Shown here: positions 1 to 50,189 of the stretch, piece after piece
Layout of the letters: every line of letters begins with the position of its first letter
Numbering within the stretch: the first letter of the stretch is position 1
Assembly (NCBI GenBank): GCA_934675585.1
Contig: CAKUQY010000015.1
Coordinates: forward strand, 1 to 50,189
Length of the DNA stretch: 50,189 nt
Reading direction: 5' to 3'
Source of the DNA: an uncultured Opitutales bacterium
GTDB taxonomy: Bacteria; Verrucomicrobiota; Verrucomicrobiia; Opitutales; UBA953
Program-made: the position numbers and the translations under genes
Notes under the pieces: generated by a model
What the model was told of the DNA's origin: nothing
Database searches by the model: none
What the model saw: the letters and a program-made list of their open reading frames with translations, nothing else

Positions 1-95
1 TTGACGAATAAAACTTTCACTCCTTCACAAAAACTAAACCTTCGGTGTCATTTATTATGACGAAATGCGCGGGAATGTCGCGCCATTTTTATTAA

Positions 96-124
96 TTGTG
101 AATTGTTAAATCTAAATTTATAAT
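96..124 (+). promoter_or_regulatory. ruvB promoter
   Basis: TTGTGA at 96-101 and a perfect TATAAT at 119-124 are separated by 17 nt. The -10 box ends only 7 nt before the ATG at 132, so transcription should start at or one base before that ATG. The upstream ATG at 123 lies inside the -10 box and cannot be in the transcript. Confidence 0.6.
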
Positions 125-131
125 GATTGCT

Positions 132-1208
132 ATGGCGAAGAAAAAAGGCGCAAATATTGAGGCGACGGCTCCCCTTGAAAATAACGGCGAGTCGCGCAGT
201 TATTTCGAAGAAGCGTTGAGCAAAAAAGATTTGTCGTTTGACCAAGCGTTGCGTCCGCCAAGTTTTGATGATTTTACGGGACAAGCGCGCACGGTTGAGC
301 GTTTGCAAGTGATGGTTGGTGCGGCGCGCAGAGAAGGTCGCGCGTTGGATCATATTTTATTGCACGGTCCGCCAGGCTTGGGCAAAACGACATTGGCGTT
401 GATTTTGGCTGAAGAAATGGGAACAAAAGTGAAGATCACTTCGGGACCTGTGATTGAAAAGCCCGCAGATCTCGCAGGGTTGTTGACTTCGCTCGAAGAA
501 GGTGAAATTTTGTTTATTGATGAGATTCATCGTATTTCGCGCGTGGTTGAAGAATTTTTGTATTCGGCGATGGAAGATTTTCGCATCGATATTATGATCG
601 ATCAAGGTCCAAATGCGCGCAGCGTGCGTTTGACGATCCCGCGCTTTACGCTCGTGGGCGCGACGACGCGAACGGGCTTGTTGACCGCGCCGATGCGTTC
701 CCGCTTTACTTTGCAAACGCGCCTTGATTATTATCAGGTTGAAGATTTGTTTAAAATCGTGGTGCGCAATTGCGCTAGATTGGGCGTGGCGATTGACGCG
801 GCGGGAGCGATGGAAATTGCGAAGCGCGCGCGTGGTACACCGCGTATTGTTAATAATTTGATTCGCTTTGCGCGCGATTATGCACTCGAACGCGGGAACG
901 GCGATATCACGCAAACAATGGCGGCGCGAGCTTTGGAGTTGTTGGAAATTGATCGCTACGGACTCGATGAAATGGACAAGCGGATTTTGCGCATTATGGC
1001 TGAAAATTATGGCGGCGGTCCCGTAGGGTTGAATACGATTGGAGTGGCGGTCGGTGAAGACGCGAATACGCTTGAAGAAGTACACGAGCCGTATTTGATT
1101 CAAGAAGGTTACATCGCGCGAACGCCACAAGGACGCGTGCTGACAGAAAAAGGTTGGCAAGTTTGCGGAGTTAAACGTGGCGCAAATCAAGGTGAATTGG
1201 GACTTTAA
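132..1208 (+). CDS. ruvB: Holliday junction branch migration helicase RuvB
   Basis: RuvB is the hexameric AAA+ motor that drives branch migration of Holliday junctions together with RuvA and RuvC. The 358-residue product shows Walker A GPPGLGKTT (about residues 79-87), Walker B LFIDEIHR (about 127-134), the sensor GATTRTG and a C-terminal winged-helix part starting around RILRIMAENYGGGPVG. Length is slightly above the usual 335-350 because of an N-terminal extension. I chose the ATG at 132 (MAKKKG) over the in-frame ATG at 123 because the latter overlaps the TATAAT box. One uptake-like motif copy (696) encodes R-S-R in the conserved PLR-x-RFG segment. The gene stands alone; ruvA and ruvC are not adjacent here. 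Confidence 0.97.
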   Translation: MAKKKGANIEATAPLENNGESRSYFEEALSKKDLSFDQALRPPSFDDFTGQARTVERLQVMVGAARREGRALDHILLHGPPGLGKTTLALILAEEMGTKVKITSGPVIEKPADLAGLLTSLEEGEILFIDEIHRISRVVEEFLYSAMEDFRIDIMIDQGPNARSVRLTIPRFTLVGATTRTGLLTAPMRSRFTLQTRLDYYQVEDLFKIVVRNCARLGVAIDAAGAMEIAKRARGTPRIVNNLIRFARDYALERGNGDITQTMAARALELLEIDRYGLDEMDKRILRIMAENYGGGPVGLNTIGVAVGEDANTLEEVHEPYLIQEGYIARTPQGRVLTEKGWQVCGVKRGANQGELGL

Positions 1209-1249
1209 TGTTCCCGCGAAATTTTTAACGTGATTTTTTGTAGAAGTTT

Positions 1250-1600
1250 ATGATGGTACTTTTTAAAGTTGTAGGTTTGTTGGTGTTAGCAAATTTAGTG
1301 ATGACTTACGCGTGGTATGGTCATTTAAAAGTTGAGTCAGACAAGCCGTTGTTTTTTGTAATTTTGACGAGTTGGGCGATTGCGTTTTTTGAATATTTGT
1401 TAATGATTCCCGCCAATCGTATTGGTTATGAAAATGGTATTGGGCTGGGCGAGCTCAAAGTGATGCAAGAAGTGATTACTCTTCTTGTATTTGTGCCATT
1501 TGCGTTGTTGTTTATGGACGAAAAATGGCGTTGGGATTATCTTTGGGCGTTTTTTTGTATTGTTGGTGCCGTATTTTTTGTTTTTAGAAATAAAATGTAG
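1250..1600 (+). CDS. DMT-family (DUF486) small membrane protein
   Basis: The 116-residue protein has four hydrophobic segments (about residues 5-20, 36-54, 72-90 and 95-112) and the family hallmarks of DUF486: AWYGHLK in the first loop, a middle MIPANRIGY, and a KVMQEVITL stretch before the third helix. These are small inner-membrane proteins related to drug/metabolite transporters, with no established substrate. Met1 and Met2 are both possible starts (1250 or 1253). The gene holds no copy of the window-wide repeat. It is followed by a 107-nt gap with one repeat copy (1626) and a promoter for the next gene. Confidence 0.85.
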   Translation: MMVLFKVVGLLVLANLVMTYAWYGHLKVESDKPLFFVILTSWAIAFFEYLLMIPANRIGYENGIGLGELKVMQEVITLLVFVPFALLFMDEKWRWDYLWAFFCIVGAVFFVFRNKM

Positions 1601-1652
1601 TTCCTCAAAAACAAAAAATCTTTGCGGGAACGCTTAAATATTGTAATTGCGC

Positions 1653-1681
1653 TTGAAAACGAGCGTCATAAGCATTATTAT
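1653..1681 (+). promoter_or_regulatory. Promoter for the secreted duplicated-domain gene
   Basis: TTGAAA (1653-1658) and TATTAT (1676-1681) are spaced by 17 nt, giving a predicted leader of about 20 nt before the ATG at 1708. Unlike several other promoters in the window, this one is not leaderless. Confidence 0.45.
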
Positions 1682-1707
1682 AAATCAGTAAACTTCAAAA
1701 ATATCTT

Positions 1708-2577
1708 ATGAGATTAAAAAATACCCTCCTTGCAATCGCCGCGATGATTCCGGCAGCAACACTCGTAAATGCAGCAGATGCTGAAAAATCAACAAACGTT
1801 CCCGTTGCTCCGGCGACTGCAAAAACAGACGCGATCGAATCGATCGAGCAAAATGGACAAAAATTTATTCATATTTCAACTATTTCGCAAGTTGATGCTT
1901 GTGAAGAGTTTATGAAAAATGTGCAAATTTTGAACGCGCAACGTCAAGCATTGGTTGAGCTTGATCGTATTCTTTCACCAGAAGAAAAAGAATTGATGAA
2001 AGATTCGCTCAAAAAGCGCGTTGATGCTCTCGTTAAAAATAATGAAGCAACAATCAAAGCTTATGGTTTTGATATTTCGCGCGATTATGTGCAACAAATC
2101 GTTAGTACCAAAATTTTCCTTAAACTTTCAGACGAAGAATATAAAAACGCTAAAGAAAAAGACAAAGACGCGGTTTTTGAAGTCAAGGGCGACGATAAAT
2201 TTCAATTGATCGCAACGATCCCAACCGTTGAAGAAAACAACAATTTCCGCCACAATGTACAAATTATGCAAATGGCGCGGGAACGTCTTGTTAAAATGAC
2301 GGCGGCAATTGCTCAAATGCCAGACGGCGAAGAAAAAACAAAGCTCGAAGCTCAATTTAAAACCGAAGAAGAAACTCTCAAAAAGAACAACGATCAAATG
2401 ATCAAAACTTACGGTTTTTCATTGACGCGTAATTACATGATGCAAGTTGAAAAAATTAAATTGTTCATGAAAGTTAATGAAGAAGAATACCTCAAAGCAG
2501 AAGCGCAAGCACGCTTAAACGCTGCGGGAACGGAATCAAAAGCCGAACCCAAAGCAGATGCGGACGCTGTGAAATAA
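1708..2577 (+). CDS. Secreted helical protein with a duplicated ~100-residue domain (unknown function)
   Basis: I do not recognise the family. The 289-residue product begins with a Sec-type signal peptide (MRLKNTLLAIAAMIPAATLVNAA), then two tandem copies of one domain at about residues 48-145 and 165-265. Each copy runs F-(I/Q)-x-I-(S/A)-T-I, a helical region with NVQI, a charged stretch around SPEEKE or PDGEEK, KNN, then a YGF-x-(I/L)-(S/T)-R-(D/N)-Y motif and a final (D/N)EEY. The C-terminal tail is Ala/Lys/Glu-rich. Composition is strongly charged and alpha-helical, so a periplasmic coiled-coil or chaperone-like role is possible but unproven. The downstream gene (2614-3324) is a paralogue without signal peptide, 36 nt away. 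Confidence 0.8.
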   Translation: MRLKNTLLAIAAMIPAATLVNAADAEKSTNVPVAPATAKTDAIESIEQNGQKFIHISTISQVDACEEFMKNVQILNAQRQALVELDRILSPEEKELMKDSLKKRVDALVKNNEATIKAYGFDISRDYVQQIVSTKIFLKLSDEEYKNAKEKDKDAVFEVKGDDKFQLIATIPTVEENNNFRHNVQIMQMARERLVKMTAAIAQMPDGEEKTKLEAQFKTEEETLKKNNDQMIKTYGFSLTRNYMMQVEKIKLFMKVNEEEYLKAEAQARLNAAGTESKAEPKADADAVK

Positions 2578-2613
2578 CTTTTTTACAATTATCAATAATA
2601 ACTCAATACAAAA

Positions 2614-3324
2614 ATGGCAGACATCGATTATATCGAACAAAACGGTCAAAAATTCATCCATGTTTCAACGATTGCTACAGCAGAAGCTAATGAGCAATTC
2701 ATGGCAAACGTGAACCTCGTTCAACAGCAACGCCAAGCGCTTGTGGCTCTTTCGCAAATTCTTTCTCCAAAAGAAAAAGAAACAATGGCGGCATCGATTA
2801 AAGAACGCGAAAATGCACTCAATAAAAATAATGCTCAAATGACAAAAGCTTATGGCTTTTCACTTTTGCGCAATTATTTGCACCAAATTGTTACTTCGCA
2901 AGTTTTCTTAAAACTTACCGACGAAGAATACAATAAAGCAAAAGAAGAGGGCGTTGCCGCAGATCAATTTATCGTAAAAGGCAACGACAAATTCCGCTTG
3001 ATCGCAAAAATTCCAGGCGCTGTCGCGAACGAACAATTCCGCTACAATGTGCAAGTGATGCAAGCGCAACGCAATCGCTTGGTGCAAATGAACAACGCGC
3101 TCGCGCAAATGGCTGACGGCGAAGAAAAAACAAAATTCCAAGACGAAACGAAAGCATTCGCAGAACGCCTTGACGCCGACAATAAGACGATGATTGAAAA
3201 ATATGGTTTTTCTTTGACTCGCAATTATCTTTTGCAAGTTGTTGAATCAAAGCTTTATACCGCGGTAACAGAGGAAGAATTCCTCAAAGCACAAACTGCA
3301 GCAGAAGCTCCAAAAGCAGAATAA
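2614..3324 (+). CDS. Cytoplasmic paralogue of the duplicated-domain helical protein
   Basis: The 236-residue product is a close relative of the preceding gene's mature region. It starts directly at D-Y-I-E-Q-N-G-Q-K-F-I-H-V-S-T and carries the same two tandem domains (about residues 14-110 and 125-225), each with a YGFSL-x-RNY signature. No signal peptide or membrane segment is present, so the pair appears to put one copy in the periplasm and one in the cytoplasm. The pair arose by gene duplication after an internal domain duplication. Function is unknown. The gene contains no copy of the window-wide repeat. A strong hairpin terminator follows at 3343-3387. Confidence 0.8.
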   Translation: MADIDYIEQNGQKFIHVSTIATAEANEQFMANVNLVQQQRQALVALSQILSPKEKETMAASIKERENALNKNNAQMTKAYGFSLLRNYLHQIVTSQVFLKLTDEEYNKAKEEGVAADQFIVKGNDKFRLIAKIPGAVANEQFRYNVQVMQAQRNRLVQMNNALAQMADGEEKTKFQDETKAFAERLDADNKTMIEKYGFSLTRNYLLQVVESKLYTAVTEEEFLKAQTAAEAPKAE

Positions 3325-3342
3325 ATTAATCATTCTCTAAAA

Positions 3343-3387
3343 AGCGCGTTCCCGTGAGAAAATCTGCTCGCGGGAACGCTTTTTTTA
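3343..3387 (+). terminator. Rho-independent terminator made of an inverted repeat-motif pair
   Basis: GCGTTCCCG (3346-3354) pairs with CGGGAACGC (3371-3379). The stem is followed by a run of seven T. Both arms are copies of the window-wide motif in opposite orientation. Confidence 0.8.
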
Positions 3388-3405
3388 CTTTAAACTTGTT
3401 ATATT

Positions 3406-4830
3406 ATGGAACAAATTGCTAATGTTTTGGCGCAACGTTACGCCACCGAACCTATCAAAAAAATTTGGTCTGCAACAGGCCGCATTGTCCTTGAACGCGA
3501 ATTTTGGATCGCCGTTATGAAGGCTCAAAAAGACCTTGGACTCGATATTCCACAAGAAGCGATTGACGCTTACGAAAAAGTAAAAGAAAACGTCAATCTT
3601 GACTCAATTAATGCGCGGGAACGCATTACGCGCCACGATGTAAAAGCGCGCATTGAAGAATTTTGTGATTTAGCAGGTTGGCAACATATTCACAAAGGAA
3701 TGACTTCGCGCGATTTGACAGAATCTGTCGAACAATTGCAAATTTTTAAATCATTGCAATATATTCGTTTGAAAATGATTGCGGTGATTAAACGTCTCGC
3801 TGACCGCGCCGCGGAAACACGCGACATCGCAATGACTTCGCGCACGCATAATGTTGCGGCTCAATTGACAACACTTGGCAAACGCTTTGCAATGTTTGGC
3901 GAAGATATGATTGTCGCGTTGCGAGAAATGGACGCGTTGATCACAAATTATCCTGCACGTGGCGTTAAAGGCGCTGTGGGAACGCAGCTTGACTTGCTCA
4001 CGCTTTTTGATCAAAATGTCGAAAAAGTGATGGATTTTGACAATCGCGTGCGTAAGCATTTGGGCATTCCTCACGCGTTTAATGCGACGGGACAAGTTTA
4101 TCCGCGTTCACTCGATTTCGCAACGGTCGCAACGCTCGTTCACGCGGGTTCGGGCGCGGCAAGTTTTGCGAAAACGCTTCGTTTGATGGCGGGACACGAA
4201 CTCGCGAGTGAAGGATTTTTGCCCGGTCAAGTCGGTTCTTCCGCAATGCCGCACAAAATGAATTCGCGCAGTTGTGAGCGTTTAAATGGTTTGCATGTTA
4301 TTTTAAAAGGTTATCTTACGATGGTTGAGGCGCTCGCGGGCGATCAATGGAACGAAGGCGATGTTAGCTGTTCCGTCGTGCGTCGCGTCGCGTTGCCAGA
4401 TTCGTTCTTCGCGATTGATGCTTTGCTTGAAACATTTTTGGTGATTCTCAATCAAATGGAAATTAACGTTCCCGTGATTGAGCGTGAAAAAAATTATTAT
4501 TTGCCATTCCTTTTGACGACAACGATTATGATGGAAGCCGTCAAGCGTGGCGTTGGCCGAGAAACAGCTCACGAAGTTATCAAAGAACACGCTGTCGCAA
4601 CCGCGCGTGATATTCGCCAAGGCAAAATTTCGACAAACAATTTGTTTGATCGCCTCGCCGAAGATGGACGCTTGAATCTGACGCGCGCTGATTTTGACGC
4701 GATTGCGTCTGTTGCGGCGACCGAAACGGGAACGGCGGGAATGCAGGTTGATAATTTCGTCACGACAGCGACGGAACTCATCGCGCAGTTTCCGGAAGCG
4801 GCGACAATTAAACCAGGCGCAATTTTGTAA
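3406..4830 (+). CDS. purB: Adenylosuccinate lyase
   Basis: PurB cleaves both SAICAR and adenylosuccinate, releasing fumarate, in purine synthesis. The 474-residue product belongs to the fumarase/aspartase superfamily: TSRDLTES (about 106-113), the TSRTHNVAAQLTT region with a conserved His (about 143-155), and the signature GSSAMPHKMNSRSCER (about 276-291) with its mobile-loop serines. The start ATG at 3406 directly follows TATATT. The gene lies between two motif-pair terminators (3343-3387 and 4850-4888), so it is a single-gene transcript. Four motif copies lie inside it. Confidence 0.96.
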   Translation: MEQIANVLAQRYATEPIKKIWSATGRIVLEREFWIAVMKAQKDLGLDIPQEAIDAYEKVKENVNLDSINARERITRHDVKARIEEFCDLAGWQHIHKGMTSRDLTESVEQLQIFKSLQYIRLKMIAVIKRLADRAAETRDIAMTSRTHNVAAQLTTLGKRFAMFGEDMIVALREMDALITNYPARGVKGAVGTQLDLLTLFDQNVEKVMDFDNRVRKHLGIPHAFNATGQVYPRSLDFATVATLVHAGSGAASFAKTLRLMAGHELASEGFLPGQVGSSAMPHKMNSRSCERLNGLHVILKGYLTMVEALAGDQWNEGDVSCSVVRRVALPDSFFAIDALLETFLVILNQMEINVPVIEREKNYYLPFLLTTTIMMEAVKRGVGRETAHEVIKEHAVATARDIRQGKISTNNLFDRLAEDGRLNLTRADFDAIASVAATETGTAGMQVDNFVTTATELIAQFPEAATIKPGAIL

Positions 4831-4849
4831 GTTTTAAATTGCTAAAAAG

Positions 4850-4888
4850 CGCGTTCCCGTAGATTTTTTTCGCGGGAACGCGTTTTTT
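4850..4888 (+). terminator. purB terminator (inverted motif pair)
   Basis: CGCGTTCCCG (4850-4859) and CGGGAACGCG (4873-4882) form a perfect 10-bp stem with a 13-nt loop, followed by six T. It starts about 20 nt after the purB stop codon. Confidence 0.85.
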
Positions 4889-4958
4889 ATTTGCTTTGAT
4901 AACATTAAAAGGGTTAAACTAAAAACAGTTACTGAACGCATTGGGAGTTTTGTAAAAA

Positions 4959-6065
4959 ATGAATAAGATTTTACTTTGTTTAATTTGCTTTTTGTTAAGT
5001 TTTGTCGTTCCCGCGGGAGCGGCTGAAAAAGTTTTGCCCGAAAAATTTCGCGTGGCAACTTATAATTTGTTGCGGTTTAGTGGCAATTCTAAGGGAACGC
5101 ACAAAGGCGGAATCGACCCTGCGCCCAAAGAACGAGAAGCGCGCGATGCGATTGCTGCCGTTTTAAAAGAGGTGAATCCGGACATTCTTGTGGTGCAAGA
5201 AATCGGCGATGAACGTTGGCTTGAAAATTTGCGCCAAGATTTGGCGGCGGTGGGATTGACGTTCCTGCAAGAAAATTGTCAATACGTTTTCGGGAACGAC
5301 CGTTTTAACCACTTAGCCGTGCTTTCAAAATATCCTTGTGAAACGGAGATGTGGAACGTGCGTGGTGATTTTTTAACACGTGGATTTATCTCATCAAAAT
5401 TTAAATTAAAAAATGGCGAACCATTTTATGTTTTTAATGTGCATTTTAAAAGTCAAATCTCAAATGATGATGACCCTAAATCTTTTAAACGGCGTTCCCG
5501 CGAAATACTCGTATTGCGCTCGCTCATAGAATTTGGTGTTCCTAAAAATTTGCAGGAGCGTAAAGATTTTTTTGCGGGAACGACAAAACAATTTGTTGAA
5601 TACGGCATCGCGGGTGCTAAAAGCGATTACGCAAATAATAAGTTGAAAACAAATTATTGGGAACGCGAAAAAATAACGCCACAAAATTTTGTGATTTTGG
5701 GAGATTTTAACACACCTGAAAACGCGCCAGAACTTGCATTTTTGAGCAAAGACAATTTTTCAAAACGCGTTCCCGCGGTGCCTGCAATTGTTAATAAAAA
5801 TTGTGATTTAAAAACAGAAGTAGGGCGGTTTCGCAATCCCGAGCTTGATAAATTTACTTATGTGATTAAGTATGCGTATTCGCCAAAGAAAAATTTGCGG
5901 GAACGCAATATTGCTGATTATTGCGCGCAATTAGATCAAATTTTTGTTTCGCCCAATGTTTACAAAACTGCCGCGCGTGTTCCCGCGACAATCGCTAATT
6001 ATGACGACGCGTGGGTCGGTTCCGACCATCGTTGCGTTTTTATTGACTTTGATTTCTCTAAATAA
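4959..6065 (+). CDS. Secreted endonuclease/exonuclease/phosphatase-fold protein
   Basis: The 368-residue product has a signal peptide (about residues 1-21, ending VPAGAA) followed by an EEP domain. Visible catalytic landmarks are R-V-A-T-Y-N-L-L-R near the start, V-V-Q-E-I-G with the metal-binding Glu (about residue 87), N-V-H-F-K-S, I-L-G-D-F-N (about 245-250) and G-S-D-H-R (about 352-356). Members cut DNA, RNA or phosphoesters; the substrate here cannot be told. The signal peptide points to a periplasmic or extracellular hydrolase. The 3' end overlaps the convergent transporter gene by 8 bp. Eight motif copies lie inside the gene, one of them (5006) encoding V-P-A at the signal-peptide cleavage region. 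Confidence 0.87.
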   Translation: MNKILLCLICFLLSFVVPAGAAEKVLPEKFRVATYNLLRFSGNSKGTHKGGIDPAPKEREARDAIAAVLKEVNPDILVVQEIGDERWLENLRQDLAAVGLTFLQENCQYVFGNDRFNHLAVLSKYPCETEMWNVRGDFLTRGFISSKFKLKNGEPFYVFNVHFKSQISNDDDPKSFKRRSREILVLRSLIEFGVPKNLQERKDFFAGTTKQFVEYGIAGAKSDYANNKLKTNYWEREKITPQNFVILGDFNTPENAPELAFLSKDNFSKRVPAVPAIVNKNCDLKTEVGRFRNPELDKFTYVIKYAYSPKKNLRERNIADYCAQLDQIFVSPNVYKTAARVPATIANYDDAWVGSDHRCVFIDFDFSK

Positions 6066-7392
6066 ATTTAGCGATTAAGATGAGAAAAATTCCTACGGGA
6101 ACGATGTAGCGCACGAAGAAAAGAAAAATAGCAACCAGCCAGGGATTGTAGCCGAGTGAGCGCGTGGTGATTTGTTTGTCGAGAAACCAGCCGACAAAAA
6201 TACAGGTAAAAAATGAGCCAATCGGCATCAGCCATTCTGCTGTGATGTAATCAAGCCAATCAAAAACGCTGCGTCCCACCCATTGCAAATTTTCTTCGCT
6301 TAACGAAATCGCCGCGACCATATTTGCAATGATAAAAATAATGCTCATCACCACGATGACTTTGCGCCGCGAAATGTGTAATTCTTCACTAAAATAAACT
6401 AAAACACCCTCAAACATTGAAATCGACGAAGTTAATGTCGCCAAAACTAATAACACAAAAAACAAAATTGCCCAAATTGTGCCAAATGGCAATGCGTTAA
6501 AAAGTGACGGGAGCGTTACAAAAATTAATCCCGGGCCGCCTTTGAGCAATGATTCTGTATCGGCTCCCGCAGCGAATGCGGTGCAAAAAATAATCGTTCC
6601 CGCGAGCACGGCGACAAGTGTATCGGCAATCGCGACATAACTTGCGGTGCGAATGAGTTTTTCTTTGCTACTAAAATAAGAAGAATAAACGATTAAAATA
6701 CTCATGCCGCATGAAAGCGAGAAAAAAGATTGTCCCATCGCCGCGAGAACAACCGTTGAATTAATCGCCGAAAAATCGGGAGCAAAGAAATAGCGTAATC
6801 CTTCTACTGCGCCTGGCATACTCACCGCGCGCGCAAACATAATGAACAAAATTGCAAATAATGTTGGCATCATAATTTTGCTGGCGGTTTCAATGCCTTT
6901 TTTGACTCCAAACCAAACAATCGTTGCCGTCGCGACAATTGTCATGATAATCCAAAATGTTTGTCGCGTTGGGTCGGCGAGCAAGTCGTTAAAAACTTGT
7001 TCCGGTTGCGAAAAAAGAGGCGTGTTCGTTTCAAAAACAGCATCAATTGAAAGCCGTAAATATTCAAAAGTCCAACCCGCAACCACCATGTAAAAACAGG
7101 TAATCAACGAAACGACAACGACTCCTAAAAGTCCGACAAAATAAAACGCGTTCCCGCCACCAAGATTAACAAACGAGCGGGGCGGATTGGCTCGACCTTC
7201 ACGGCCAATTGTAAATTCTGTCAAAATAATCGGCAATGCAAAAAACAAAACGCAAGCCAGATAAATCAACAAAAACGCGGCGCCGCCACCTTTGGCGGTT
7301 TCTGTTGGGAATCGCCAAATATTGCCTAAGCCGATTGCCGATCCCGCCGTCGCTGCAATCGTTCCTAATTTACTACCAAAATTTGCTCGCAT
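6058..7392 (-). CDS. Sodium-dependent transporter (neurotransmitter:sodium symporter, LeuT fold)
   Basis: A 445-residue inner-membrane carrier of the NSS/SNF family, which moves amino acids or related solutes with Na+. The N-terminus shows the family signature AGSAIGLGNIWRFP in the unwound first helix, and about 11-12 hydrophobic helices follow. The longer reading frame begins 19 codons earlier, but the ATG at 7392 (MRANFGSKLG) matches the usual family start and sits 7 nt after GATATT on this strand. It is convergent with the EEP gene, sharing 8 bp (6058-6065). The substrate cannot be assigned. Confidence 0.92.
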   Translation of the reverse strand: MRANFGSKLGTIAATAGSAIGLGNIWRFPTETAKGGGAAFLLIYLACVLFFALPIILTEFTIGREGRANPPRSFVNLGGGNAFYFVGLLGVVVVSLITCFYMVVAGWTFEYLRLSIDAVFETNTPLFSQPEQVFNDLLADPTRQTFWIIMTIVATATIVWFGVKKGIETASKIMMPTLFAILFIMFARAVSMPGAVEGLRYFFAPDFSAINSTVVLAAMGQSFFSLSCGMSILIVYSSYFSSKEKLIRTASYVAIADTLVAVLAGTIIFCTAFAAGADTESLLKGGPGLIFVTLPSLFNALPFGTIWAILFFVLLVLATLTSSISMFEGVLVYFSEELHISRRKVIVVMSIIFIIANMVAAISLSEENLQWVGRSVFDWLDYITAEWLMPIGSFFTCIFVGWFLDKQITTRSLGYNPWLVAIFLFFVRYIVPVGIFLILIAKFI

Positions 7393-7476
7393 AATAACTA
7401 ATATCTGAAAACTAAAAATTAATAAAATTTGCGGGAACGCCAAAAACATGCGCCGTTCCCGTGAAGATATGCTTGT
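7393..7476. other. Gap upstream of the transporter gene with two motif copies
   Basis: This short stretch between the transporter start and the methyltransferase remnant holds two opposite motif copies, GCGGGAACGC (7431-7440) and CGTTCCCG (7454-7461). They could form a hairpin upstream of the transporter promoter. No other feature was found. Confidence 0.4.
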
Positions 7477-7736
7477 TCACTTACACCCCGTTCCTGCGAA
7501 CGGGTCGTAGGCAAGTTCACTGCCAGATTCTGCAATGAATTTTTTTATGTGTCTCTCAACCAGCATTTTTTTTCGGTGAAGAATTGACCTAATTGGCGTT
7601 TCTTTAAATTAGAAACAACAGTTGTCTCTGTTGCCGTTGCTTGAAGTGGAATATTCGCAATAGAAAGTGATGCGGCGAGAAATGTTATTGCTCCCGTACC
7701 AAAATCTTTAATGTCCACATTTTCTGTCATCCCCAA
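7477..7736 (-). pseudogene. Remnant of a DNA (adenine-type) methyltransferase gene
   Basis: On the minus strand the frame from 7736 reads KKRQLGQFFTEKKCWLRD and stops at 7545. LGQFFT is a typical N-terminal motif of type II and IIG restriction-modification methyltransferases. A one-base shift near 7548-7551 restores a frame reading HIKKFIAESGSELAYDPFAGTG, where DPFAGTG is the SAM-binding motif I. That frame stops at 7477, right after motif I. The segment is therefore the first ~80 codons of a methyltransferase, frameshifted and cut off. The first 40 residues of the frame look unlike the family. The FAGTG codons contain GCAGGAACG, a near-copy of the window-wide repeat. Confidence 0.6.
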
Positions 7737-7758
7737 AAGTATTGTAGAAAAGAAACCT

Positions 7759-9279
7759 TTATTCCCATTCGATTGATGCTGGTGGTTTGGTGGAAATATC
7801 GTAGAGCACGCGATTGATGCCTTTGACTTCGTTTAAAATGCGGTTGGAAGCTTCGCGCAATAGCGGAATTGGCAATTCGACCCAATCGGCTGTCATTGCG
7901 TCCTCAGAAATGATTGCGCGCAAGTTTGTTGCAAATTCGTAAGAGCGTTCGTCGCCTTTGACACCAACAGTTTTAACAGGAATGAGACCTGCGTAAGCTT
8001 GCCAGCATTTGTCATACCAGCCGAATTTACGCAAAGTGCTAATGAAAATTGCATCGCATTCGCGAATAATGTCGAGGCGTTCCCGCGAAACTTCGCCAGG
8101 ACAACGCACCGACAAACCCGGTCCAGGGAACGGATGACGCCACAAAATATCGTGCGGAATTCCCATTGACGCGCCGAGTTCGCGGACTTCGTCTTTAAAA
8201 AGTCCTGCGAGAGGTTCGAGCACTTTGCCTTGTTTTTGTAATTCTAAAACACGCTCAACGCGATTGTGGTGAGTTTTAATCACAGACGCTTTCGATTTCG
8301 CGTTGGACGCAGATTCGATCACGTCAGGATAAAGCGTTCCTTGCGCGAGCATTTCTGCGTTCCCGACAGCGTCCCAGAAAACATCGATGAATAAACTGCC
8401 AATAATGCGACGTTTTTTCTCGGGATCGGCTTCGCCTGCAAGTGCATCGAGAAAGCGTTGTGAAGCATCGATTGTTTCAATTGCAACGCCCATGCGTTTA
8501 AAATTAGCGCGCACTTCATCGGCTTCGTTTTTGCGGAGCAAGCCGTTATCGACAAAAATTGCGCGCATATTGACGCCAGCTTCGTGGAGCAAAACGGCGA
8601 GCACGGTCGAATCAACGCCACCCGAAACACCGCAAACAATTTGTTTGTCGCCAACGCGGGAACGGATTTCGGCAATTAATTGTTTTTTGAAATCGCCGAT
8701 GTCAAATTTTGCCAAGTCTTTGGCTTGCGCGAGAAAGTTTTTTAAAATCGTGCGACCTTCGTGCGAGTGGGTAACTTCGGGGTGAAATTGAATGCCCCAC
8801 ATATCATCCGCCCAACGCAAACTCACGGGAACGCCTTCTGCATTTTTAGCAATGATTTTGCAACCATCAGCAAGATGATCAACCGTGTCTGAATGGCTCA
8901 TCCAAACTTGCGAGCCGCTGGCAACATTGGAGTAAAGAGCGTCTGTTGGTTCTGCGGGAACGAGCGCTGTGGGACCGTATTCGCGTTTGTTCGAAGCGCG
9001 CACTGTGCCGCCGTGTTTGATGTTGAGCAATTGCATGCCATAGCAAACCCCAAGCACGGGAACGTTAAAGCTTTTTAACCAATTAAAATCAATATCGGGC
9101 GCATCCGCATCAGTGGTGCTTTTGGGTCCGCCCGAAAGAATAATTGCGCCAGGATTTTCGATTTGCGCCAAATCTTCCAAAGCGTAAAGTTTTGCCATAA
9201 AACCCATTTCTCGCACGCGGCGAACAATGAGTTGTGTGTATTGTGAACCGAAGTCAATAACAGCGGTAATTTTTTCCAT
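7759..9279 (-). CDS. guaA: GMP synthase (glutamine-hydrolysing)
   Basis: GuaA converts XMP to GMP using glutamine and ATP. The 506-residue protein has the class I glutamine amidotransferase domain first, with GVCYGMQ (nucleophile Cys79) and FHPEVTHS (His166, Glu168). The ATP-pyrophosphatase domain follows with P-loop SGGVDS (about 219-224), then the C-terminal dimerisation domain ending KPPASIEWE, the canonical end. The start ATG lies 9 nt after a perfect TATAAT on the minus strand (9294-9289), so the mRNA should be nearly leaderless. It stands alone between the methyltransferase remnant and corA. Seven motif copies lie inside the coding region. Confidence 0.97.
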   Translation of the reverse strand: MEKITAVIDFGSQYTQLIVRRVREMGFMAKLYALEDLAQIENPGAIILSGGPKSTTDADAPDIDFNWLKSFNVPVLGVCYGMQLLNIKHGGTVRASNKREYGPTALVPAEPTDALYSNVASGSQVWMSHSDTVDHLADGCKIIAKNAEGVPVSLRWADDMWGIQFHPEVTHSHEGRTILKNFLAQAKDLAKFDIGDFKKQLIAEIRSRVGDKQIVCGVSGGVDSTVLAVLLHEAGVNMRAIFVDNGLLRKNEADEVRANFKRMGVAIETIDASQRFLDALAGEADPEKKRRIIGSLFIDVFWDAVGNAEMLAQGTLYPDVIESASNAKSKASVIKTHHNRVERVLELQKQGKVLEPLAGLFKDEVRELGASMGIPHDILWRHPFPGPGLSVRCPGEVSRERLDIIRECDAIFISTLRKFGWYDKCWQAYAGLIPVKTVGVKGDERSYEFATNLRAIISEDAMTADWVELPIPLLREASNRILNEVKGINRVLYDISTKPPASIEWE

Positions 9280-9288
9280 ATGACCACT

Positions 9289-9294
9289 ATTATA
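9289..9294 (-). promoter_or_regulatory. guaA -10 box
   Basis: TATAAT read on the minus strand, 9 nt before the guaA ATG. Predicted transcription start is 2-3 nt before the start codon. The best -35 candidate at 17 nt spacing is a weak TTTAAA (9317-9312). Confidence 0.55.
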
Positions 9295-9388
9295 AAACGG
9301 GAACGTTAAAGTTTAAAGATAAAATCTTTCGCGGGAACAACAAGGCTCTCATTCAGGTTGGCTGAAAAAAATTACAGGAACGTTAATT

Positions 9389-10621
9389 TTAAAACCATTT
9401 TTTGATTTTGAAAAATACAAACGAACCAATAATAAAAAATAGGCAAAGGAACATAACTACAATCAAATTTGCAGAATTTTGGAGCCATGGCGGGAAGTCA
9501 AAATTCATCCCGAAAAATCCAGTAACAAATGTGATTGGAATAAAGAAAAATGTGATACTCGTGAGCAAACGAATAATTTCGTTAGCGCGTCGTTCGTGTT
9601 CGCTTTGATAAAAGTCTTGCAATTCTTGTAAAATAGCGCGCGAATGGTCGAGACGGTCAAAGGAACGTTGCGCGTGGTCATACAAGTCGTCAAAAAACAT
9701 ATCCATTTCTTTAGGCAAAAGTGGATGGTCGATGTTGCGGAGTTTGCGCACCATTTCCGAAAGCGGCTTGATCATGCGGCTCAGACGAATGACGAGGCGT
9801 TTCAAATGATAAATCGAACGAATATCTTCACCGCCTTCGTCGTTGTCGTTCGCGGCAATAGCTTCGTCTTCGAGGTCTGAAATTGCATCTTCAATTTCTT
9901 CGGTCAAAAGCAAAATACGGTCCACCAACGCGTCCACGAGAACGTAAAGCAGATACGGCGAACCCCAATCACGCATTTTCCCTGAGTTCATCGCAATTCG
10001 CGTTTCGATGCTTTCGAACACCAGTTCGCGTTTTTCGTGGAAGGAAATCAAAAAGTGTTCGCCCGCGACGAATGCGATTTGCTGTCCTTTGGGTTGCAAT
10101 TCTTCGAGATCGTTCAAACGCACGGCGCGCGTGATCGCCATAATAATATCATCGCCGTATTCTTCAAATTTTGGACGCGACCATTGGTTCAAAACGTCTT
10201 CTTGGGCGAGGGGTGGAATGTTAAAAATTGCGCCAACCAATTTGACGACATTGGGATCTTTTAAACCCATCACTTGCACCCAGACAACGCCATCTTTTTT
10301 TTCTGCGTAAATGGGCAATTCGTCAATGTCTGTAAATTCTTCAAGTTCGTAGCCTTCGCGATCGTAAGACAAAACGCGAAATTTTACATTGTCTGCATTT
10401 TCGAACGGTGATTCCGCCGGCAACATACCGGGCTCGCGGCCGATTTCTGATTCGTCAATTACTTCTCCATCATCGTCAAGCAAAACATCTTGTTTGAAAT
10501 CGGGAATTTCAGGATCGTGTTTTGAGCATTCGTTATCAATAGAACTTCGTTTGCCGTTGAGCAAATTTTTGATTTTTTCGAAGAATGTTTCTTCGTCACG
10601 ATTTTGATTTTCGTGGGGCAT
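9389..10621 (-). CDS. corA: CorA-family magnesium/divalent cation channel
   Basis: CorA forms a pentameric Mg2+ channel in the inner membrane. The 410-residue product has a long cytoplasmic region rich in acidic residues, then two C-terminal helices (about residues 345-366 and 380-400) with the selectivity motif G-M-N (about 371-373, in FFGMNFDFPPW). An N-terminal acidic extension of about 60 residues precedes the channel's usual start. It has one of the few clear Shine-Dalgarno sequences here (AAAGGAAA, about 10 nt before the ATG). It holds no exact copy of the window-wide motif, and the region 9306-10717 is the longest motif-free stretch in the window. Confidence 0.93.
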   Translation of the reverse strand: MPHENQNRDEETFFEKIKNLLNGKRSSIDNECSKHDPEIPDFKQDVLLDDDGEVIDESEIGREPGMLPAESPFENADNVKFRVLSYDREGYELEEFTDIDELPIYAEKKDGVVWVQVMGLKDPNVVKLVGAIFNIPPLAQEDVLNQWSRPKFEEYGDDIIMAITRAVRLNDLEELQPKGQQIAFVAGEHFLISFHEKRELVFESIETRIAMNSGKMRDWGSPYLLYVLVDALVDRILLLTEEIEDAISDLEDEAIAANDNDEGGEDIRSIYHLKRLVIRLSRMIKPLSEMVRKLRNIDHPLLPKEMDMFFDDLYDHAQRSFDRLDHSRAILQELQDFYQSEHERRANEIIRLLTSITFFFIPITFVTGFFGMNFDFPPWLQNSANLIVVMFLCLFFIIGSFVFFKIKKWF

Positions 10622-10724
10622 ACACGAATTTCCTTTCTATTGATAACTGTTAATAAATTTTACACTTCTTTTTAATAGTGAACCCCGACCATTTAATAGT
10701 CAAGGTTTTAAATTCGCGGGAACG

Positions 10725-11414
10725 CTATTTTTTCTTGGTCCAACGAAAAATTAAAACTTCGTTAATGTCGCGACCGTTTTCTGTTTGCGAGCCCGTTCCC
10801 GCAACGACGAGCAAATATGCTTCGCTGGGCGCGAGATAAAGATTGTTCCCGTAGCGCCAAGTGCGCTTGGCTTCTTCTTTGCTTTTTGCTGCGCTGACGA
10901 GGCGAATGGTGGCGTCCACACCCGTTCCCGTAGGAACTGTAAAATATTTGGCTTGCTCATTGGCGGGAACGATAATTTTTAAATCTTTGCCATCGATTGT
11001 TCCGCGCAAAGATTTTTGTGTGAGATTGAGCAAATAGAGCGTTCCCGCGGCGAGTTTTGATTGGTCAATTTCAAAAAGATGCGCGGCAAATTCATGACGC
11101 TTGTTTTGTGGCAAAATGATGAGTCCGCATTTTTTAGCGTTTTCGGGAACGTTTACCGTTCCCGCGGGAACGTAATCATCGCCGTTTTTTGTGAAAATTT
11201 CGAGCGTTTCTTCGCAATTGATCGAAATGCCTTTTTCGCCAATCGAGCCATAACTTCCTTTGAGGGCTTCGTAATTATTGCCAGATTTTGCGTAAAATCG
11301 AGCTTCGTGCACTTCTGCAATATTATTAAAAACTGGAAAAACAGTAATTGTTTTTGCAAAGCTTAACAATGGCAAAAGTGCAAAAATTAAAGTTGTAAAA
11401 ATTTTTGCTTTCAT
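10725..11414 (-). CDS. Secreted protein of unknown function
   Basis: The 229-residue product begins with a clear signal peptide (MKAKIFTTLIFALLPLLSFA) and is otherwise soluble, with alternating hydrophobic residues that suggest a beta-rich fold. I do not recognise a family. It is the last gene of a minus-strand pair 30 nt after the LolC/E-type permease, so a role at the cell envelope is plausible but only inferred from context. Seven exact motif copies lie inside its 690 bp, including a fused palindrome at 11157-11172, one of the highest densities in the window. Confidence 0.75.
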   Translation of the reverse strand: MKAKIFTTLIFALLPLLSFAKTITVFPVFNNIAEVHEARFYAKSGNNYEALKGSYGSIGEKGISINCEETLEIFTKNGDDYVPAGTVNVPENAKKCGLIILPQNKRHEFAAHLFEIDQSKLAAGTLYLLNLTQKSLRGTIDGKDLKIIVPANEQAKYFTVPTGTGVDATIRLVSAAKSKEEAKRTWRYGNNLYLAPSEAYLLVVAGTGSQTENGRDINEVLIFRWTKKK

Positions 11415-11444
11415 AAAAATTATGGGGTTGGCGGAAACGCGATT

Positions 11445-12719
11445 TTATTCTTCGCGCATGGCTTCGGCAGGACGTTTGCGAGCGGCGAGAATCGCGGGAA
11501 CGAGCGCCGCAAGCGTCGTTACACCGATTGTAAAAATGCCTGCGACAACAAAATCGTAAACATTGTAGTGCACTGGAATTTGCGCGAACATATATTGTGT
11601 TTGAATCATGTCGCCGCTACCAAAAATTGAATTGATAAAGCGCACAATGCCATCGCGACAAGCGACAATTAAAAATGTTAAGCCACAACCACAAATAAAA
11701 CCAATGATGCCGACAATTAAACCTTGTGAAACAAAAATGGTGAGAATTTGTCTTGGGCGTCCGCCAAGTGCGCCGATAATGCCAATTTCTTTGGAACGTT
11801 TAATAACCGCCGAAAACAGTGTGCTGGCAATTGAAAACGATGCGACAAGCGTTACAATAAACATCAAGAAAAACAACATCGTTTTTTCAAATTGAATTGC
11901 TTGCAAAAAATTCCAATTAACTTGCATCCAAGACATTGCGCGCATATTTTCGGGAACGACTTTATTGACTGCCGGTAAAAGTTCAAACGCATTTTCGGGG
12001 TCTTTAACACGGACGCGAATACCATGCGCGCGTTGCCCTAAATGATAAAAATCTTGCATGCGCCGCAAAGTAACAATAATGGTGTTTTCGTCAGCAGGAT
12101 AATAGCCGGATTCAAAAATGCCACAAACTTCTAATTCGACAGGCAAGGGCATTTCGCCCGAATCGATATCGTCGATCATTGTCGGCGAATAAACTTCCAC
12201 CATTTGCCCCGCGGGAACGCTTAATTTGCCATCGTTCCCGCGATACCAATGAATTCCTAAATTGCGAGCCAAGCCGCTACCGACGATGACGCGGTCGTCA
12301 TCGAGATCCTCTGGCGTTCCCGCAACGATTAAATTTTTGACGGGAACGACTTTATCTTCTTTTTCAAGATCGATGCCGCGCACAAATGGCAACGACGGAA
12401 TGTTCCCGTATTTGACCATTACTTGACCTTCGGCGAAGGGTGAAGTTGCGATAACGCCAGGAATTTTTTCAATGGCTTGTGCTGTTTTTTTAAAATCTTC
12501 AACCGCGCGCCCGTAAGGATTTTTAACAATAATGTGGCCGTACATGCGTTGAATGTTATCGCGATGTTCGCAAGCATAACCGTTCATCACGGTTTGGACA
12601 ACCAAGAGCGAGCAAACACCAATTGCAACACCAATAATCGAAACAATCGCAAATGCCGACAAGCGCAAACGCTTACTCGGCGGGAACAATTGTTTGAGAG
12701 CGAGAGTGAGTGGCCACAT
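11445..12719 (-). CDS. Lipoprotein-releasing ABC transporter permease (LolC/LolE type)
   Basis: This 424-residue inner-membrane protein matches the LolC/E architecture: an N-terminal helix (about 22-45), a large periplasmic MacB-like domain (about 50-270), and three C-terminal helices (about 275-300, 325-355 and 385-410). The conserved RSKEIGIIGALGG segment after the second helix is the usual coupling region for the LolD ATPase. The complex extracts lipoproteins for transfer to the outer membrane. No lolD ATPase lies next to it here. The gene cannot be assigned to lolC or lolE specifically; many bacteria encode a single LolF-like permease. Confidence 0.88.
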   Translation of the reverse strand: MWPLTLALKQLFPPSKRLRLSAFAIVSIIGVAIGVCSLLVVQTVMNGYACEHRDNIQRMYGHIIVKNPYGRAVEDFKKTAQAIEKIPGVIATSPFAEGQVMVKYGNIPSLPFVRGIDLEKEDKVVPVKNLIVAGTPEDLDDDRVIVGSGLARNLGIHWYRGNDGKLSVPAGQMVEVYSPTMIDDIDSGEMPLPVELEVCGIFESGYYPADENTIIVTLRRMQDFYHLGQRAHGIRVRVKDPENAFELLPAVNKVVPENMRAMSWMQVNWNFLQAIQFEKTMLFFLMFIVTLVASFSIASTLFSAVIKRSKEIGIIGALGGRPRQILTIFVSQGLIVGIIGFICGCGLTFLIVACRDGIVRFINSIFGSGDMIQTQYMFAQIPVHYNVYDFVVAGIFTIGVTTLAALVPAILAARKRPAEAMREE

Positions 12720-12775
12720 TTTAGAAATTTTCGTTGAAAATTTAGGAAAAAGGAAAGAGGAAATAGGGAAAAGTG

Positions 12776-12950
12776 TTATTGTTTTTTTGTGGAAAGATAT
12801 TTTTTATAACCATTGATTGCGCGTTGAATTTGATTGCGTAATGCATACGTTTCTTCTGGAGGAAATTGTTTTGCTAAACGATAAATCTCAGAAGACAAAT
12901 CAATTGCCATTTGCCAAATTTTTAAATCTTCATATGGTAAAATCTTGCAT
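12776..12950 (-). pseudogene. Broken four-helix-bundle (23S rRNA intervening sequence-type) gene
   Basis: On the minus strand a ribosome-binding GGAGG precedes an ATG at 12950, but the frame stops after six codons. Removing one T from the TTTT run just downstream restores YEDLKIWQMAIDLSSEIYRLAK, the hallmark start of TIGR02436/S23 four-helix-bundle proteins (consensus F-x-D-L-x-V-W-x-x-A-x-x-L). The frame continues to QIQRAINGYKKYLSTKKQ and stops at 12776. The usual product is about 110-120 residues, so the second half is also missing. The gene therefore has both a start-proximal frameshift and a C-terminal deletion. Confidence 0.6.
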
Positions 12951-12960
12951 TTTGCCTCCT

Positions 12961-13063
12961 ATTCCTCAATTCCTGCATTCCCTCGTTTATAAGTTTTTAT
13001 TTCCTATTTCCTTTTTCCTTAATTTTCGCGTTCCCGCAGGAACGCGAAAATTAGTCGGCATTG
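12961..13063. other. AT-rich gap after fhs with a hairpin
   Basis: Downstream of fhs on the minus strand. It holds the perfect hairpin at 13021-13052 and purine-rich repeats of the type GGAAA on the minus strand. I see no gene in it. Confidence 0.4.
13021..13052 (-). terminator. Hairpin after fhs built on one motif copy
   Basis: AATTTTCGCGTTCC (13021-13034) and GGAACGCGAAAATT (13039-13052) form a perfect 14-bp stem with a 4-nt loop, 12 nt after the fhs stop. The loop-side arms contain one exact motif copy (13029) and one near-copy in reverse. There is no long U-tract on either strand, so termination strength is uncertain. Confidence 0.55.
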
Positions 13064-14689
13064 TTAGCAACCAAGCATTCCCGTAATCGTGCCGTCGGGA
13101 GCGAGATCGATCGTTTCCGCGCAAGGCGCTTTCGGCAACGCTGGCATGCGCATAATGTCGCCAGTGAGTGCCACTAAAAAGCCCGCGCCAACAGCAATTT
13201 CAAAGTCGCGAATCGTAATTTTAAAATTGCGCGGACGGCCGAGTTTTGCGGGGTCGTCGGAAATTGAATTCTGCGTTTTTGCCATGCAAATCATCAACTT
13301 TTCAGCGCCAGCCGCGTTGAGCATTTCAAGTTTTTTGAGCGCTTTGGGAACGATAATTACACCATCGGCACCGTAAATTTCGCGAGCGATTGTTTCCAAT
13401 TTTTCTTTGACGGGAACGTCGAGCGAATAGAGCGGAGCGTAAGGCGTTGAAGGTTTGTCGCAAGCTTCGCAAACGAGTTTTGCCAAATCGGTACAGCCCG
13501 CGCCACCTTGCGCGAACGAGCCCGCGTATGCCACGGGAACGCCATATTGCGCGCAACAATCGCGAACAATTGCAAATTCTTCTTCGGTGTCTGTCGGGAA
13601 CTGATTAAGCGCGACAACGATTGGACGACCAAATTTTTTCGCAGAATCGATGTGCGCTTCAAGATTTTCAAGTCCGCGTTTGACGGCTTCGGTGTCAACT
13701 TCGGTGAGTTCTTTCAAACCCTTGCCGCCGTGCATTTTGAGCGCGCGAATGGTGGCGACTAAAACGATTGCGTCGGGAGCGAATCCAGCGTTGCGGCATT
13801 GAATGTCAAAGAATTTTTCGCCGCCGAGATCAAAGGCAAATCCAGCTTCGGTGATTGCGTAATCAGCGTGTGTGAGAGCCATTTTGGTCGCGATGAGCGA
13901 GTTGCAACCTTGCGCAATATTCGCGAACGGTCCGCCGTGAATAAACGCGGGAACTCCTTCGACCGATTGCACCAAATTCGGCTTGAACGCTTCTTTGAGA
14001 ATTGCCATCATCGAGCCCGTCACGCCAATTTCTTTTGCATAAACAGGTTGATTTTCGGCATCAAAACCGACGACAATGTTGTCGAGGCGGGAACGCAAAT
14101 CTTCGTAGCTTTCAGCCAAGCAAAGAATCGCCATAATTTCAGAAGCAACGGTGATGTCAAATCCGCTTTCGCGCGGCAAGCCATTCCCTTGGCAACCAAC
14201 AACGATATTGCGCAACGAGCGGTCGTTCATATCAATCACGCGTTTCCACGCAACGCGGCGTGGGTCGAGGTGCGTCATGCGAAAATAAAGTTTGTTATCA
14301 ATTGCCGCCGCGAGCAAATTGTGAGCCGCCGTGATAGCGTGAAAATCGCCTGTAAATTGCAAATTAATTTCAGTAGAGGGTTGCACGGTCGATTTCCCGC
14401 CGCCCGTCGCGCCGCCTTTGCGTCCAAAAACCGGCCCCATCGAGGGTTGGCGCAACGCCAAACACGCGCGCTTGCCGATGATTTTCATTCCTTGCGCGAG
14501 ACCAATCGAAGTCGTTGTTTTGCCTTCGCCCGCGGGTGTTGGCGTGATTGCCGAAACCAAAATCAGTTTGCCACGTTTGCCAGTGTTGATTGCATCGAGT
14601 GAGATTTTGGCTTTGTCGCGCCCGTAGGGTTCGATGTGTGCCTCGTCAATGCCGAGTTGTGTTGCAATGTTTACAATTGGAAGTTCCAT
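13064..14689 (-). CDS. fhs: Formate--tetrahydrofolate ligase
   Basis: Fhs makes 10-formyl-THF from formate, THF and ATP, feeding purine synthesis and one-carbon metabolism. The 541-residue product shows the P-loop TPTPAGEGKTTT (about 49-60), followed by LRQPSMGPVFGRKGGATGGG, a region diagnostic of the family. The reading frame opens 12 codons further upstream, but the ATG at 14689 (MELPIVNIA) gives the usual N-terminus. Slightly shorter than the typical 556 residues. Four motif copies lie inside. Confidence 0.96.
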   Translation of the reverse strand: MELPIVNIATQLGIDEAHIEPYGRDKAKISLDAINTGKRGKLILVSAITPTPAGEGKTTTSIGLAQGMKIIGKRACLALRQPSMGPVFGRKGGATGGGKSTVQPSTEINLQFTGDFHAITAAHNLLAAAIDNKLYFRMTHLDPRRVAWKRVIDMNDRSLRNIVVGCQGNGLPRESGFDITVASEIMAILCLAESYEDLRSRLDNIVVGFDAENQPVYAKEIGVTGSMMAILKEAFKPNLVQSVEGVPAFIHGGPFANIAQGCNSLIATKMALTHADYAITEAGFAFDLGGEKFFDIQCRNAGFAPDAIVLVATIRALKMHGGKGLKELTEVDTEAVKRGLENLEAHIDSAKKFGRPIVVALNQFPTDTEEEFAIVRDCCAQYGVPVAYAGSFAQGGAGCTDLAKLVCEACDKPSTPYAPLYSLDVPVKEKLETIAREIYGADGVIIVPKALKKLEMLNAAGAEKLMICMAKTQNSISDDPAKLGRPRNFKITIRDFEIAVGAGFLVALTGDIMRMPALPKAPCAETIDLAPDGTITGMLGC

Positions 14690-14815
14690 AAAAAATATTA
14701 TAATTGGGAGTCTGAGAATTGACAATTCGTAATTATAGAATTTTATAGCTCGCTAATTATTCTATTTGTTGAAAGTTTAAATTTCCAAAAACACTTTGAA
14801 AATTTCGCCTTTTCA

Positions 14816-15103
14816 TCAATCTTTAATAAGATCTTCCGAAAATTCGATAAGAATTGCGTCCTTTAAAATACGTTCTCGGTTACGAAGAAACTTTTCCATT
14901 TCTTTTTCATCTATATTTTTTCCATTCTTAATCTCGTTTGACAAAAAAAGACAGGGAATAGGGTAATCTTTTGGCGAGTTTGCGTCGAGAAGGCCATTTC
15001 TTTTTAGAACTCCAAGAAACCACAGCGTTGCAGAAACAATGCCACCTTTAGGCATTATAAAAATATTTCCGCTGGGATATTCTTTCCATTGATCTTTTCT
15101 CAA
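14816..15103 (-). CDS. Small protein of unknown function downstream of rph
   Basis: A 95-residue frame starting 3 nt after the rph stop on the same strand, so probably cotranscribed. It is Lys/Glu/Ile-rich with a predicted helical C-terminal half (NIDEKEMEKFLRNRERILKD) and no signal peptide. I recognise no family. It has no copy of the window-wide motif and is more AT-rich than its neighbours, which could indicate recent acquisition. About 125 bp between it and fhs show nothing notable. Confidence 0.5.
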   Translation of the reverse strand: MRKDQWKEYPSGNIFIMPKGGIVSATLWFLGVLKRNGLLDANSPKDYPIPCLFLSNEIKNGKNIDEKEMEKFLRNRERILKDAILIEFSEDLIKD

Positions 15104-15106
15104 ATC

Positions 15107-15844
15107 TTAAGCCGCCGTTCCCGCGAGGAACGCTTTTTGCTGCAATTCCGAAATTTCGCCGATGCCTTTTTTCGCGAGTGCGATGAGCGCGGCGAGTTCG
15201 TCGGGTGAAAACGTCGCTTCTTCGCCAGTGGATTGGACTTCGACAAATTTTCCCGTTCCCGTCATGACGATGTTTGCGTCAACTGCCGCGTCTTTGTCTT
15301 CGGCATAGCAGAGATCGAGAATCGGTGTTCCCGCGAAAATGCCCGCGCTGATTGCGGCAACAGAATCAACAAATGGGTCTTCGGCAATTTTACCTTCGGC
15401 GAGCAATTTATTGACCGCGATTTTTGCGGCGACATACGCTCCCGAAATCGATGTTGTGCGCGTACCGCCGTCCGCCTGCAAAACATCGCAATCGATCCAA
15501 AGCGTGTAGCCGTCAAGTTTTTCAAGATTTAAAACCGCGCGCAAGGAACGACCAATGAGGCGTTGAATTTCAACGGTGCGACCATCGAGCTTGCCGCGAG
15601 AAATATCGCGCGCTTTGCGTTCGAGTGTCGAGTAGGGCAGCAGCGAATATTCAGCCGTCAGCCAGCCGCCGGGAACGCCTTGCGCTTTCATCCATGAAGG
15701 CACTTTTGCTTCGAGCGATGCCGCGCAAATAACTTGAGTGTTCCCGCAACGTGCGAGCACCGAGCCCGTAGCGTAGGGCGCAATATTTGGAACAAATGAA
15801 ATTGGACGCAGTTGATCAACAGCGCGATTGTCTAAACGATTCAT
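15107..15844 (-). CDS. rph: Ribonuclease PH
   Basis: RNase PH is a phosphate-dependent 3'-5' exoribonuclease that trims tRNA 3' ends. The 245-residue product has the family start R-x-x-x-Q-L-R-P, the RNA-binding RKARDISRGKLDGRTVEIQRLIGRSLR segment (split here: ISRGKLDGRTVE at about 83-94, IQRLIGRSLR at 95-104) and the phosphate site G-G-T-R-T around residue 125. Length agrees with the family (about 240-255). The giant pilin-like gene ends immediately upstream (15862), 17 nt away on the same strand. Confidence 0.96.
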   Translation of the reverse strand: MNRLDNRAVDQLRPISFVPNIAPYATGSVLARCGNTQVICAASLEAKVPSWMKAQGVPGGWLTAEYSLLPYSTLERKARDISRGKLDGRTVEIQRLIGRSLRAVLNLEKLDGYTLWIDCDVLQADGGTRTTSISGAYVAAKIAVNKLLAEGKIAEDPFVDSVAAISAGIFAGTPILDLCYAEDKDAAVDANIVMTGTGKFVEVQSTGEEATFSPDELAALIALAKKGIGEISELQQKAFLAGTAA

Positions 15845-15861
15845 TTTTATGTTCCCGCAAA

Positions 15862-18800
15862 TTAGATTTCGTCAGGTGTAAGCCAGCGGAACGAAACGAT
15901 TTTGAAGCGTCTGCCGAGCAAACGATTGACGGCTTGAAGATTCGTGTTGCGCTGGAATTTTGAGAAAAACGCGTGATTTTCGTCTGGCTTTTCGTTGCGG
16001 TAATTCCGCTTGAAAACGAGCGAATCGAAGGTGTAATTGTCTTCGCTGTAAAGTGTTTCTTCTTTCTCATCGACAAACCATTCGGGAGTGCGCTGAACGA
16101 TCGCTTCGCAGTAGGCCTTGGCGAGCGGATTGCCGTCAAGCCCGACGACGTCGCCGTAGGCGCGCACCGTAAACGTGTCCGAACGCGCGCTCATTCCCGA
16201 ACCAAGGCAGGAAAGAATGTCGCCTTGGCTCAAATATCCCGGCGCTCCCGCGCGACCTGACGCGTTGGAATTGTCCGGAATGAGATTTTTGTAATCGTTG
16301 ATGTTGGGCATGTTTTCGGAAATGTCGTTCCCGCTGTTGAGATTTTTCGTTTTGTCAATTGCCGCTTGGAGTGCGCCGCTGCGTGCTTGCTCGAGATTTT
16401 CGGAGTAGGCGCGACGGTTGACGAAGTCGGCGAGCGACATAAACGGCCCGCGGGAACGCACTTCTTCAACAATTTGTTCCGCGAGGTTGTCGATTTCTTT
16501 TTCATCGAGAGAGCGGTACCAGCGCCAGCCTTCACCCTCATTGCCGAAAGAGTCGTTAATTTTGCTTTGCGTTCCCGCGCCAGAAGCGTATCCGCCCAAT
16601 TTTTGTCCTATGATGTTGGCAAAACGCACGATTGGGAAATCTTGGACTTTCGAGAATTGTCCATCGATTTTCAAATATTGTTCGTGCAACGAGCCGAGCA
16701 GGGCTTTCCAGGCCTCTTTTGAAGTCGAATTGATGTTGAACATTCCCGTGTAATAAAAGTTTCGGGTAACTTTGTTGGGATTCTGAAAATCTTTTTCGAT
16801 GTCGCTTGCCTTGCGTTTGAGATTGCTGCGGGAACGGATAAATTCCACGCGCTTATTGGGCAAGCAGTTTTCTTTATTTTCAATGATATTTTTGGCAAAT
16901 GTGCCGATTTGTTTAACTTGGCCGTCAAGATTGCCAATGTTGATTGTCGAAAACCAATAGCGGTCCCAGATTGCCAAATTCGCGCCGAACGAATGGTCCG
17001 CGTCGGGCTGTCTCGAATACGCCTCCATGTCGGTGGCGCTGAAAACAGCCGTGATTCCCGAGGCGCGCTGATTCAAGTCGAGCCCGACTGGCGGATACGA
17101 ATTGCCGACGATGTAGCTGGTGTCCTGTTCGCACCAAGAAGCGTCAACGCTTTGGAATTGTCCGATGGAAGTCATTGGCTGCGTCGGAATTTCAAAGAGC
17201 ACAACGTTTGTTTGACCGTTTGCCGTCGTGATGTCGTCGCCCCAAAACGCGTTCCCGCCGACGTTTTCAATCGGCGAAAATTCGTTTTTCGCGGGAACGC
17301 ATTCCGAAACCCATCCGACGCCGCAAGTGTCGAACTGCGCGTTGGCCGTGCCATTAAGAATGTTTGAGTTTTCGTATTTGAAATTGCGCGCATCGCAAAC
17401 CCAGGGACGAATATTCGTCAAAAGCGGCGAAGCGAGTGGCGTGTAGCGCGCCGGCGCTTTGTAAACATTGATGTCGGCGATTGGCTGTTTCTGGACATTT
17501 GTCCAGCCACTTCCGCCCGATGCCGAAAATTCCTTGCCTATGGCAAGCTTCCCGTTAGAATTCAAAAGCGACAGGCGCGGTGACGAAAGCGTTTGAATCA
17601 AACTTTCATCGGAAACGTCGTTGTCGTCGCCAAGATTTGTCGAAATCCAAGTACGCGTGAGTCCATCGGTCGTTGCCAGATTCTGGTCGGAAGAACCTTT
17701 GGGATAAAACAGATAAAACGAGTAAAAGTCGTTTTCGCCCCAAGAGCCGCGCACATTTACGGTAAACGTGGCGCTTCGCAGATTCGCGAGTTCTTCTTCC
17801 GTGAGACCGGGACCGTTCCCGATGTAATTTTTAAACGGGAGCGCGTAGCCCGCGACCGAAGACTGCTCGAACGAGAATTTTCCCAAGCTCGTTACCGTTT
17901 CGCGCGTGCCCATTCCGGACATTTTGGGCTGTTCCTTTGAAGCGGGGAAGACGGCTTTCACTTCGCCGGGTTGCAGACGGATCGTTCCCGAGGGAGCGCG
18001 GTCGAGCGAGTTCGTTCCCGCGAAAAGACGGAAACCGTGTGAGCGAACCATAAAAACATTGTTTGTATAATAATACAAATCGATTGGCATGGTGGTATCT
18101 TTTTTAAAAAGTCCTGTTGCTTGTCCACGATAATAACCAAACTCAGGCCACTCTTCGCCGTCCGTGCGCACAAGGTCAAACGAAATCGGGTAATATTTTG
18201 AAAAGAACGTTCCCAGCCCGAAAAATTCGATCGGAACGTTGTAGGGATTGTAAATTACCATCATTGGATCCATGCAGAGCGCATAGGAATCCTGATTAAA
18301 CACTAGCGAAAAACGGAAAACAAAGCGCAAAACGACGGGAGCCAAACGCATCGCTTGCGGGATCACGATTTTGTCGCCGTCGATCATCGGCGTTACTGTG
18401 CGGTTGCCCTCCCGATGACTGCCGCGCAAAGTCATCGTTCCCGGCGAACCTTTCAACGAAAAGAAGCCAGTGTAGGTTTTGCCACCGACCGTGACGGATT
18501 GCGCGTTGGGAGTTTCCTTCCCGTCAACGTAAGAATACGGGCGTATACCCATAGCCGTGAACGAGTCGTTAGACGCGGGCTTGAAACCGCGATAACCCGT
18601 CGTTTCGACTTCGCGCTTGTAAAAACGGTAATAATTGCGGAAAACATCCCAAGTCGGACCGCGCAAAACGGAAAGCGATTTCTTTTCGCCGCGGAACTCT
18701 CTTTCGGAATTGATTTTCGTATCGAATTCATAAACGAAGCCCAAACCTTCCGACGGCTGCTCGAGCCACCAGCTGGTTGTGTTGTCGTTGGGAACGGTAA

Positions 18801-19977
18801 AATGTCCGAGCAAATTCATGCGATTTTTTTCGCCCGAACCGTGAAACTGCGGATAATCACGAAAACCCTTTTCAAAATTGTTTTCGGCTTTCCACGGCAT
18901 TTCAAACGCGACGGAAAGATCGGTTTTGAGCCCGCCATTATAAATGTCGCTCAACACGCCGCGCGAATGGAATGTGACGTCGTGATAATATTTTTTGAAA
19001 TCACGCAAATCTGAAGCTTCGTTTTTTTCGAGATATTGCGCCAAGTCTCCGATCGTCGTGACGTAGGGCAGTTTTGTCGTTCCCGGATCGCCCGCGCTTG
19101 CCAAATCTTTTTTCCACGCTTCTGGCAAGTCTTCAAATGCTTCGATTATTTCCGTTCCCAAACGCTGCGGGGTCGAACGGAAATTTCTGTACCATTCGTC
19201 GATTTTGGAAACGTTTTCGTCGTAATTATCGGGCAAATTAACGCGCGCTTTCACACCTTCATCGCCCACCCAATAAGCGAACGAGCCAGAGGTTTTGAGC
19301 GGTTGTTGATAATCGGTAATTTTTTCGATGGGAACGCGACGCACTTTGACAACTTCATCTTCCCAACCTGTGCTTTTACCGAGCGTTCCCGCGCCAACGA
19401 GTGTAATCAACTCGTTAGAATCGTCTTCGACGTCGTAGGCGGTTGTTGCTTTGCTAATCAAAGTTTTTTCAGTAATTGCAGCTGTTTGTTTGTTGACAGG
19501 ATTTACAAACGGCGAGAAACGTCCCGCGGAAGAATCGTAATTCGAGACAAGCCAGCCCAAGAATGGCTTTTGGTCGGGCTTTGCGTAATCCCAGTCTTGC
19601 AGTTTGTTGGGATCGCTTTTGGTAAGATTGCCCGTTGCCCAAACGCCTGTCCAATGTTTTTTGCCTTTGTAAGGCGTTCCCGCGGGCAACGATTTATTTT
19701 TACCGCCGCCGTTGCCCAAAATGTCTGCCGTTGCGGTAACGCGTTGGTCGTCGCCTGCGAGCAATTGCAATTGTGCAAGTGCGATGCGCAAGCCCGAAAT
19801 CGCATTTGTTTGCGCTTGGTGGCGGCGAATGCGGTAAGACGAAATCTGCGTTTCGAGCACGACGAACGAAACGAGCGAAATCGCAATCAGCAACATCATC
19901 GCCATCATCACAAGCGCAACAACGAGCGAAAACGCGTTTTTGTGGTTTTTATATTTTGAAAAGAATTTTTTCGACAT
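15862..19977 (-). CDS. Very large pilin-like protein, Verru_Chthon cassette protein A type
   Basis: The 1371-residue product starts with a short positive leader followed by AFSLVVALVMMAMMLLIAISLVSF, a type IV pilin/pseudopilin-like hydrophobic helix (about residues 15-38) followed by a heptad region. The long body is soluble. Near the C-terminus it shows FNINSTSKEAWKALL and SARSDTFTVRAYGDV followed by CEAIVQR, segments I associate with the Verru_Chthon cassette A family and with GspK/PilX-like minor pseudopilins. The frame opens 49 codons earlier, but the ATG at 19977 (MSKKFFSKYK) puts the leader in the right place. It probably sits in the inner membrane or in a pilus-like fibre. Cassette partners B-D are not in this window. 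Confidence 0.75.
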   Translation of the reverse strand: MSKKFFSKYKNHKNAFSLVVALVMMAMMLLIAISLVSFVVLETQISSYRIRRHQAQTNAISGLRIALAQLQLLAGDDQRVTATADILGNGGGKNKSLPAGTPYKGKKHWTGVWATGNLTKSDPNKLQDWDYAKPDQKPFLGWLVSNYDSSAGRFSPFVNPVNKQTAAITEKTLISKATTAYDVEDDSNELITLVGAGTLGKSTGWEDEVVKVRRVPIEKITDYQQPLKTSGSFAYWVGDEGVKARVNLPDNYDENVSKIDEWYRNFRSTPQRLGTEIIEAFEDLPEAWKKDLASAGDPGTTKLPYVTTIGDLAQYLEKNEASDLRDFKKYYHDVTFHSRGVLSDIYNGGLKTDLSVAFEMPWKAENNFEKGFRDYPQFHGSGEKNRMNLLGHFTVPNDNTTSWWLEQPSEGLGFVYEFDTKINSEREFRGEKKSLSVLRGPTWDVFRNYYRFYKREVETTGYRGFKPASNDSFTAMGIRPYSYVDGKETPNAQSVTVGGKTYTGFFSLKGSPGTMTLRGSHREGNRTVTPMIDGDKIVIPQAMRLAPVVLRFVFRFSLVFNQDSYALCMDPMMVIYNPYNVPIEFFGLGTFFSKYYPISFDLVRTDGEEWPEFGYYRGQATGLFKKDTTMPIDLYYYTNNVFMVRSHGFRLFAGTNSLDRAPSGTIRLQPGEVKAVFPASKEQPKMSGMGTRETVTSLGKFSFEQSSVAGYALPFKNYIGNGPGLTEEELANLRSATFTVNVRGSWGENDFYSFYLFYPKGSSDQNLATTDGLTRTWISTNLGDDNDVSDESLIQTLSSPRLSLLNSNGKLAIGKEFSASGGSGWTNVQKQPIADINVYKAPARYTPLASPLLTNIRPWVCDARNFKYENSNILNGTANAQFDTCGVGWVSECVPAKNEFSPIENVGGNAFWGDDITTANGQTNVVLFEIPTQPMTSIGQFQSVDASWCEQDTSYIVGNSYPPVGLDLNQRASGITAVFSATDMEAYSRQPDADHSFGANLAIWDRYWFSTINIGNLDGQVKQIGTFAKNIIENKENCLPNKRVEFIRSRSNLKRKASDIEKDFQNPNKVTRNFYYTGMFNINSTSKEAWKALLGSLHEQYLKIDGQFSKVQDFPIVRFANIIGQKLGGYASGAGTQSKINDSFGNEGEGWRWYRSLDEKEIDNLAEQIVEEVRSRGPFMSLADFVNRRAYSENLEQARSGALQAAIDKTKNLNSGNDISENMPNINDYKNLIPDNSNASGRAGAPGYLSQGDILSCLGSGMSARSDTFTVRAYGDVVGLDGNPLAKAYCEAIVQRTPEWFVDEKEETLYSEDNYTFDSLVFKRNYRNEKPDENHAFFSKFQRNTNLQAVNRLLGRRFKIVSFRWLTPDEI

Positions 19978-20151
19978 AAAAAAGGGGGTTGAATATCTTA
20001 TAATAATAAAGAAGCGCCACAAAAAAAGCAAAAAGTAAATAGTCATAATTGTCGAGAATTTTTTGCGGGAACGCTTAGAATACTTTGTAAATAAAAGAAG
20101 TGTTGAGATTTCTCGCGGGAACAATCAAAATAAATCTATCAATTTTTACTT
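19978..20151. other. Divergent intergenic region
   Basis: Separates the pilin-like gene (minus) from the P-loop-like gene (plus). It contains one exact motif copy (20067) and one near-copy with A in the last core position (GCGGGAACA at 20115). A TATAAG-type box on the minus strand lies near 20000. Promoters for both directions are expected here but I could not fix them. Confidence 0.4.
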
Positions 20152-20919
20152 ATGAATGTTTATCTTTTTATAGGAACACCAAATTCTGGTCGCCGCGAAA
20201 TTTTAGCAGACTTGCTCGATTATGGACTGGGCGAAGGAACAAAAGTAACCGTTTATTTACCCGCCAACGAACGCGACGGGAACGCCGAAAACGCGTTGCA
20301 AAAAAATAAAAATCTCGACTTGCGCAGCTGGGAACTCGTTCCCGCAGAGGGAAAAAATGACGTTCCCGCAATCGAATTAGGCGATAATTTTGCGACCGAA
20401 GAAAATATTGCATTTATGCTCGACGGCACGCAAGAACCAATTGACCAAATCGAAGCATTTTCAATTTTAGCAAAACGCTTGGGCTGGAGCGTTGTGCGCG
20501 TCGTCGTTATCGTCGATTGCCAATTCGCCAAAGCCGTTCCCGCGAGCGCCGATTTTTACAAAGCCCTGATTCATTTTGCAGACGTTGTTTTGCTCGCTAA
20601 TCGCGGCGACATTTCGCAACTTTGGTTTGAAGAATTTAAAAAACCTTACAAAGACGAATGTTTTCCGTGCACATTCGAACTCGTCAAAAAAAATCGCGTC
20701 GCAAATGCCGCCGCGACTTTGGCAGATTCGCCGCGCCGCATGACTTTTATTTTTGACGACATCGATCCCATCGACGACATGGAATTTGATGAAGACAATT
20801 TGCCAACCGAGCCATTCGACATTGTCGCAAAACCCGACCCTTATTTCGAACGCAACGAACAGGGCACGCGCATCATCGCCGTTCCTTCAATCATCGAACT
20901 CCGCAAAAATTATGGATAA
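20152..20919 (+). CDS. Degenerate P-loop protein, possibly CobW/G3E-like (unknown function)
   Basis: The 255-residue product starts V-Y-L-F-I-G-T-P-N-S-G-R-R-E-I-L (residues 3-18), which resembles a Walker A loop but has Arg where the catalytic Lys and Thr should be. Further on, VIVDCQFAKAV (about 120-130) and HFADVVLLANRGD (about 142-154) resemble the V-V-D-A and A-D-x-x-x-x-N-K-x-D segments of the CobW/G3E GTPase family, again with the NKxD residues replaced. The C-terminal part is very acidic (FDDIDPIDDMEFDEDN). A CobW-like fold without GTPase activity is my inference. It overlaps nspC by 8 bp (ATGGATAA), indicating translational coupling and a possible link to polyamine synthesis. Confidence 0.65.
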   Translation: MNVYLFIGTPNSGRREILADLLDYGLGEGTKVTVYLPANERDGNAENALQKNKNLDLRSWELVPAEGKNDVPAIELGDNFATEENIAFMLDGTQEPIDQIEAFSILAKRLGWSVVRVVVIVDCQFAKAVPASADFYKALIHFADVVLLANRGDISQLWFEEFKKPYKDECFPCTFELVKKNRVANAAATLADSPRRMTFIFDDIDPIDDMEFDEDNLPTEPFDIVAKPDPYFERNEQGTRIIAVPSIIELRKNYG

Positions 20920-22084
20920 TTTTATCGCCGCTGTTTCAAAACTCGATCTTTCACGCGTGCCATCGCCGTGCCATTTGATGCATCGTGGCTTGCTCGAAGA
21001 AAATTGTAAACTCTTGCGCTCTGTCATGGATCGCACGGGAACGCGCATTTTGCTTGCGCTCAAAGGTTTTGCGCAATTCAGTGAATTTGAAATCGTTTCA
21101 AAATATCTCGCGGGAACGACCGCCAGCGGCTTGCACGAATTGATGCTCGGGAACGATTTTTTTCCAGGAGAACGCCACGTTTATTCGCCAGCGTTCCCGC
21201 CAGCAGACATGGAAAAAATCGTCAAAATGGCAGATCACATTTCGTTCAATTCGCCATCGCAATGGTTGCGCTACAAAGATTTGGTTAAAAATTGCGGCCG
21301 TAAAATTTCTTGCGGTTTGCGCGTCAATCCAGAATATGCCGAAGTCGAACACGATATTTACAATCCTTGCATCAAAGGTTCTCGCTTGGGAACGCCGCGC
21401 GGCGAAATTAAAAATCTCGCCGATCTCGACGGCTTGGAAGGGCTGCACATGCACACGATGTGCGAACAGGGCGCGGATGTTTTGGCGCGCACCATTAAAC
21501 ATTTTGAAGAAAAATTCGGCGATTTGATCCCGCAAATGAAATGGATCAATTTCGGCGGCGGGCATTGGATTACGCACCCGACTTACGACGTCGATTTGCT
21601 TTGCGAAACTTTGCTCGCGTTCCGTAAAAAATGGGGCGAACACATTCAGCTTTATTTGGAACCAGGTGAAGCCATCGCTATTCGCACGGGAATTTTGGTC
21701 GCAACCGTGCTCGACATCGTTCACAACGGAATGCCGATTGCGATCTTGGACACTTCCGCAGCGGCGCACATGCCAGACACGCTCGAAATGCCGTATCGTC
21801 CCGATATTCTCGGCGCGGGAACGCCTGGCGAATTTCCGCACACTTATCGGCTCGCGGGCGGAACTTGTCTTGCGGGCGATGTTGTCGGCGATTATTCGTT
21901 CCCGCAAAAACTCGTTCCCGGGCAGCGAATCGCACTGCTCGACATGTCGCATTACACGATGGTAAAAAACACAACGTTTAACGGCATTATTCGTCCGGCA
22001 ATCGCGTCTTACGTTCCCGCAACTAACGAATACAAAATTATCAAGCAATTTGGCTATGAAGATTTTCGCGATCATTTGTCGTGA
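20912..22084 (+). CDS. nspC: Carboxynorspermidine/carboxyspermidine decarboxylase
   Basis: NspC decarboxylates carboxy(nor)spermidine in the alternative polyamine pathway; it is a PLP enzyme of the fold III alanine-racemase group. The 390-residue product has the PLP lysine in L-L-A-L-K-G-F (Lys51) and the FGGGHWIT phosphate-binding segment (about 214-221), plus GVPA-free family features such as H-M-P-D-T-L-E-M-P-Y. The true start is the ATG at 20912 that overlaps the upstream stop; the open frame extends further upstream but within the previous gene. Nine motif copies make this one of the densest genes. The partner dehydrogenase is not in the window. Confidence 0.93.
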   Translation: MDNFIAAVSKLDLSRVPSPCHLMHRGLLEENCKLLRSVMDRTGTRILLALKGFAQFSEFEIVSKYLAGTTASGLHELMLGNDFFPGERHVYSPAFPPADMEKIVKMADHISFNSPSQWLRYKDLVKNCGRKISCGLRVNPEYAEVEHDIYNPCIKGSRLGTPRGEIKNLADLDGLEGLHMHTMCEQGADVLARTIKHFEEKFGDLIPQMKWINFGGGHWITHPTYDVDLLCETLLAFRKKWGEHIQLYLEPGEAIAIRTGILVATVLDIVHNGMPIAILDTSAAAHMPDTLEMPYRPDILGAGTPGEFPHTYRLAGGTCLAGDVVGDYSFPQKLVPGQRIALLDMSHYTMVKNTTFNGIIRPAIASYVPATNEYKIIKQFGYEDFRDHLS

Positions 22085-22088
22085 TTTT

Positions 22089-22138
22089 GCGGGAACGCGG
22101 GAGATTTTAATTGTTGCGTTCCCGCGGGAACGCTTTTA
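22089..22138 (+). terminator. nspC terminator with fused motif palindrome
   Basis: GCGGGAACGC (22089-22098), GCGTTCCCGC (22116-22125) and GCGGGAACGC (22124-22133) lie in a row. The first two can pair, and the last two share two bases and form the perfect 18-bp palindrome GCGTTCCCGCGGGAACGC followed by TTTT. Alternative stems are possible. Confidence 0.75.
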
Positions 22139-22164
22139 AACTATTTGAACTAACTTATAAAAAA

Positions 22165-23082
22165 ATGACTATTCAAGAAATCCGTAATACCATTTCAAAC
22201 GAAGCGCTCATGGATATTGAGGGCTTGCCTTATAAAAAAATCGCGTCTGGTAAAGTGCGCGAAATTTTTGATTTAGGGGACAAGATTTTAATTATTGCAA
22301 CCGACCGCATTTCTGCGTTTGACTCGATTATGCCTAATGGCGTTCCCGGCAAAGGCGTTTTGCTCACGCAAATTAGTTTGTGGTGGTTTGCACAAGCGGC
22401 AAAAGTGATGCCAACTCATTTGATTCCCGATCACGATAAAGTGCTCGCAGAATTGCTCAAAGATCGTCCAGAATTGATTGCGCGTTCGATGCTCGTCAGC
22501 AAACTGAATCCTTTGCCAATCGAAGCCGTTGTGCGTGGTTATCTCGCGGGAAGTGGTTGGCAAGAATATCGCAAAACAGGCGCGATTCTCGACCATCAAT
22601 TGCCTGCGGGAATGCTCGAAAGCCAAAAATTGCCAACCCCAATTTTCACGCCTTCAACCAAAGCAGCCGCGGGACACGACGAGCCCATCACCGAAGCGCA
22701 ATGCGCAGAAATTCTTGGGGCTCCAATCTTTGAAAAAGTAAAAGATGCAACGCTCAAATTGTTTGCATTAGGAACAAAAGTTGCCGATCACGCGGGCTTG
22801 ATTCTCGCTGATACAAAATTTGAATTTGGTCTCGACGGGAACGGCAATTTGTTTTTGATTGATGAAGTTATGACGCCAGATTCTTCGCGTTATTGGCCAC
22901 AAGCGGGTTATCAAGCGGGCAAAACGCAGCCTTCGTTTGACAAACAATTTGTGCGCGATTATCTCGAAAATATTGGCTGGAATAAACAACCACCTGCGCC
23001 GGCATTGCCCGCAGATATTGTCAAACATTCGCAAGAACTTTATTTAGGCGCACTCGAAAAATTGTTCGCTGTTAACGTTTAA
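22165..23082 (+). CDS. purC: Phosphoribosylaminoimidazole-succinocarboxamide synthase
   Basis: PurC joins CAIR and aspartate to make SAICAR. The 305-residue product shows SGKVREIFDLGDKILII (ATP-binding start), TDRISAFD, VVRGYLAGSGWQEY, and DEVMTPDSSRYWP, all diagnostic of the family. It is the longer bacterial/yeast-type form. The frame opens at 22111, but the ATG at 22165 (MTIQEIRN) follows TTATAAAAAA and avoids translating through the terminator palindrome. First gene of a tight plus-strand group with purE, rsmE, an RDD gene and nif3. Confidence 0.96.
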   Translation: MTIQEIRNTISNEALMDIEGLPYKKIASGKVREIFDLGDKILIIATDRISAFDSIMPNGVPGKGVLLTQISLWWFAQAAKVMPTHLIPDHDKVLAELLKDRPELIARSMLVSKLNPLPIEAVVRGYLAGSGWQEYRKTGAILDHQLPAGMLESQKLPTPIFTPSTKAAAGHDEPITEAQCAEILGAPIFEKVKDATLKLFALGTKVADHAGLILADTKFEFGLDGNGNLFLIDEVMTPDSSRYWPQAGYQAGKTQPSFDKQFVRDYLENIGWNKQPPAPALPADIVKHSQELYLGALEKLFAVNV

Positions 23083-23095
23083 TTTTTTTGTAAAA

Positions 23096-23482
23096 ATGAA
23101 AGCTTACATTTTGATGGGTTCAGATTCAGATATGCCTCACGCAGAAAAAATTGCGGCGGGCTTGACGGCTGAAGGTATCGATTTTGAATACTTTGTTCGC
23201 AGTGCGCACAAAGATCCTGTCGGCGTTTTTAATTTTGTCAAAGCGCACGATAATGAATCAAAAGTCGTTTTTATCACCATTGCGGGACGCAGCAATGCGC
23301 TTTCGGGTGTTGTTGCCGCAAATTCACAAAGACCTGTTTTGGCTTGCCCGCCATTTAAAGACAAACTCGATTTTTTGGTTAATATTAATTCAACTTTGCA
23401 AATGCCTTCAAAGACGCCAGTTCTCACGGTGCTCGAACCCAGTAATTGCGCGCTCGCAGTTGCGCGCATTTTGAACGCATAG
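23096..23482 (+). CDS. purE: N5-CAIR mutase-like / class II AIR carboxylase PurE
   Basis: At 128 residues this is shorter than usual PurE (about 160). It opens MGSDSDMPHAEKI and has SAHKDP (about 36-41), where class I enzymes have SAHRTP. The middle reads A-G-R-S-N-A-L-S-G-V-V-A-A-N instead of the class I G-G-A-A-H-L-P-G motif. AGRSN together with the following CPP is the pattern of class II PurE, the CO2-using AIR carboxylase found in animal PAICS and some bacteria. If so, PurK is not needed. The gene lies 13 nt after purC, mirroring the domain order of the animal fusion enzyme. No motif copy occurs in it. Confidence 0.88.
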   Translation: MKAYILMGSDSDMPHAEKIAAGLTAEGIDFEYFVRSAHKDPVGVFNFVKAHDNESKVVFITIAGRSNALSGVVAANSQRPVLACPPFKDKLDFLVNINSTLQMPSKTPVLTVLEPSNCALAVARILNA

Positions 23483-23487
23483 TTTCA

Positions 23488-24222
23488 GTGAATTTAATTT
23501 TGCTTGAAAACGAAAATACACGCCAGCTCGTTCCCGTAACGAGTTTGGCGTGTAAACATTTGTTAGAAATCGTGCATCTCGGCGAGAGCGACACGTTTTG
23601 GTGCGGCGTTAAAAACGGTTCCCGCGGCTTGGCAACCATCGAAAAAATCGTTCCCGCAGGACTCGAAATTTCTATCAAATGGGAATCTGAAAATGCCACT
23701 TTTGGCCTTCCCGCAACGATTTTAGTGATCGGCTTGTCGCGTCCGCAAACAATGAAAAAAGTGCTCGCAAACGCGGCGGAGTTGGGCGTTCAAAAAATTT
23801 GTGTTTTTGTTTCAGAAAATACGGATCCGTCTTACGCGCAAAGCTCGCTTTGGCGCGAAGGCAACAATGAAATAGAGGCAATTTTTACCAAGGCAGCCGA
23901 GCAAACTTGCACGACAAATATTCCAGAATTGCAATTTTTTAATTCTTTGGCAGACACGCTCAAATGCGTTCCCGCGGGCGTTGTTTTTGATGTCTATGAA
24001 AAAAGCGTTCCCGCGAACGAAGTGCAATTTGGCGTTCCCGCAACTTTTGCGATTGGCTCAGAACGTGGCTGGACAGCGCGGGAACGCGAATTATTTCGCG
24101 GGAACGCTTGGCAATTTACCCATCTTGGCGCGCGCGTTTTGCGCGTAGAAACAGCGGCGACTTTTGCGCATGCGCTTGCGCTCGCGTCGCTTAAAAATTG
24201 GCAAGCGCACAAAACTTTATAA
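23488..24222 (+). CDS. rsmE: 16S rRNA m3U1498 methyltransferase RsmE
   Basis: RsmE is a SPOUT-fold enzyme that methylates U1498 in 16S rRNA. The 244-residue product has the N-terminal PUA-like part (with residues around H-L-L-E-I-V-H) and the C-terminal knotted domain: G-L-S-R-P-Q-T-M-K-K, A-A-E-L-G-V-Q-K-I, F-A-I-G-S-E-R-G-W-T (SAM loop) and L-G-A-R-V-L-R-V-E-T-A-A. I chose a GTG start at 23488, 5 nt after purE, because the ATG-opened frame starts inside purE. Seven motif copies in 735 bp, the highest density in the window. Confidence 0.94.
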   Translation: MNLILLENENTRQLVPVTSLACKHLLEIVHLGESDTFWCGVKNGSRGLATIEKIVPAGLEISIKWESENATFGLPATILVIGLSRPQTMKKVLANAAELGVQKICVFVSENTDPSYAQSSLWREGNNEIEAIFTKAAEQTCTTNIPELQFFNSLADTLKCVPAGVVFDVYEKSVPANEVQFGVPATFAIGSERGWTARERELFRGNAWQFTHLGARVLRVETAATFAHALALASLKNWQAHKTL

Positions 24223-24228
24223 AAATTT

Positions 24229-24801
24229 ATGGAAAATACAAACCTTCTCGAAGAACACAAAATTGCTGGCATGGGCTGGCGCACGCTTGCATTTTTTGCC
24301 GATTCTATTTTGATTTCAATGCTCGTTTATTTGTTTGTTCGCTACTGTTTTGGCGACGAAGCAACAACGGTGCTCAACGAATTTGAAAAATTAAGCAAAC
24401 AAATGAGCGATGCCACGATTGCTGGCGACGCCAATGCGATGAAAAATTTAGAGCCAGAAGCCGCAAAGTTTGCGCAATCTCACGCGATGCAAACCGTTTT
24501 GAACGCTTTAACTTACGGGAGCGCCACAATCGCATTTGCATATTTTTTCATCGGAGAATTTTTCTTCGCGGGAACGTCGATTGGCAAACGAATTGTGCGC
24601 ATCAAAACAATTAGCGCCAACGGTGAAAAAATGAATTTTATGCAATGTCTTTTGCGCGCAATTTGGAAAGCGCTCACGTTCGCGCCAATTAATTTTATCG
24701 TTTTAATCATCGTCATCATCAACGCGTATGTTCCGTTTTTTAGCAAACAAAATCGCGGCTGGCACGACAAAACCGCGGGAACGCTCGTCGTTAATTCTTA
24801 A
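24229..24801 (+). CDS. RDD-family membrane protein
   Basis: The 190-residue product starts its first helix at W-R-T-L-A-F-F-A-D-S, giving the family Arg and Asp, has a second hydrophobic region at about 95-112, and ends with a third helix and WHDKTAGTLVV, the diagnostic C-terminal motif. RDD proteins are inner-membrane proteins of uncertain role, some acting as Na+/H+ antiporters. A 50-residue charged insertion separates the first and second helices. It begins 6 nt after rsmE. Confidence 0.88.
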   Translation: MENTNLLEEHKIAGMGWRTLAFFADSILISMLVYLFVRYCFGDEATTVLNEFEKLSKQMSDATIAGDANAMKNLEPEAAKFAQSHAMQTVLNALTYGSATIAFAYFFIGEFFFAGTSIGKRIVRIKTISANGEKMNFMQCLLRAIWKALTFAPINFIVLIIVIINAYVPFFSKQNRGWHDKTAGTLVVNS

Positions 24802-24812
24802 TCGTTTTCGCC

Positions 24813-25571
24813 ATGGCAAAGCTTTCAGACATCGTAAAATATTGCGAAGAACGCTTGGGAATGCGTGGATTTGTAGATTTTCCTGGCGCGCAAAATGGGT
24901 TGCAATTTGAAAACGACGGGAACGTTACAAAAATCGCTTGCGCTGTTGACGCAACCAGCAAAGTTTTTGAAATCGCCGCACGCGAAAAAGCTGATTTGTT
25001 GCTCGTGCATCATGGCATGTTTTGGAATCCGCAAGTGCCCGTTACGGGAACGATTTATCGCAAATTTAAAACTTTGTTTGACGCAAACATCGCGGTTTTT
25101 TCTTGTCATTTACCGCTCGATTATCATCGCGAATTGGGGCACAATGTCTTGCTCGCAAAAGCGCTCGGGCTCAAAATTATCGATTGGGCGTTGCCTTACG
25201 AAAATCACACATTTTTAGCAATTTGCGACGGGAACGGCATTTCACGCAGCGAGTTAAAATTGCGCCTGCACGCGTTGTTCCCGCAAACATTTAAAGCGAT
25301 TGATTGCGGGAACGAACAATTGGGGCATATCGCTATTTTGTGTGGCAGTGGCAATACCGCCATTCCCGCGATGAGCGCGCTTGGTTGCGACACGCTTATT
25401 ACAGGCGAAGTAAAACACGCAGCGTTTGCCGATGCGCAAGAGCACGCGTTTAATATTTATCCTTGTGGACATTACGCGACAGAATCGTTGGGAATTAAAG
25501 CACTGGCAAACGAAGTTGCGCAACAATTTGATTTGCCCAATATTTTTATTGAAGAAAATTGCGTTTTGTAA
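24813..25571 (+). CDS. Nif3-like dinuclear metal-centre protein
   Basis: A 252-residue member of the NIF3/YbgI (GTP cyclohydrolase I type 2-like) family. Metal ligands are visible in L-L-V-H-H-G-M-F-W (about 68-75), S-C-H-L-P-L-D (about 97-103), and near the C-terminus G-H-Y-A-T-E-S (about 217-223). The biochemical role of the family is still debated. The gene follows the RDD gene by 11 nt and ends the purC operon; a hairpin made of motif copies separates it from the convergent HAD gene. Confidence 0.92.
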   Translation: MAKLSDIVKYCEERLGMRGFVDFPGAQNGLQFENDGNVTKIACAVDATSKVFEIAAREKADLLLVHHGMFWNPQVPVTGTIYRKFKTLFDANIAVFSCHLPLDYHRELGHNVLLAKALGLKIIDWALPYENHTFLAICDGNGISRSELKLRLHALFPQTFKAIDCGNEQLGHIAILCGSGNTAIPAMSALGCDTLITGEVKHAAFADAQEHAFNIYPCGHYATESLGIKALANEVAQQFDLPNIFIEENCVL

Positions 25572-25575
25572 TTTG

Positions 25576-25619
25576 GCGGGAACGCGTTGAAAAGTTGCGT
25601 TCCAAATGTCGCGTTCCCG
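25576..25619. terminator. Shared hairpin between convergent nif3 and HAD genes
   Basis: GCGGGAACGCG (25576-25586) can pair with CGCGTTCCCG (25610-25619). A near-copy (GCGTTCC, 25598-25604) lies in the loop. The hairpin could serve both strands, but no strong T-run follows on either side. Confidence 0.55.
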
Positions 25620-25623
25620 TAAA

Positions 25624-26304
25624 TTAGTTTGGCAATTTAAAACCAAAAACTTGATTGCCAAGCGCAAACATATCTTTGAAAACCGCATTCGACGTTCCCG
25701 TGGCTTCGACGAGCGGCTCGGGCTCGTGCGTTCCCGTGACGACGCAAGCGACGGGCATTCCAACGGCTTTTGCGGCGGCAATATCAAATGGAGAATCGCC
25801 AATGAGCATGGCTGTTTGTGGCGTGCTGTTAGATTTTTCTAAAACGTAATCGCTGTATTCTTTGTTGGGTTTTCGCCAAGGCATATCTGGCATATTCGTG
25901 CCGAAAACATAATCAAAAAACAGATCAAGTTTTAGATGTTTTAAAAGTTTGACGGAGGCATCGTAATCTTTGTTGGTAAAAACGCCCGTTTCGTAGCCGT
26001 TCCCGCGCAGATTTTTCAAAATCCATTCAACGCCTGGCAAAGTAAAAACGCCGTCAAACATAACATCATTAAAATGTTCCCGAAAACGGCGGCAACCTTC
26101 ATCGGCGAGTTCTGCGCCAATCAAGCGGCTCAAAGTTAAATGAATTGAGCCGCCCACGGTAGCGCGCAAGGTTTCGTAGCTTTGTGGCTCTTTGCCTAAT
26201 GTGCGCGCAATATCGGCGTAGCACTTGTGAATCGCCGTAAAATTGTCGATTAACGTGCCGTCGAGATCAAAAAAAATCGTTGCAGGTGGGAACGGATAAT
26301 TCAT
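25624..26304 (-). CDS. HAD-superfamily hydrolase, phosphoglycolate phosphatase-like
   Basis: The product (226 residues from the ATG at 26304) shows the HAD motifs in order: F-F-D-L-D-G-T-L (motif I, about 12-19, nucleophile Asp), the middle V-F-T-N-K (motif II region, about 115-119), and I-G-D-S-P-F-D-I-A-A-A (motif IV, about 177-187). These fit the Gph/PGPase subgroup, which dephosphorylates 2-phosphoglycolate and related sugars, but substrates vary in this family. The start at 26304 lies 1 nt after the stop of the LpoB-like gene; the longer frame would overlap it. Confidence 0.85.
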   Translation of the reverse strand: MNYPFPPATIFFDLDGTLIDNFTAIHKCYADIARTLGKEPQSYETLRATVGGSIHLTLSRLIGAELADEGCRRFREHFNDVMFDGVFTLPGVEWILKNLRGNGYETGVFTNKDYDASVKLLKHLKLDLFFDYVFGTNMPDMPWRKPNKEYSDYVLEKSNSTPQTAMLIGDSPFDIAAAKAVGMPVACVVTGTHEPEPLVEATGTSNAVFKDMFALGNQVFGFKLPN

Positions 26305-26305
26305 A

Positions 26306-26875
26306 TTACCAGCCAACTGCATTTTTTTTGCCTTGTTTGGTAATGGTTTTTTCGCCCATCCAAACGAGATCGCCCGTGGCGACTTCGGCGAGTTGCATTT
26401 GGAAAACGTAGCTCACTTGGCGCGTTTTGCCGGCTGCGGTTGTTACTTCGATAATTTTACCGGTGAGTGAAAGTGTTGGAACTTCGGTGGTCGTTGCGCC
26501 CAATGCCGAAGCTTTGCTGCGAACAGCATCGTTGCCTGCATCAACGCTCATCGCACGCGAAACTTTAGCGCGGCGGGAACGCAAAATGGCTTCCTGGACT
26601 TTGTTGGTAATCAACGCAACATCAAAATTATTGGTGGTGTCATTAACAACGGTCGAAAGCGCCACCGTTGGTTTTTTGTCACCCGAGAACGAATCCCACT
26701 CGAGCATACTTTTAATCAGTGCGTCAGCAGCCATTTGAAAGTCTTGAATATCGACTTTGTTGAGCGAAACGATTGTTTCGTTGCTGTTGGGATCAACATA
26801 ATGAGCGTCTGTTGAACAACCCGAAAAAAAGAATGGAGCGAGGGCAATTGTCGCAAGAAGAATAGTTGTTTTCAT
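26306..26875 (-). CDS. LpoB-type penicillin-binding-protein activator lipoprotein
   Basis: The 189-residue product has a lipoprotein signal peptide with lipobox F-S-G-C (Cys19) and a body like the LpoB/PF13036 family, which stimulates class A penicillin-binding proteins from the outer membrane: V-A-L-S-T-V-V-N-D near residue 70, a DAGND stretch, and S-L-T-G-K-I-I-E-V followed by Q-M-Q-L-A-E-V-A-T-G-D-L-V-W. I prefer the ATG at 26875 over a start 13 codons upstream, since it gives the signal peptide and lies 10 nt after TATAAT. It is followed by the HAD gene on the same strand. Confidence 0.83.
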   Translation of the reverse strand: MKTTILLATIALAPFFFSGCSTDAHYVDPNSNETIVSLNKVDIQDFQMAADALIKSMLEWDSFSGDKKPTVALSTVVNDTTNNFDVALITNKVQEAILRSRRAKVSRAMSVDAGNDAVRSKASALGATTTEVPTLSLTGKIIEVTTAAGKTRQVSYVFQMQLAEVATGDLVWMGEKTITKQGKKNAVGW

Positions 26876-26885
26876 AGTGATTTCT

Positions 26886-26914
26886 ATTATAGTTCGATAA
26901 TTAATAATTGACAA
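26886..26914 (-). promoter_or_regulatory. LpoB-like gene promoter
   Basis: On the minus strand TTGTCA (26914-26909) and TATAAT (26891-26886) are 17 nt apart. The -10 box ends 10 nt before the ATG, so the leader should be 3-4 nt. The -35 overlaps that of the divergent promoter at 26908-26935. Confidence 0.65.
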
Positions 26915-26935
26915 TTAGGAATTTTATTATATGAT
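26908..26935 (+). promoter_or_regulatory. Distal topoisomerase gene promoter
   Basis: TTGACA (26908-26913) and TATGAT (26930-26935) with a 16-nt spacer face the topoisomerase gene. A second TATAAT at 27001-27006 ends 8 nt before its ATG, so the gene may have both a leadered and a leaderless transcript. Confidence 0.45.
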
Positions 26936-27000
26936 ATATTTTAGCCCTCGATTATGCCTTACGTGGGTAAAAAATCAAAATTAACAAGGCACCTAACTTA

Positions 27001-27006
27001 TATAAT
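27001..27006 (+). promoter_or_regulatory. Proximal topoisomerase gene -10 box
   Basis: TATAAT lies 8 nt before the ATG at 27015. TTAACA at 26981 is the only -35-like hexamer nearby, with a short 14-nt spacer. Confidence 0.4.
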
Positions 27007-27014
27007 TAATAAAG

Positions 27015-29594
27015 ATGAAGACGTTAGTTATTGCCGAGAAACCTTCTGTTGCAGCAGATATTGCAAAGGTGCTCGGAGCTCACCAAAAGGGCGATTGTTA
27101 TGAAAATGATAGTTATGTCGTTTCGCACGCCCTTGGCCATTTAGTAACTTTGGCCGACCCACAAGATTATGACGCGAATAATAAGCGTTGGACCTACAAG
27201 CGTCTGCCAATTATTCCCGAAAAATTTAAATTAAAATTGATTCCTGAAAATAAGGAACAATATTCGCGTTTGGATAAATTAATCAAGCGCGAAGACGTTG
27301 ATTGCTTGGTAAACGCGTGCGACGCGGGGCGCGAGGGTGAATTGATTTTTTCGTACATTTACCAATATTCGCGCTGCAAAAAACCTGTAAAACGCTTGTG
27401 GTTAACCTCGATGACCGCAAAAGCAATTGCCGAAGGATTCAAAAATTTGAAATCGAGCGAAGAAATGGCAAATTTGCTCGCCGCAGCGCGTTCCCGCGCA
27501 GAGTCTGACTGGCTCGTCGGCATCAACGGCACGCGCGCAATCACGTTGCGCATTGGTCGTGGACGTGGCGATGTAACAACGGTGGGACGCGTACAAACGC
27601 CGACACTTTCATTGCTCGTTAATCGCGAGTTAGAAATTCGAGAATTCGTTCCCGAGGGCTATTGGCGCATTCTTGCCGATTTTGGCGTTCCCGCGGGCGA
27701 ATATCGCGGAGTTTATCAACGTCCAGATTTTAAAAAATCAGAAGCCGATGAAAAGGGCGACAAAGCCGATAAAATCGATCGCATTCGCGATAAAGCGTTG
27801 GCGGAACAAATTTTTGCAGAATGTAAAGCTGCGGGAACGGGCGTTGTGCACGATGAAAAAACGCACACAACAGAGATTTGTCCAAAACTTTACGATTTGA
27901 CCACTTTACAACGCGACGCGAATAAGCGTTTTGGTTTTTCGGCATCGCGCACGCTTGAAATTGCGCAAGCGCTTTACGAAAAATACAAAGCTACGACTTA
28001 TCCGCGTACAGATTCGCGCGCTTTGCCCGAAGATTATGGCGCAACTTGTGCGCGCACTTTGGAAATGTTGACGGGATCGAAAAATCCAACCATCGCCAAT
28101 TGCGCACAACAACCCCTTGCTGGCAATTGGATTAACACGCGCAACAAACGCATTTTTAACAATCAAGAAATTTCTGATCACTTTGCAATTATTCCAACTG
28201 ATCAAGTGCCGCGCGGAGAATTGAGCGAAGCTGAAGCCAAAGTTTACGACATGATTGTGCGCCGTTTTATCGCAGTATTTTTCCCTGTCGCAGAATTTGA
28301 TGTAACAACGCGCACAACAACTGTCGCGGGAAAACATAATTTTAAAACAGAAGGTAAAGTTTTGGTCGTTCCCGGCTGGAAACAAGTTTATGGTCGCGAA
28401 GATAAGTCAGACCCAACGATTCCTGCCGCGACCGATGGCGAGAACGCAAACATTGAAAAAATTGAATGCGCAGAAGAAACAACCAAACCGCCGACGCGCT
28501 ACAATGAAGCAACATTGCTCGGCGCAATGGAAAGCGCGGGCAAGTTTGTCGATGATGACGAGCTCGCTGAAGCGATGAAAGAGCGCGGACTTGGCACGCC
28601 GGCAACGCGCGCAAGTATCATTGAACATTTGATTAAAACCAAATACGTCGATCGCGCAGGAAAAGATCTCGTTCCCACAATCAAAGCAGAAGAATTGATG
28701 AGCTTTTTGAAAATTCTTGACTTTGAAATTCTTAATAGCCCAGCATTGACGGGCGAATGGGAATATCAATTGCGCGAAGTTTCAGAAGGCAAAATCGCTC
28801 GTGAAAAATTTATGAACGGTATCATTGCTTTGACGCGCGAGATTGTCGAAAAATCAAACGATGTCATGGGCGCAGATACTTGGGAAACAATTGATATCGT
28901 TTCGCCATCGAATAACGAAAACTTGCAAGAAAATTTCCGCATGTATCGTTCGACAGACGAAATTGAAGGCGCACGCGGACGAAAAATTCCACGCTTGGCA
29001 ATTTACAAAAATGTCAACGGCCACATTCTCAACAAAGAAGATATCGCAAAATTGTTAGCGGGCGAAAAAATTGGTCCGTTTGAAGATTTTAAATCGCGTT
29101 TTAACAAACCATTTACGGCATGGCTCAAATTAGCCGTTCCCGCGAATGAAAACGAAGCTTATAAAATTGAATTTGTGTTCCCAGAGCGCAAAACGGCATC
29201 GGGAGACGCTCCCGCCGATCAAGTGGAAATTGATTTTTCTCAATTGACAGCAATTGGCGAGTGTCCCGTAACGCATTTGCCGATTTATTCAACGCCTAAC
29301 GCCTACGAAGTCAATCCCGCCGATGTTCGCGGTAAAAAATTAACTGCGCGCCCAGTGCGCATCAGCAAAACATTGTTGGGAACGGCAATTAGCGAAGATG
29401 TTTGCAAAACACTTTTGTCGGGTGAAAAAACAGAATTCATGACTTTTGTTTCGCAAAAAACAAAACGTCCATTCGAGGCAAAATTAAAACTCGATAAAAA
29501 TGGTCGTTTAGGTTTTGAATTTAAGCCACGCGAGCCCAAAGCCGTTCCCGCGGGAACGAAAAAAGCGCCTGCGCGCAAATCGACAAAAAAGTAA
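27015..29594 (+). CDS. topB: DNA topoisomerase III-type (TopB) with C-terminal Crpt repeats
   Basis: A type IA topoisomerase that passes single strands through a transient nick. The 859-residue product opens with the TOPRIM domain: I-A-E-K-P-S-V-A (Glu9 region) and C-D-A-G-R-E-G-E (about 101-108). The active-site tyrosine lies in TTYPRTDSRAL (about Tyr329). Instead of zinc fingers, the C-terminus has two copies of a Crpt-like domain (about 660-735 and 785-845), each with L-L-x-G-E-K followed by F-x-x-F-x-S. The tail is rich in Lys and Ala. It heads a plus-strand run with the Rho-like gene, SGNH hydrolase and recJ. Confidence 0.92.
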   Translation: MKTLVIAEKPSVAADIAKVLGAHQKGDCYENDSYVVSHALGHLVTLADPQDYDANNKRWTYKRLPIIPEKFKLKLIPENKEQYSRLDKLIKREDVDCLVNACDAGREGELIFSYIYQYSRCKKPVKRLWLTSMTAKAIAEGFKNLKSSEEMANLLAAARSRAESDWLVGINGTRAITLRIGRGRGDVTTVGRVQTPTLSLLVNRELEIREFVPEGYWRILADFGVPAGEYRGVYQRPDFKKSEADEKGDKADKIDRIRDKALAEQIFAECKAAGTGVVHDEKTHTTEICPKLYDLTTLQRDANKRFGFSASRTLEIAQALYEKYKATTYPRTDSRALPEDYGATCARTLEMLTGSKNPTIANCAQQPLAGNWINTRNKRIFNNQEISDHFAIIPTDQVPRGELSEAEAKVYDMIVRRFIAVFFPVAEFDVTTRTTTVAGKHNFKTEGKVLVVPGWKQVYGREDKSDPTIPAATDGENANIEKIECAEETTKPPTRYNEATLLGAMESAGKFVDDDELAEAMKERGLGTPATRASIIEHLIKTKYVDRAGKDLVPTIKAEELMSFLKILDFEILNSPALTGEWEYQLREVSEGKIAREKFMNGIIALTREIVEKSNDVMGADTWETIDIVSPSNNENLQENFRMYRSTDEIEGARGRKIPRLAIYKNVNGHILNKEDIAKLLAGEKIGPFEDFKSRFNKPFTAWLKLAVPANENEAYKIEFVFPERKTASGDAPADQVEIDFSQLTAIGECPVTHLPIYSTPNAYEVNPADVRGKKLTARPVRISKTLLGTAISEDVCKTLLSGEKTEFMTFVSQKTKRPFEAKLKLDKNGRLGFEFKPREPKAVPAGTKKAPARKSTKK

Positions 29595-29655
29595 AAAGAT
29601 TTTGTGAGCGCTTGTCAATTTTGGCGAGCGCTACAAACATTAAAAAGGATAAAAA

Positions 29656-30720
29656 ATGGAACTCAAACCTCGTAAAAAGTTTTACAACAAAAATGCGCCG
29701 CGCAAATTAAAAAAGCGCAAGCCAATGTCGCTCAAGCGCAAAAAATTGTTGTGGCTAAAAAAATTGCGTTCCCGCAAAAAAAAGCCACACCAAACGCGTT
29801 CGCACAATTTTACGCCATTGACCGACGCGATTGTCGCGCAAGCAAAACGCGAAATCGTCGCGGGAGCGGCTTGTATTCAAGTCGGCGGTTGGGCTTATTT
29901 GCGTTCCCAAAATAATTTTGGCTGCGTCGATGATGCCACGCCAGAAATTACCGACGCGATGGTGCATCGTTTTAAAATAAAAAATGCAGAGTGGTTAGAA
30001 GCTGAAATTTTGCGGTTCCCGCAAGAATTGGCGATCCCGCCGCGTGTTTTTAAAGTAAATTCGATTGCCGGCGAAAATCCATTTAAGCGTTCAAAGCCCA
30101 TGCGTTTTTATCGCTTAAACGCAAGCGTTCCCGCGCGTCCATTGTTGCTTGATGAAGCATTTGGTTTTGGCAATTTTTTGAAAGGGCAAACGCGCACATT
30201 GTTTTTTGACTGCAATATTGGTGTTACGCGCAAATTGGTGTCGATTGCACAAGATGCGCAACAAAAGAATGAAAACCTGCAAATTATTTACGTTCTCGTC
30301 AAAGCGCGTCCCGAAGAGCCCGCAGAATTATCGCAACTTTTGCCGCCTTCGGTCGAAGTTTATGCGTCCTACATTGACAGCCCGATTCAAATGATTGCTG
30401 AAATTCCCGACTTTGCATTAGCGCGCGCGCAACGTTTGGCAGAACTTGGCAAAGACGCGTTAATTATTGTTGATGGCTTAACCAATTGGGCAAACGCGCT
30501 CAACAGTATTAAAATTTCTCAATCTGGGAAAACACAAGAAGGCGAAGTCAATTTGTTCGTGCGCATTATTGAAAAAGTGCGTCAATATTTGCAAGCGTCT
30601 TATCAGCTTGAAGGCAAGGGCAGCATTTCTATCGTGGCGGGAGTTCGCCGCAAATCTGAACCAAGCGCTGTTGATAAAGAATTGGCATCGCTCGTTACTT
30701 CAATCACCTCAAATAAATAA
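29656..30720 (+). CDS. Degenerate paralogue of transcription termination factor Rho
   Basis: The 354-residue product is collinear with Rho but catalytically altered. Residues 1-50 are extremely basic. An OB-like part follows with Y-L-R-S-Q-N-N-F and H-R-F-K-I, like Rho's F-L-R-S and R-R-F-N-L. F-K-V-N-S-I matches Rho's L-K-V-N-E-V. The Walker A site, in Rho after GKGQRGLIV, reads LKGQTRTLFFDCNIGVTRK and lacks the P-loop Lys and Thr. KARPEEPAEL (about 215-224) matches Rho's DERPEEVTEM, and DALIIVDGLTNWANALN (about 267-283) matches Walker B and the following helix. The protein stops soon after GSISIVAG, so Rho's last ~90 residues are missing. Nucleotide hydrolysis is unlikely. An AAGGA ribosome-binding site lies 6 nt before the ATG. 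Confidence 0.78.
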   Translation: MELKPRKKFYNKNAPRKLKKRKPMSLKRKKLLWLKKLRSRKKKPHQTRSHNFTPLTDAIVAQAKREIVAGAACIQVGGWAYLRSQNNFGCVDDATPEITDAMVHRFKIKNAEWLEAEILRFPQELAIPPRVFKVNSIAGENPFKRSKPMRFYRLNASVPARPLLLDEAFGFGNFLKGQTRTLFFDCNIGVTRKLVSIAQDAQQKNENLQIIYVLVKARPEEPAELSQLLPPSVEVYASYIDSPIQMIAEIPDFALARAQRLAELGKDALIIVDGLTNWANALNSIKISQSGKTQEGEVNLFVRIIEKVRQYLQASYQLEGKGSISIVAGVRRKSEPSAVDKELASLVTSITSNK

Positions 30721-30725
30721 AAATT

Positions 30726-32246
30726 ATGAAATCGTTTTCTTTTTTCTCATTAGCATTTTTAGCAATTGCGCCATTGGCGTTGGGCGTTCCCGCAAAAAAA
30801 GACGTTCCCGAAAATATTGTTTTCATCGGAGATTCGATTACGCAAGGCGGTTCGTTTTTAAAGGGAGCTGTGCCAAGTTATCGCTATCAACTTTTTAAAA
30901 ATTTTGTGGATAATGATTTGCCGTTTCGCCCGATGGGAATGACACAAGGCGCGAGTAAAAATGTAAATGTGAGCGCGTTGACACCCGATTATCGCGGTGT
31001 AAAATTTGTCAATGTTTCAGAAGCCGCGGCAAGTGGACGTTCTTACCAATACGCAGGGCACGAGCAAGATAACGTTTACAAAAGCGATCCCGGAGTCGTG
31101 TTCCCTGTTGAAAATCGCGGTCCCGTAACTTTAAAACTGGGCTTGCGCAATAGTTTTTGCAAAGAAAAAAATAGTTTTTATGACGGCACAACGCTCAAAG
31201 AATACACGGGCGCAACTTACCCAAAAACTTATGGCAAAGAAAAACCCGACACGCTTTGCGTTATGATCGGCATTAACGATTTGTATGACCAATTTCAGTC
31301 CGACAAAAAAATTGCAGAGCACGTTCACAATATCGTCAAAGCGTATCAGCAATACAATCCAAAAATTCGAGTTTATGTTTTTGAATTGTTGCCAACCGCA
31401 GCAAACAACGGCACGGGAACGAAAAATAAAAATAATTACGGACGCTACAATAATTATTTGCGCTCACTCAATATTGAAAAAAAATGGAGCAAAGGAGCAT
31501 CGCGGGTTTCGTTAGAATGTATTAGCCAAGGATTTTACGCAGAAGACGGCTCAATGTGTGACGGGCCGAGCGGCGCTCACCCAAATGCGCAGGGCGAATT
31601 AATTGTCGCGGGAAACATTGCGCGGGTTTTGGGCGTCGGGCAACGCAACGCGGGCTTAAAACGCGTTCCCGCCGAAAATCTTCGCAAATCTAATTTCGCG
31701 ACCAACGGCAAAGGTATTCAAAAAAGCGGGAACAATATTGAAATTAATTCTTCGCTCGCGGGAACGGCAGATTTGCGTTATCAATGGCCACAAAAAAATA
31801 AGGCGCACGATTGCACGCTCGCATTTACCATTAAAATGAAAAACAAAAAAAGCGCCGATAATTTTGTCGCAACAATGCTCGGGAACGGCGAACAAGTCGG
31901 CGTGCTTTACATCGGCGAAAAAGGACTGTTTTGGAACGACAAAAATAACATTATTTACGGAACAAAAGACATCGCCACGGGAACGCCATTTTGTTCTGAA
32001 AAACCAGTCGATGTGCGCATCGCATATTTGAAAAAAGGCGAAACTGGCGTGAAGCCCGGATTTTATGTTTGGCTCAACGATCAATTAGTTGGCGAGGGCT
32101 TGGCAGGGCAAACAAGTGGTGCAATTGTTGAAAATTATGCCAATTCGATTCTCATTGGCGATATTGGCAATGGCATTGAAACGGCGGCAACAATTAGCGT
32201 TCCCGCAATCGATGCTAAAAATGCAGTCGCTCCCGCTTGTAATTAA
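30726..32246 (+). CDS. Secreted SGNH/GDSL-family esterase or lipase-like hydrolase with C-terminal beta-sandwich
   Basis: The 506-residue product has a signal peptide (about 1-20), then an SGNH hydrolase domain: F-I-G-D-S-I-T-Q-G-G (block I, Ser about 39), V-M-I-G-I-N-D-L-Y (block III, Asn), and D-G-P-S-G-A-H-P-N (block V, with the catalytic Asp-x-x-His). Residues beyond about 330 form a separate, beta-rich region of roughly 170 residues without recognisable motif, perhaps carbohydrate binding. Such enzymes deacetylate glycans or cleave sialic-acid or lipid esters; the substrate is not visible. Eight motif copies, several in the C-terminal region. Confidence 0.85.
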   Translation: MKSFSFFSLAFLAIAPLALGVPAKKDVPENIVFIGDSITQGGSFLKGAVPSYRYQLFKNFVDNDLPFRPMGMTQGASKNVNVSALTPDYRGVKFVNVSEAAASGRSYQYAGHEQDNVYKSDPGVVFPVENRGPVTLKLGLRNSFCKEKNSFYDGTTLKEYTGATYPKTYGKEKPDTLCVMIGINDLYDQFQSDKKIAEHVHNIVKAYQQYNPKIRVYVFELLPTAANNGTGTKNKNNYGRYNNYLRSLNIEKKWSKGASRVSLECISQGFYAEDGSMCDGPSGAHPNAQGELIVAGNIARVLGVGQRNAGLKRVPAENLRKSNFATNGKGIQKSGNNIEINSSLAGTADLRYQWPQKNKAHDCTLAFTIKMKNKKSADNFVATMLGNGEQVGVLYIGEKGLFWNDKNNIIYGTKDIATGTPFCSEKPVDVRIAYLKKGETGVKPGFYVWLNDQLVGEGLAGQTSGAIVENYANSILIGDIGNGIETAATISVPAIDAKNAVAPACN

Positions 32247-32254
32247 TTTGTAAA

Positions 32255-34000
32255 ATGCGCTGGTACACACAACAAACAGATTCGCAAGTCGTTCACGATC
32301 TCGAAGAAGAATTGGGGTTGCTGCCGCCAGTTGCGACTTCGCTTGTTTTGCGCGGAAAAACCAGTGTTGAATCGGCGCAACATTTTTTACAACCACGCTT
32401 GTCGCATATTGCCGATCCATTTTGCGTTCCCAACCTGAAAATTTGTGCGGAACGCATTTTAAAGGCAATTGACAATCGCGATTCTATTTCAATTTGCGGC
32501 GATTACGACGTCGACGGGATTACAGCGACAACTATTTTGGTAAGCTTTTTGCGAGATTATCATTTAAAACCGCACTTTTTTATTCCGCGCCGCAAAACCG
32601 AAGGCTACGGAATGTCGCGCACAATGGTCGATCGCATGCTCGCAAACGGGCAACCAAAACTTGTTATCGCGCTCGATTGCGGCACAAATGCAGTTGAAGA
32701 AATCAAATATTTGCGTTCCCGCGGTTGCGAAGTCATCGTCATCGACCATCATCGCACGCTCGAAGATAGCGCCGGCGTTCCCGCGTCCATTTTGGTAAAT
32801 CCAAATTCTATTTGGTCAGCAGCGCCAGAATATTCTCCACTTTGTACGGCTGGACTTGTTTTCAAAGTTGTTCATGGTGTTGTCAAAATGTTGCGTTCCC
32901 GCGGCGACAAACACGCGTTGCAAATGAATTTGCGCGAATATCTTGACCTTGTTGCGATGGGAACGATTACGGACATTTCGCCGCTCGTAGGAGAAAATCG
33001 CGTGATGGTTTGGTTCGGTTTGCAACAAATGCGTTTAACAAAGCGCGAAGGTGTGCTCGCGATTATCCAAGCCAGCCGCGTAGGCGATCGCGCAGAAATC
33101 GTGCCAACAGATATTTCCCGTCGCATTGGGCCGCGCATTAACGCGTCTGGTCGTCTTGCAGACGCTGCGTTGCCTGTCGAAATGCTTTTGAGCAATAGCG
33201 CATCGCGCTGTCGAGAACTTGCCAAACAACTTTGCGAAATGAACGCATCGCGACAAGAAATTGAACACCGCGTTTTTGAAGAAGCTAAGCAACAAATTCG
33301 CGAATTGGGCTACGAAAACAAAAAGGGCATCGTCGCGGTTGGCGATTGGCACACGGGCGTTGTTGGCATTGTCGCGGGACGCTTAGCGCGCATTTACAAT
33401 AAGCCGTGCATTGTTTTGGGTTTTGAAGGCGAATACGCCAAGGGGTCAGGACGCTCGGTTAAAGGCGTTAATTTGCTTGAACTTTTAAAAACGCTCCCGC
33501 AAGAATCGCTCGAAACTTGGGGCGGGCACCCGATGGCGACGGGCATTACTGCTTATCGCAATAAAATCGAAAAATTGCGCAACGATTTTGAAGTCGCACT
33601 CGAAAATTATACACAAAATCCAAACTGCACTTACGTTGTCGAAGAAAAAATTTTGATTACTAAATGGCTCGATAAAAAAGATTTGACTTTGGAACTTTTT
33701 AACCAAGTCTCAAAATTGATGCCGTTTGGCGAAGGAAATCCTGAACCGATTTTTGGGCTGAGCAACGTTCCCGTACCTCAAATTATTACATTTTCAAGTT
33801 ATGGCGCAGAAAAAATTGATTCATTTCGCTTTGAAACAACGATTGAAAACGGCGTAAAAGTAACGTTTATGGGACACAATATGGATGTTTTACCGATTTC
33901 AGGTCAACGAGTCGATTTAGCAATTAAACTTTCGTTTAGTTATTACAACGGCAATCGTTATCCCAAAGTAGAAATCGTTGATTGGCATTCGTGTTTTTAA
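32255..34000 (+). CDS. recJ: Single-stranded-DNA-specific exonuclease RecJ
   Basis: RecJ degrades ssDNA 5' to 3' in recombination and repair. The 581-residue product has the DHH-family motifs: C-G-D-Y-D-V-D-G (about 82-89), A-L-D-C-G-T (about 136-141), V-I-D-H-H-R-T (about 161-167), followed by C-T-A-G-L-V-F-K. The DHHA1 and OB-like parts include GPRINASGRLADA (about 289-301), GDWHTGVVGIVAGR and GGHPMATG. Length fits the family (about 560-580). The small OB-like gene with an SSB-type tip (34599-35150) is two genes downstream. Confidence 0.96.
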   Translation: MRWYTQQTDSQVVHDLEEELGLLPPVATSLVLRGKTSVESAQHFLQPRLSHIADPFCVPNLKICAERILKAIDNRDSISICGDYDVDGITATTILVSFLRDYHLKPHFFIPRRKTEGYGMSRTMVDRMLANGQPKLVIALDCGTNAVEEIKYLRSRGCEVIVIDHHRTLEDSAGVPASILVNPNSIWSAAPEYSPLCTAGLVFKVVHGVVKMLRSRGDKHALQMNLREYLDLVAMGTITDISPLVGENRVMVWFGLQQMRLTKREGVLAIIQASRVGDRAEIVPTDISRRIGPRINASGRLADAALPVEMLLSNSASRCRELAKQLCEMNASRQEIEHRVFEEAKQQIRELGYENKKGIVAVGDWHTGVVGIVAGRLARIYNKPCIVLGFEGEYAKGSGRSVKGVNLLELLKTLPQESLETWGGHPMATGITAYRNKIEKLRNDFEVALENYTQNPNCTYVVEEKILITKWLDKKDLTLELFNQVSKLMPFGEGNPEPIFGLSNVPVPQIITFSSYGAEKIDSFRFETTIENGVKVTFMGHNMDVLPISGQRVDLAIKLSFSYYNGNRYPKVEIVDWHSCF

Positions 34001-34004
34001 AATT

Positions 34005-34562
34005 ATGGCAACAATTCATTCTATTAAAACTCAGCGTTGCGATTTGCGCGCGCTCGTTCCCGCCGACGCGGAAGCATTGTTGGAAATTTTGAGCGACGCG
34101 GGAACGGTAAAGTTTTTAAATTTAACGCAGCCCAAATGCGTTCCCGACGCCGAAAAAATTATTGAAGAATATCTCGAAGGTTATCGCGCGGGAACAAAAT
34201 TTCCGTTTGCAATTATCGAGCGTTCCCGCCAAAAATTGATTGGCGTTTTCTTGATAAAATTAGATCTTTTTGACGAAGATTGTTTTGAATACACAACATA
34301 TTTACACAAAGATTTTCAAGGCAAGGGCTTTATCAACGAAGTGTTCCCGTCAATGTTGCAATTTGCATTTGAACAAATTGGCACGGGCAATGTGCGCGGT
34401 TTTATTATGCAAGGGAATAACGCGTCCGCAAAAATTTGTCTTAAAAACAAAATGATTTTAGAAAAAGTTTTTGACGTTCCTGGAATCACGCACAAAATTG
34501 AAAGTTATTTGATGACGCGGGAACAATATAATTTGCTCGCGGGAACGAAAAAAAGCAATTAA
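34005..34562 (+). CDS. GNAT-family N-acetyltransferase (RimJ/RimL-like)
   Basis: The 185-residue product resembles RimJ/RimL-type GNAT enzymes: T-Q-R-C-D-L-R at the start, P-F-A-I-I-E-R-S near residue 65, L-H-K-D-F-Q-G-K-G-F (acetyl-CoA site, about 101-110) and G-N-N-A-S-A-K-I-C-L-K-N (about 137-148). The start ATG at 34005 lies 4 nt after recJ. The target (protein or small molecule) cannot be told. Five motif copies within 560 bp. Confidence 0.85.
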   Translation: MATIHSIKTQRCDLRALVPADAEALLEILSDAGTVKFLNLTQPKCVPDAEKIIEEYLEGYRAGTKFPFAIIERSRQKLIGVFLIKLDLFDEDCFEYTTYLHKDFQGKGFINEVFPSMLQFAFEQIGTGNVRGFIMQGNNASAKICLKNKMILEKVFDVPGITHKIESYLMTREQYNLLAGTKKSN

Positions 34563-34598
34563 ACTATCACCAATATAAAATTTAAAAATTCAACCATT

Positions 34599-35150
34599 AT
34601 GAACGATACTGAAATTGTAAAATTATTGCAACAAATCGGCAGCGATCTCGCCGAAATTAAACAAATGCTCGCCGCGCGCCCAGCCGCTCCCGCGGGAACG
34701 CCAGCAAGTGCCAACCGCACCGTGAGCGCCTCAACCGAAGACAAAGTTTTTAATCTCGAAATTTTTGACGGAACAATGCGCGAATGGAAAAACGGCGTCA
34801 ATGCCGGCAAGGGCGCTTATGTGCGCATCAAATTAATTGAGCCCTATGAAGGACTTTCTTGGGGAAGCTTGGGCGTGCGTTACATCGATGGCAATCCACC
34901 ATTTTGCGTGCAACAAGCAGGCAACAAAATCTCTGTGCGCGGACGCATCAGTGTGCGCGAATTTAATGGTCGCCAAGACATTACAATTTTCCCCGCCCGC
35001 AATTCATTCGGGAACGATGATATTTGGGAAACCGCAATCGATGCCAACGAATCGGCTGATGCTCCAGCTAATGACGTTCCCGCGGCGGCTCCCGCACCAC
35101 GCAAAGCGGTGGCGCCACAACCGCTCGACGATGGCGACGTGCCATTTTAA
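34599..35150 (+). CDS. OB-like protein with an SSB-type acidic C-terminal tip
   Basis: The 183-residue product has an N-terminal short coiled coil (residues 1-24: T-E-I-V-K-L-L-Q-Q-I...), an Ala/Pro linker, a beta-rich central domain (about 50-145) with K-I-S-V-R-G-R-I-S-V-R-E-F-N-G-R-Q-D-I-T that looks like OB-fold strands, an Ala/Pro-rich disordered region, and the final residues D-D-G-D-V-P-F. That end matches the acidic tip of bacterial SSB (D-D-D-I-P-F), which recruits RecJ, RecQ, PriA and others. No canonical SSB domain is recognised. Function is inferred as an accessory ssDNA-binding or SSB-mimic protein. It lies two genes after recJ and ends in a terminator hairpin. Confidence 0.68.
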   Translation: MNDTEIVKLLQQIGSDLAEIKQMLAARPAAPAGTPASANRTVSASTEDKVFNLEIFDGTMREWKNGVNAGKGAYVRIKLIEPYEGLSWGSLGVRYIDGNPPFCVQQAGNKISVRGRISVREFNGRQDITIFPARNSFGNDDIWETAIDANESADAPANDVPAAAPAPRKAVAPQPLDDGDVPF

Positions 35151-35172
35151 TTGACTAAAAAAATATAAAAAT

Positions 35173-35212
35173 GCGTTCCCGCAGGATTTTTTTCTTGCAG
35201 GAACGCTTTTTA
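35173..35212 (+). terminator. Terminator after the SSB-tip gene
   Basis: GCGTTCCCGCA (35173-35183) pairs with TGCAGGAACGC (35196-35206) with one mismatch, followed by six T. The 5' arm is an exact motif copy, the 3' arm a one-base variant. Confidence 0.8.
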
Positions 35213-35242
35213 TAAAGCAACAACGCAGACCGAAATAAAAAC

Positions 35243-35271
35243 TTGATTTCAAAAACGCGTTTATTCATAAT
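35243..35271 (+). promoter_or_regulatory. hisD promoter
   Basis: TTGATT (35243-35248) and CATAAT (35266-35271) are 17 nt apart, giving a leader of about 35 nt. A purine-rich TAAGGA (35295-35300) precedes the ATG at 35313 by 12 nt. No attenuator-like leader peptide is evident. Confidence 0.45.
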
Positions 35272-35312
35272 TTAAGTAAACATTAAAAAAAATTTAAGGA
35301 ACTATAGAAATT

Positions 35313-36722
35313 ATGTTACAAATATCAACAAAAGATTCAGATTGTTTTGAAAAACTCCGTAAATTTGCGGAATCTCAAGGTAAAAATCAAGAGGTTTCCA
35401 AAACAGTTGAAAGTATTTTAAAAGCAGTGAAAACACACGGCGATGACGCATTGTTGGACTTTGCTCAAAAGTTTGATAATGTTACATTGACGGCTGAACA
35501 ATTACGCGTTAGCGAAAAAGAAATCGCTGATGCGATGGCGATGGTCGATCCCGCCAAAATCGAAGCAATTAAAGATTCGATTGCAATGGTGAAAAAATTC
35601 CACGAGCGCAGCGTGCCTCGCAGTTGGCAAGAACGCAATTCGCATTACGCGGTGGTTGGCGAACGCTTTTTCCCAATTCAAAATGTTGGTCTTTACGTTC
35701 CCGGCGGACACGCGCCACTTTGCTCGACCGTTGTTATGACCGCCATTCCCGCAAAAGTTGCAGGCGTGCCACATTTAGTGCTTTGCACACCACCACGCAA
35801 AGATGGAACGGTAGCGCCTGAAATTTTGGCGGCGGCACATCTTTGTGGCGTTAATGAAATTTACAAAATTGGCGGCGCACAAGCGGTTGCTGCAATGGCT
35901 TACGGAACAAAAACCGTTCCTCGCGTTGATAAAATTGTCGGTCCTGGCAACGCGTTTGTCGTTGAAGCAAAACGAGCACTTTTTGGTTTGGTTGGCATTG
36001 ATTTATTGCCTGGTCCAAGTGAATTGATGATTGTGGTTGATCGCAAAACAAAACCACAATGGGCAGCCATCGATTTGTTGGCGCAAGCAGAACACGGCTC
36101 GGGCAAGGAACGCTTGTATGTCATCTTGCTCGATGATAGCGTCAAAGAACGCATCGTTGAAGCGTTGAGCATTGAAATTGGACGTTATCCAGAACGCGCT
36201 GAATATCTCAAAGAATCAATCGAAAAAAATCTTTGCTTTATTCATGCAAATTCGATGAAAGACGCGGTCGATGTTATTAATTTTGTTGCGCCAGAACACC
36301 TCGAATTGCAAATGCGTGGTATTTTTGAACGCGCATTTGTCGAAGGCGTAACAACGGCGGGAGCAATTTTGTCAGGACACTTTACGCCTGCGGCGCTTGG
36401 CGATTTTATCGCGGGTCCATCGCACACTTTGCCAACTAATCGCACAGGACATTTCAGTAGCGGTTTGCGCGTTGATGATTTTATGCGTCGTTCAAGCTAT
36501 GTTCGCTACGACGAAAAAGCAATTCGTTTGGCAAATGCAACGGTTATAGCATTCGCAACAATGGAAGGGCTCAAAGCTCACGGCGATTCTGTCGCGGTGC
36601 GTCAATTGCCAGAAAAGACGAAAAAGCCACGCAAAGAATATTCACGTCCTGCGCAACGCAAACGTCGCCGCACGAAAAAAGAAATGATCGCGGCGCGCGC
36701 AAACGATTTACAAAGTCGCTAA
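35313..36722 (+). CDS. hisD: Histidinol dehydrogenase with a basic C-terminal extension
   Basis: HisD carries out the last two oxidations of histidine synthesis. The 469-residue product has G-L-Y-V-P-G-G-H-A-P-L-C-S-T (about 125-138, NAD site), GPGNAFVVEAKR, LPGPSELMIVVD, DLLAQAEHGSG (zinc-binding Gln and His) and GDFIAGPSHTLPTNRT. The catalytic core matches the normal 430-residue enzyme. The last ~35 residues (after KTKKPRKEYSRPAQRKRRR) are a strongly basic tail, not typical of HisD. The gene is flanked by terminators, so it is a single-gene transcript, separate from any his operon. It has only one motif copy, at the conserved VPGG. Confidence 0.95.
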   Translation: MLQISTKDSDCFEKLRKFAESQGKNQEVSKTVESILKAVKTHGDDALLDFAQKFDNVTLTAEQLRVSEKEIADAMAMVDPAKIEAIKDSIAMVKKFHERSVPRSWQERNSHYAVVGERFFPIQNVGLYVPGGHAPLCSTVVMTAIPAKVAGVPHLVLCTPPRKDGTVAPEILAAAHLCGVNEIYKIGGAQAVAAMAYGTKTVPRVDKIVGPGNAFVVEAKRALFGLVGIDLLPGPSELMIVVDRKTKPQWAAIDLLAQAEHGSGKERLYVILLDDSVKERIVEALSIEIGRYPERAEYLKESIEKNLCFIHANSMKDAVDVINFVAPEHLELQMRGIFERAFVEGVTTAGAILSGHFTPAALGDFIAGPSHTLPTNRTGHFSSGLRVDDFMRRSSYVRYDEKAIRLANATVIAFATMEGLKAHGDSVAVRQLPEKTKKPRKEYSRPAQRKRRRTKKEMIAARANDLQSR

Positions 36723-36726
36723 TTTT

Positions 36727-36800
36727 GCGTTCCCGTAAAACAGAAAATCGATTGAGTTGAATGTTTCAATTCAGTCGATTTTTTTTGCGGGAACGCTTGT
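36727..36800 (+). terminator. Nested hisD terminator inside an inverted motif pair
   Basis: Inner stem: AAAATCGATTGAGTTGAA (36744-36761) pairs with the arm at 36765-36782 with two mismatches and is followed by a T-run. Outer pair: GCGTTCCCG (36727-36735) and CGGGAACGC (36788-36796). The outer 3' copy overlaps the fabD -35 region. Confidence 0.75.
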
Positions 36801-36813
36801 TTCAATTTATAAT
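36785..36813 (+). promoter_or_regulatory. fabD promoter
   Basis: TTGCGG (36785-36790) and TATAAT (36808-36813), 17 nt apart. The -10 box ends 9 nt before the ATG at 36823, so a leader of about 2-3 nt is predicted. The -35 overlaps a motif copy. Confidence 0.55.
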
Positions 36814-36822
36814 GATAATCCT

Positions 36823-37722
36823 ATGAAAGCATTATTATTTTCAGGTCAAGGTGCTCAAAAAGTGGGCATGGGCAAATCGCTTTACGAAGCGTCGGCAACG
36901 GCGCGCGCGATTTATGATAGCACGGCAAAAGTTTTGCCATTTGATTTAAAGCAAATCTGTTTTGAGGGACCTCAAGAAACTCTCACCGAAACTCGTGTTT
37001 GCCAACCAGCGCTTTTTACACAAGGTTATGTCATTGCTCAATTGCTTAAAGAACAAGGCAAACTCAACGATCTCGGCTGCGTGCTTGGTCTTTCAATCGG
37101 CGAATTGACAGCTTATGCAGTGGCGGGCGTTTGGGATTTTGAAACAGGTCTCAAAATCGTCGCTGAACGCGGACGCTTGATGCAAGAAGCTTGCGACGCA
37201 ACCAAAGGCAGTATGGCGGCAATTATCGGCGGTTCCCGCGAAGATGTGCTTGCATTCTGCAAAGAATTTGACGTGGACGCTGCAAATTTCAACACACCAG
37301 GACAAATTGTTATTTCTGGTGACGCTGAAAAAATCGCAGCCGCAGTCGCAAAAAATGCAGAAACAAAACAATTCAAACGCGCAATTCCACTCGTGGTCGC
37401 GGGAGCGTATCACTCTCGTTTGATGGAACCTGCTCGCGCAAAATTTGAAGCGTTTCTTTCAACCATCGAATTCAAAAAACCACATACGCCAGTGTTTACA
37501 AACACAACGGGCAAATTGATTGATGACCCAGACGCAATGCGCGCAGCACTCGCAAAACAAGTGGTTTCATCGGTGCTTTGGGAAGATTGTGTTCGCGAAG
37601 CAATCGCAATGGGCGTTACCGAAACGATCGAATGCGGTCCTGGCGGCATTCTCACAGGTATGATGAAAAAAATCTCTCCAGAAACAGCAGCGCGTGGCGT
37701 GGCTGAATTTGAAGAAATTTAA
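36823..37722 (+). CDS. fabD: Malonyl-CoA:ACP transacylase
   Basis: FabD loads malonyl groups onto acyl-carrier protein for fatty-acid synthesis. The 299-residue product shows F-S-G-Q-G-A-Q (about 5-11), the nucleophilic serine in G-L-S-I-G-E (about Ser91, usually G-H-S-L-G-E), and the catalytic His in A-G-A-Y-H-S (about 202). A frame opening 22 codons upstream includes the promoter and is not used. Length fits the family. The gene lacks exact motif copies. Followed by a motif-palindrome terminator. Confidence 0.94.
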   Translation: MKALLFSGQGAQKVGMGKSLYEASATARAIYDSTAKVLPFDLKQICFEGPQETLTETRVCQPALFTQGYVIAQLLKEQGKLNDLGCVLGLSIGELTAYAVAGVWDFETGLKIVAERGRLMQEACDATKGSMAAIIGGSREDVLAFCKEFDVDAANFNTPGQIVISGDAEKIAAAVAKNAETKQFKRAIPLVVAGAYHSRLMEPARAKFEAFLSTIEFKKPHTPVFTNTTGKLIDDPDAMRAALAKQVVSSVLWEDCVREAIAMGVTETIECGPGGILTGMMKKISPETAARGVAEFEEI

Positions 37723-37755
37723 TTTTTCAAAAAACAAAAACTCGTTCCCGCAGGC

Positions 37756-37778
37756 ACGTTCCCGCGGGAACGTTTTTA
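37756..37778 (+). terminator. fabD terminator made of a fused motif palindrome
   Basis: ACGTTCCCGCGGGAACGT (37756-37773) is a perfect 18-bp palindrome of two head-to-head motif copies and is followed by TTTTT. A third copy lies at 37743. Confidence 0.8.
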
Positions 37779-37827
37779 TTGGAGTTTCCGCGAGAAATTT
37801 ATTATCGCAAAAAACGACGGGAACGCA

Positions 37828-37833
37828 TATACT
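37828..37833 (+). promoter_or_regulatory. Glycosidase gene -10 box
   Basis: TATACT lies 7 nt before the ATG at 37841, just after a motif copy (37819). A leader of one base or none is predicted. Confidence 0.45.
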
Positions 37834-37840
37834 TTCATTT

Positions 37841-40486
37841 ATGAATACCCTAAAAATTACCTCCACATTTTTAGCTATTGCTCTTGGCGCAATAACACTT
37901 TTGGCAAAGCCAACTCAGCGTAAAACATTTGATTTTGATTGGAAATTTGCCAAATTTGGAGGATTTGAAGATTGCATTGCGCCGCAAGACCCCGGCGAAG
38001 CGGCGGCTAAACCCAATTATTCTGATAGCAAATGGCGCAAACTTGATTTGCCGCACGACTGGGGCGTGGAATCGCGCTTTATGCCGAATTTGCCGAATCA
38101 AACAGCGTCGCTCCCGTGGAATGCTGTGGGTTGGTATCGCAAAGAATTTAATTTGAAACCAGACGCCGATTCGCGTTATTTTATCGATTTTGATGGTGTG
38201 ATGATGACGCCACAAGTTTATGTCAACGGTCAATTGGCGGGCGAATGGAAATATGGCTACAACTCATTTCGCGTTGATGTTACGAAATTCTTAAAATCGG
38301 GCAAAAATGTGGTTGCAGTGCGCGCAGAAAACAAACAAAATTCAACGCGCTGGTATCCTGGCGCAGGCATTTATCGCCACACTTATTTTGTAGAATCGCC
38401 TTCCGTTCACATTGCGCATTGGGGCGTTTTTGTTCATACACCTGAAATTCGCGGTATCAAAAAAATTAACGATAAAAAACCGCCGAAAGAAATCAAAGCA
38501 AGTTCCGCAAAAGTCGCTACAGAAACAACCGTCGCCAACACTCGCGGGAACGCGATTGAAGCAGAAGTAATTCAAGAAATTTTCCCGATCCCGAGCGAAA
38601 AGGGCGCAAAAGCACTTGCGCAAAAATCAACAAAAATTAAAGTTGAAGCTAACAGCGAAGCCGTCGCAAAAACAGAGCTGATTCTTAACTCTCCAAAATT
38701 GTGGGACATACTTTCGCCTTCGCGTTATACTTTGCAAACGACCATTCGCGTCAATGGCAAACCCATCGATCGTTCCCGCACAAAATTTGGCGTGCGTAAA
38801 GCTGAATGGAAAACAGACGGATTTTATCTCAACGACCGACGCGTGCAAATTAAAGGCGTTTGCCAACACCATGATCTTGGGCCTCTTGGCGGAGCTGTTC
38901 ACGAACGTGCAATCGAACGCCAAGTTGAAATTTTGCAGAGTTTTGGCACCAATTCAATTCGCACAGCGCACAATCCGCCCGCGCCAGAATTGCTCGAAAT
39001 CTGCGATGAAAAGGGAATTCTCGTTGATGCAGAACTTTTCGACTGCTGGAAATATCTCAAAGAAGGCAAAGCCAATGGCTACAATTTGTTTTGGGACGCT
39101 TGGCGGGAACGTGACGTGCGCAATTTTGTTGTGCGCGATCGCAATCACCCTTGCGTGATCGCTTGGTCTGCCGGCAACGAAATTTCAGAGCAAGGCGCTA
39201 ACGACGGCAAAGAAATTGCGCGCGATTTGGTGCGACTTTTCAAAAAATACGACTCAACCCGCCCAATTACCGTTGGTTGCAATGATTTGAGCGCGTCGTG
39301 GAACGGTTTTGGCAAAGAATTTGATGTTTATGGTTTTAATTACAAACCTAATAATTACAAAGATTTTGCAAAGAAAAACAAACAACCATTCGTCGCTTCT
39401 GAAACGGCTTCTTGCGTGAGTACGCGCGGATTTTATTCGTTCCCAGAAAACGATAAAGATTTTGAACCATTCTGGAAGCGCAATTTCTGCGACAATCTTG
39501 CAATTTGCCAAGTGAGCGATTACGGTCTCTACGCGCCGGGCTGGTCTTATGCGCCAGATGTGGAATTTGGCGCGCTTGAAGACGAGCCAAATTGCGCTGG
39601 CGAATACGTTTGGACGGGCTTTGACTATCTTGGCGAGCCAACACCTTGGAATCTTGGACGTAAACCTGAAAATGATTTTCGCGGCGTTCCCGAAAAAGAA
39701 TTGAAAAAAATGAAAGAAGAGATGGACCGCCTCAAACGCCAAGGTTCACCCGCGCGCAGTTCGTATTTTGGCATTGTCGATTTGTGCGGTTTTTGGAAAG
39801 ATCGCGCTTGGATTTATAAATCGCACTGGATGCCCGACGTTCCCACGGCTCACATTTTGCCGCATTGGAACTGGAAAGGCGTGCGCGATGGCAAAATTAC
39901 GCCTGTCATGGTTTACACTTCTGGCGATTCGGCAGAGCTTTTCTTAAACGGGAAATCGCTCGGCAAGCGCAAGAAAAAAGATGGCGCGCCACTTTCTGGC
40001 AAAGATATGAACGGCGATTTGCGGGAACGCTTCCGCTTGGTTTGGATGAATGTAAAATACGAACCAGGAACACTTAAAGTTGTCGCTTACAAAAATGGTA
40101 GAAAATGGGCAGAAGATGTCGTTGAAACTACCGACGCTCCCGCACAAATCGAAGCAACCGTCGATCGTGATACGATTACTGGCGACGGACGTGATTTGGC
40201 TTACGTCACCATTCTCATCACCGACAAAAAAGGTCGAAAAGTGCCAACCGCAGACAATCGCTTAAAATTCTCGGTTAGCGGGAACGCTGAACTCGTTGGC
40301 GTTTGTAATGGTTTGCAAACCGACCACGATTCAATGAAAGGCGACACAATTAAAGCACACGCGGGAATGGCACAAGCGATTTTGCGCTCAAAACGCGATT
40401 CTGGCGGCAAAGCAACTTTAAAAATTTCGGGCGAAAAATTACCTTCAAAATCAATCGAAATTAAAATTATCAAGAAAAATAAATAG
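37841..40486 (+). CDS. Secreted glycoside hydrolase family 2 enzyme (beta-galactosidase-like)
   Basis: The 881-residue product has a signal peptide (about 1-23) and the GH2 layout: a sugar-binding jelly-roll domain (about 30-210) with LPHDWGVE, an immunoglobulin-like domain (about 215-325), a TIM barrel (about 330-640), and C-terminal Ig-like domains. The acid/base Glu lies in A-G-N-E-I-S (about 446), the nucleophile probably in V-A-S-E-T-A-S (about 520). G-E-Y-V-W-T-G-F-D-Y-L-G-E-P-T is characteristic of this GH2 branch. The signal peptide suggests periplasmic or outer-surface action on polysaccharides. The frame opens 49 codons earlier, but only this start gives a signal peptide. Confidence 0.92.
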   Translation: MNTLKITSTFLAIALGAITLLAKPTQRKTFDFDWKFAKFGGFEDCIAPQDPGEAAAKPNYSDSKWRKLDLPHDWGVESRFMPNLPNQTASLPWNAVGWYRKEFNLKPDADSRYFIDFDGVMMTPQVYVNGQLAGEWKYGYNSFRVDVTKFLKSGKNVVAVRAENKQNSTRWYPGAGIYRHTYFVESPSVHIAHWGVFVHTPEIRGIKKINDKKPPKEIKASSAKVATETTVANTRGNAIEAEVIQEIFPIPSEKGAKALAQKSTKIKVEANSEAVAKTELILNSPKLWDILSPSRYTLQTTIRVNGKPIDRSRTKFGVRKAEWKTDGFYLNDRRVQIKGVCQHHDLGPLGGAVHERAIERQVEILQSFGTNSIRTAHNPPAPELLEICDEKGILVDAELFDCWKYLKEGKANGYNLFWDAWRERDVRNFVVRDRNHPCVIAWSAGNEISEQGANDGKEIARDLVRLFKKYDSTRPITVGCNDLSASWNGFGKEFDVYGFNYKPNNYKDFAKKNKQPFVASETASCVSTRGFYSFPENDKDFEPFWKRNFCDNLAICQVSDYGLYAPGWSYAPDVEFGALEDEPNCAGEYVWTGFDYLGEPTPWNLGRKPENDFRGVPEKELKKMKEEMDRLKRQGSPARSSYFGIVDLCGFWKDRAWIYKSHWMPDVPTAHILPHWNWKGVRDGKITPVMVYTSGDSAELFLNGKSLGKRKKKDGAPLSGKDMNGDLRERFRLVWMNVKYEPGTLKVVAYKNGRKWAEDVVETTDAPAQIEATVDRDTITGDGRDLAYVTILITDKKGRKVPTADNRLKFSVSGNAELVGVCNGLQTDHDSMKGDTIKAHAGMAQAILRSKRDSGGKATLKISGEKLPSKSIEIKIIKKNK

Positions 40487-40497
40487 CGCACACAATA

Positions 40498-41130
40498 ATG
40501 AGCGGCAAATTTATTTCATTCGAAGGTGGCGAGGGAGCGGGGAAATCAACGCAAATTCAACGTTTGGGCGATTTTTTGCGTTCCCGCGGCAACGAAGTCG
40601 TTCTCACACGCGAACCCGGCGGGACCGCACTCGGCGAAGATTTGCGTAAAATTATTAAATATGCCGATTACGGGAAAACGCTCACGCTCGAAGCCGAGGC
40701 GATGCTTTTTGCAACCGCACGCGCGCAATTAGTTCGCGAAGTAATCGTTCCCGCGCTCGCGCGTGGCGCGTATGTTTTGTCTGATCGTTTTGTCGATTCG
40801 TCAATTGCGTATCAAGGCGCAGGACGCAATTTGGGAATGCAAGCCATTGCAGATTTGAACCATTTTGCAACTGGCGGTTTGCAACCTGATTTGACCTTTT
40901 GGATTGATTTGCCTGTGGAAATTGGCTTTGAACGCGCGCGTTCCCGCCAAGCCGAAAGTGCCCACAAAATCGACCGCATGGAAACACAAGCGCGCAATTT
41001 TTACGACGCTGTGCGCGCTGCTTACGCGCAACTTGCTCGCGAAAATCCCAAGCGTATCATTCGCATCGACGGCGAGCAATCAATTGACAAAATCGCGGGA
41101 ACGATTATTGCGCAAATAAATTCAATTTAA
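40498..41130 (+). CDS. tmk: Thymidylate kinase
   Basis: Tmk phosphorylates dTMP to dTDP. The 210-residue product has P-loop FEGGEGAGKSTQ (about 8-19), the TREPGGT loop (about 38-44), the V-L-S-D-R-F segment (about 91-96, DRY/F motif) and a LID-like region with R-A-R-S-R-Q-A-E. Size matches the family. One motif copy encodes R-S-R in that LID-like region, another R-S-R-G-N before V-V-L-T-R-E. It heads a tight operon with holB and the VWA gene; tmk-holB is a common bacterial order. Confidence 0.96.
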   Translation: MSGKFISFEGGEGAGKSTQIQRLGDFLRSRGNEVVLTREPGGTALGEDLRKIIKYADYGKTLTLEAEAMLFATARAQLVREVIVPALARGAYVLSDRFVDSSIAYQGAGRNLGMQAIADLNHFATGGLQPDLTFWIDLPVEIGFERARSRQAESAHKIDRMETQARNFYDAVRAAYAQLARENPKRIIRIDGEQSIDKIAGTIIAQINSI

Positions 41131-41155
41131 TTTTTTAGCGTTCCCGCCATTTTTT

Positions 41156-42082
41156 ATGAGCTACCAACAAGAACTTCCCAACGGGCTTGCAGATGTACGA
41201 GCGGTCGATGCGCTTTTTAAAGCGTTGGCGGCGGGACGTTTGCCTCACGGAATTTTGCTTTATGGTGGCTCGGCAAAAACGCTCGATGTCGTCGTTCAAG
41301 CATTAGCAAGCGAAATTTTAGGAACGGCAGCTGTAAAATCTTTTGACTTTCACGCCGTGCGCCCGTCCAATAAATTGCGACGCATTAGCATGGATTCTAT
41401 CAGCTCGCTTTGTCGCGAAATTCAAATGGTTCCCACCATTGGCGACAAAAAAGTAGCTTGCATTTATGAAGCCGACCGCTTGGGTAAAGATTCTGCCAAC
41501 GCATTTTTAAAAACCCTCGAAGAGCCGCCCGCGGGAACGTATATTTTTTTGCTGACCACTAATTTAAATCAAGTATTGCCAACGATTCTTTCGCGCACAT
41601 TGCACTTTCGGATTCCTGGCGAAGATTGCATCGAAAACAAAGATTGGGCGCAGTGGCGCAATGATTTTGAACAATGGATTTTAGGGCTCACGCAAAACGA
41701 AGCGCGTTCCCGCGGCATCGACCGCGCCATTTTTACAATTTATTCGCTCACGGCGCGTTTTCAAGCGCTCGTCAAACAACTTGCAGAAGACGAATGGGAA
41801 CGGCTTAAAGAAACGCTTCCAGAACATTTAACCGATGCGCAAATTGAAGCGATGCAAGTCGGGAACGAGCGTGGCATTCGCCGACAACTTTTGCTCGAGC
41901 TCCAAGAATCGCTTTTAAAACTATCGCTCGCGTACGGCTCGGCAAATCCGCTCGTGCATCCTGTTGAAGTTTCGTGTCGCGAATTAGAACGCGCGGCAGG
42001 ATTTCTTGAACTCAATATGCAAGACGGTCCCGTCATTGAAAATTTTCTTCTAAAATCACTTCGCATTTGGTCTGGAAAATAA
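41156..42082 (+). CDS. holB: DNA polymerase III delta' subunit
   Basis: The delta' subunit belongs to the clamp loader. The 308-residue product resembles AAA+ clamp-loader proteins: L-P-H-G-I-L-L-Y-G-G-S-A-K-T (about 28-41), where the P-loop is degenerate as is common in delta', K-V-A-C-I-Y-E-A-D-R-L (about 98-108), N-A-F-L-K-T-L-E-E-P-P (about 115-125) and P-T-I-L-S-R-T. The arginine-finger motif SRC reads SRT. The motif copy at 41533 encodes A-G-T right after LEEPP, where relatives usually have A-N-T. Its stop overlaps the next start (TAATG). Confidence 0.85.
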   Translation: MSYQQELPNGLADVRAVDALFKALAAGRLPHGILLYGGSAKTLDVVVQALASEILGTAAVKSFDFHAVRPSNKLRRISMDSISSLCREIQMVPTIGDKKVACIYEADRLGKDSANAFLKTLEEPPAGTYIFLLTTNLNQVLPTILSRTLHFRIPGEDCIENKDWAQWRNDFEQWILGLTQNEARSRGIDRAIFTIYSLTARFQALVKQLAEDEWERLKETLPEHLTDAQIEAMQVGNERGIRRQLLLELQESLLKLSLAYGSANPLVHPVEVSCRELERAAGFLELNMQDGPVIENFLLKSLRIWSGK

Positions 42083-43443
42083 TGATGCATTGGAACCGCC
42101 ATTCACTTGAAACTCAAGAAGCGTTCGCGCGGGAACGTTGCGGTCAAAAAGTTAAATTAGAAAAATCAATTTTTTCAAAAAGCGCCGCCAAAAATAGCGC
42201 GCGGGAACGCTCGAAAATTTCAGCCGCGACGCAACAAGAGGCGCTTTTTAAAATCAAAAATCACAAACCCGTCAATTTTAAAGAATCATTTTGGCGACGA
42301 TTTTTGCGCATATTTGGCGGTGCAGGGCTGATAGCGTCGCTGGCATTCCACGCAATTTTGTTTATCGTTGCGGGCTATTTTATTATTTATCATTTGCCGC
42401 TAATTCAACCCGACGAGCCCGACGCTTTTGTAACGGGCGCTGGTGGCGGGAACAACGGAACCGCGCGGGAGCGCCCTCGCAAAGCTCCAAAAGTGGACGT
42501 CAAACCCAAACGCATCGCGTCAAAAAATAGCAACGGCAAAATTGTTTTACCCGAAATAAATATGCCCAGCGTGTCAGCGTTGAGCAGTAGCATTGGCGCG
42601 GGAACGGGCATTGCGGGAACATTTGGCGATATGGGCTCGGGTTCAGGTGGCGGGAACGGCGGCGGCATTGGCGCGGGAACGGGAATTGGCGTAGGCGACG
42701 CAAAATCGTTTGTTAGTAAATTTAAAATTATGGGCACGACAATCAAAGCTCAAAAATTAGCGGTTTATCTTGATTGCTCGGGCTCAATGTTGCGCTTTTT
42801 GCCCGCGGTCAAAGAAGAAATTTACGCACTTTTTCCCGATGCCGACATTTATGAATTTAACGCAATTGCAACGCAAGTGCGCGACGGCGAATTGGTCGGC
42901 TCAAAGCGTTCCCGCGTCGACAAAAGCATTGTCAAAACTGCCAAATCAATGGGCGACGACAAAACCGACGAAAATAAATTATCATTTCAAGGACGCCAAA
43001 TTTATCGAAAATATGCAGCAAATTTTGCAACGGGTTCGGTTGGCGCATGGCTCGATATTGTGCTCGAATCACATTATGACGGGCTCATTATTTTTTCAGA
43101 TTTTGAAGATGGTTTGCGTCAATGGGACAAAAACGATCGTGTGATTTATGCTGAATCACGTTATCATCCCAAACTTGACGACGAGCGCAAAGCCAAAGAT
43201 TTGCGTTGGTTTGAACGCTGGCAACAAATTGTCAAAGCGCGCCACAACAAGCCCGCAATTTATTGCTACACGATTGCCCGCCAACCGCAAAAACATTTTG
43301 CAAAATTAGTCGAAATGACTGGTGGCGAAATTACTGACGTAAGTTATTTAAAAGCCAAAAAAACAAAGTCAAAAAAGAAGTCCAAAAAATCCGTTCCCGC
43401 CGAACCAAAAATTGAGGTTGAGGACGATGCCGACGATGAATAA
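42082..43443 (+). CDS. Membrane-anchored VWA-domain protein with a Gly-rich linker
   Basis: The 453-residue product has a basic N-terminal cytoplasmic part (about 1-75), one transmembrane helix (about 80-103, SLAFHAILFIVAGYFIIY), a Gly-rich linker (about 170-205), then a von Willebrand A domain with the MIDAS motif D-C-S-G-S (about 231-235). The tail is Lys-rich then acidic (EVEDDADDE). The topology puts the VWA domain in the periplasm. It resembles the VWA proteins that accompany ExbB/ExbD-type genes in Planctomycetes/Verrucomicrobia, and indeed exbB-exbD lie two genes downstream. Ligand unknown. The start ATG overlaps holB's stop; a second ATG follows directly at 42085. Confidence 0.72.
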   Translation: MMHWNRHSLETQEAFARERCGQKVKLEKSIFSKSAAKNSARERSKISAATQQEALFKIKNHKPVNFKESFWRRFLRIFGGAGLIASLAFHAILFIVAGYFIIYHLPLIQPDEPDAFVTGAGGGNNGTARERPRKAPKVDVKPKRIASKNSNGKIVLPEINMPSVSALSSSIGAGTGIAGTFGDMGSGSGGGNGGGIGAGTGIGVGDAKSFVSKFKIMGTTIKAQKLAVYLDCSGSMLRFLPAVKEEIYALFPDADIYEFNAIATQVRDGELVGSKRSRVDKSIVKTAKSMGDDKTDENKLSFQGRQIYRKYAANFATGSVGAWLDIVLESHYDGLIIFSDFEDGLRQWDKNDRVIYAESRYHPKLDDERKAKDLRWFERWQQIVKARHNKPAIYCYTIARQPQKHFAKLVEMTGGEITDVSYLKAKKTKSKKKSKKSVPAEPKIEVEDDADDE

Positions 43444-43513
43444 ATCGTTGCGGGAACGCATTTTGACGCGCGCGTTTTTCAATTTTAAATTCGCTCATGA
43501 TTGGGGATTTTTG

Positions 43514-43519
43514 TATAAT
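43514..43519 (+). promoter_or_regulatory. dxs -10 box
   Basis: Perfect TATAAT, 9 nt before the ATG at 43529. The short leader contains AAAGGA, so a transcript starting here would include part of it at most. No good -35 was found at 17 nt. Confidence 0.5.
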
Positions 43520-43528
43520 TAAAGGAAC

Positions 43529-45406
43529 ATGTTACTCGAAAAAATAAACAATGCGGCAGATGTCCATGCTTTGTCGCAAAAAGATTTGAAAACGCTCGCT
43601 GATGAAGTGCGCGCCGAAATTATTCGTGTAACATCTAAAAATGGCGGCCATGTCGCGCCCAATTTAGGTGTCGTCGAATTGACAATTGCCTTGCACAAAA
43701 TTTTTAACGTTCCCGCGGACAATATTATTTTTGATGTTTCGCACCAATGCTACACTCACAAATTGCTAACTGGTCGCGCAAAACAATTTAAAACATTGCG
43801 ACAAACAGACGGGCTTTCTGGATTTTGCAAACGCGAGGAAAGTCCTGCCGATGCTTTTGGCGCTGGCCACGCGGGAACGGCAATTGCGGCGGCAATTGGC
43901 TTGGCGGCGGCACGCGACCGGCTTGGCGGGAACGAACATATTATTGCCGTTGTCGGCGATGCCTCTTTAACCAATGGCACTTCGCTGGAAGCCCTAAATA
44001 TTTTGGCGGGAACGACAAAACGCTTGATCGTCGTTTTAAACGATAATGAATGGTCAATCGACCGCAATGTCGGCGCGGTGGCAGACTTGCTTAATCGTTT
44101 GATTATGACTCCCGCGTATAATAAAATCACGCGAACGGCGCGCAAATTCGTCGAAAAAATTATTCCGTTTGGCAAACAAATCGTGCAAGCCGCTTCACAA
44201 TTTAAGCAAGGCAACAAAAGTATGGCGACGCGCGGCCAATCATCGTTTTTTGAACATTTAAAATTGCGCTATTTGGGTCCTGTTGACGGCCACAATATTC
44301 CCGAACTTTGTCGTTATTTAGAATTTGCAAAAACGATGGAACAGCCGATTTTATTGCACGTGCGTACGCAAAAAGGTCGCGGCTTGGCAGCAGCAGTTTC
44401 AGACCCTGAAAAATTTCACGGCTGCGCGCCTTACGATCCCGCGACGGGAACGGCAATTTTAAAATCTTCTGTCAAAACATGGCAACAAATTTTTGGCGAA
44501 ACGCTTGTGAAATTAGCAACGCAAGACAAAACGATTGTGGGAATCACCGCGGCAATGGCGGCGGGAACGTCGCTCAATTTGCTCAAAAAAGCGTTCCCGC
44601 AACAATATTTTGACGTTGGCATTGCAGAAGGCAACGCGGTTGTTTTTGCCGCGGGAATGGCGGCGCGCGGCTTAAAACCTTGCGTAGCGATTTATTCAAC
44701 GTTTATGCAACGCGCGGTCGATATGGTGATGCACGATGTTTGCTTGCAAAATTTGCCAGTCGTTTTTTGTCTCGACCGCGCAGGGCTTTCACCACAAGAT
44801 GGCGCGACGCATCATGGGCTTTACGATTTGGCGATGATGCGCTGTTTGCCCAATATTATTTTAATGCAACCCAAAAATGATGACGAATTAGCCGACATGC
44901 TCGCAACTGCATTTGCGACAAAATCGCCGTGCGCAATTCGTTATCCACGCGGTGCCGCTTGTGGCGTTCCCGTAAAAGACGTTCCCGCAATTTTGCCAAT
45001 TGGCAAAGCTGAAATCGTTTTTCAACCCGCAACACAAAAATCTCAAATTTTTATTTGGGCGCTCGGTTCAAATGCCTTAAAAATGGCGGGAACGCTCGCA
45101 AAACAATTCGCGGGAACGACCATTGTCAATGCGCGTTTTTGCAAGCCGCTCGACACAGAATTACTTTTTTCGCAAGCGCGCAAAGCAAAATTAATAATTA
45201 CAATCGAAGACCACGCAATCGCAGGCGGTTTTGGGTCGGCAATTTTAGAAGCACTCGCCGACGAAAATATTTGCGTTCCCGTCGAACGCATCGGCTGGCC
45301 CGACGCTTACATTTCGCACGCATCAACCACAAAAGACCTTTGCGAAAAATATGGACTTAGCGAAAAAATAATCACCAAACGAATCGCAAATTTATTAAAT
45401 AAATAA
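43529..45406 (+). CDS. dxs: 1-deoxy-D-xylulose-5-phosphate synthase
   Basis: Dxs condenses pyruvate and glyceraldehyde-3-phosphate, opening the MEP isoprenoid pathway and feeding thiamine and pyridoxal synthesis. The 625-residue product has D-V-S-H-Q-C-Y-T-H-K (about 69-78), the thiamine diphosphate site G-D-A-S-L-T-N-G with L-N-D-N-E (about 144-174), and the transketolase pyrimidine domain. The catalytic Glu is in G-I-A-E-G-N-A-V (about 366). H-H-G after G-A-T, and R-Y-P-R-G, are kept. Two conserved loops differ from the usual sequence: GHSSTS reads GHAGTA (encoded by a motif copy) and AEQHA reads AEGNA. Twelve motif copies lie in the gene. Confidence 0.94.
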   Translation: MLLEKINNAADVHALSQKDLKTLADEVRAEIIRVTSKNGGHVAPNLGVVELTIALHKIFNVPADNIIFDVSHQCYTHKLLTGRAKQFKTLRQTDGLSGFCKREESPADAFGAGHAGTAIAAAIGLAAARDRLGGNEHIIAVVGDASLTNGTSLEALNILAGTTKRLIVVLNDNEWSIDRNVGAVADLLNRLIMTPAYNKITRTARKFVEKIIPFGKQIVQAASQFKQGNKSMATRGQSSFFEHLKLRYLGPVDGHNIPELCRYLEFAKTMEQPILLHVRTQKGRGLAAAVSDPEKFHGCAPYDPATGTAILKSSVKTWQQIFGETLVKLATQDKTIVGITAAMAAGTSLNLLKKAFPQQYFDVGIAEGNAVVFAAGMAARGLKPCVAIYSTFMQRAVDMVMHDVCLQNLPVVFCLDRAGLSPQDGATHHGLYDLAMMRCLPNIILMQPKNDDELADMLATAFATKSPCAIRYPRGAACGVPVKDVPAILPIGKAEIVFQPATQKSQIFIWALGSNALKMAGTLAKQFAGTTIVNARFCKPLDTELLFSQARKAKLIITIEDHAIAGGFGSAILEALADENICVPVERIGWPDAYISHASTTKDLCEKYGLSEKIITKRIANLLNK

Positions 45407-45407
45407 A

Positions 45408-45965
45408 ATGGAAACTTTAATTTCAGGCGCAGGATTTTTTCTTTGGCCATTGGGTTTTTGCTCATTATTGGCTGTATTTGTCATCTTAGAACGCTTAATT
45501 GCATTGCGCGCCGCAAAAAGCGTTCCCGTAGAAATTTTGCCTTTGATTATCGCCGGAGATTTTAAATCTGCCGCCACGGCGTTCCCGCAATCCATCGCCG
45601 GTCGCATTGTTAAATTTTTTAACGAAGAATCGCCCGACAAAGACGCGCTCACCGCGTACGCAAAACTCGAAGTTTCACGTATGGAGCGAGGACTTTTCTT
45701 GCTCGACAGCGTCATCGCAATTGCGCCGTTGATTGGACTTTTTGGAACGGTTTACGGACTTTTTATATTATTTCCCGAAAGTGGCGGTTTGCCCGACCAA
45801 GAAACCTTGACGCGTGGCGTTGGCTTGGCGTTGACAACGACAATGCTTGGACTTTTTATTGCGATTCCCGCGCTTTTTATGAACAATTTAATTTTGCGTC
45901 GCATTGATATTATCGCTGCGCGTTTGGAATTAATTATTGAGCGCCTTTCTGCAAAAAATCAATAA
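45408..45965 (+). CDS. exbB: MotA/TolQ/ExbB-family proton channel protein
   Basis: The 185-residue product has three transmembrane helices (about 10-30, 105-125 and 140-160) and the ExbB signature in A-P-L-I-G-L-F-G-T-V-Y-G-L (about 105-117) and the third helix G-L-A-L-T-T-T-M-L-G-L-F-I-A-I-P-A. It is short, as is typical for the small ExbB/TolQ forms. It probably forms an inner-membrane motor with the ExbD-like protein, 23 nt downstream, powering an outer-membrane process. It begins 1 nt after dxs. Confidence 0.9.
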   Translation: METLISGAGFFLWPLGFCSLLAVFVILERLIALRAAKSVPVEILPLIIAGDFKSAATAFPQSIAGRIVKFFNEESPDKDALTAYAKLEVSRMERGLFLLDSVIAIAPLIGLFGTVYGLFILFPESGGLPDQETLTRGVGLALTTTMLGLFIAIPALFMNNLILRRIDIIAARLELIIERLSAKNQ

Positions 45966-45988
45966 ATTTTCAATCTCAATTTCTAAAA

Positions 45989-46393
45989 ATGTCTCTTCGT
46001 ATTCAACGTCGTCGTATTTCGTCAATCAACATTGTGCCGTTGATTGATGTGATGACGGTTTTGATTTTTTTCTTTTTGATGAGCATGAAATTTGACGACA
46101 TTCGCCAATTGGCAATCACGCCACCCAATGCAGAAACCGCCAGCCAAACCAAAGCTGAAACGCGCCTCGTCGTCGCCGTCAATAATCAAGGCGAATTTTT
46201 TGTAAATTCCAAACCTGTTCCCGCAAGTGCATTAGCCGATAAATTGGGAGAATTGTCGCGGGAACAAAATACGGGCGCGTTGGTTTTGGTTGCTGATGAA
46301 TTGGCGGCGACAAAATACACGGTTTTTGTCGTTGACCAAGCGCAAAAACACGGGTTAGCGGTGCAACTTTTAATTCAAGAAAAGGAACAATAA
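45989..46393 (+). CDS. exbD: ExbD/TolR-family protein
   Basis: The 134-residue product has a short basic cytoplasmic start, one transmembrane helix (about 14-35) with the essential proton-carrying Asp (Asp20 in V-P-L-I-D-V-M), and a periplasmic domain with L-V-V-A-V-N-N-Q-G-E-F-F-V-N and A-L-V-L-V-A-D. Partner of ExbB. The next gene (46397) encodes a lipoprotein with what looks like a second ExbD periplasmic domain. Confidence 0.92.
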   Translation: MSLRIQRRRISSINIVPLIDVMTVLIFFFLMSMKFDDIRQLAITPPNAETASQTKAETRLVVAVNNQGEFFVNSKPVPASALADKLGELSREQNTGALVLVADELAATKYTVFVVDQAQKHGLAVQLLIQEKEQ

Positions 46394-46396
46394 TTT

Positions 46397-46795
46397 ATGA
46401 AAAAAATTGCAATCTTTTTATTTTTAGCTTTGGCGGGAACGGCTTTTGTTGCTTGCGTCAGCCAAGAAACGCGTTCCCGCGACGCCGAAACACGCGAAGC
46501 CGCTCAAAAAAAGCAACAACGCCAACTTGAAAATTTGCAAAAAATGGTCGTTGTGCGCATTAGCGAAGATGCAAAATTTTGCATTGGTTTAGACGATTCG
46601 CAAGTTTTAAACGCGCCTAATTTTTCAAAAGCAATCGCCGAAATTGGCAAAGCACGCGCGGGAACGCCAGTCTTAATTTATGTGACAGAAGAATTTCACA
46701 AAGAACAAAAACCATTGCTTAATTTTGCAATTCGCGAATGCAAACGCGCAAAATTAGGCAAAGTTTATTTTGATATTCCTGAAATTTTGAACTAA
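46397..46795 (+). CDS. Lipoprotein carrying an ExbD/TolR-like periplasmic domain
   Basis: The 132-residue product starts with a lipoprotein signal peptide ending F-V-A-C (lipobox Cys20), then a charged linker, then [14 protein letters not shown], a turn, and [12 protein letters not shown] followed by a helix and A-K-L-G-K-V-Y-F. This order mirrors the ExbD/TolR periplasmic domain (V-x-V-x-x-x-G-x-x-x-x-x, V-x-I-x-A-D, helix, V-x-x-V). The transmembrane proton-channel helix is missing. It may tether or regulate the ExbB/ExbD motor from the membrane surface. This is an inference from fold resemblance and position. Confidence 0.65.
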
Positions 46796-46805
46796 CTTTT
46801 GTCGC

Positions 46806-47945
46806 ATGCACATTCCTCTCGAAATTCAAACTCAAATCGATGAAATTATTCGCCGCAGCGGACATTTATACAAGTTTTTAAACGTTCCCGCCAAACAAGC
46901 GCGCTTGTCTGAATTAGAGCAAAAAATGGCGGCGGCAGATTTTTGGAACGATCCCGCAAACGCTCAAATTGTCATTAGTGAAAATACACAAATCAAAGCG
47001 GCAATCACGCCTTGCGTTAATTTTTGCAAACAAGTTGACGACCTCAAAACTCTTGCTGAATTGCTGGAAGAAAGTGAAGACGACGATGCCACGCTTGAAG
47101 AATTAAAACGCGACGCGGGAACGCTTTTTGCAAAGTTGGACGGTCTCGAAATTGAATCGTTCCTTTCTGGCAAAACCGACAAATGCAACGCCATTATGAT
47201 GATCAAAGCGGGCGCAGGCGGCACCGAAGCTTGCGACTGGGCAGAAATGCTGATGCGCATGTACATGCGCTGGGGCGAACGCCGCGGGTACAAAGTTGAA
47301 ATCGACGATTTGCAACAAGGCGAGGGCGCAGGCGTTTCAACCGTTTTGTTGAGATTTGAAGGCGGGAACGCGTTTGGATACGCCAAAGCCGAGCGCGGTG
47401 TACATCGATTAGTGCGCATTTCTCCGTTTGATGCCAACAAACGCCGCCACACTTCATTTGCAAGCGTTGACGTTGTCGCAGAAATTGTAGATGATACTGA
47501 AATTGTCATCAAAGACGAAGATTTGCGCGTCGATGTTTACCGAGCATCGGGCGCAGGCGGACAGCACGTTAATCGCACCGAATCAGCCGTGCGCTTAACT
47601 CACTTGCCAACCGGCATCGTCGTTGCTTGCCAACGGGAACGCTCACAACACCAAAATCGCGAACTCGCCATGCGCATTTTAAAAGCACGCATTTACGAAA
47701 AAATGGAAGACGAACGGCGCTCTGAACAAGAAAAAATTTACGGCGAAAAAGGCGAAATCGGCTGGGGAAATCAAATCCGCTCTTACGTTTTTCAACCTTA
47801 TCAAATGGTCAAAGATTTACGCACTGGCTACGAAAGCGGCAATATTCAAGCGGTAATGGACGGCGAAATTGACGGCTTTATCAACGCTTGGCTTCGCGCT
47901 GGCGGCCCGCGTTCCCGCAACAAAGATATTAAAATCGAAGACTAA
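46806..47945 (+). CDS. prfB: Peptide chain release factor 2
   Basis: RF2 ends translation at UGA and UAA. The 379-residue product has the RF2 stop-codon tripeptide S-P-F in L-V-R-I-S-P-F-D (about 206-208) and the peptidyl-hydrolysis motif G-G-Q (about 251-253). The frame is continuous from the ATG at 46806; there is no in-frame UGA and no CUUUGA programmed-frameshift site around codon 25. Where E. coli has its shift site, this gene has a motif copy (46883) encoding N-V-P-A-K. A short gap separates it from the lipoprotein gene; it ends the plus-strand operon. Confidence 0.95.
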
Positions 47946-47990
47946 AATTTACGTTCCCGCGGAGAAAATTTACGTTCCCGCGGGAATTTT
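47944..47990. terminator. Motif direct repeat and hairpin between prfB and the ATPase
   Basis: A 19-nt direct repeat (47944-47962 and 47965-47983) carries one motif copy each. The second copy extends to TTCCCGCGGGAA, a short palindrome followed by TTTT. It lies between convergent genes and could serve both. Confidence 0.5.
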
Positions 47991-49992
47991 AGATTTGCCA
48001 TTTGCGCACTAAAAGCGAGGCTGAATTACCAACGACAAGTAACGAACTGCAATTATGTAAAATTGCGCCTGTTACGGGATCGAGAATTCCTGCTGCGCTC
48101 AAAACAACCGCAACTAAATTAAGGCAAATCGAAAACGCAAAATTGACATGAATCGTTCTCAAAATAATGCGCGAAAATTTAATAAGCGCGGGAACAAGTT
48201 CGAGTTTATTATTGAGCAGAGCGATGTCGGCGGTTTCGATCGCAACCGTTTGTCCGCCTGCGTCAAACGCGCTCATTGCCATGCCAACATCTGCATTGAC
48301 GAGCGCGGGAGCGTCATTGACACCGTCGCCCACCATCATAATTTTTTCGTTGTTTTTGAGTTGTTGGACAACTTTGGCTTTGTCTGATGGCAATTGATTG
48401 GCAAAAACATAATCAACGCCGACATGTTTTGCGATTGCGTTCGCGGCGGGAGCGTTATCGCCTGTGATAAGCGTGGTTTTAATGCCGCTATTTTTTAATG
48501 ATTCGATGACGCTTTTGGCGTTCCCGCGAACGGTGTCGATAAATGAAATAATTGAAACGAGTTTGTTGTCAATTAACGCGTAAACAAGTGTTGAAGGCAT
48601 TTCAGATTCGAGATTTTTTGGCGTTTCTACAACTTGTTTATTTTTAAGATTTTCGTAAGCTTTTTGTGAGCAAATGCGAAGCTCTTCGTGATCGTCAGTC
48701 CAAGCGGTAATGCCGATTCCGCGTTGCGCGGTGATGTTTGAAAGATTTGGCAAATTTTGATTTTTTTCGTTTGAAAATGCTTTTGCGATTGGGTGTTGTG
48801 AACGGCTTTCGGCGGCCGCGCAAAGTGAGATGATTTCATCTTTGGTGTAGCCGTTAGTTGTCCAAATTTTATCAATTTTTAATTCTGCCGTTGTAAGCGT
48901 TCCCGTTTTATCAAATGCGATGTGATTGATTTTTGCGAGGGTTTCAAGGGCGGCTCCAGATTTTACCAAAATGCCGTGATGTGAAGCGGCGCCGATGCCC
49001 GCGGCGATAGCAGTTGGTGTAGCGAGCGCGAACGCGCAAGGGCAAAATACAACCAAAATAGTTACGCCGCGAATGAGCGCTTCTGAAAAATCACAAGCCA
49101 AAATAAAATACGCGATTGCCCAAACAATTAACGAAAAAACAATGGCGGCGGGAACGATAATCGACGCCCATTTATCAGCGATATTTTGAATTGGCGCGCG
49201 GTGGGTTTCTGCATTTTCGACAATTTCAATCAATTGCGCGAGCGCAGTATTGCTTGCAAGTTTTGTAACGCGAATCGTGAGCGCGCCTTGTAAATTGCGC
49301 GTTCCCGCGAGCACGTGAGCGCCAATTGTTTTTTCGACGGGAACGCTTTCACCGGTCATATTTGCTTGATTAACGCTGCTGTTGCCTTCGATGATTTCGC
49401 CGTCAATTGAAATGGCTTCGTCGGGCGCGATTTGTACAAGGTCGCCAATTTTAAGATTTTCGACGGGAACGATTTCTGTTTTGCCGTTCCCGCAAATGCG
49501 TTTTGCCGTTTTGGGCGAAAGTTGCATCAATTTTTCAATGCCAGCGTGAGCTTTGCGCAAAGTATAATTTTCCAACATTTCGCCAAGCATCATCAGCCAT
49601 GCGATTTCTCCCGCCGCAAAAATATAACTATCTCCACAAGCATCGCCGTGCACTTCGGCATGATTAAAAACCACAAAAAATTGCAAGGCGATCGACGCCG
49701 TCATCGCGACAGAAATCAACAAACTACTCGTGATTTTTTTATGTTTAAAAAGTGAAACGATCGCCGTTTTGTAAAGTGGCGCACCACAAAGAATAATCGC
49801 AATCCACGCGGGATCGCTCAACGGATAAAATGGAATTTTATGAATCCAATTTTCGGGCATGAAAAAACTAAAAATCAAACTAACAAGACCAAGCCCCAGC
49901 AATAAAATTTCTTTGGGCGAAATCGGTTGAATCGCATGATGATTATGTTTTTGATTTGCGTTTTGTACGCCGCCGCAACAGGAACAAGCCAT
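47989..49992 (-). CDS. Heavy-metal-translocating P1B-type ATPase
   Basis: An inner-membrane efflux pump of 667 residues. Motifs: T-G-E-S in the actuator domain (about 220), the metal-binding C-P-C in the sixth helix (about 317-319), D-K-T-G-T-L-T (about 360, phosphorylated Asp), S-Q-H-P in the nucleotide domain, and G-D-G-V-N-D-A-P. There is no HMA domain; the N-terminus has C-S-C-C-G-G and H-N-H-H, probably metal-binding. The last helices (D-P-V-T-G and H-N-C-S-S) look nearer to Zn/Cd than to Cu pumps, but the metal cannot be fixed. A motif copy (48898) lies in the codons of DKTGTLT. Confidence 0.92.
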   Translation of the reverse strand: MACSCCGGVQNANQKHNHHAIQPISPKEILLLGLGLVSLIFSFFMPENWIHKIPFYPLSDPAWIAIILCGAPLYKTAIVSLFKHKKITSSLLISVAMTASIALQFFVVFNHAEVHGDACGDSYIFAAGEIAWLMMLGEMLENYTLRKAHAGIEKLMQLSPKTAKRICGNGKTEIVPVENLKIGDLVQIAPDEAISIDGEIIEGNSSVNQANMTGESVPVEKTIGAHVLAGTRNLQGALTIRVTKLASNTALAQLIEIVENAETHRAPIQNIADKWASIIVPAAIVFSLIVWAIAYFILACDFSEALIRGVTILVVFCPCAFALATPTAIAAGIGAASHHGILVKSGAALETLAKINHIAFDKTGTLTTAELKIDKIWTTNGYTKDEIISLCAAAESRSQHPIAKAFSNEKNQNLPNLSNITAQRGIGITAWTDDHEELRICSQKAYENLKNKQVVETPKNLESEMPSTLVYALIDNKLVSIISFIDTVRGNAKSVIESLKNSGIKTTLITGDNAPAANAIAKHVGVDYVFANQLPSDKAKVVQQLKNNEKIMMVGDGVNDAPALVNADVGMAMSAFDAGGQTVAIETADIALLNNKLELVPALIKFSRIILRTIHVNFAFSICLNLVAVVLSAAGILDPVTGAILHNCSSLLVVGNSASLLVRKWQI

Positions 49993-50178
49993 AATTGAAA
50001 AATAAAAGTTTGAATTATCAAGTAAAAATTATAACACTTTTTGCGCGGGAACGAGAATTATTAAATCGTTCCCGCAAAAATAATCGCGTTCCCGCGGGAA
50101 TATTTTTTTTGATTTGACAGATATTTTTCGCGCCGTTATAGTTGTTGGTGTTTTAAAACCCCGAATTTTTTATTTTTT
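49993..50178. other. Intergenic region with a motif cluster and promoter
   Basis: Upstream of the ATPase (minus) and a possible plus-strand gene. It has three exact motif copies (50047, 50067 and 50087), with one inverted pair, and a good plus-strand promoter at 50114-50142. No RNA gene or ORF was found. Confidence 0.5.
50114..50142 (+). promoter_or_regulatory. Promoter at the window end
   Basis: TTGACA (50114-50119) and TATAGT (50137-50142), 17 nt apart, the best-matching promoter in the window. It reads toward the ATG at 50179, leaving a leader of about 30 nt. Confidence 0.6.
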
Positions 50179-50189
50179 ATGAGCGAAGT
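50179..50189 (+). CDS. Possible start of a gene cut by the window end
   Basis: ATGAGCGAAG at the window edge, downstream of a strong promoter and a T-rich leader. Only three full codons (M-S-E) are visible, so nothing can be said about the product. Confidence 0.3.

Follow-up and report, generated by a model that had tools for sequence, protein, structure and literature searches.

A dense, asymmetric and position-conserved word of one Opitutales genus, most likely a DNA uptake sequence

Why should one short, asymmetric word, GCGGGAACG, be scattered through genes and between genes, on both strands, of an Opitutales genome, with more than two hundred copies of its core in only 50,189 nt? In this stretch (here called the window, meaning the whole of the DNA analysed), an exact count finds 215 cores, 106 as GGGAACG and 109 as CGTTCCC, or on average one per 233 bp, and the approximate totals and orientations given in the initial annotation agree with it, as do its approximate counts per 10 kb (exactly 35, 39, 51, 37 and 50, with three more in the final 189 bases). 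Longer forms are common as well (CGGGAACG 94 + 102 times and GCGGGAACG 65 + 72 times on the two strands), and the consensus around the core extends to (t)(c)GCGGGAACGC. With ORFs of at least 60 aa called mechanically, 194 copies are coding (4.04/kb) and 21 intergenic (9.49/kb), so that the roughly two-fold intergenic excess claimed earlier stands, but its figure of about 30 intergenic copies drops to 21. The spacing between copies follows a random (exponential) pattern. Variants of the word differ mainly at positions 1, 7 and 9 and least often at 2-6, with 8 in between, a gradation of near-matches such as might be seen for the binding specificity of a protein.

The word is not confined to the window. 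In the family of the nearest relative available (79 genomes, eight of them forming its genus), GCGGGAACG occurs 3060-4396 times per genome in six of the eight genus members, where the reversed control gives 44-60, then 743 and 336 times in the other two and 9-172 times in each of the 71 genomes outside, the eight highest counts of the family coinciding exactly with the genus. Likewise, CGGGAACG reaches 5192-6550 copies in the six rich genomes and a maximum of 713, in 4.2 Mb, among the 265 non-genus genomes of 273 drawn from the order; a few of these lie 3- to 10-fold above the reversed control (e.g., 713 versus 143 in G190 and 133 versus 14 in G179), at densities far below those of the six. 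Samples of 19-100 kb from 13 non-genus genomes, with clustered words filtered out, yielded no word similar to it in count and spread, the strongest alternatives being about 4- to 15-fold enriched with at most 60 copies; GGTAGGGA of G050, tried as an alternative code, lies in local clusters. Within the genus, motif-poor G016 prefers GCGGGAA with loose ends and the signal of G018 is weak, and I considered a separate dialect for these two but read them instead as decay, because ComEC and pilin trees group both with G001 (ultrafast bootstrap 80-82, moderate support only). The pilin tree resolves the genus; the ComEC tree leaves it unresolved and holds probably out-of-frame rows for G011 and G046, and a coverage cut kept G017, G018, G008 and G046 out of its first version. 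The window's organism would itself be a member of this rich genus or stand next to it.

Could the codon, dinucleotide or peptide make-up produce the word as a by-product? Both Ala-Gly-Thr and Arg-Ser-Arg are frequent in these proteins, the former 6.65-fold above expectation in the window, where 36 of 39 Ala-Gly-Thr are encoded as GCGGGAACG (1.3 expected) and all 22 Arg-Ser-Arg as CGTTCCCGC (0.29 expected). However, these spellings are entirely missing (0) from the G002 and G008 samples, the intergenic density exceeds the coding one, and the codon and dinucleotide biases that the initial annotation had named as possible causes fall far short: a first-order Markov model on dinucleotides expects 5.4 cores where 215 are observed, and 100 synonymous-codon shuffles that retained proteins and codon usage (ORFs of at least 100 aa for the window) gave a mean of 12.7 coding copies (sd 3.1, maximum 20) against 190. 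Such shuffling gave 61.4 copies in G001, where 640 are observed, and 61.8 in G012, where 291 are observed. Composition is not the cause of motif richness either, because pooled GC varies between 0.52 and 0.62 across the six rich genomes. I therefore consider the by-product reading practically excluded by the shuffles; the word even alters protein sequences, as the Ala-Gly-Thr excess illustrates.

The sites are also conserved between species. Motif sites are kept at 254 of 289 positions (87.9%) between G013 and G015 and at 288 of 354 (81.4%) between G014 and G017, against 60.4% and 45.4% for composition-matched controls, and four more distant pairings keep 61-75% versus 20-35%. Identity at four-fold degenerate positions is 97.0% inside the motif (386/398) versus 79.3% outside in one comparison, 94.1% (417/443) versus 77.8% in a second and 86.1% (68/79) versus 65.7% in a third; with 94-97% in the motif set against 78-79% outside, it is therefore DNA, not protein, that is maintained. 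This silent-site conservation and the graded spectrum of variants fit any sequence-specific binding protein, including a nucleoid or other chromatin-like protein whose targets are under selection at thousands of sites, but the random spacing in the window and the much reduced word in two species of the genus speak against such a target, and I know of no chromatin-protein target of this density, which makes it a very improbable reading.

A second kind of reader would be a recombination or segregation motor acting on a Chi- or KOPS-like word selected at many sites, and a short, asymmetric, dense word within core genes is what such a motor would use. Words of this type are oriented along replication arms, whereas the orientation here is balanced overall (106/109 in the window, 380/391 and 348/355 elsewhere), and on the contig blocks compared (no closed genome) it does not match the replication strand: some 20-kb blocks do show a motif skew, but two of them from one contig share the sign of GC skew yet have opposite motif skews (21/54 and 45/13), which were traced to two giant genes. 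One copy per 233 bp, together with the insertion of Ala-Gly-Thr, would also exceed the needs of a motor signal, and I regard this alternative as very unlikely.

As the initial annotation had noted, the word pairs up in terminator-like structures, two of which lie in the window along with four palindromic overlaps (Table 1); the gene before the second pair has Lyase_1/ADSL_C domains.

Table 1. Motif features of the window, in window coordinates.
Start	End	Strand	Feature
1	50189	.	Field of 215 GGGAACG copies (106 +, 109 -); exact counts, consensus
3346	3379	+	Inverted motif pair that folds as a terminator-like hairpin (13 pairs, T tail), past an ORF whose end is 3324
4852	4880	+	Inverted pair CGTTCCCG...CGGGAACG with T run, immediately following a purB-like gene that ends at 4830
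11157	11172	.	Two copies in opposite directions overlapping as a palindrome, CGTTCCCGCGGGAACG
22117	22132	.	Palindromic overlap CGTTCCCGCGGGAACG
26905	39626	+	Region of synteny with L001 at 72% nucleotide identity; 19 of 47 window GGGAACG kept in place
29543	29558	.	Palindromic overlap CGTTCCCGCGGGAACG, close to the 3' end of a DNA topoisomerase gene (27015-29594)
37757	37772	.	Palindromic overlap CGTTCCCGCGGGAACG

Among intergenic copies 12-45 bp apart, pooled over the window and six genomes, 59 neighbours are arranged -/+ (54 of them beside a T/A run), 21 +/- (9) and 45 in the same direction (21), a -/+ preference that is absent in the window alone (2 vs 5) and in G012 alone (2 vs 3). A simple terminator scan of window positions 1-20000 found no overall excess (31 versus 38.1 in shuffles), and its output lacks the purB-side pair. 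Pairing beside T/A runs is the pattern of USS and DUS, and it counts against the main rival, namely a mutational or repair bias at the DNA level, possibly with an orphan methyltransferase and without any uptake role, as for HIP1. The one further known class of words this dense is HIP1 of cyanobacteria, iterated across a whole clade as here, and methyltransferases for the HIP1 core have almost the same distribution as HIP1 itself, according to the accessible portion of PMC4390886. Some PF01555 methyltransferase occurs in all eight genus genomes, but HIP1 is palindromic and GCGGGAACG is not, and within PF01555, the one family searched for a methylase link, no protein family proved common to all six rich genomes: one of about 300 aa is absent from G014 and G015 and also present in motif-poor G016, and one of about 397 aa is absent from G001, G013 and G014 and also present in motif-poor G018. 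A HIP1-like bias seems to me fairly improbable.

The best explanation, to which I would give a probability of about 70%, is that GCGGGAACG, as a genome-wide, position-conserved, asymmetric word of one Opitutales genus, is a DNA uptake sequence. A putative receptor belonging to a transformation machine of type IV pilus and ComEC would favour word-bearing DNA in binding and import, and copies would be spread and restored as DNA imported from kin recombined again and again; these organisms would then be competent, their uptake would prefer the word, and biased uptake rather than another DNA-level process would maintain it. The initial annotation had already favoured such a role, which I likewise infer, and its case has gained from the genome-wide spread in the genus, the excess beyond codon and dinucleotide bias and the presence of competence genes.

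Those genes were surveyed in the eight genus genomes, the relatives of the window's organism. The possible lack of competence and type IV pilus genes raised earlier is not what they show, since ComEC, DprA, a cluster of PilB/PilT-type pilus ATPases and prepilins are found in 8/8 and a secretin in 7/8. The suggested ComEA- and ComP-like genes fared differently: no ComEA-like protein was found in the eight genomes, above-threshold HHH_3 matches occurring only in ORFs of 773-831 aa (8/8 genomes) that I read as Tex-like, and, whereas ComP is basic, the 37 prepilins examined, out of 42 in the six rich genomes, include no basic one and are acidic, with a pI of 4.2-5.4. ComEA is usual, not defining, in uptake-sequence systems, but its absence nevertheless lowers the uptake claim. 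Presence of the machinery is no predictor of the motif, because ComEC occurs in 73 of the 79 family genomes and a protein related to one of the cluster pilins likewise in 73, its similarity extending along most of the length chiefly in the genus and G002-G011. A conserved four-prepilin cluster is a candidate receptor only by analogy with comNOPQ of the Pasteurellaceae; when two pilin families were searched against solved structures, the matches were to pilins and lay for the most part in the N-terminal region.

Low-GC ORFs, which may be of foreign origin, are poorer in copies. In the five genomes that have at least two of them, they hold 0.3-1.2 copies/kb versus 3.0-3.8/kb in other ORFs, and lie 5.6-8.8-fold above their own expectation versus 10.9-16.7-fold; the exclusion is only partial, because the low-GC ORFs still hold 22 copies where their own dinucleotides predict 3.0. 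Two low-GC restriction-modification islands have 0-1 copies each, and an rpoA/ribosomal segment is also motif-poor. Viral enrichment was considered and dropped, ten palindrome-bearing viral contigs being not enriched overall (0.19-0.54 copies/kb).

How does the word compare with known systems? Like the DUS, including kingDUS, it is short and asymmetric, present in thousands of copies on both strands, within genes and in terminator-like pairs, and accompanied by competence and pilus genes; unlike the DUS, its sequence and phylum are unrelated, its strict core is shorter, and neither a basic ComP-like prepilin (among 37/42) nor ComEA was found. With the USS of Pasteurellaceae it shares asymmetry, inverted terminator pairs and a four-prepilin cluster, a likeness of the pilin cluster that is architectural only, and its sequence is again unrelated. 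USS flanks are AT-rich and helically spaced, and such flanks were not seen around the Opitutales word. The initial annotation had called it several-fold denser than DUS or USS, which holds against meningococcus and gonococcus (about 1900 DUS in 2.2-2.3 Mb; PMC3630211, in the part available) and against the roughly one USS per kb of H. influenzae (PMC7811141, available part), where the word is about 3-4 times denser, but not against Kingella oralis, with 5918 DUS ten-mers in 2.4 Mb; G012, with 4396 nine-mers in about 1.6 Mb, is roughly on a par with the highest DUS density in the accessible text of that 2013 survey (PMC3630211). Overlapping USS pairs of H. influenzae favour -/+ too (PMC7811141, same part). 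The consensus GCGGGAACG gives no sign of descent from either Neisseriaceae DUS or Pasteurellaceae USS, published as GCCGTCTGAA and AAGTGCGGT in the section available of PMC13020248.

To my knowledge and among the matches listed, functional uptake sequences have been described in two proteobacterial families and none was found for Verrucomicrobiota. DUS and USS had been regarded as convergent, but a predicted minor-pilin receptor for the USS has led its authors to suggest divergence from deep proteobacterial roots (PMC12616744, as far as its available text goes). I think it somewhat more likely than not that the Opitutales word gives Verrucomicrobiota a self-DNA uptake code of their own, the third to have evolved independently, that no known code is denser, that it is strong enough to reshape proteins, that its receptor differs from basic ComP, and that it is in decay in the G016/G018 sublineage. 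If true, such a word, unrelated in sequence and found in a different phylum, would clearly be an uptake sequence of independent origin, and natural transformation would have to be frequent in Opitutales; the rich, poor and empty genomes of one clade would offer a comparison for the receptor and for molecular drive versus selection, and one could follow within a single genus how a bacterial mate-recognition word is gained and lost.

The window holds 106 exact copies of GGGAACG and 109 of CGTTCCC, 137 of them within the longer form GCGGGAACG, against 5.4 of the 7-mer predicted by a first-order Markov model, and the dense, orientation-balanced core described in the initial annotation therefore stands. 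Codon or dinucleotide bias does not account for it, since shuffling synonymous codons within genes (codon usage and proteins unchanged) left a mean of 12.7 copies and a top value of 20 in 100 shuffles, versus 190 observed in the window's genes; the same shuffle gave 61.4 versus 640 observed in a sample of G001, a related genome, and 61.8 versus 291 in G012, another. The roughly doubled intergenic density that had been noticed by eye is also borne out, at 9.49/kb between genes (21 copies) versus 4.04/kb within them (194 copies; 2.3-fold), and the genic copies, oriented 100/94 relative to their genes, lie in mostly housekeeping-like company (RuvB, GMP synthase, DNA topoisomerase, RecJ, DXP synthase, peptide-chain release factor and others). 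Spacing in the window is random-like; counts per 5 kb are overdispersed in G001 (variance/mean 4.0), more weakly so in G013, G012 and G017 (1.7-2.1), and show no overdispersion in the window, G014 or G015.

The window's topoisomerase shares 82% identity with its counterpart in Opitutales MAG RUI087 (locus L001, in G001), and the window probably belongs to the same genus; the other topoisomerase-search loci of at least 6 kb, among 63 beside L001, carry at most 0.48 copies per kb. G001 has 3488 copies of GCGGGAACG and 48 of its reversed control, and among the 79 genomes of its family six hold 3060-4396 each (control 44-60), so the motif is no peculiarity of this window; G016 has 743, G018 has 336 and the remaining family members, 71 in number, have 9-172 each, the eight raised genomes being exactly the genus. 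In an order sample of 273 genomes (265 of them non-genus; some also among the 79), CGGGAACG reaches 5192-6550 in the six rich genomes and at most 713, in 4.2 Mb, outside the genus, where a few genomes surpass the reversed control 3- to 10-fold (G190, 713 vs 143; G179, about 1 Mb, 133 vs 14), a far smaller excess than that of the six, which is roughly 50-fold or higher. Their pooled-sample GC spans 0.52-0.62, and still the word tops the 7-, 8- and 9-mer lists.

Around GGGAAC the consensus reads (t)(c)GCGGGAACGC, the flanks showing no additional tract, and opposite copies overlap as CGTTCCCGCGGGAACG (4 in the window). Single-base variants of GCGGGAACG are commonest at positions 1, 7 and 9 and rarest at 2-6, with position 8 intermediate (C to T, 7 vs 0.7 in the window) and some excess at position 5 in G012, G014 and G015, a graded spectrum resembling the binding specificity of a protein. 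Separately, L083 (G050:C3, from a motif-free family genome) carries inverted-repeat clusters GGTAGGGA/TCCCTACC.

Two close species pairs retain 254/289 (87.9%) and 288/354 (81.4%) of their motif sites, versus 60.4% and 45.4% for other 7-mers of equal GC content (sites taken from both sides; 4 and 3 gapped sites excluded). Between the window and L001, at 72% identity, conservation extends to 19 of 47 window copies (40%) and, counted from the L001 side, to 19 of 30 (63%), versus 8-10% for the control. Four-fold degenerate third positions are identical at 386/398 (97.0%) and 417/443 (94.1%) inside the motif versus 79.3% and 77.8% outside, and in a more distant pair at 68/79 (86.1%) versus 65.7%, which rules out protein constraint as the reason. 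The word is thus real, genus-wide, asymmetric and maintained at the DNA level, and it shapes proteins: Ala-Gly-Thr is 6.65-fold above expectation in the window, where GCGGGAACG encodes 36 of 39 and CGTTCCCGC encodes all 22 Arg-Ser-Arg. G016 and G018 show a weaker tripeptide excess, and samples of the sister genomes G002 and G008 give 0.7- to 1.8-fold with zero motif spellings.

The main rival is a methylase-linked word like cyanobacterial HIP1, described in PMC4390886 as palindromic and nearly coextensive with its own methyltransferases; the Opitutales word, however, is asymmetric, and a search of PF01555 found no methyltransferase family common to the six rich genomes. A Chi- or KOPS-like word is made unlikely by the orientation seen in contig blocks, the two most skewed blocks being owed to two giant ORFs of G015 that carry nearly all copies on the sense strand.

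Selected features (positions without a locus refer to the window)
Feature	Location	Strand	Remarks
Giant ORF, 2221 aa	L139:5454-12120	-	G015; 33:1 sense-strand motif copies
Giant ORF, 2939 aa	L141:2164-10984	+	G015; 26:1 sense-strand motif copies
HpaII-type restriction island (with Vsr), low GC	L172:11843-15901		Motif-rich genome
MjaI-type restriction island, low GC	L076:57-4373		Motif-rich genome
Inverted motif pair	3346-3379		Directly after gene; best match of simple terminator scan, 1-20000
Inverted motif pair	4852-4880		Directly after gene

Among intergenic neighbours 12-45 bases apart in the window and six genomes, 59 pairs are -/+ (54 adjoining a T or A run), 21 are +/- (9) and 45 are co-oriented (21). 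G001, G015, G013, G014 and G017 account for the -/+ preference, which was not seen in the window (2 vs 5) or G012 (2 vs 3), and a terminator scan of window positions 1-20000 found no overall excess (31 vs 38.1 in shuffles). Overlapping USS (uptake signal sequence) pairs of H. influenzae share this excess, at 69 -/+ versus 40 +/- in the data given in PMC7811141, and according to PMC13020248 the share of terminators carrying uptake words reaches 22% in some Pasteurellaceae and 37% in some Neisseriaceae.

The restriction islands, at GC 0.30-0.43, hold 1 (HpaII-type) and 0 (MjaI-type) copies, and a Schlafen-helicase island is also motif-poor. This depletion is only partial evidence, because the low-GC ORFs of five genomes together hold 22 copies where their composition predicts 3.0, and few copies occur in a conserved rpoA/ribosomal segment as well. 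One viral contig packs six or seven GGGAACG/CGTTCCC into about 150 bases (L223:9063-9208), with zero elsewhere.

Competence and type IV pilus genes were sought in the genus, and ComEC, DprA, prepilins and a cluster of three pilus-type ATPase genes, which I read as PilB-PilT-PilB, occur in 8/8 genomes and a secretin in 7/8 (not found in the fragmented G012 assembly). A four-prepilin cluster is likewise in 8/8, and in three examined sister genomes at 28-42% identity. ComEC and a relative of one cluster pilin (aligned along most of its length in genus members and family genomes G002-G011, elsewhere mostly in the N-terminal part) are each in 73/79 family genomes, so the machine predates the word. 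It does not look like a copy of the Neisseria arrangement, since ComEA was not found in the genus genomes and the prepilins examined (37 of 42 in the six rich genomes) are all acidic, at pI 4.2-5.4, with no basic one found.

Motif-poor G016 and G018 group with G001 inside the genus in the ComEC (support 80/86) and four-pilin (82/85) trees, so, on this moderate support, they appear to have lost the motif secondarily and not to be primitively poor. Within the genus, only they carry a second four-prepilin cluster and second secretin on one contig (G016:C36, G018:C62), each with an extra secretion ATPase on a different contig. GAGCAGG/CCTGCTC, a possible Chi-like word, is enriched in their samples (L147-L166, L075, L077; 80 vs 15.5 and 52 vs 10.5), and CACCACCAACC-type repeats head the G018 pool's k-mer list.

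Among the matches listed from the open-licence PubMed Central literature, no paper (preprints aside) reported an uptake sequence in Verrucomicrobiota, although one listed review, PMC6777429, contains both terms, and the motif letters as a whole word appeared in three papers, all on other subjects. The word of this Opitutales genus is most likely a third, independent DNA uptake sequence, with a putative role in uptake.
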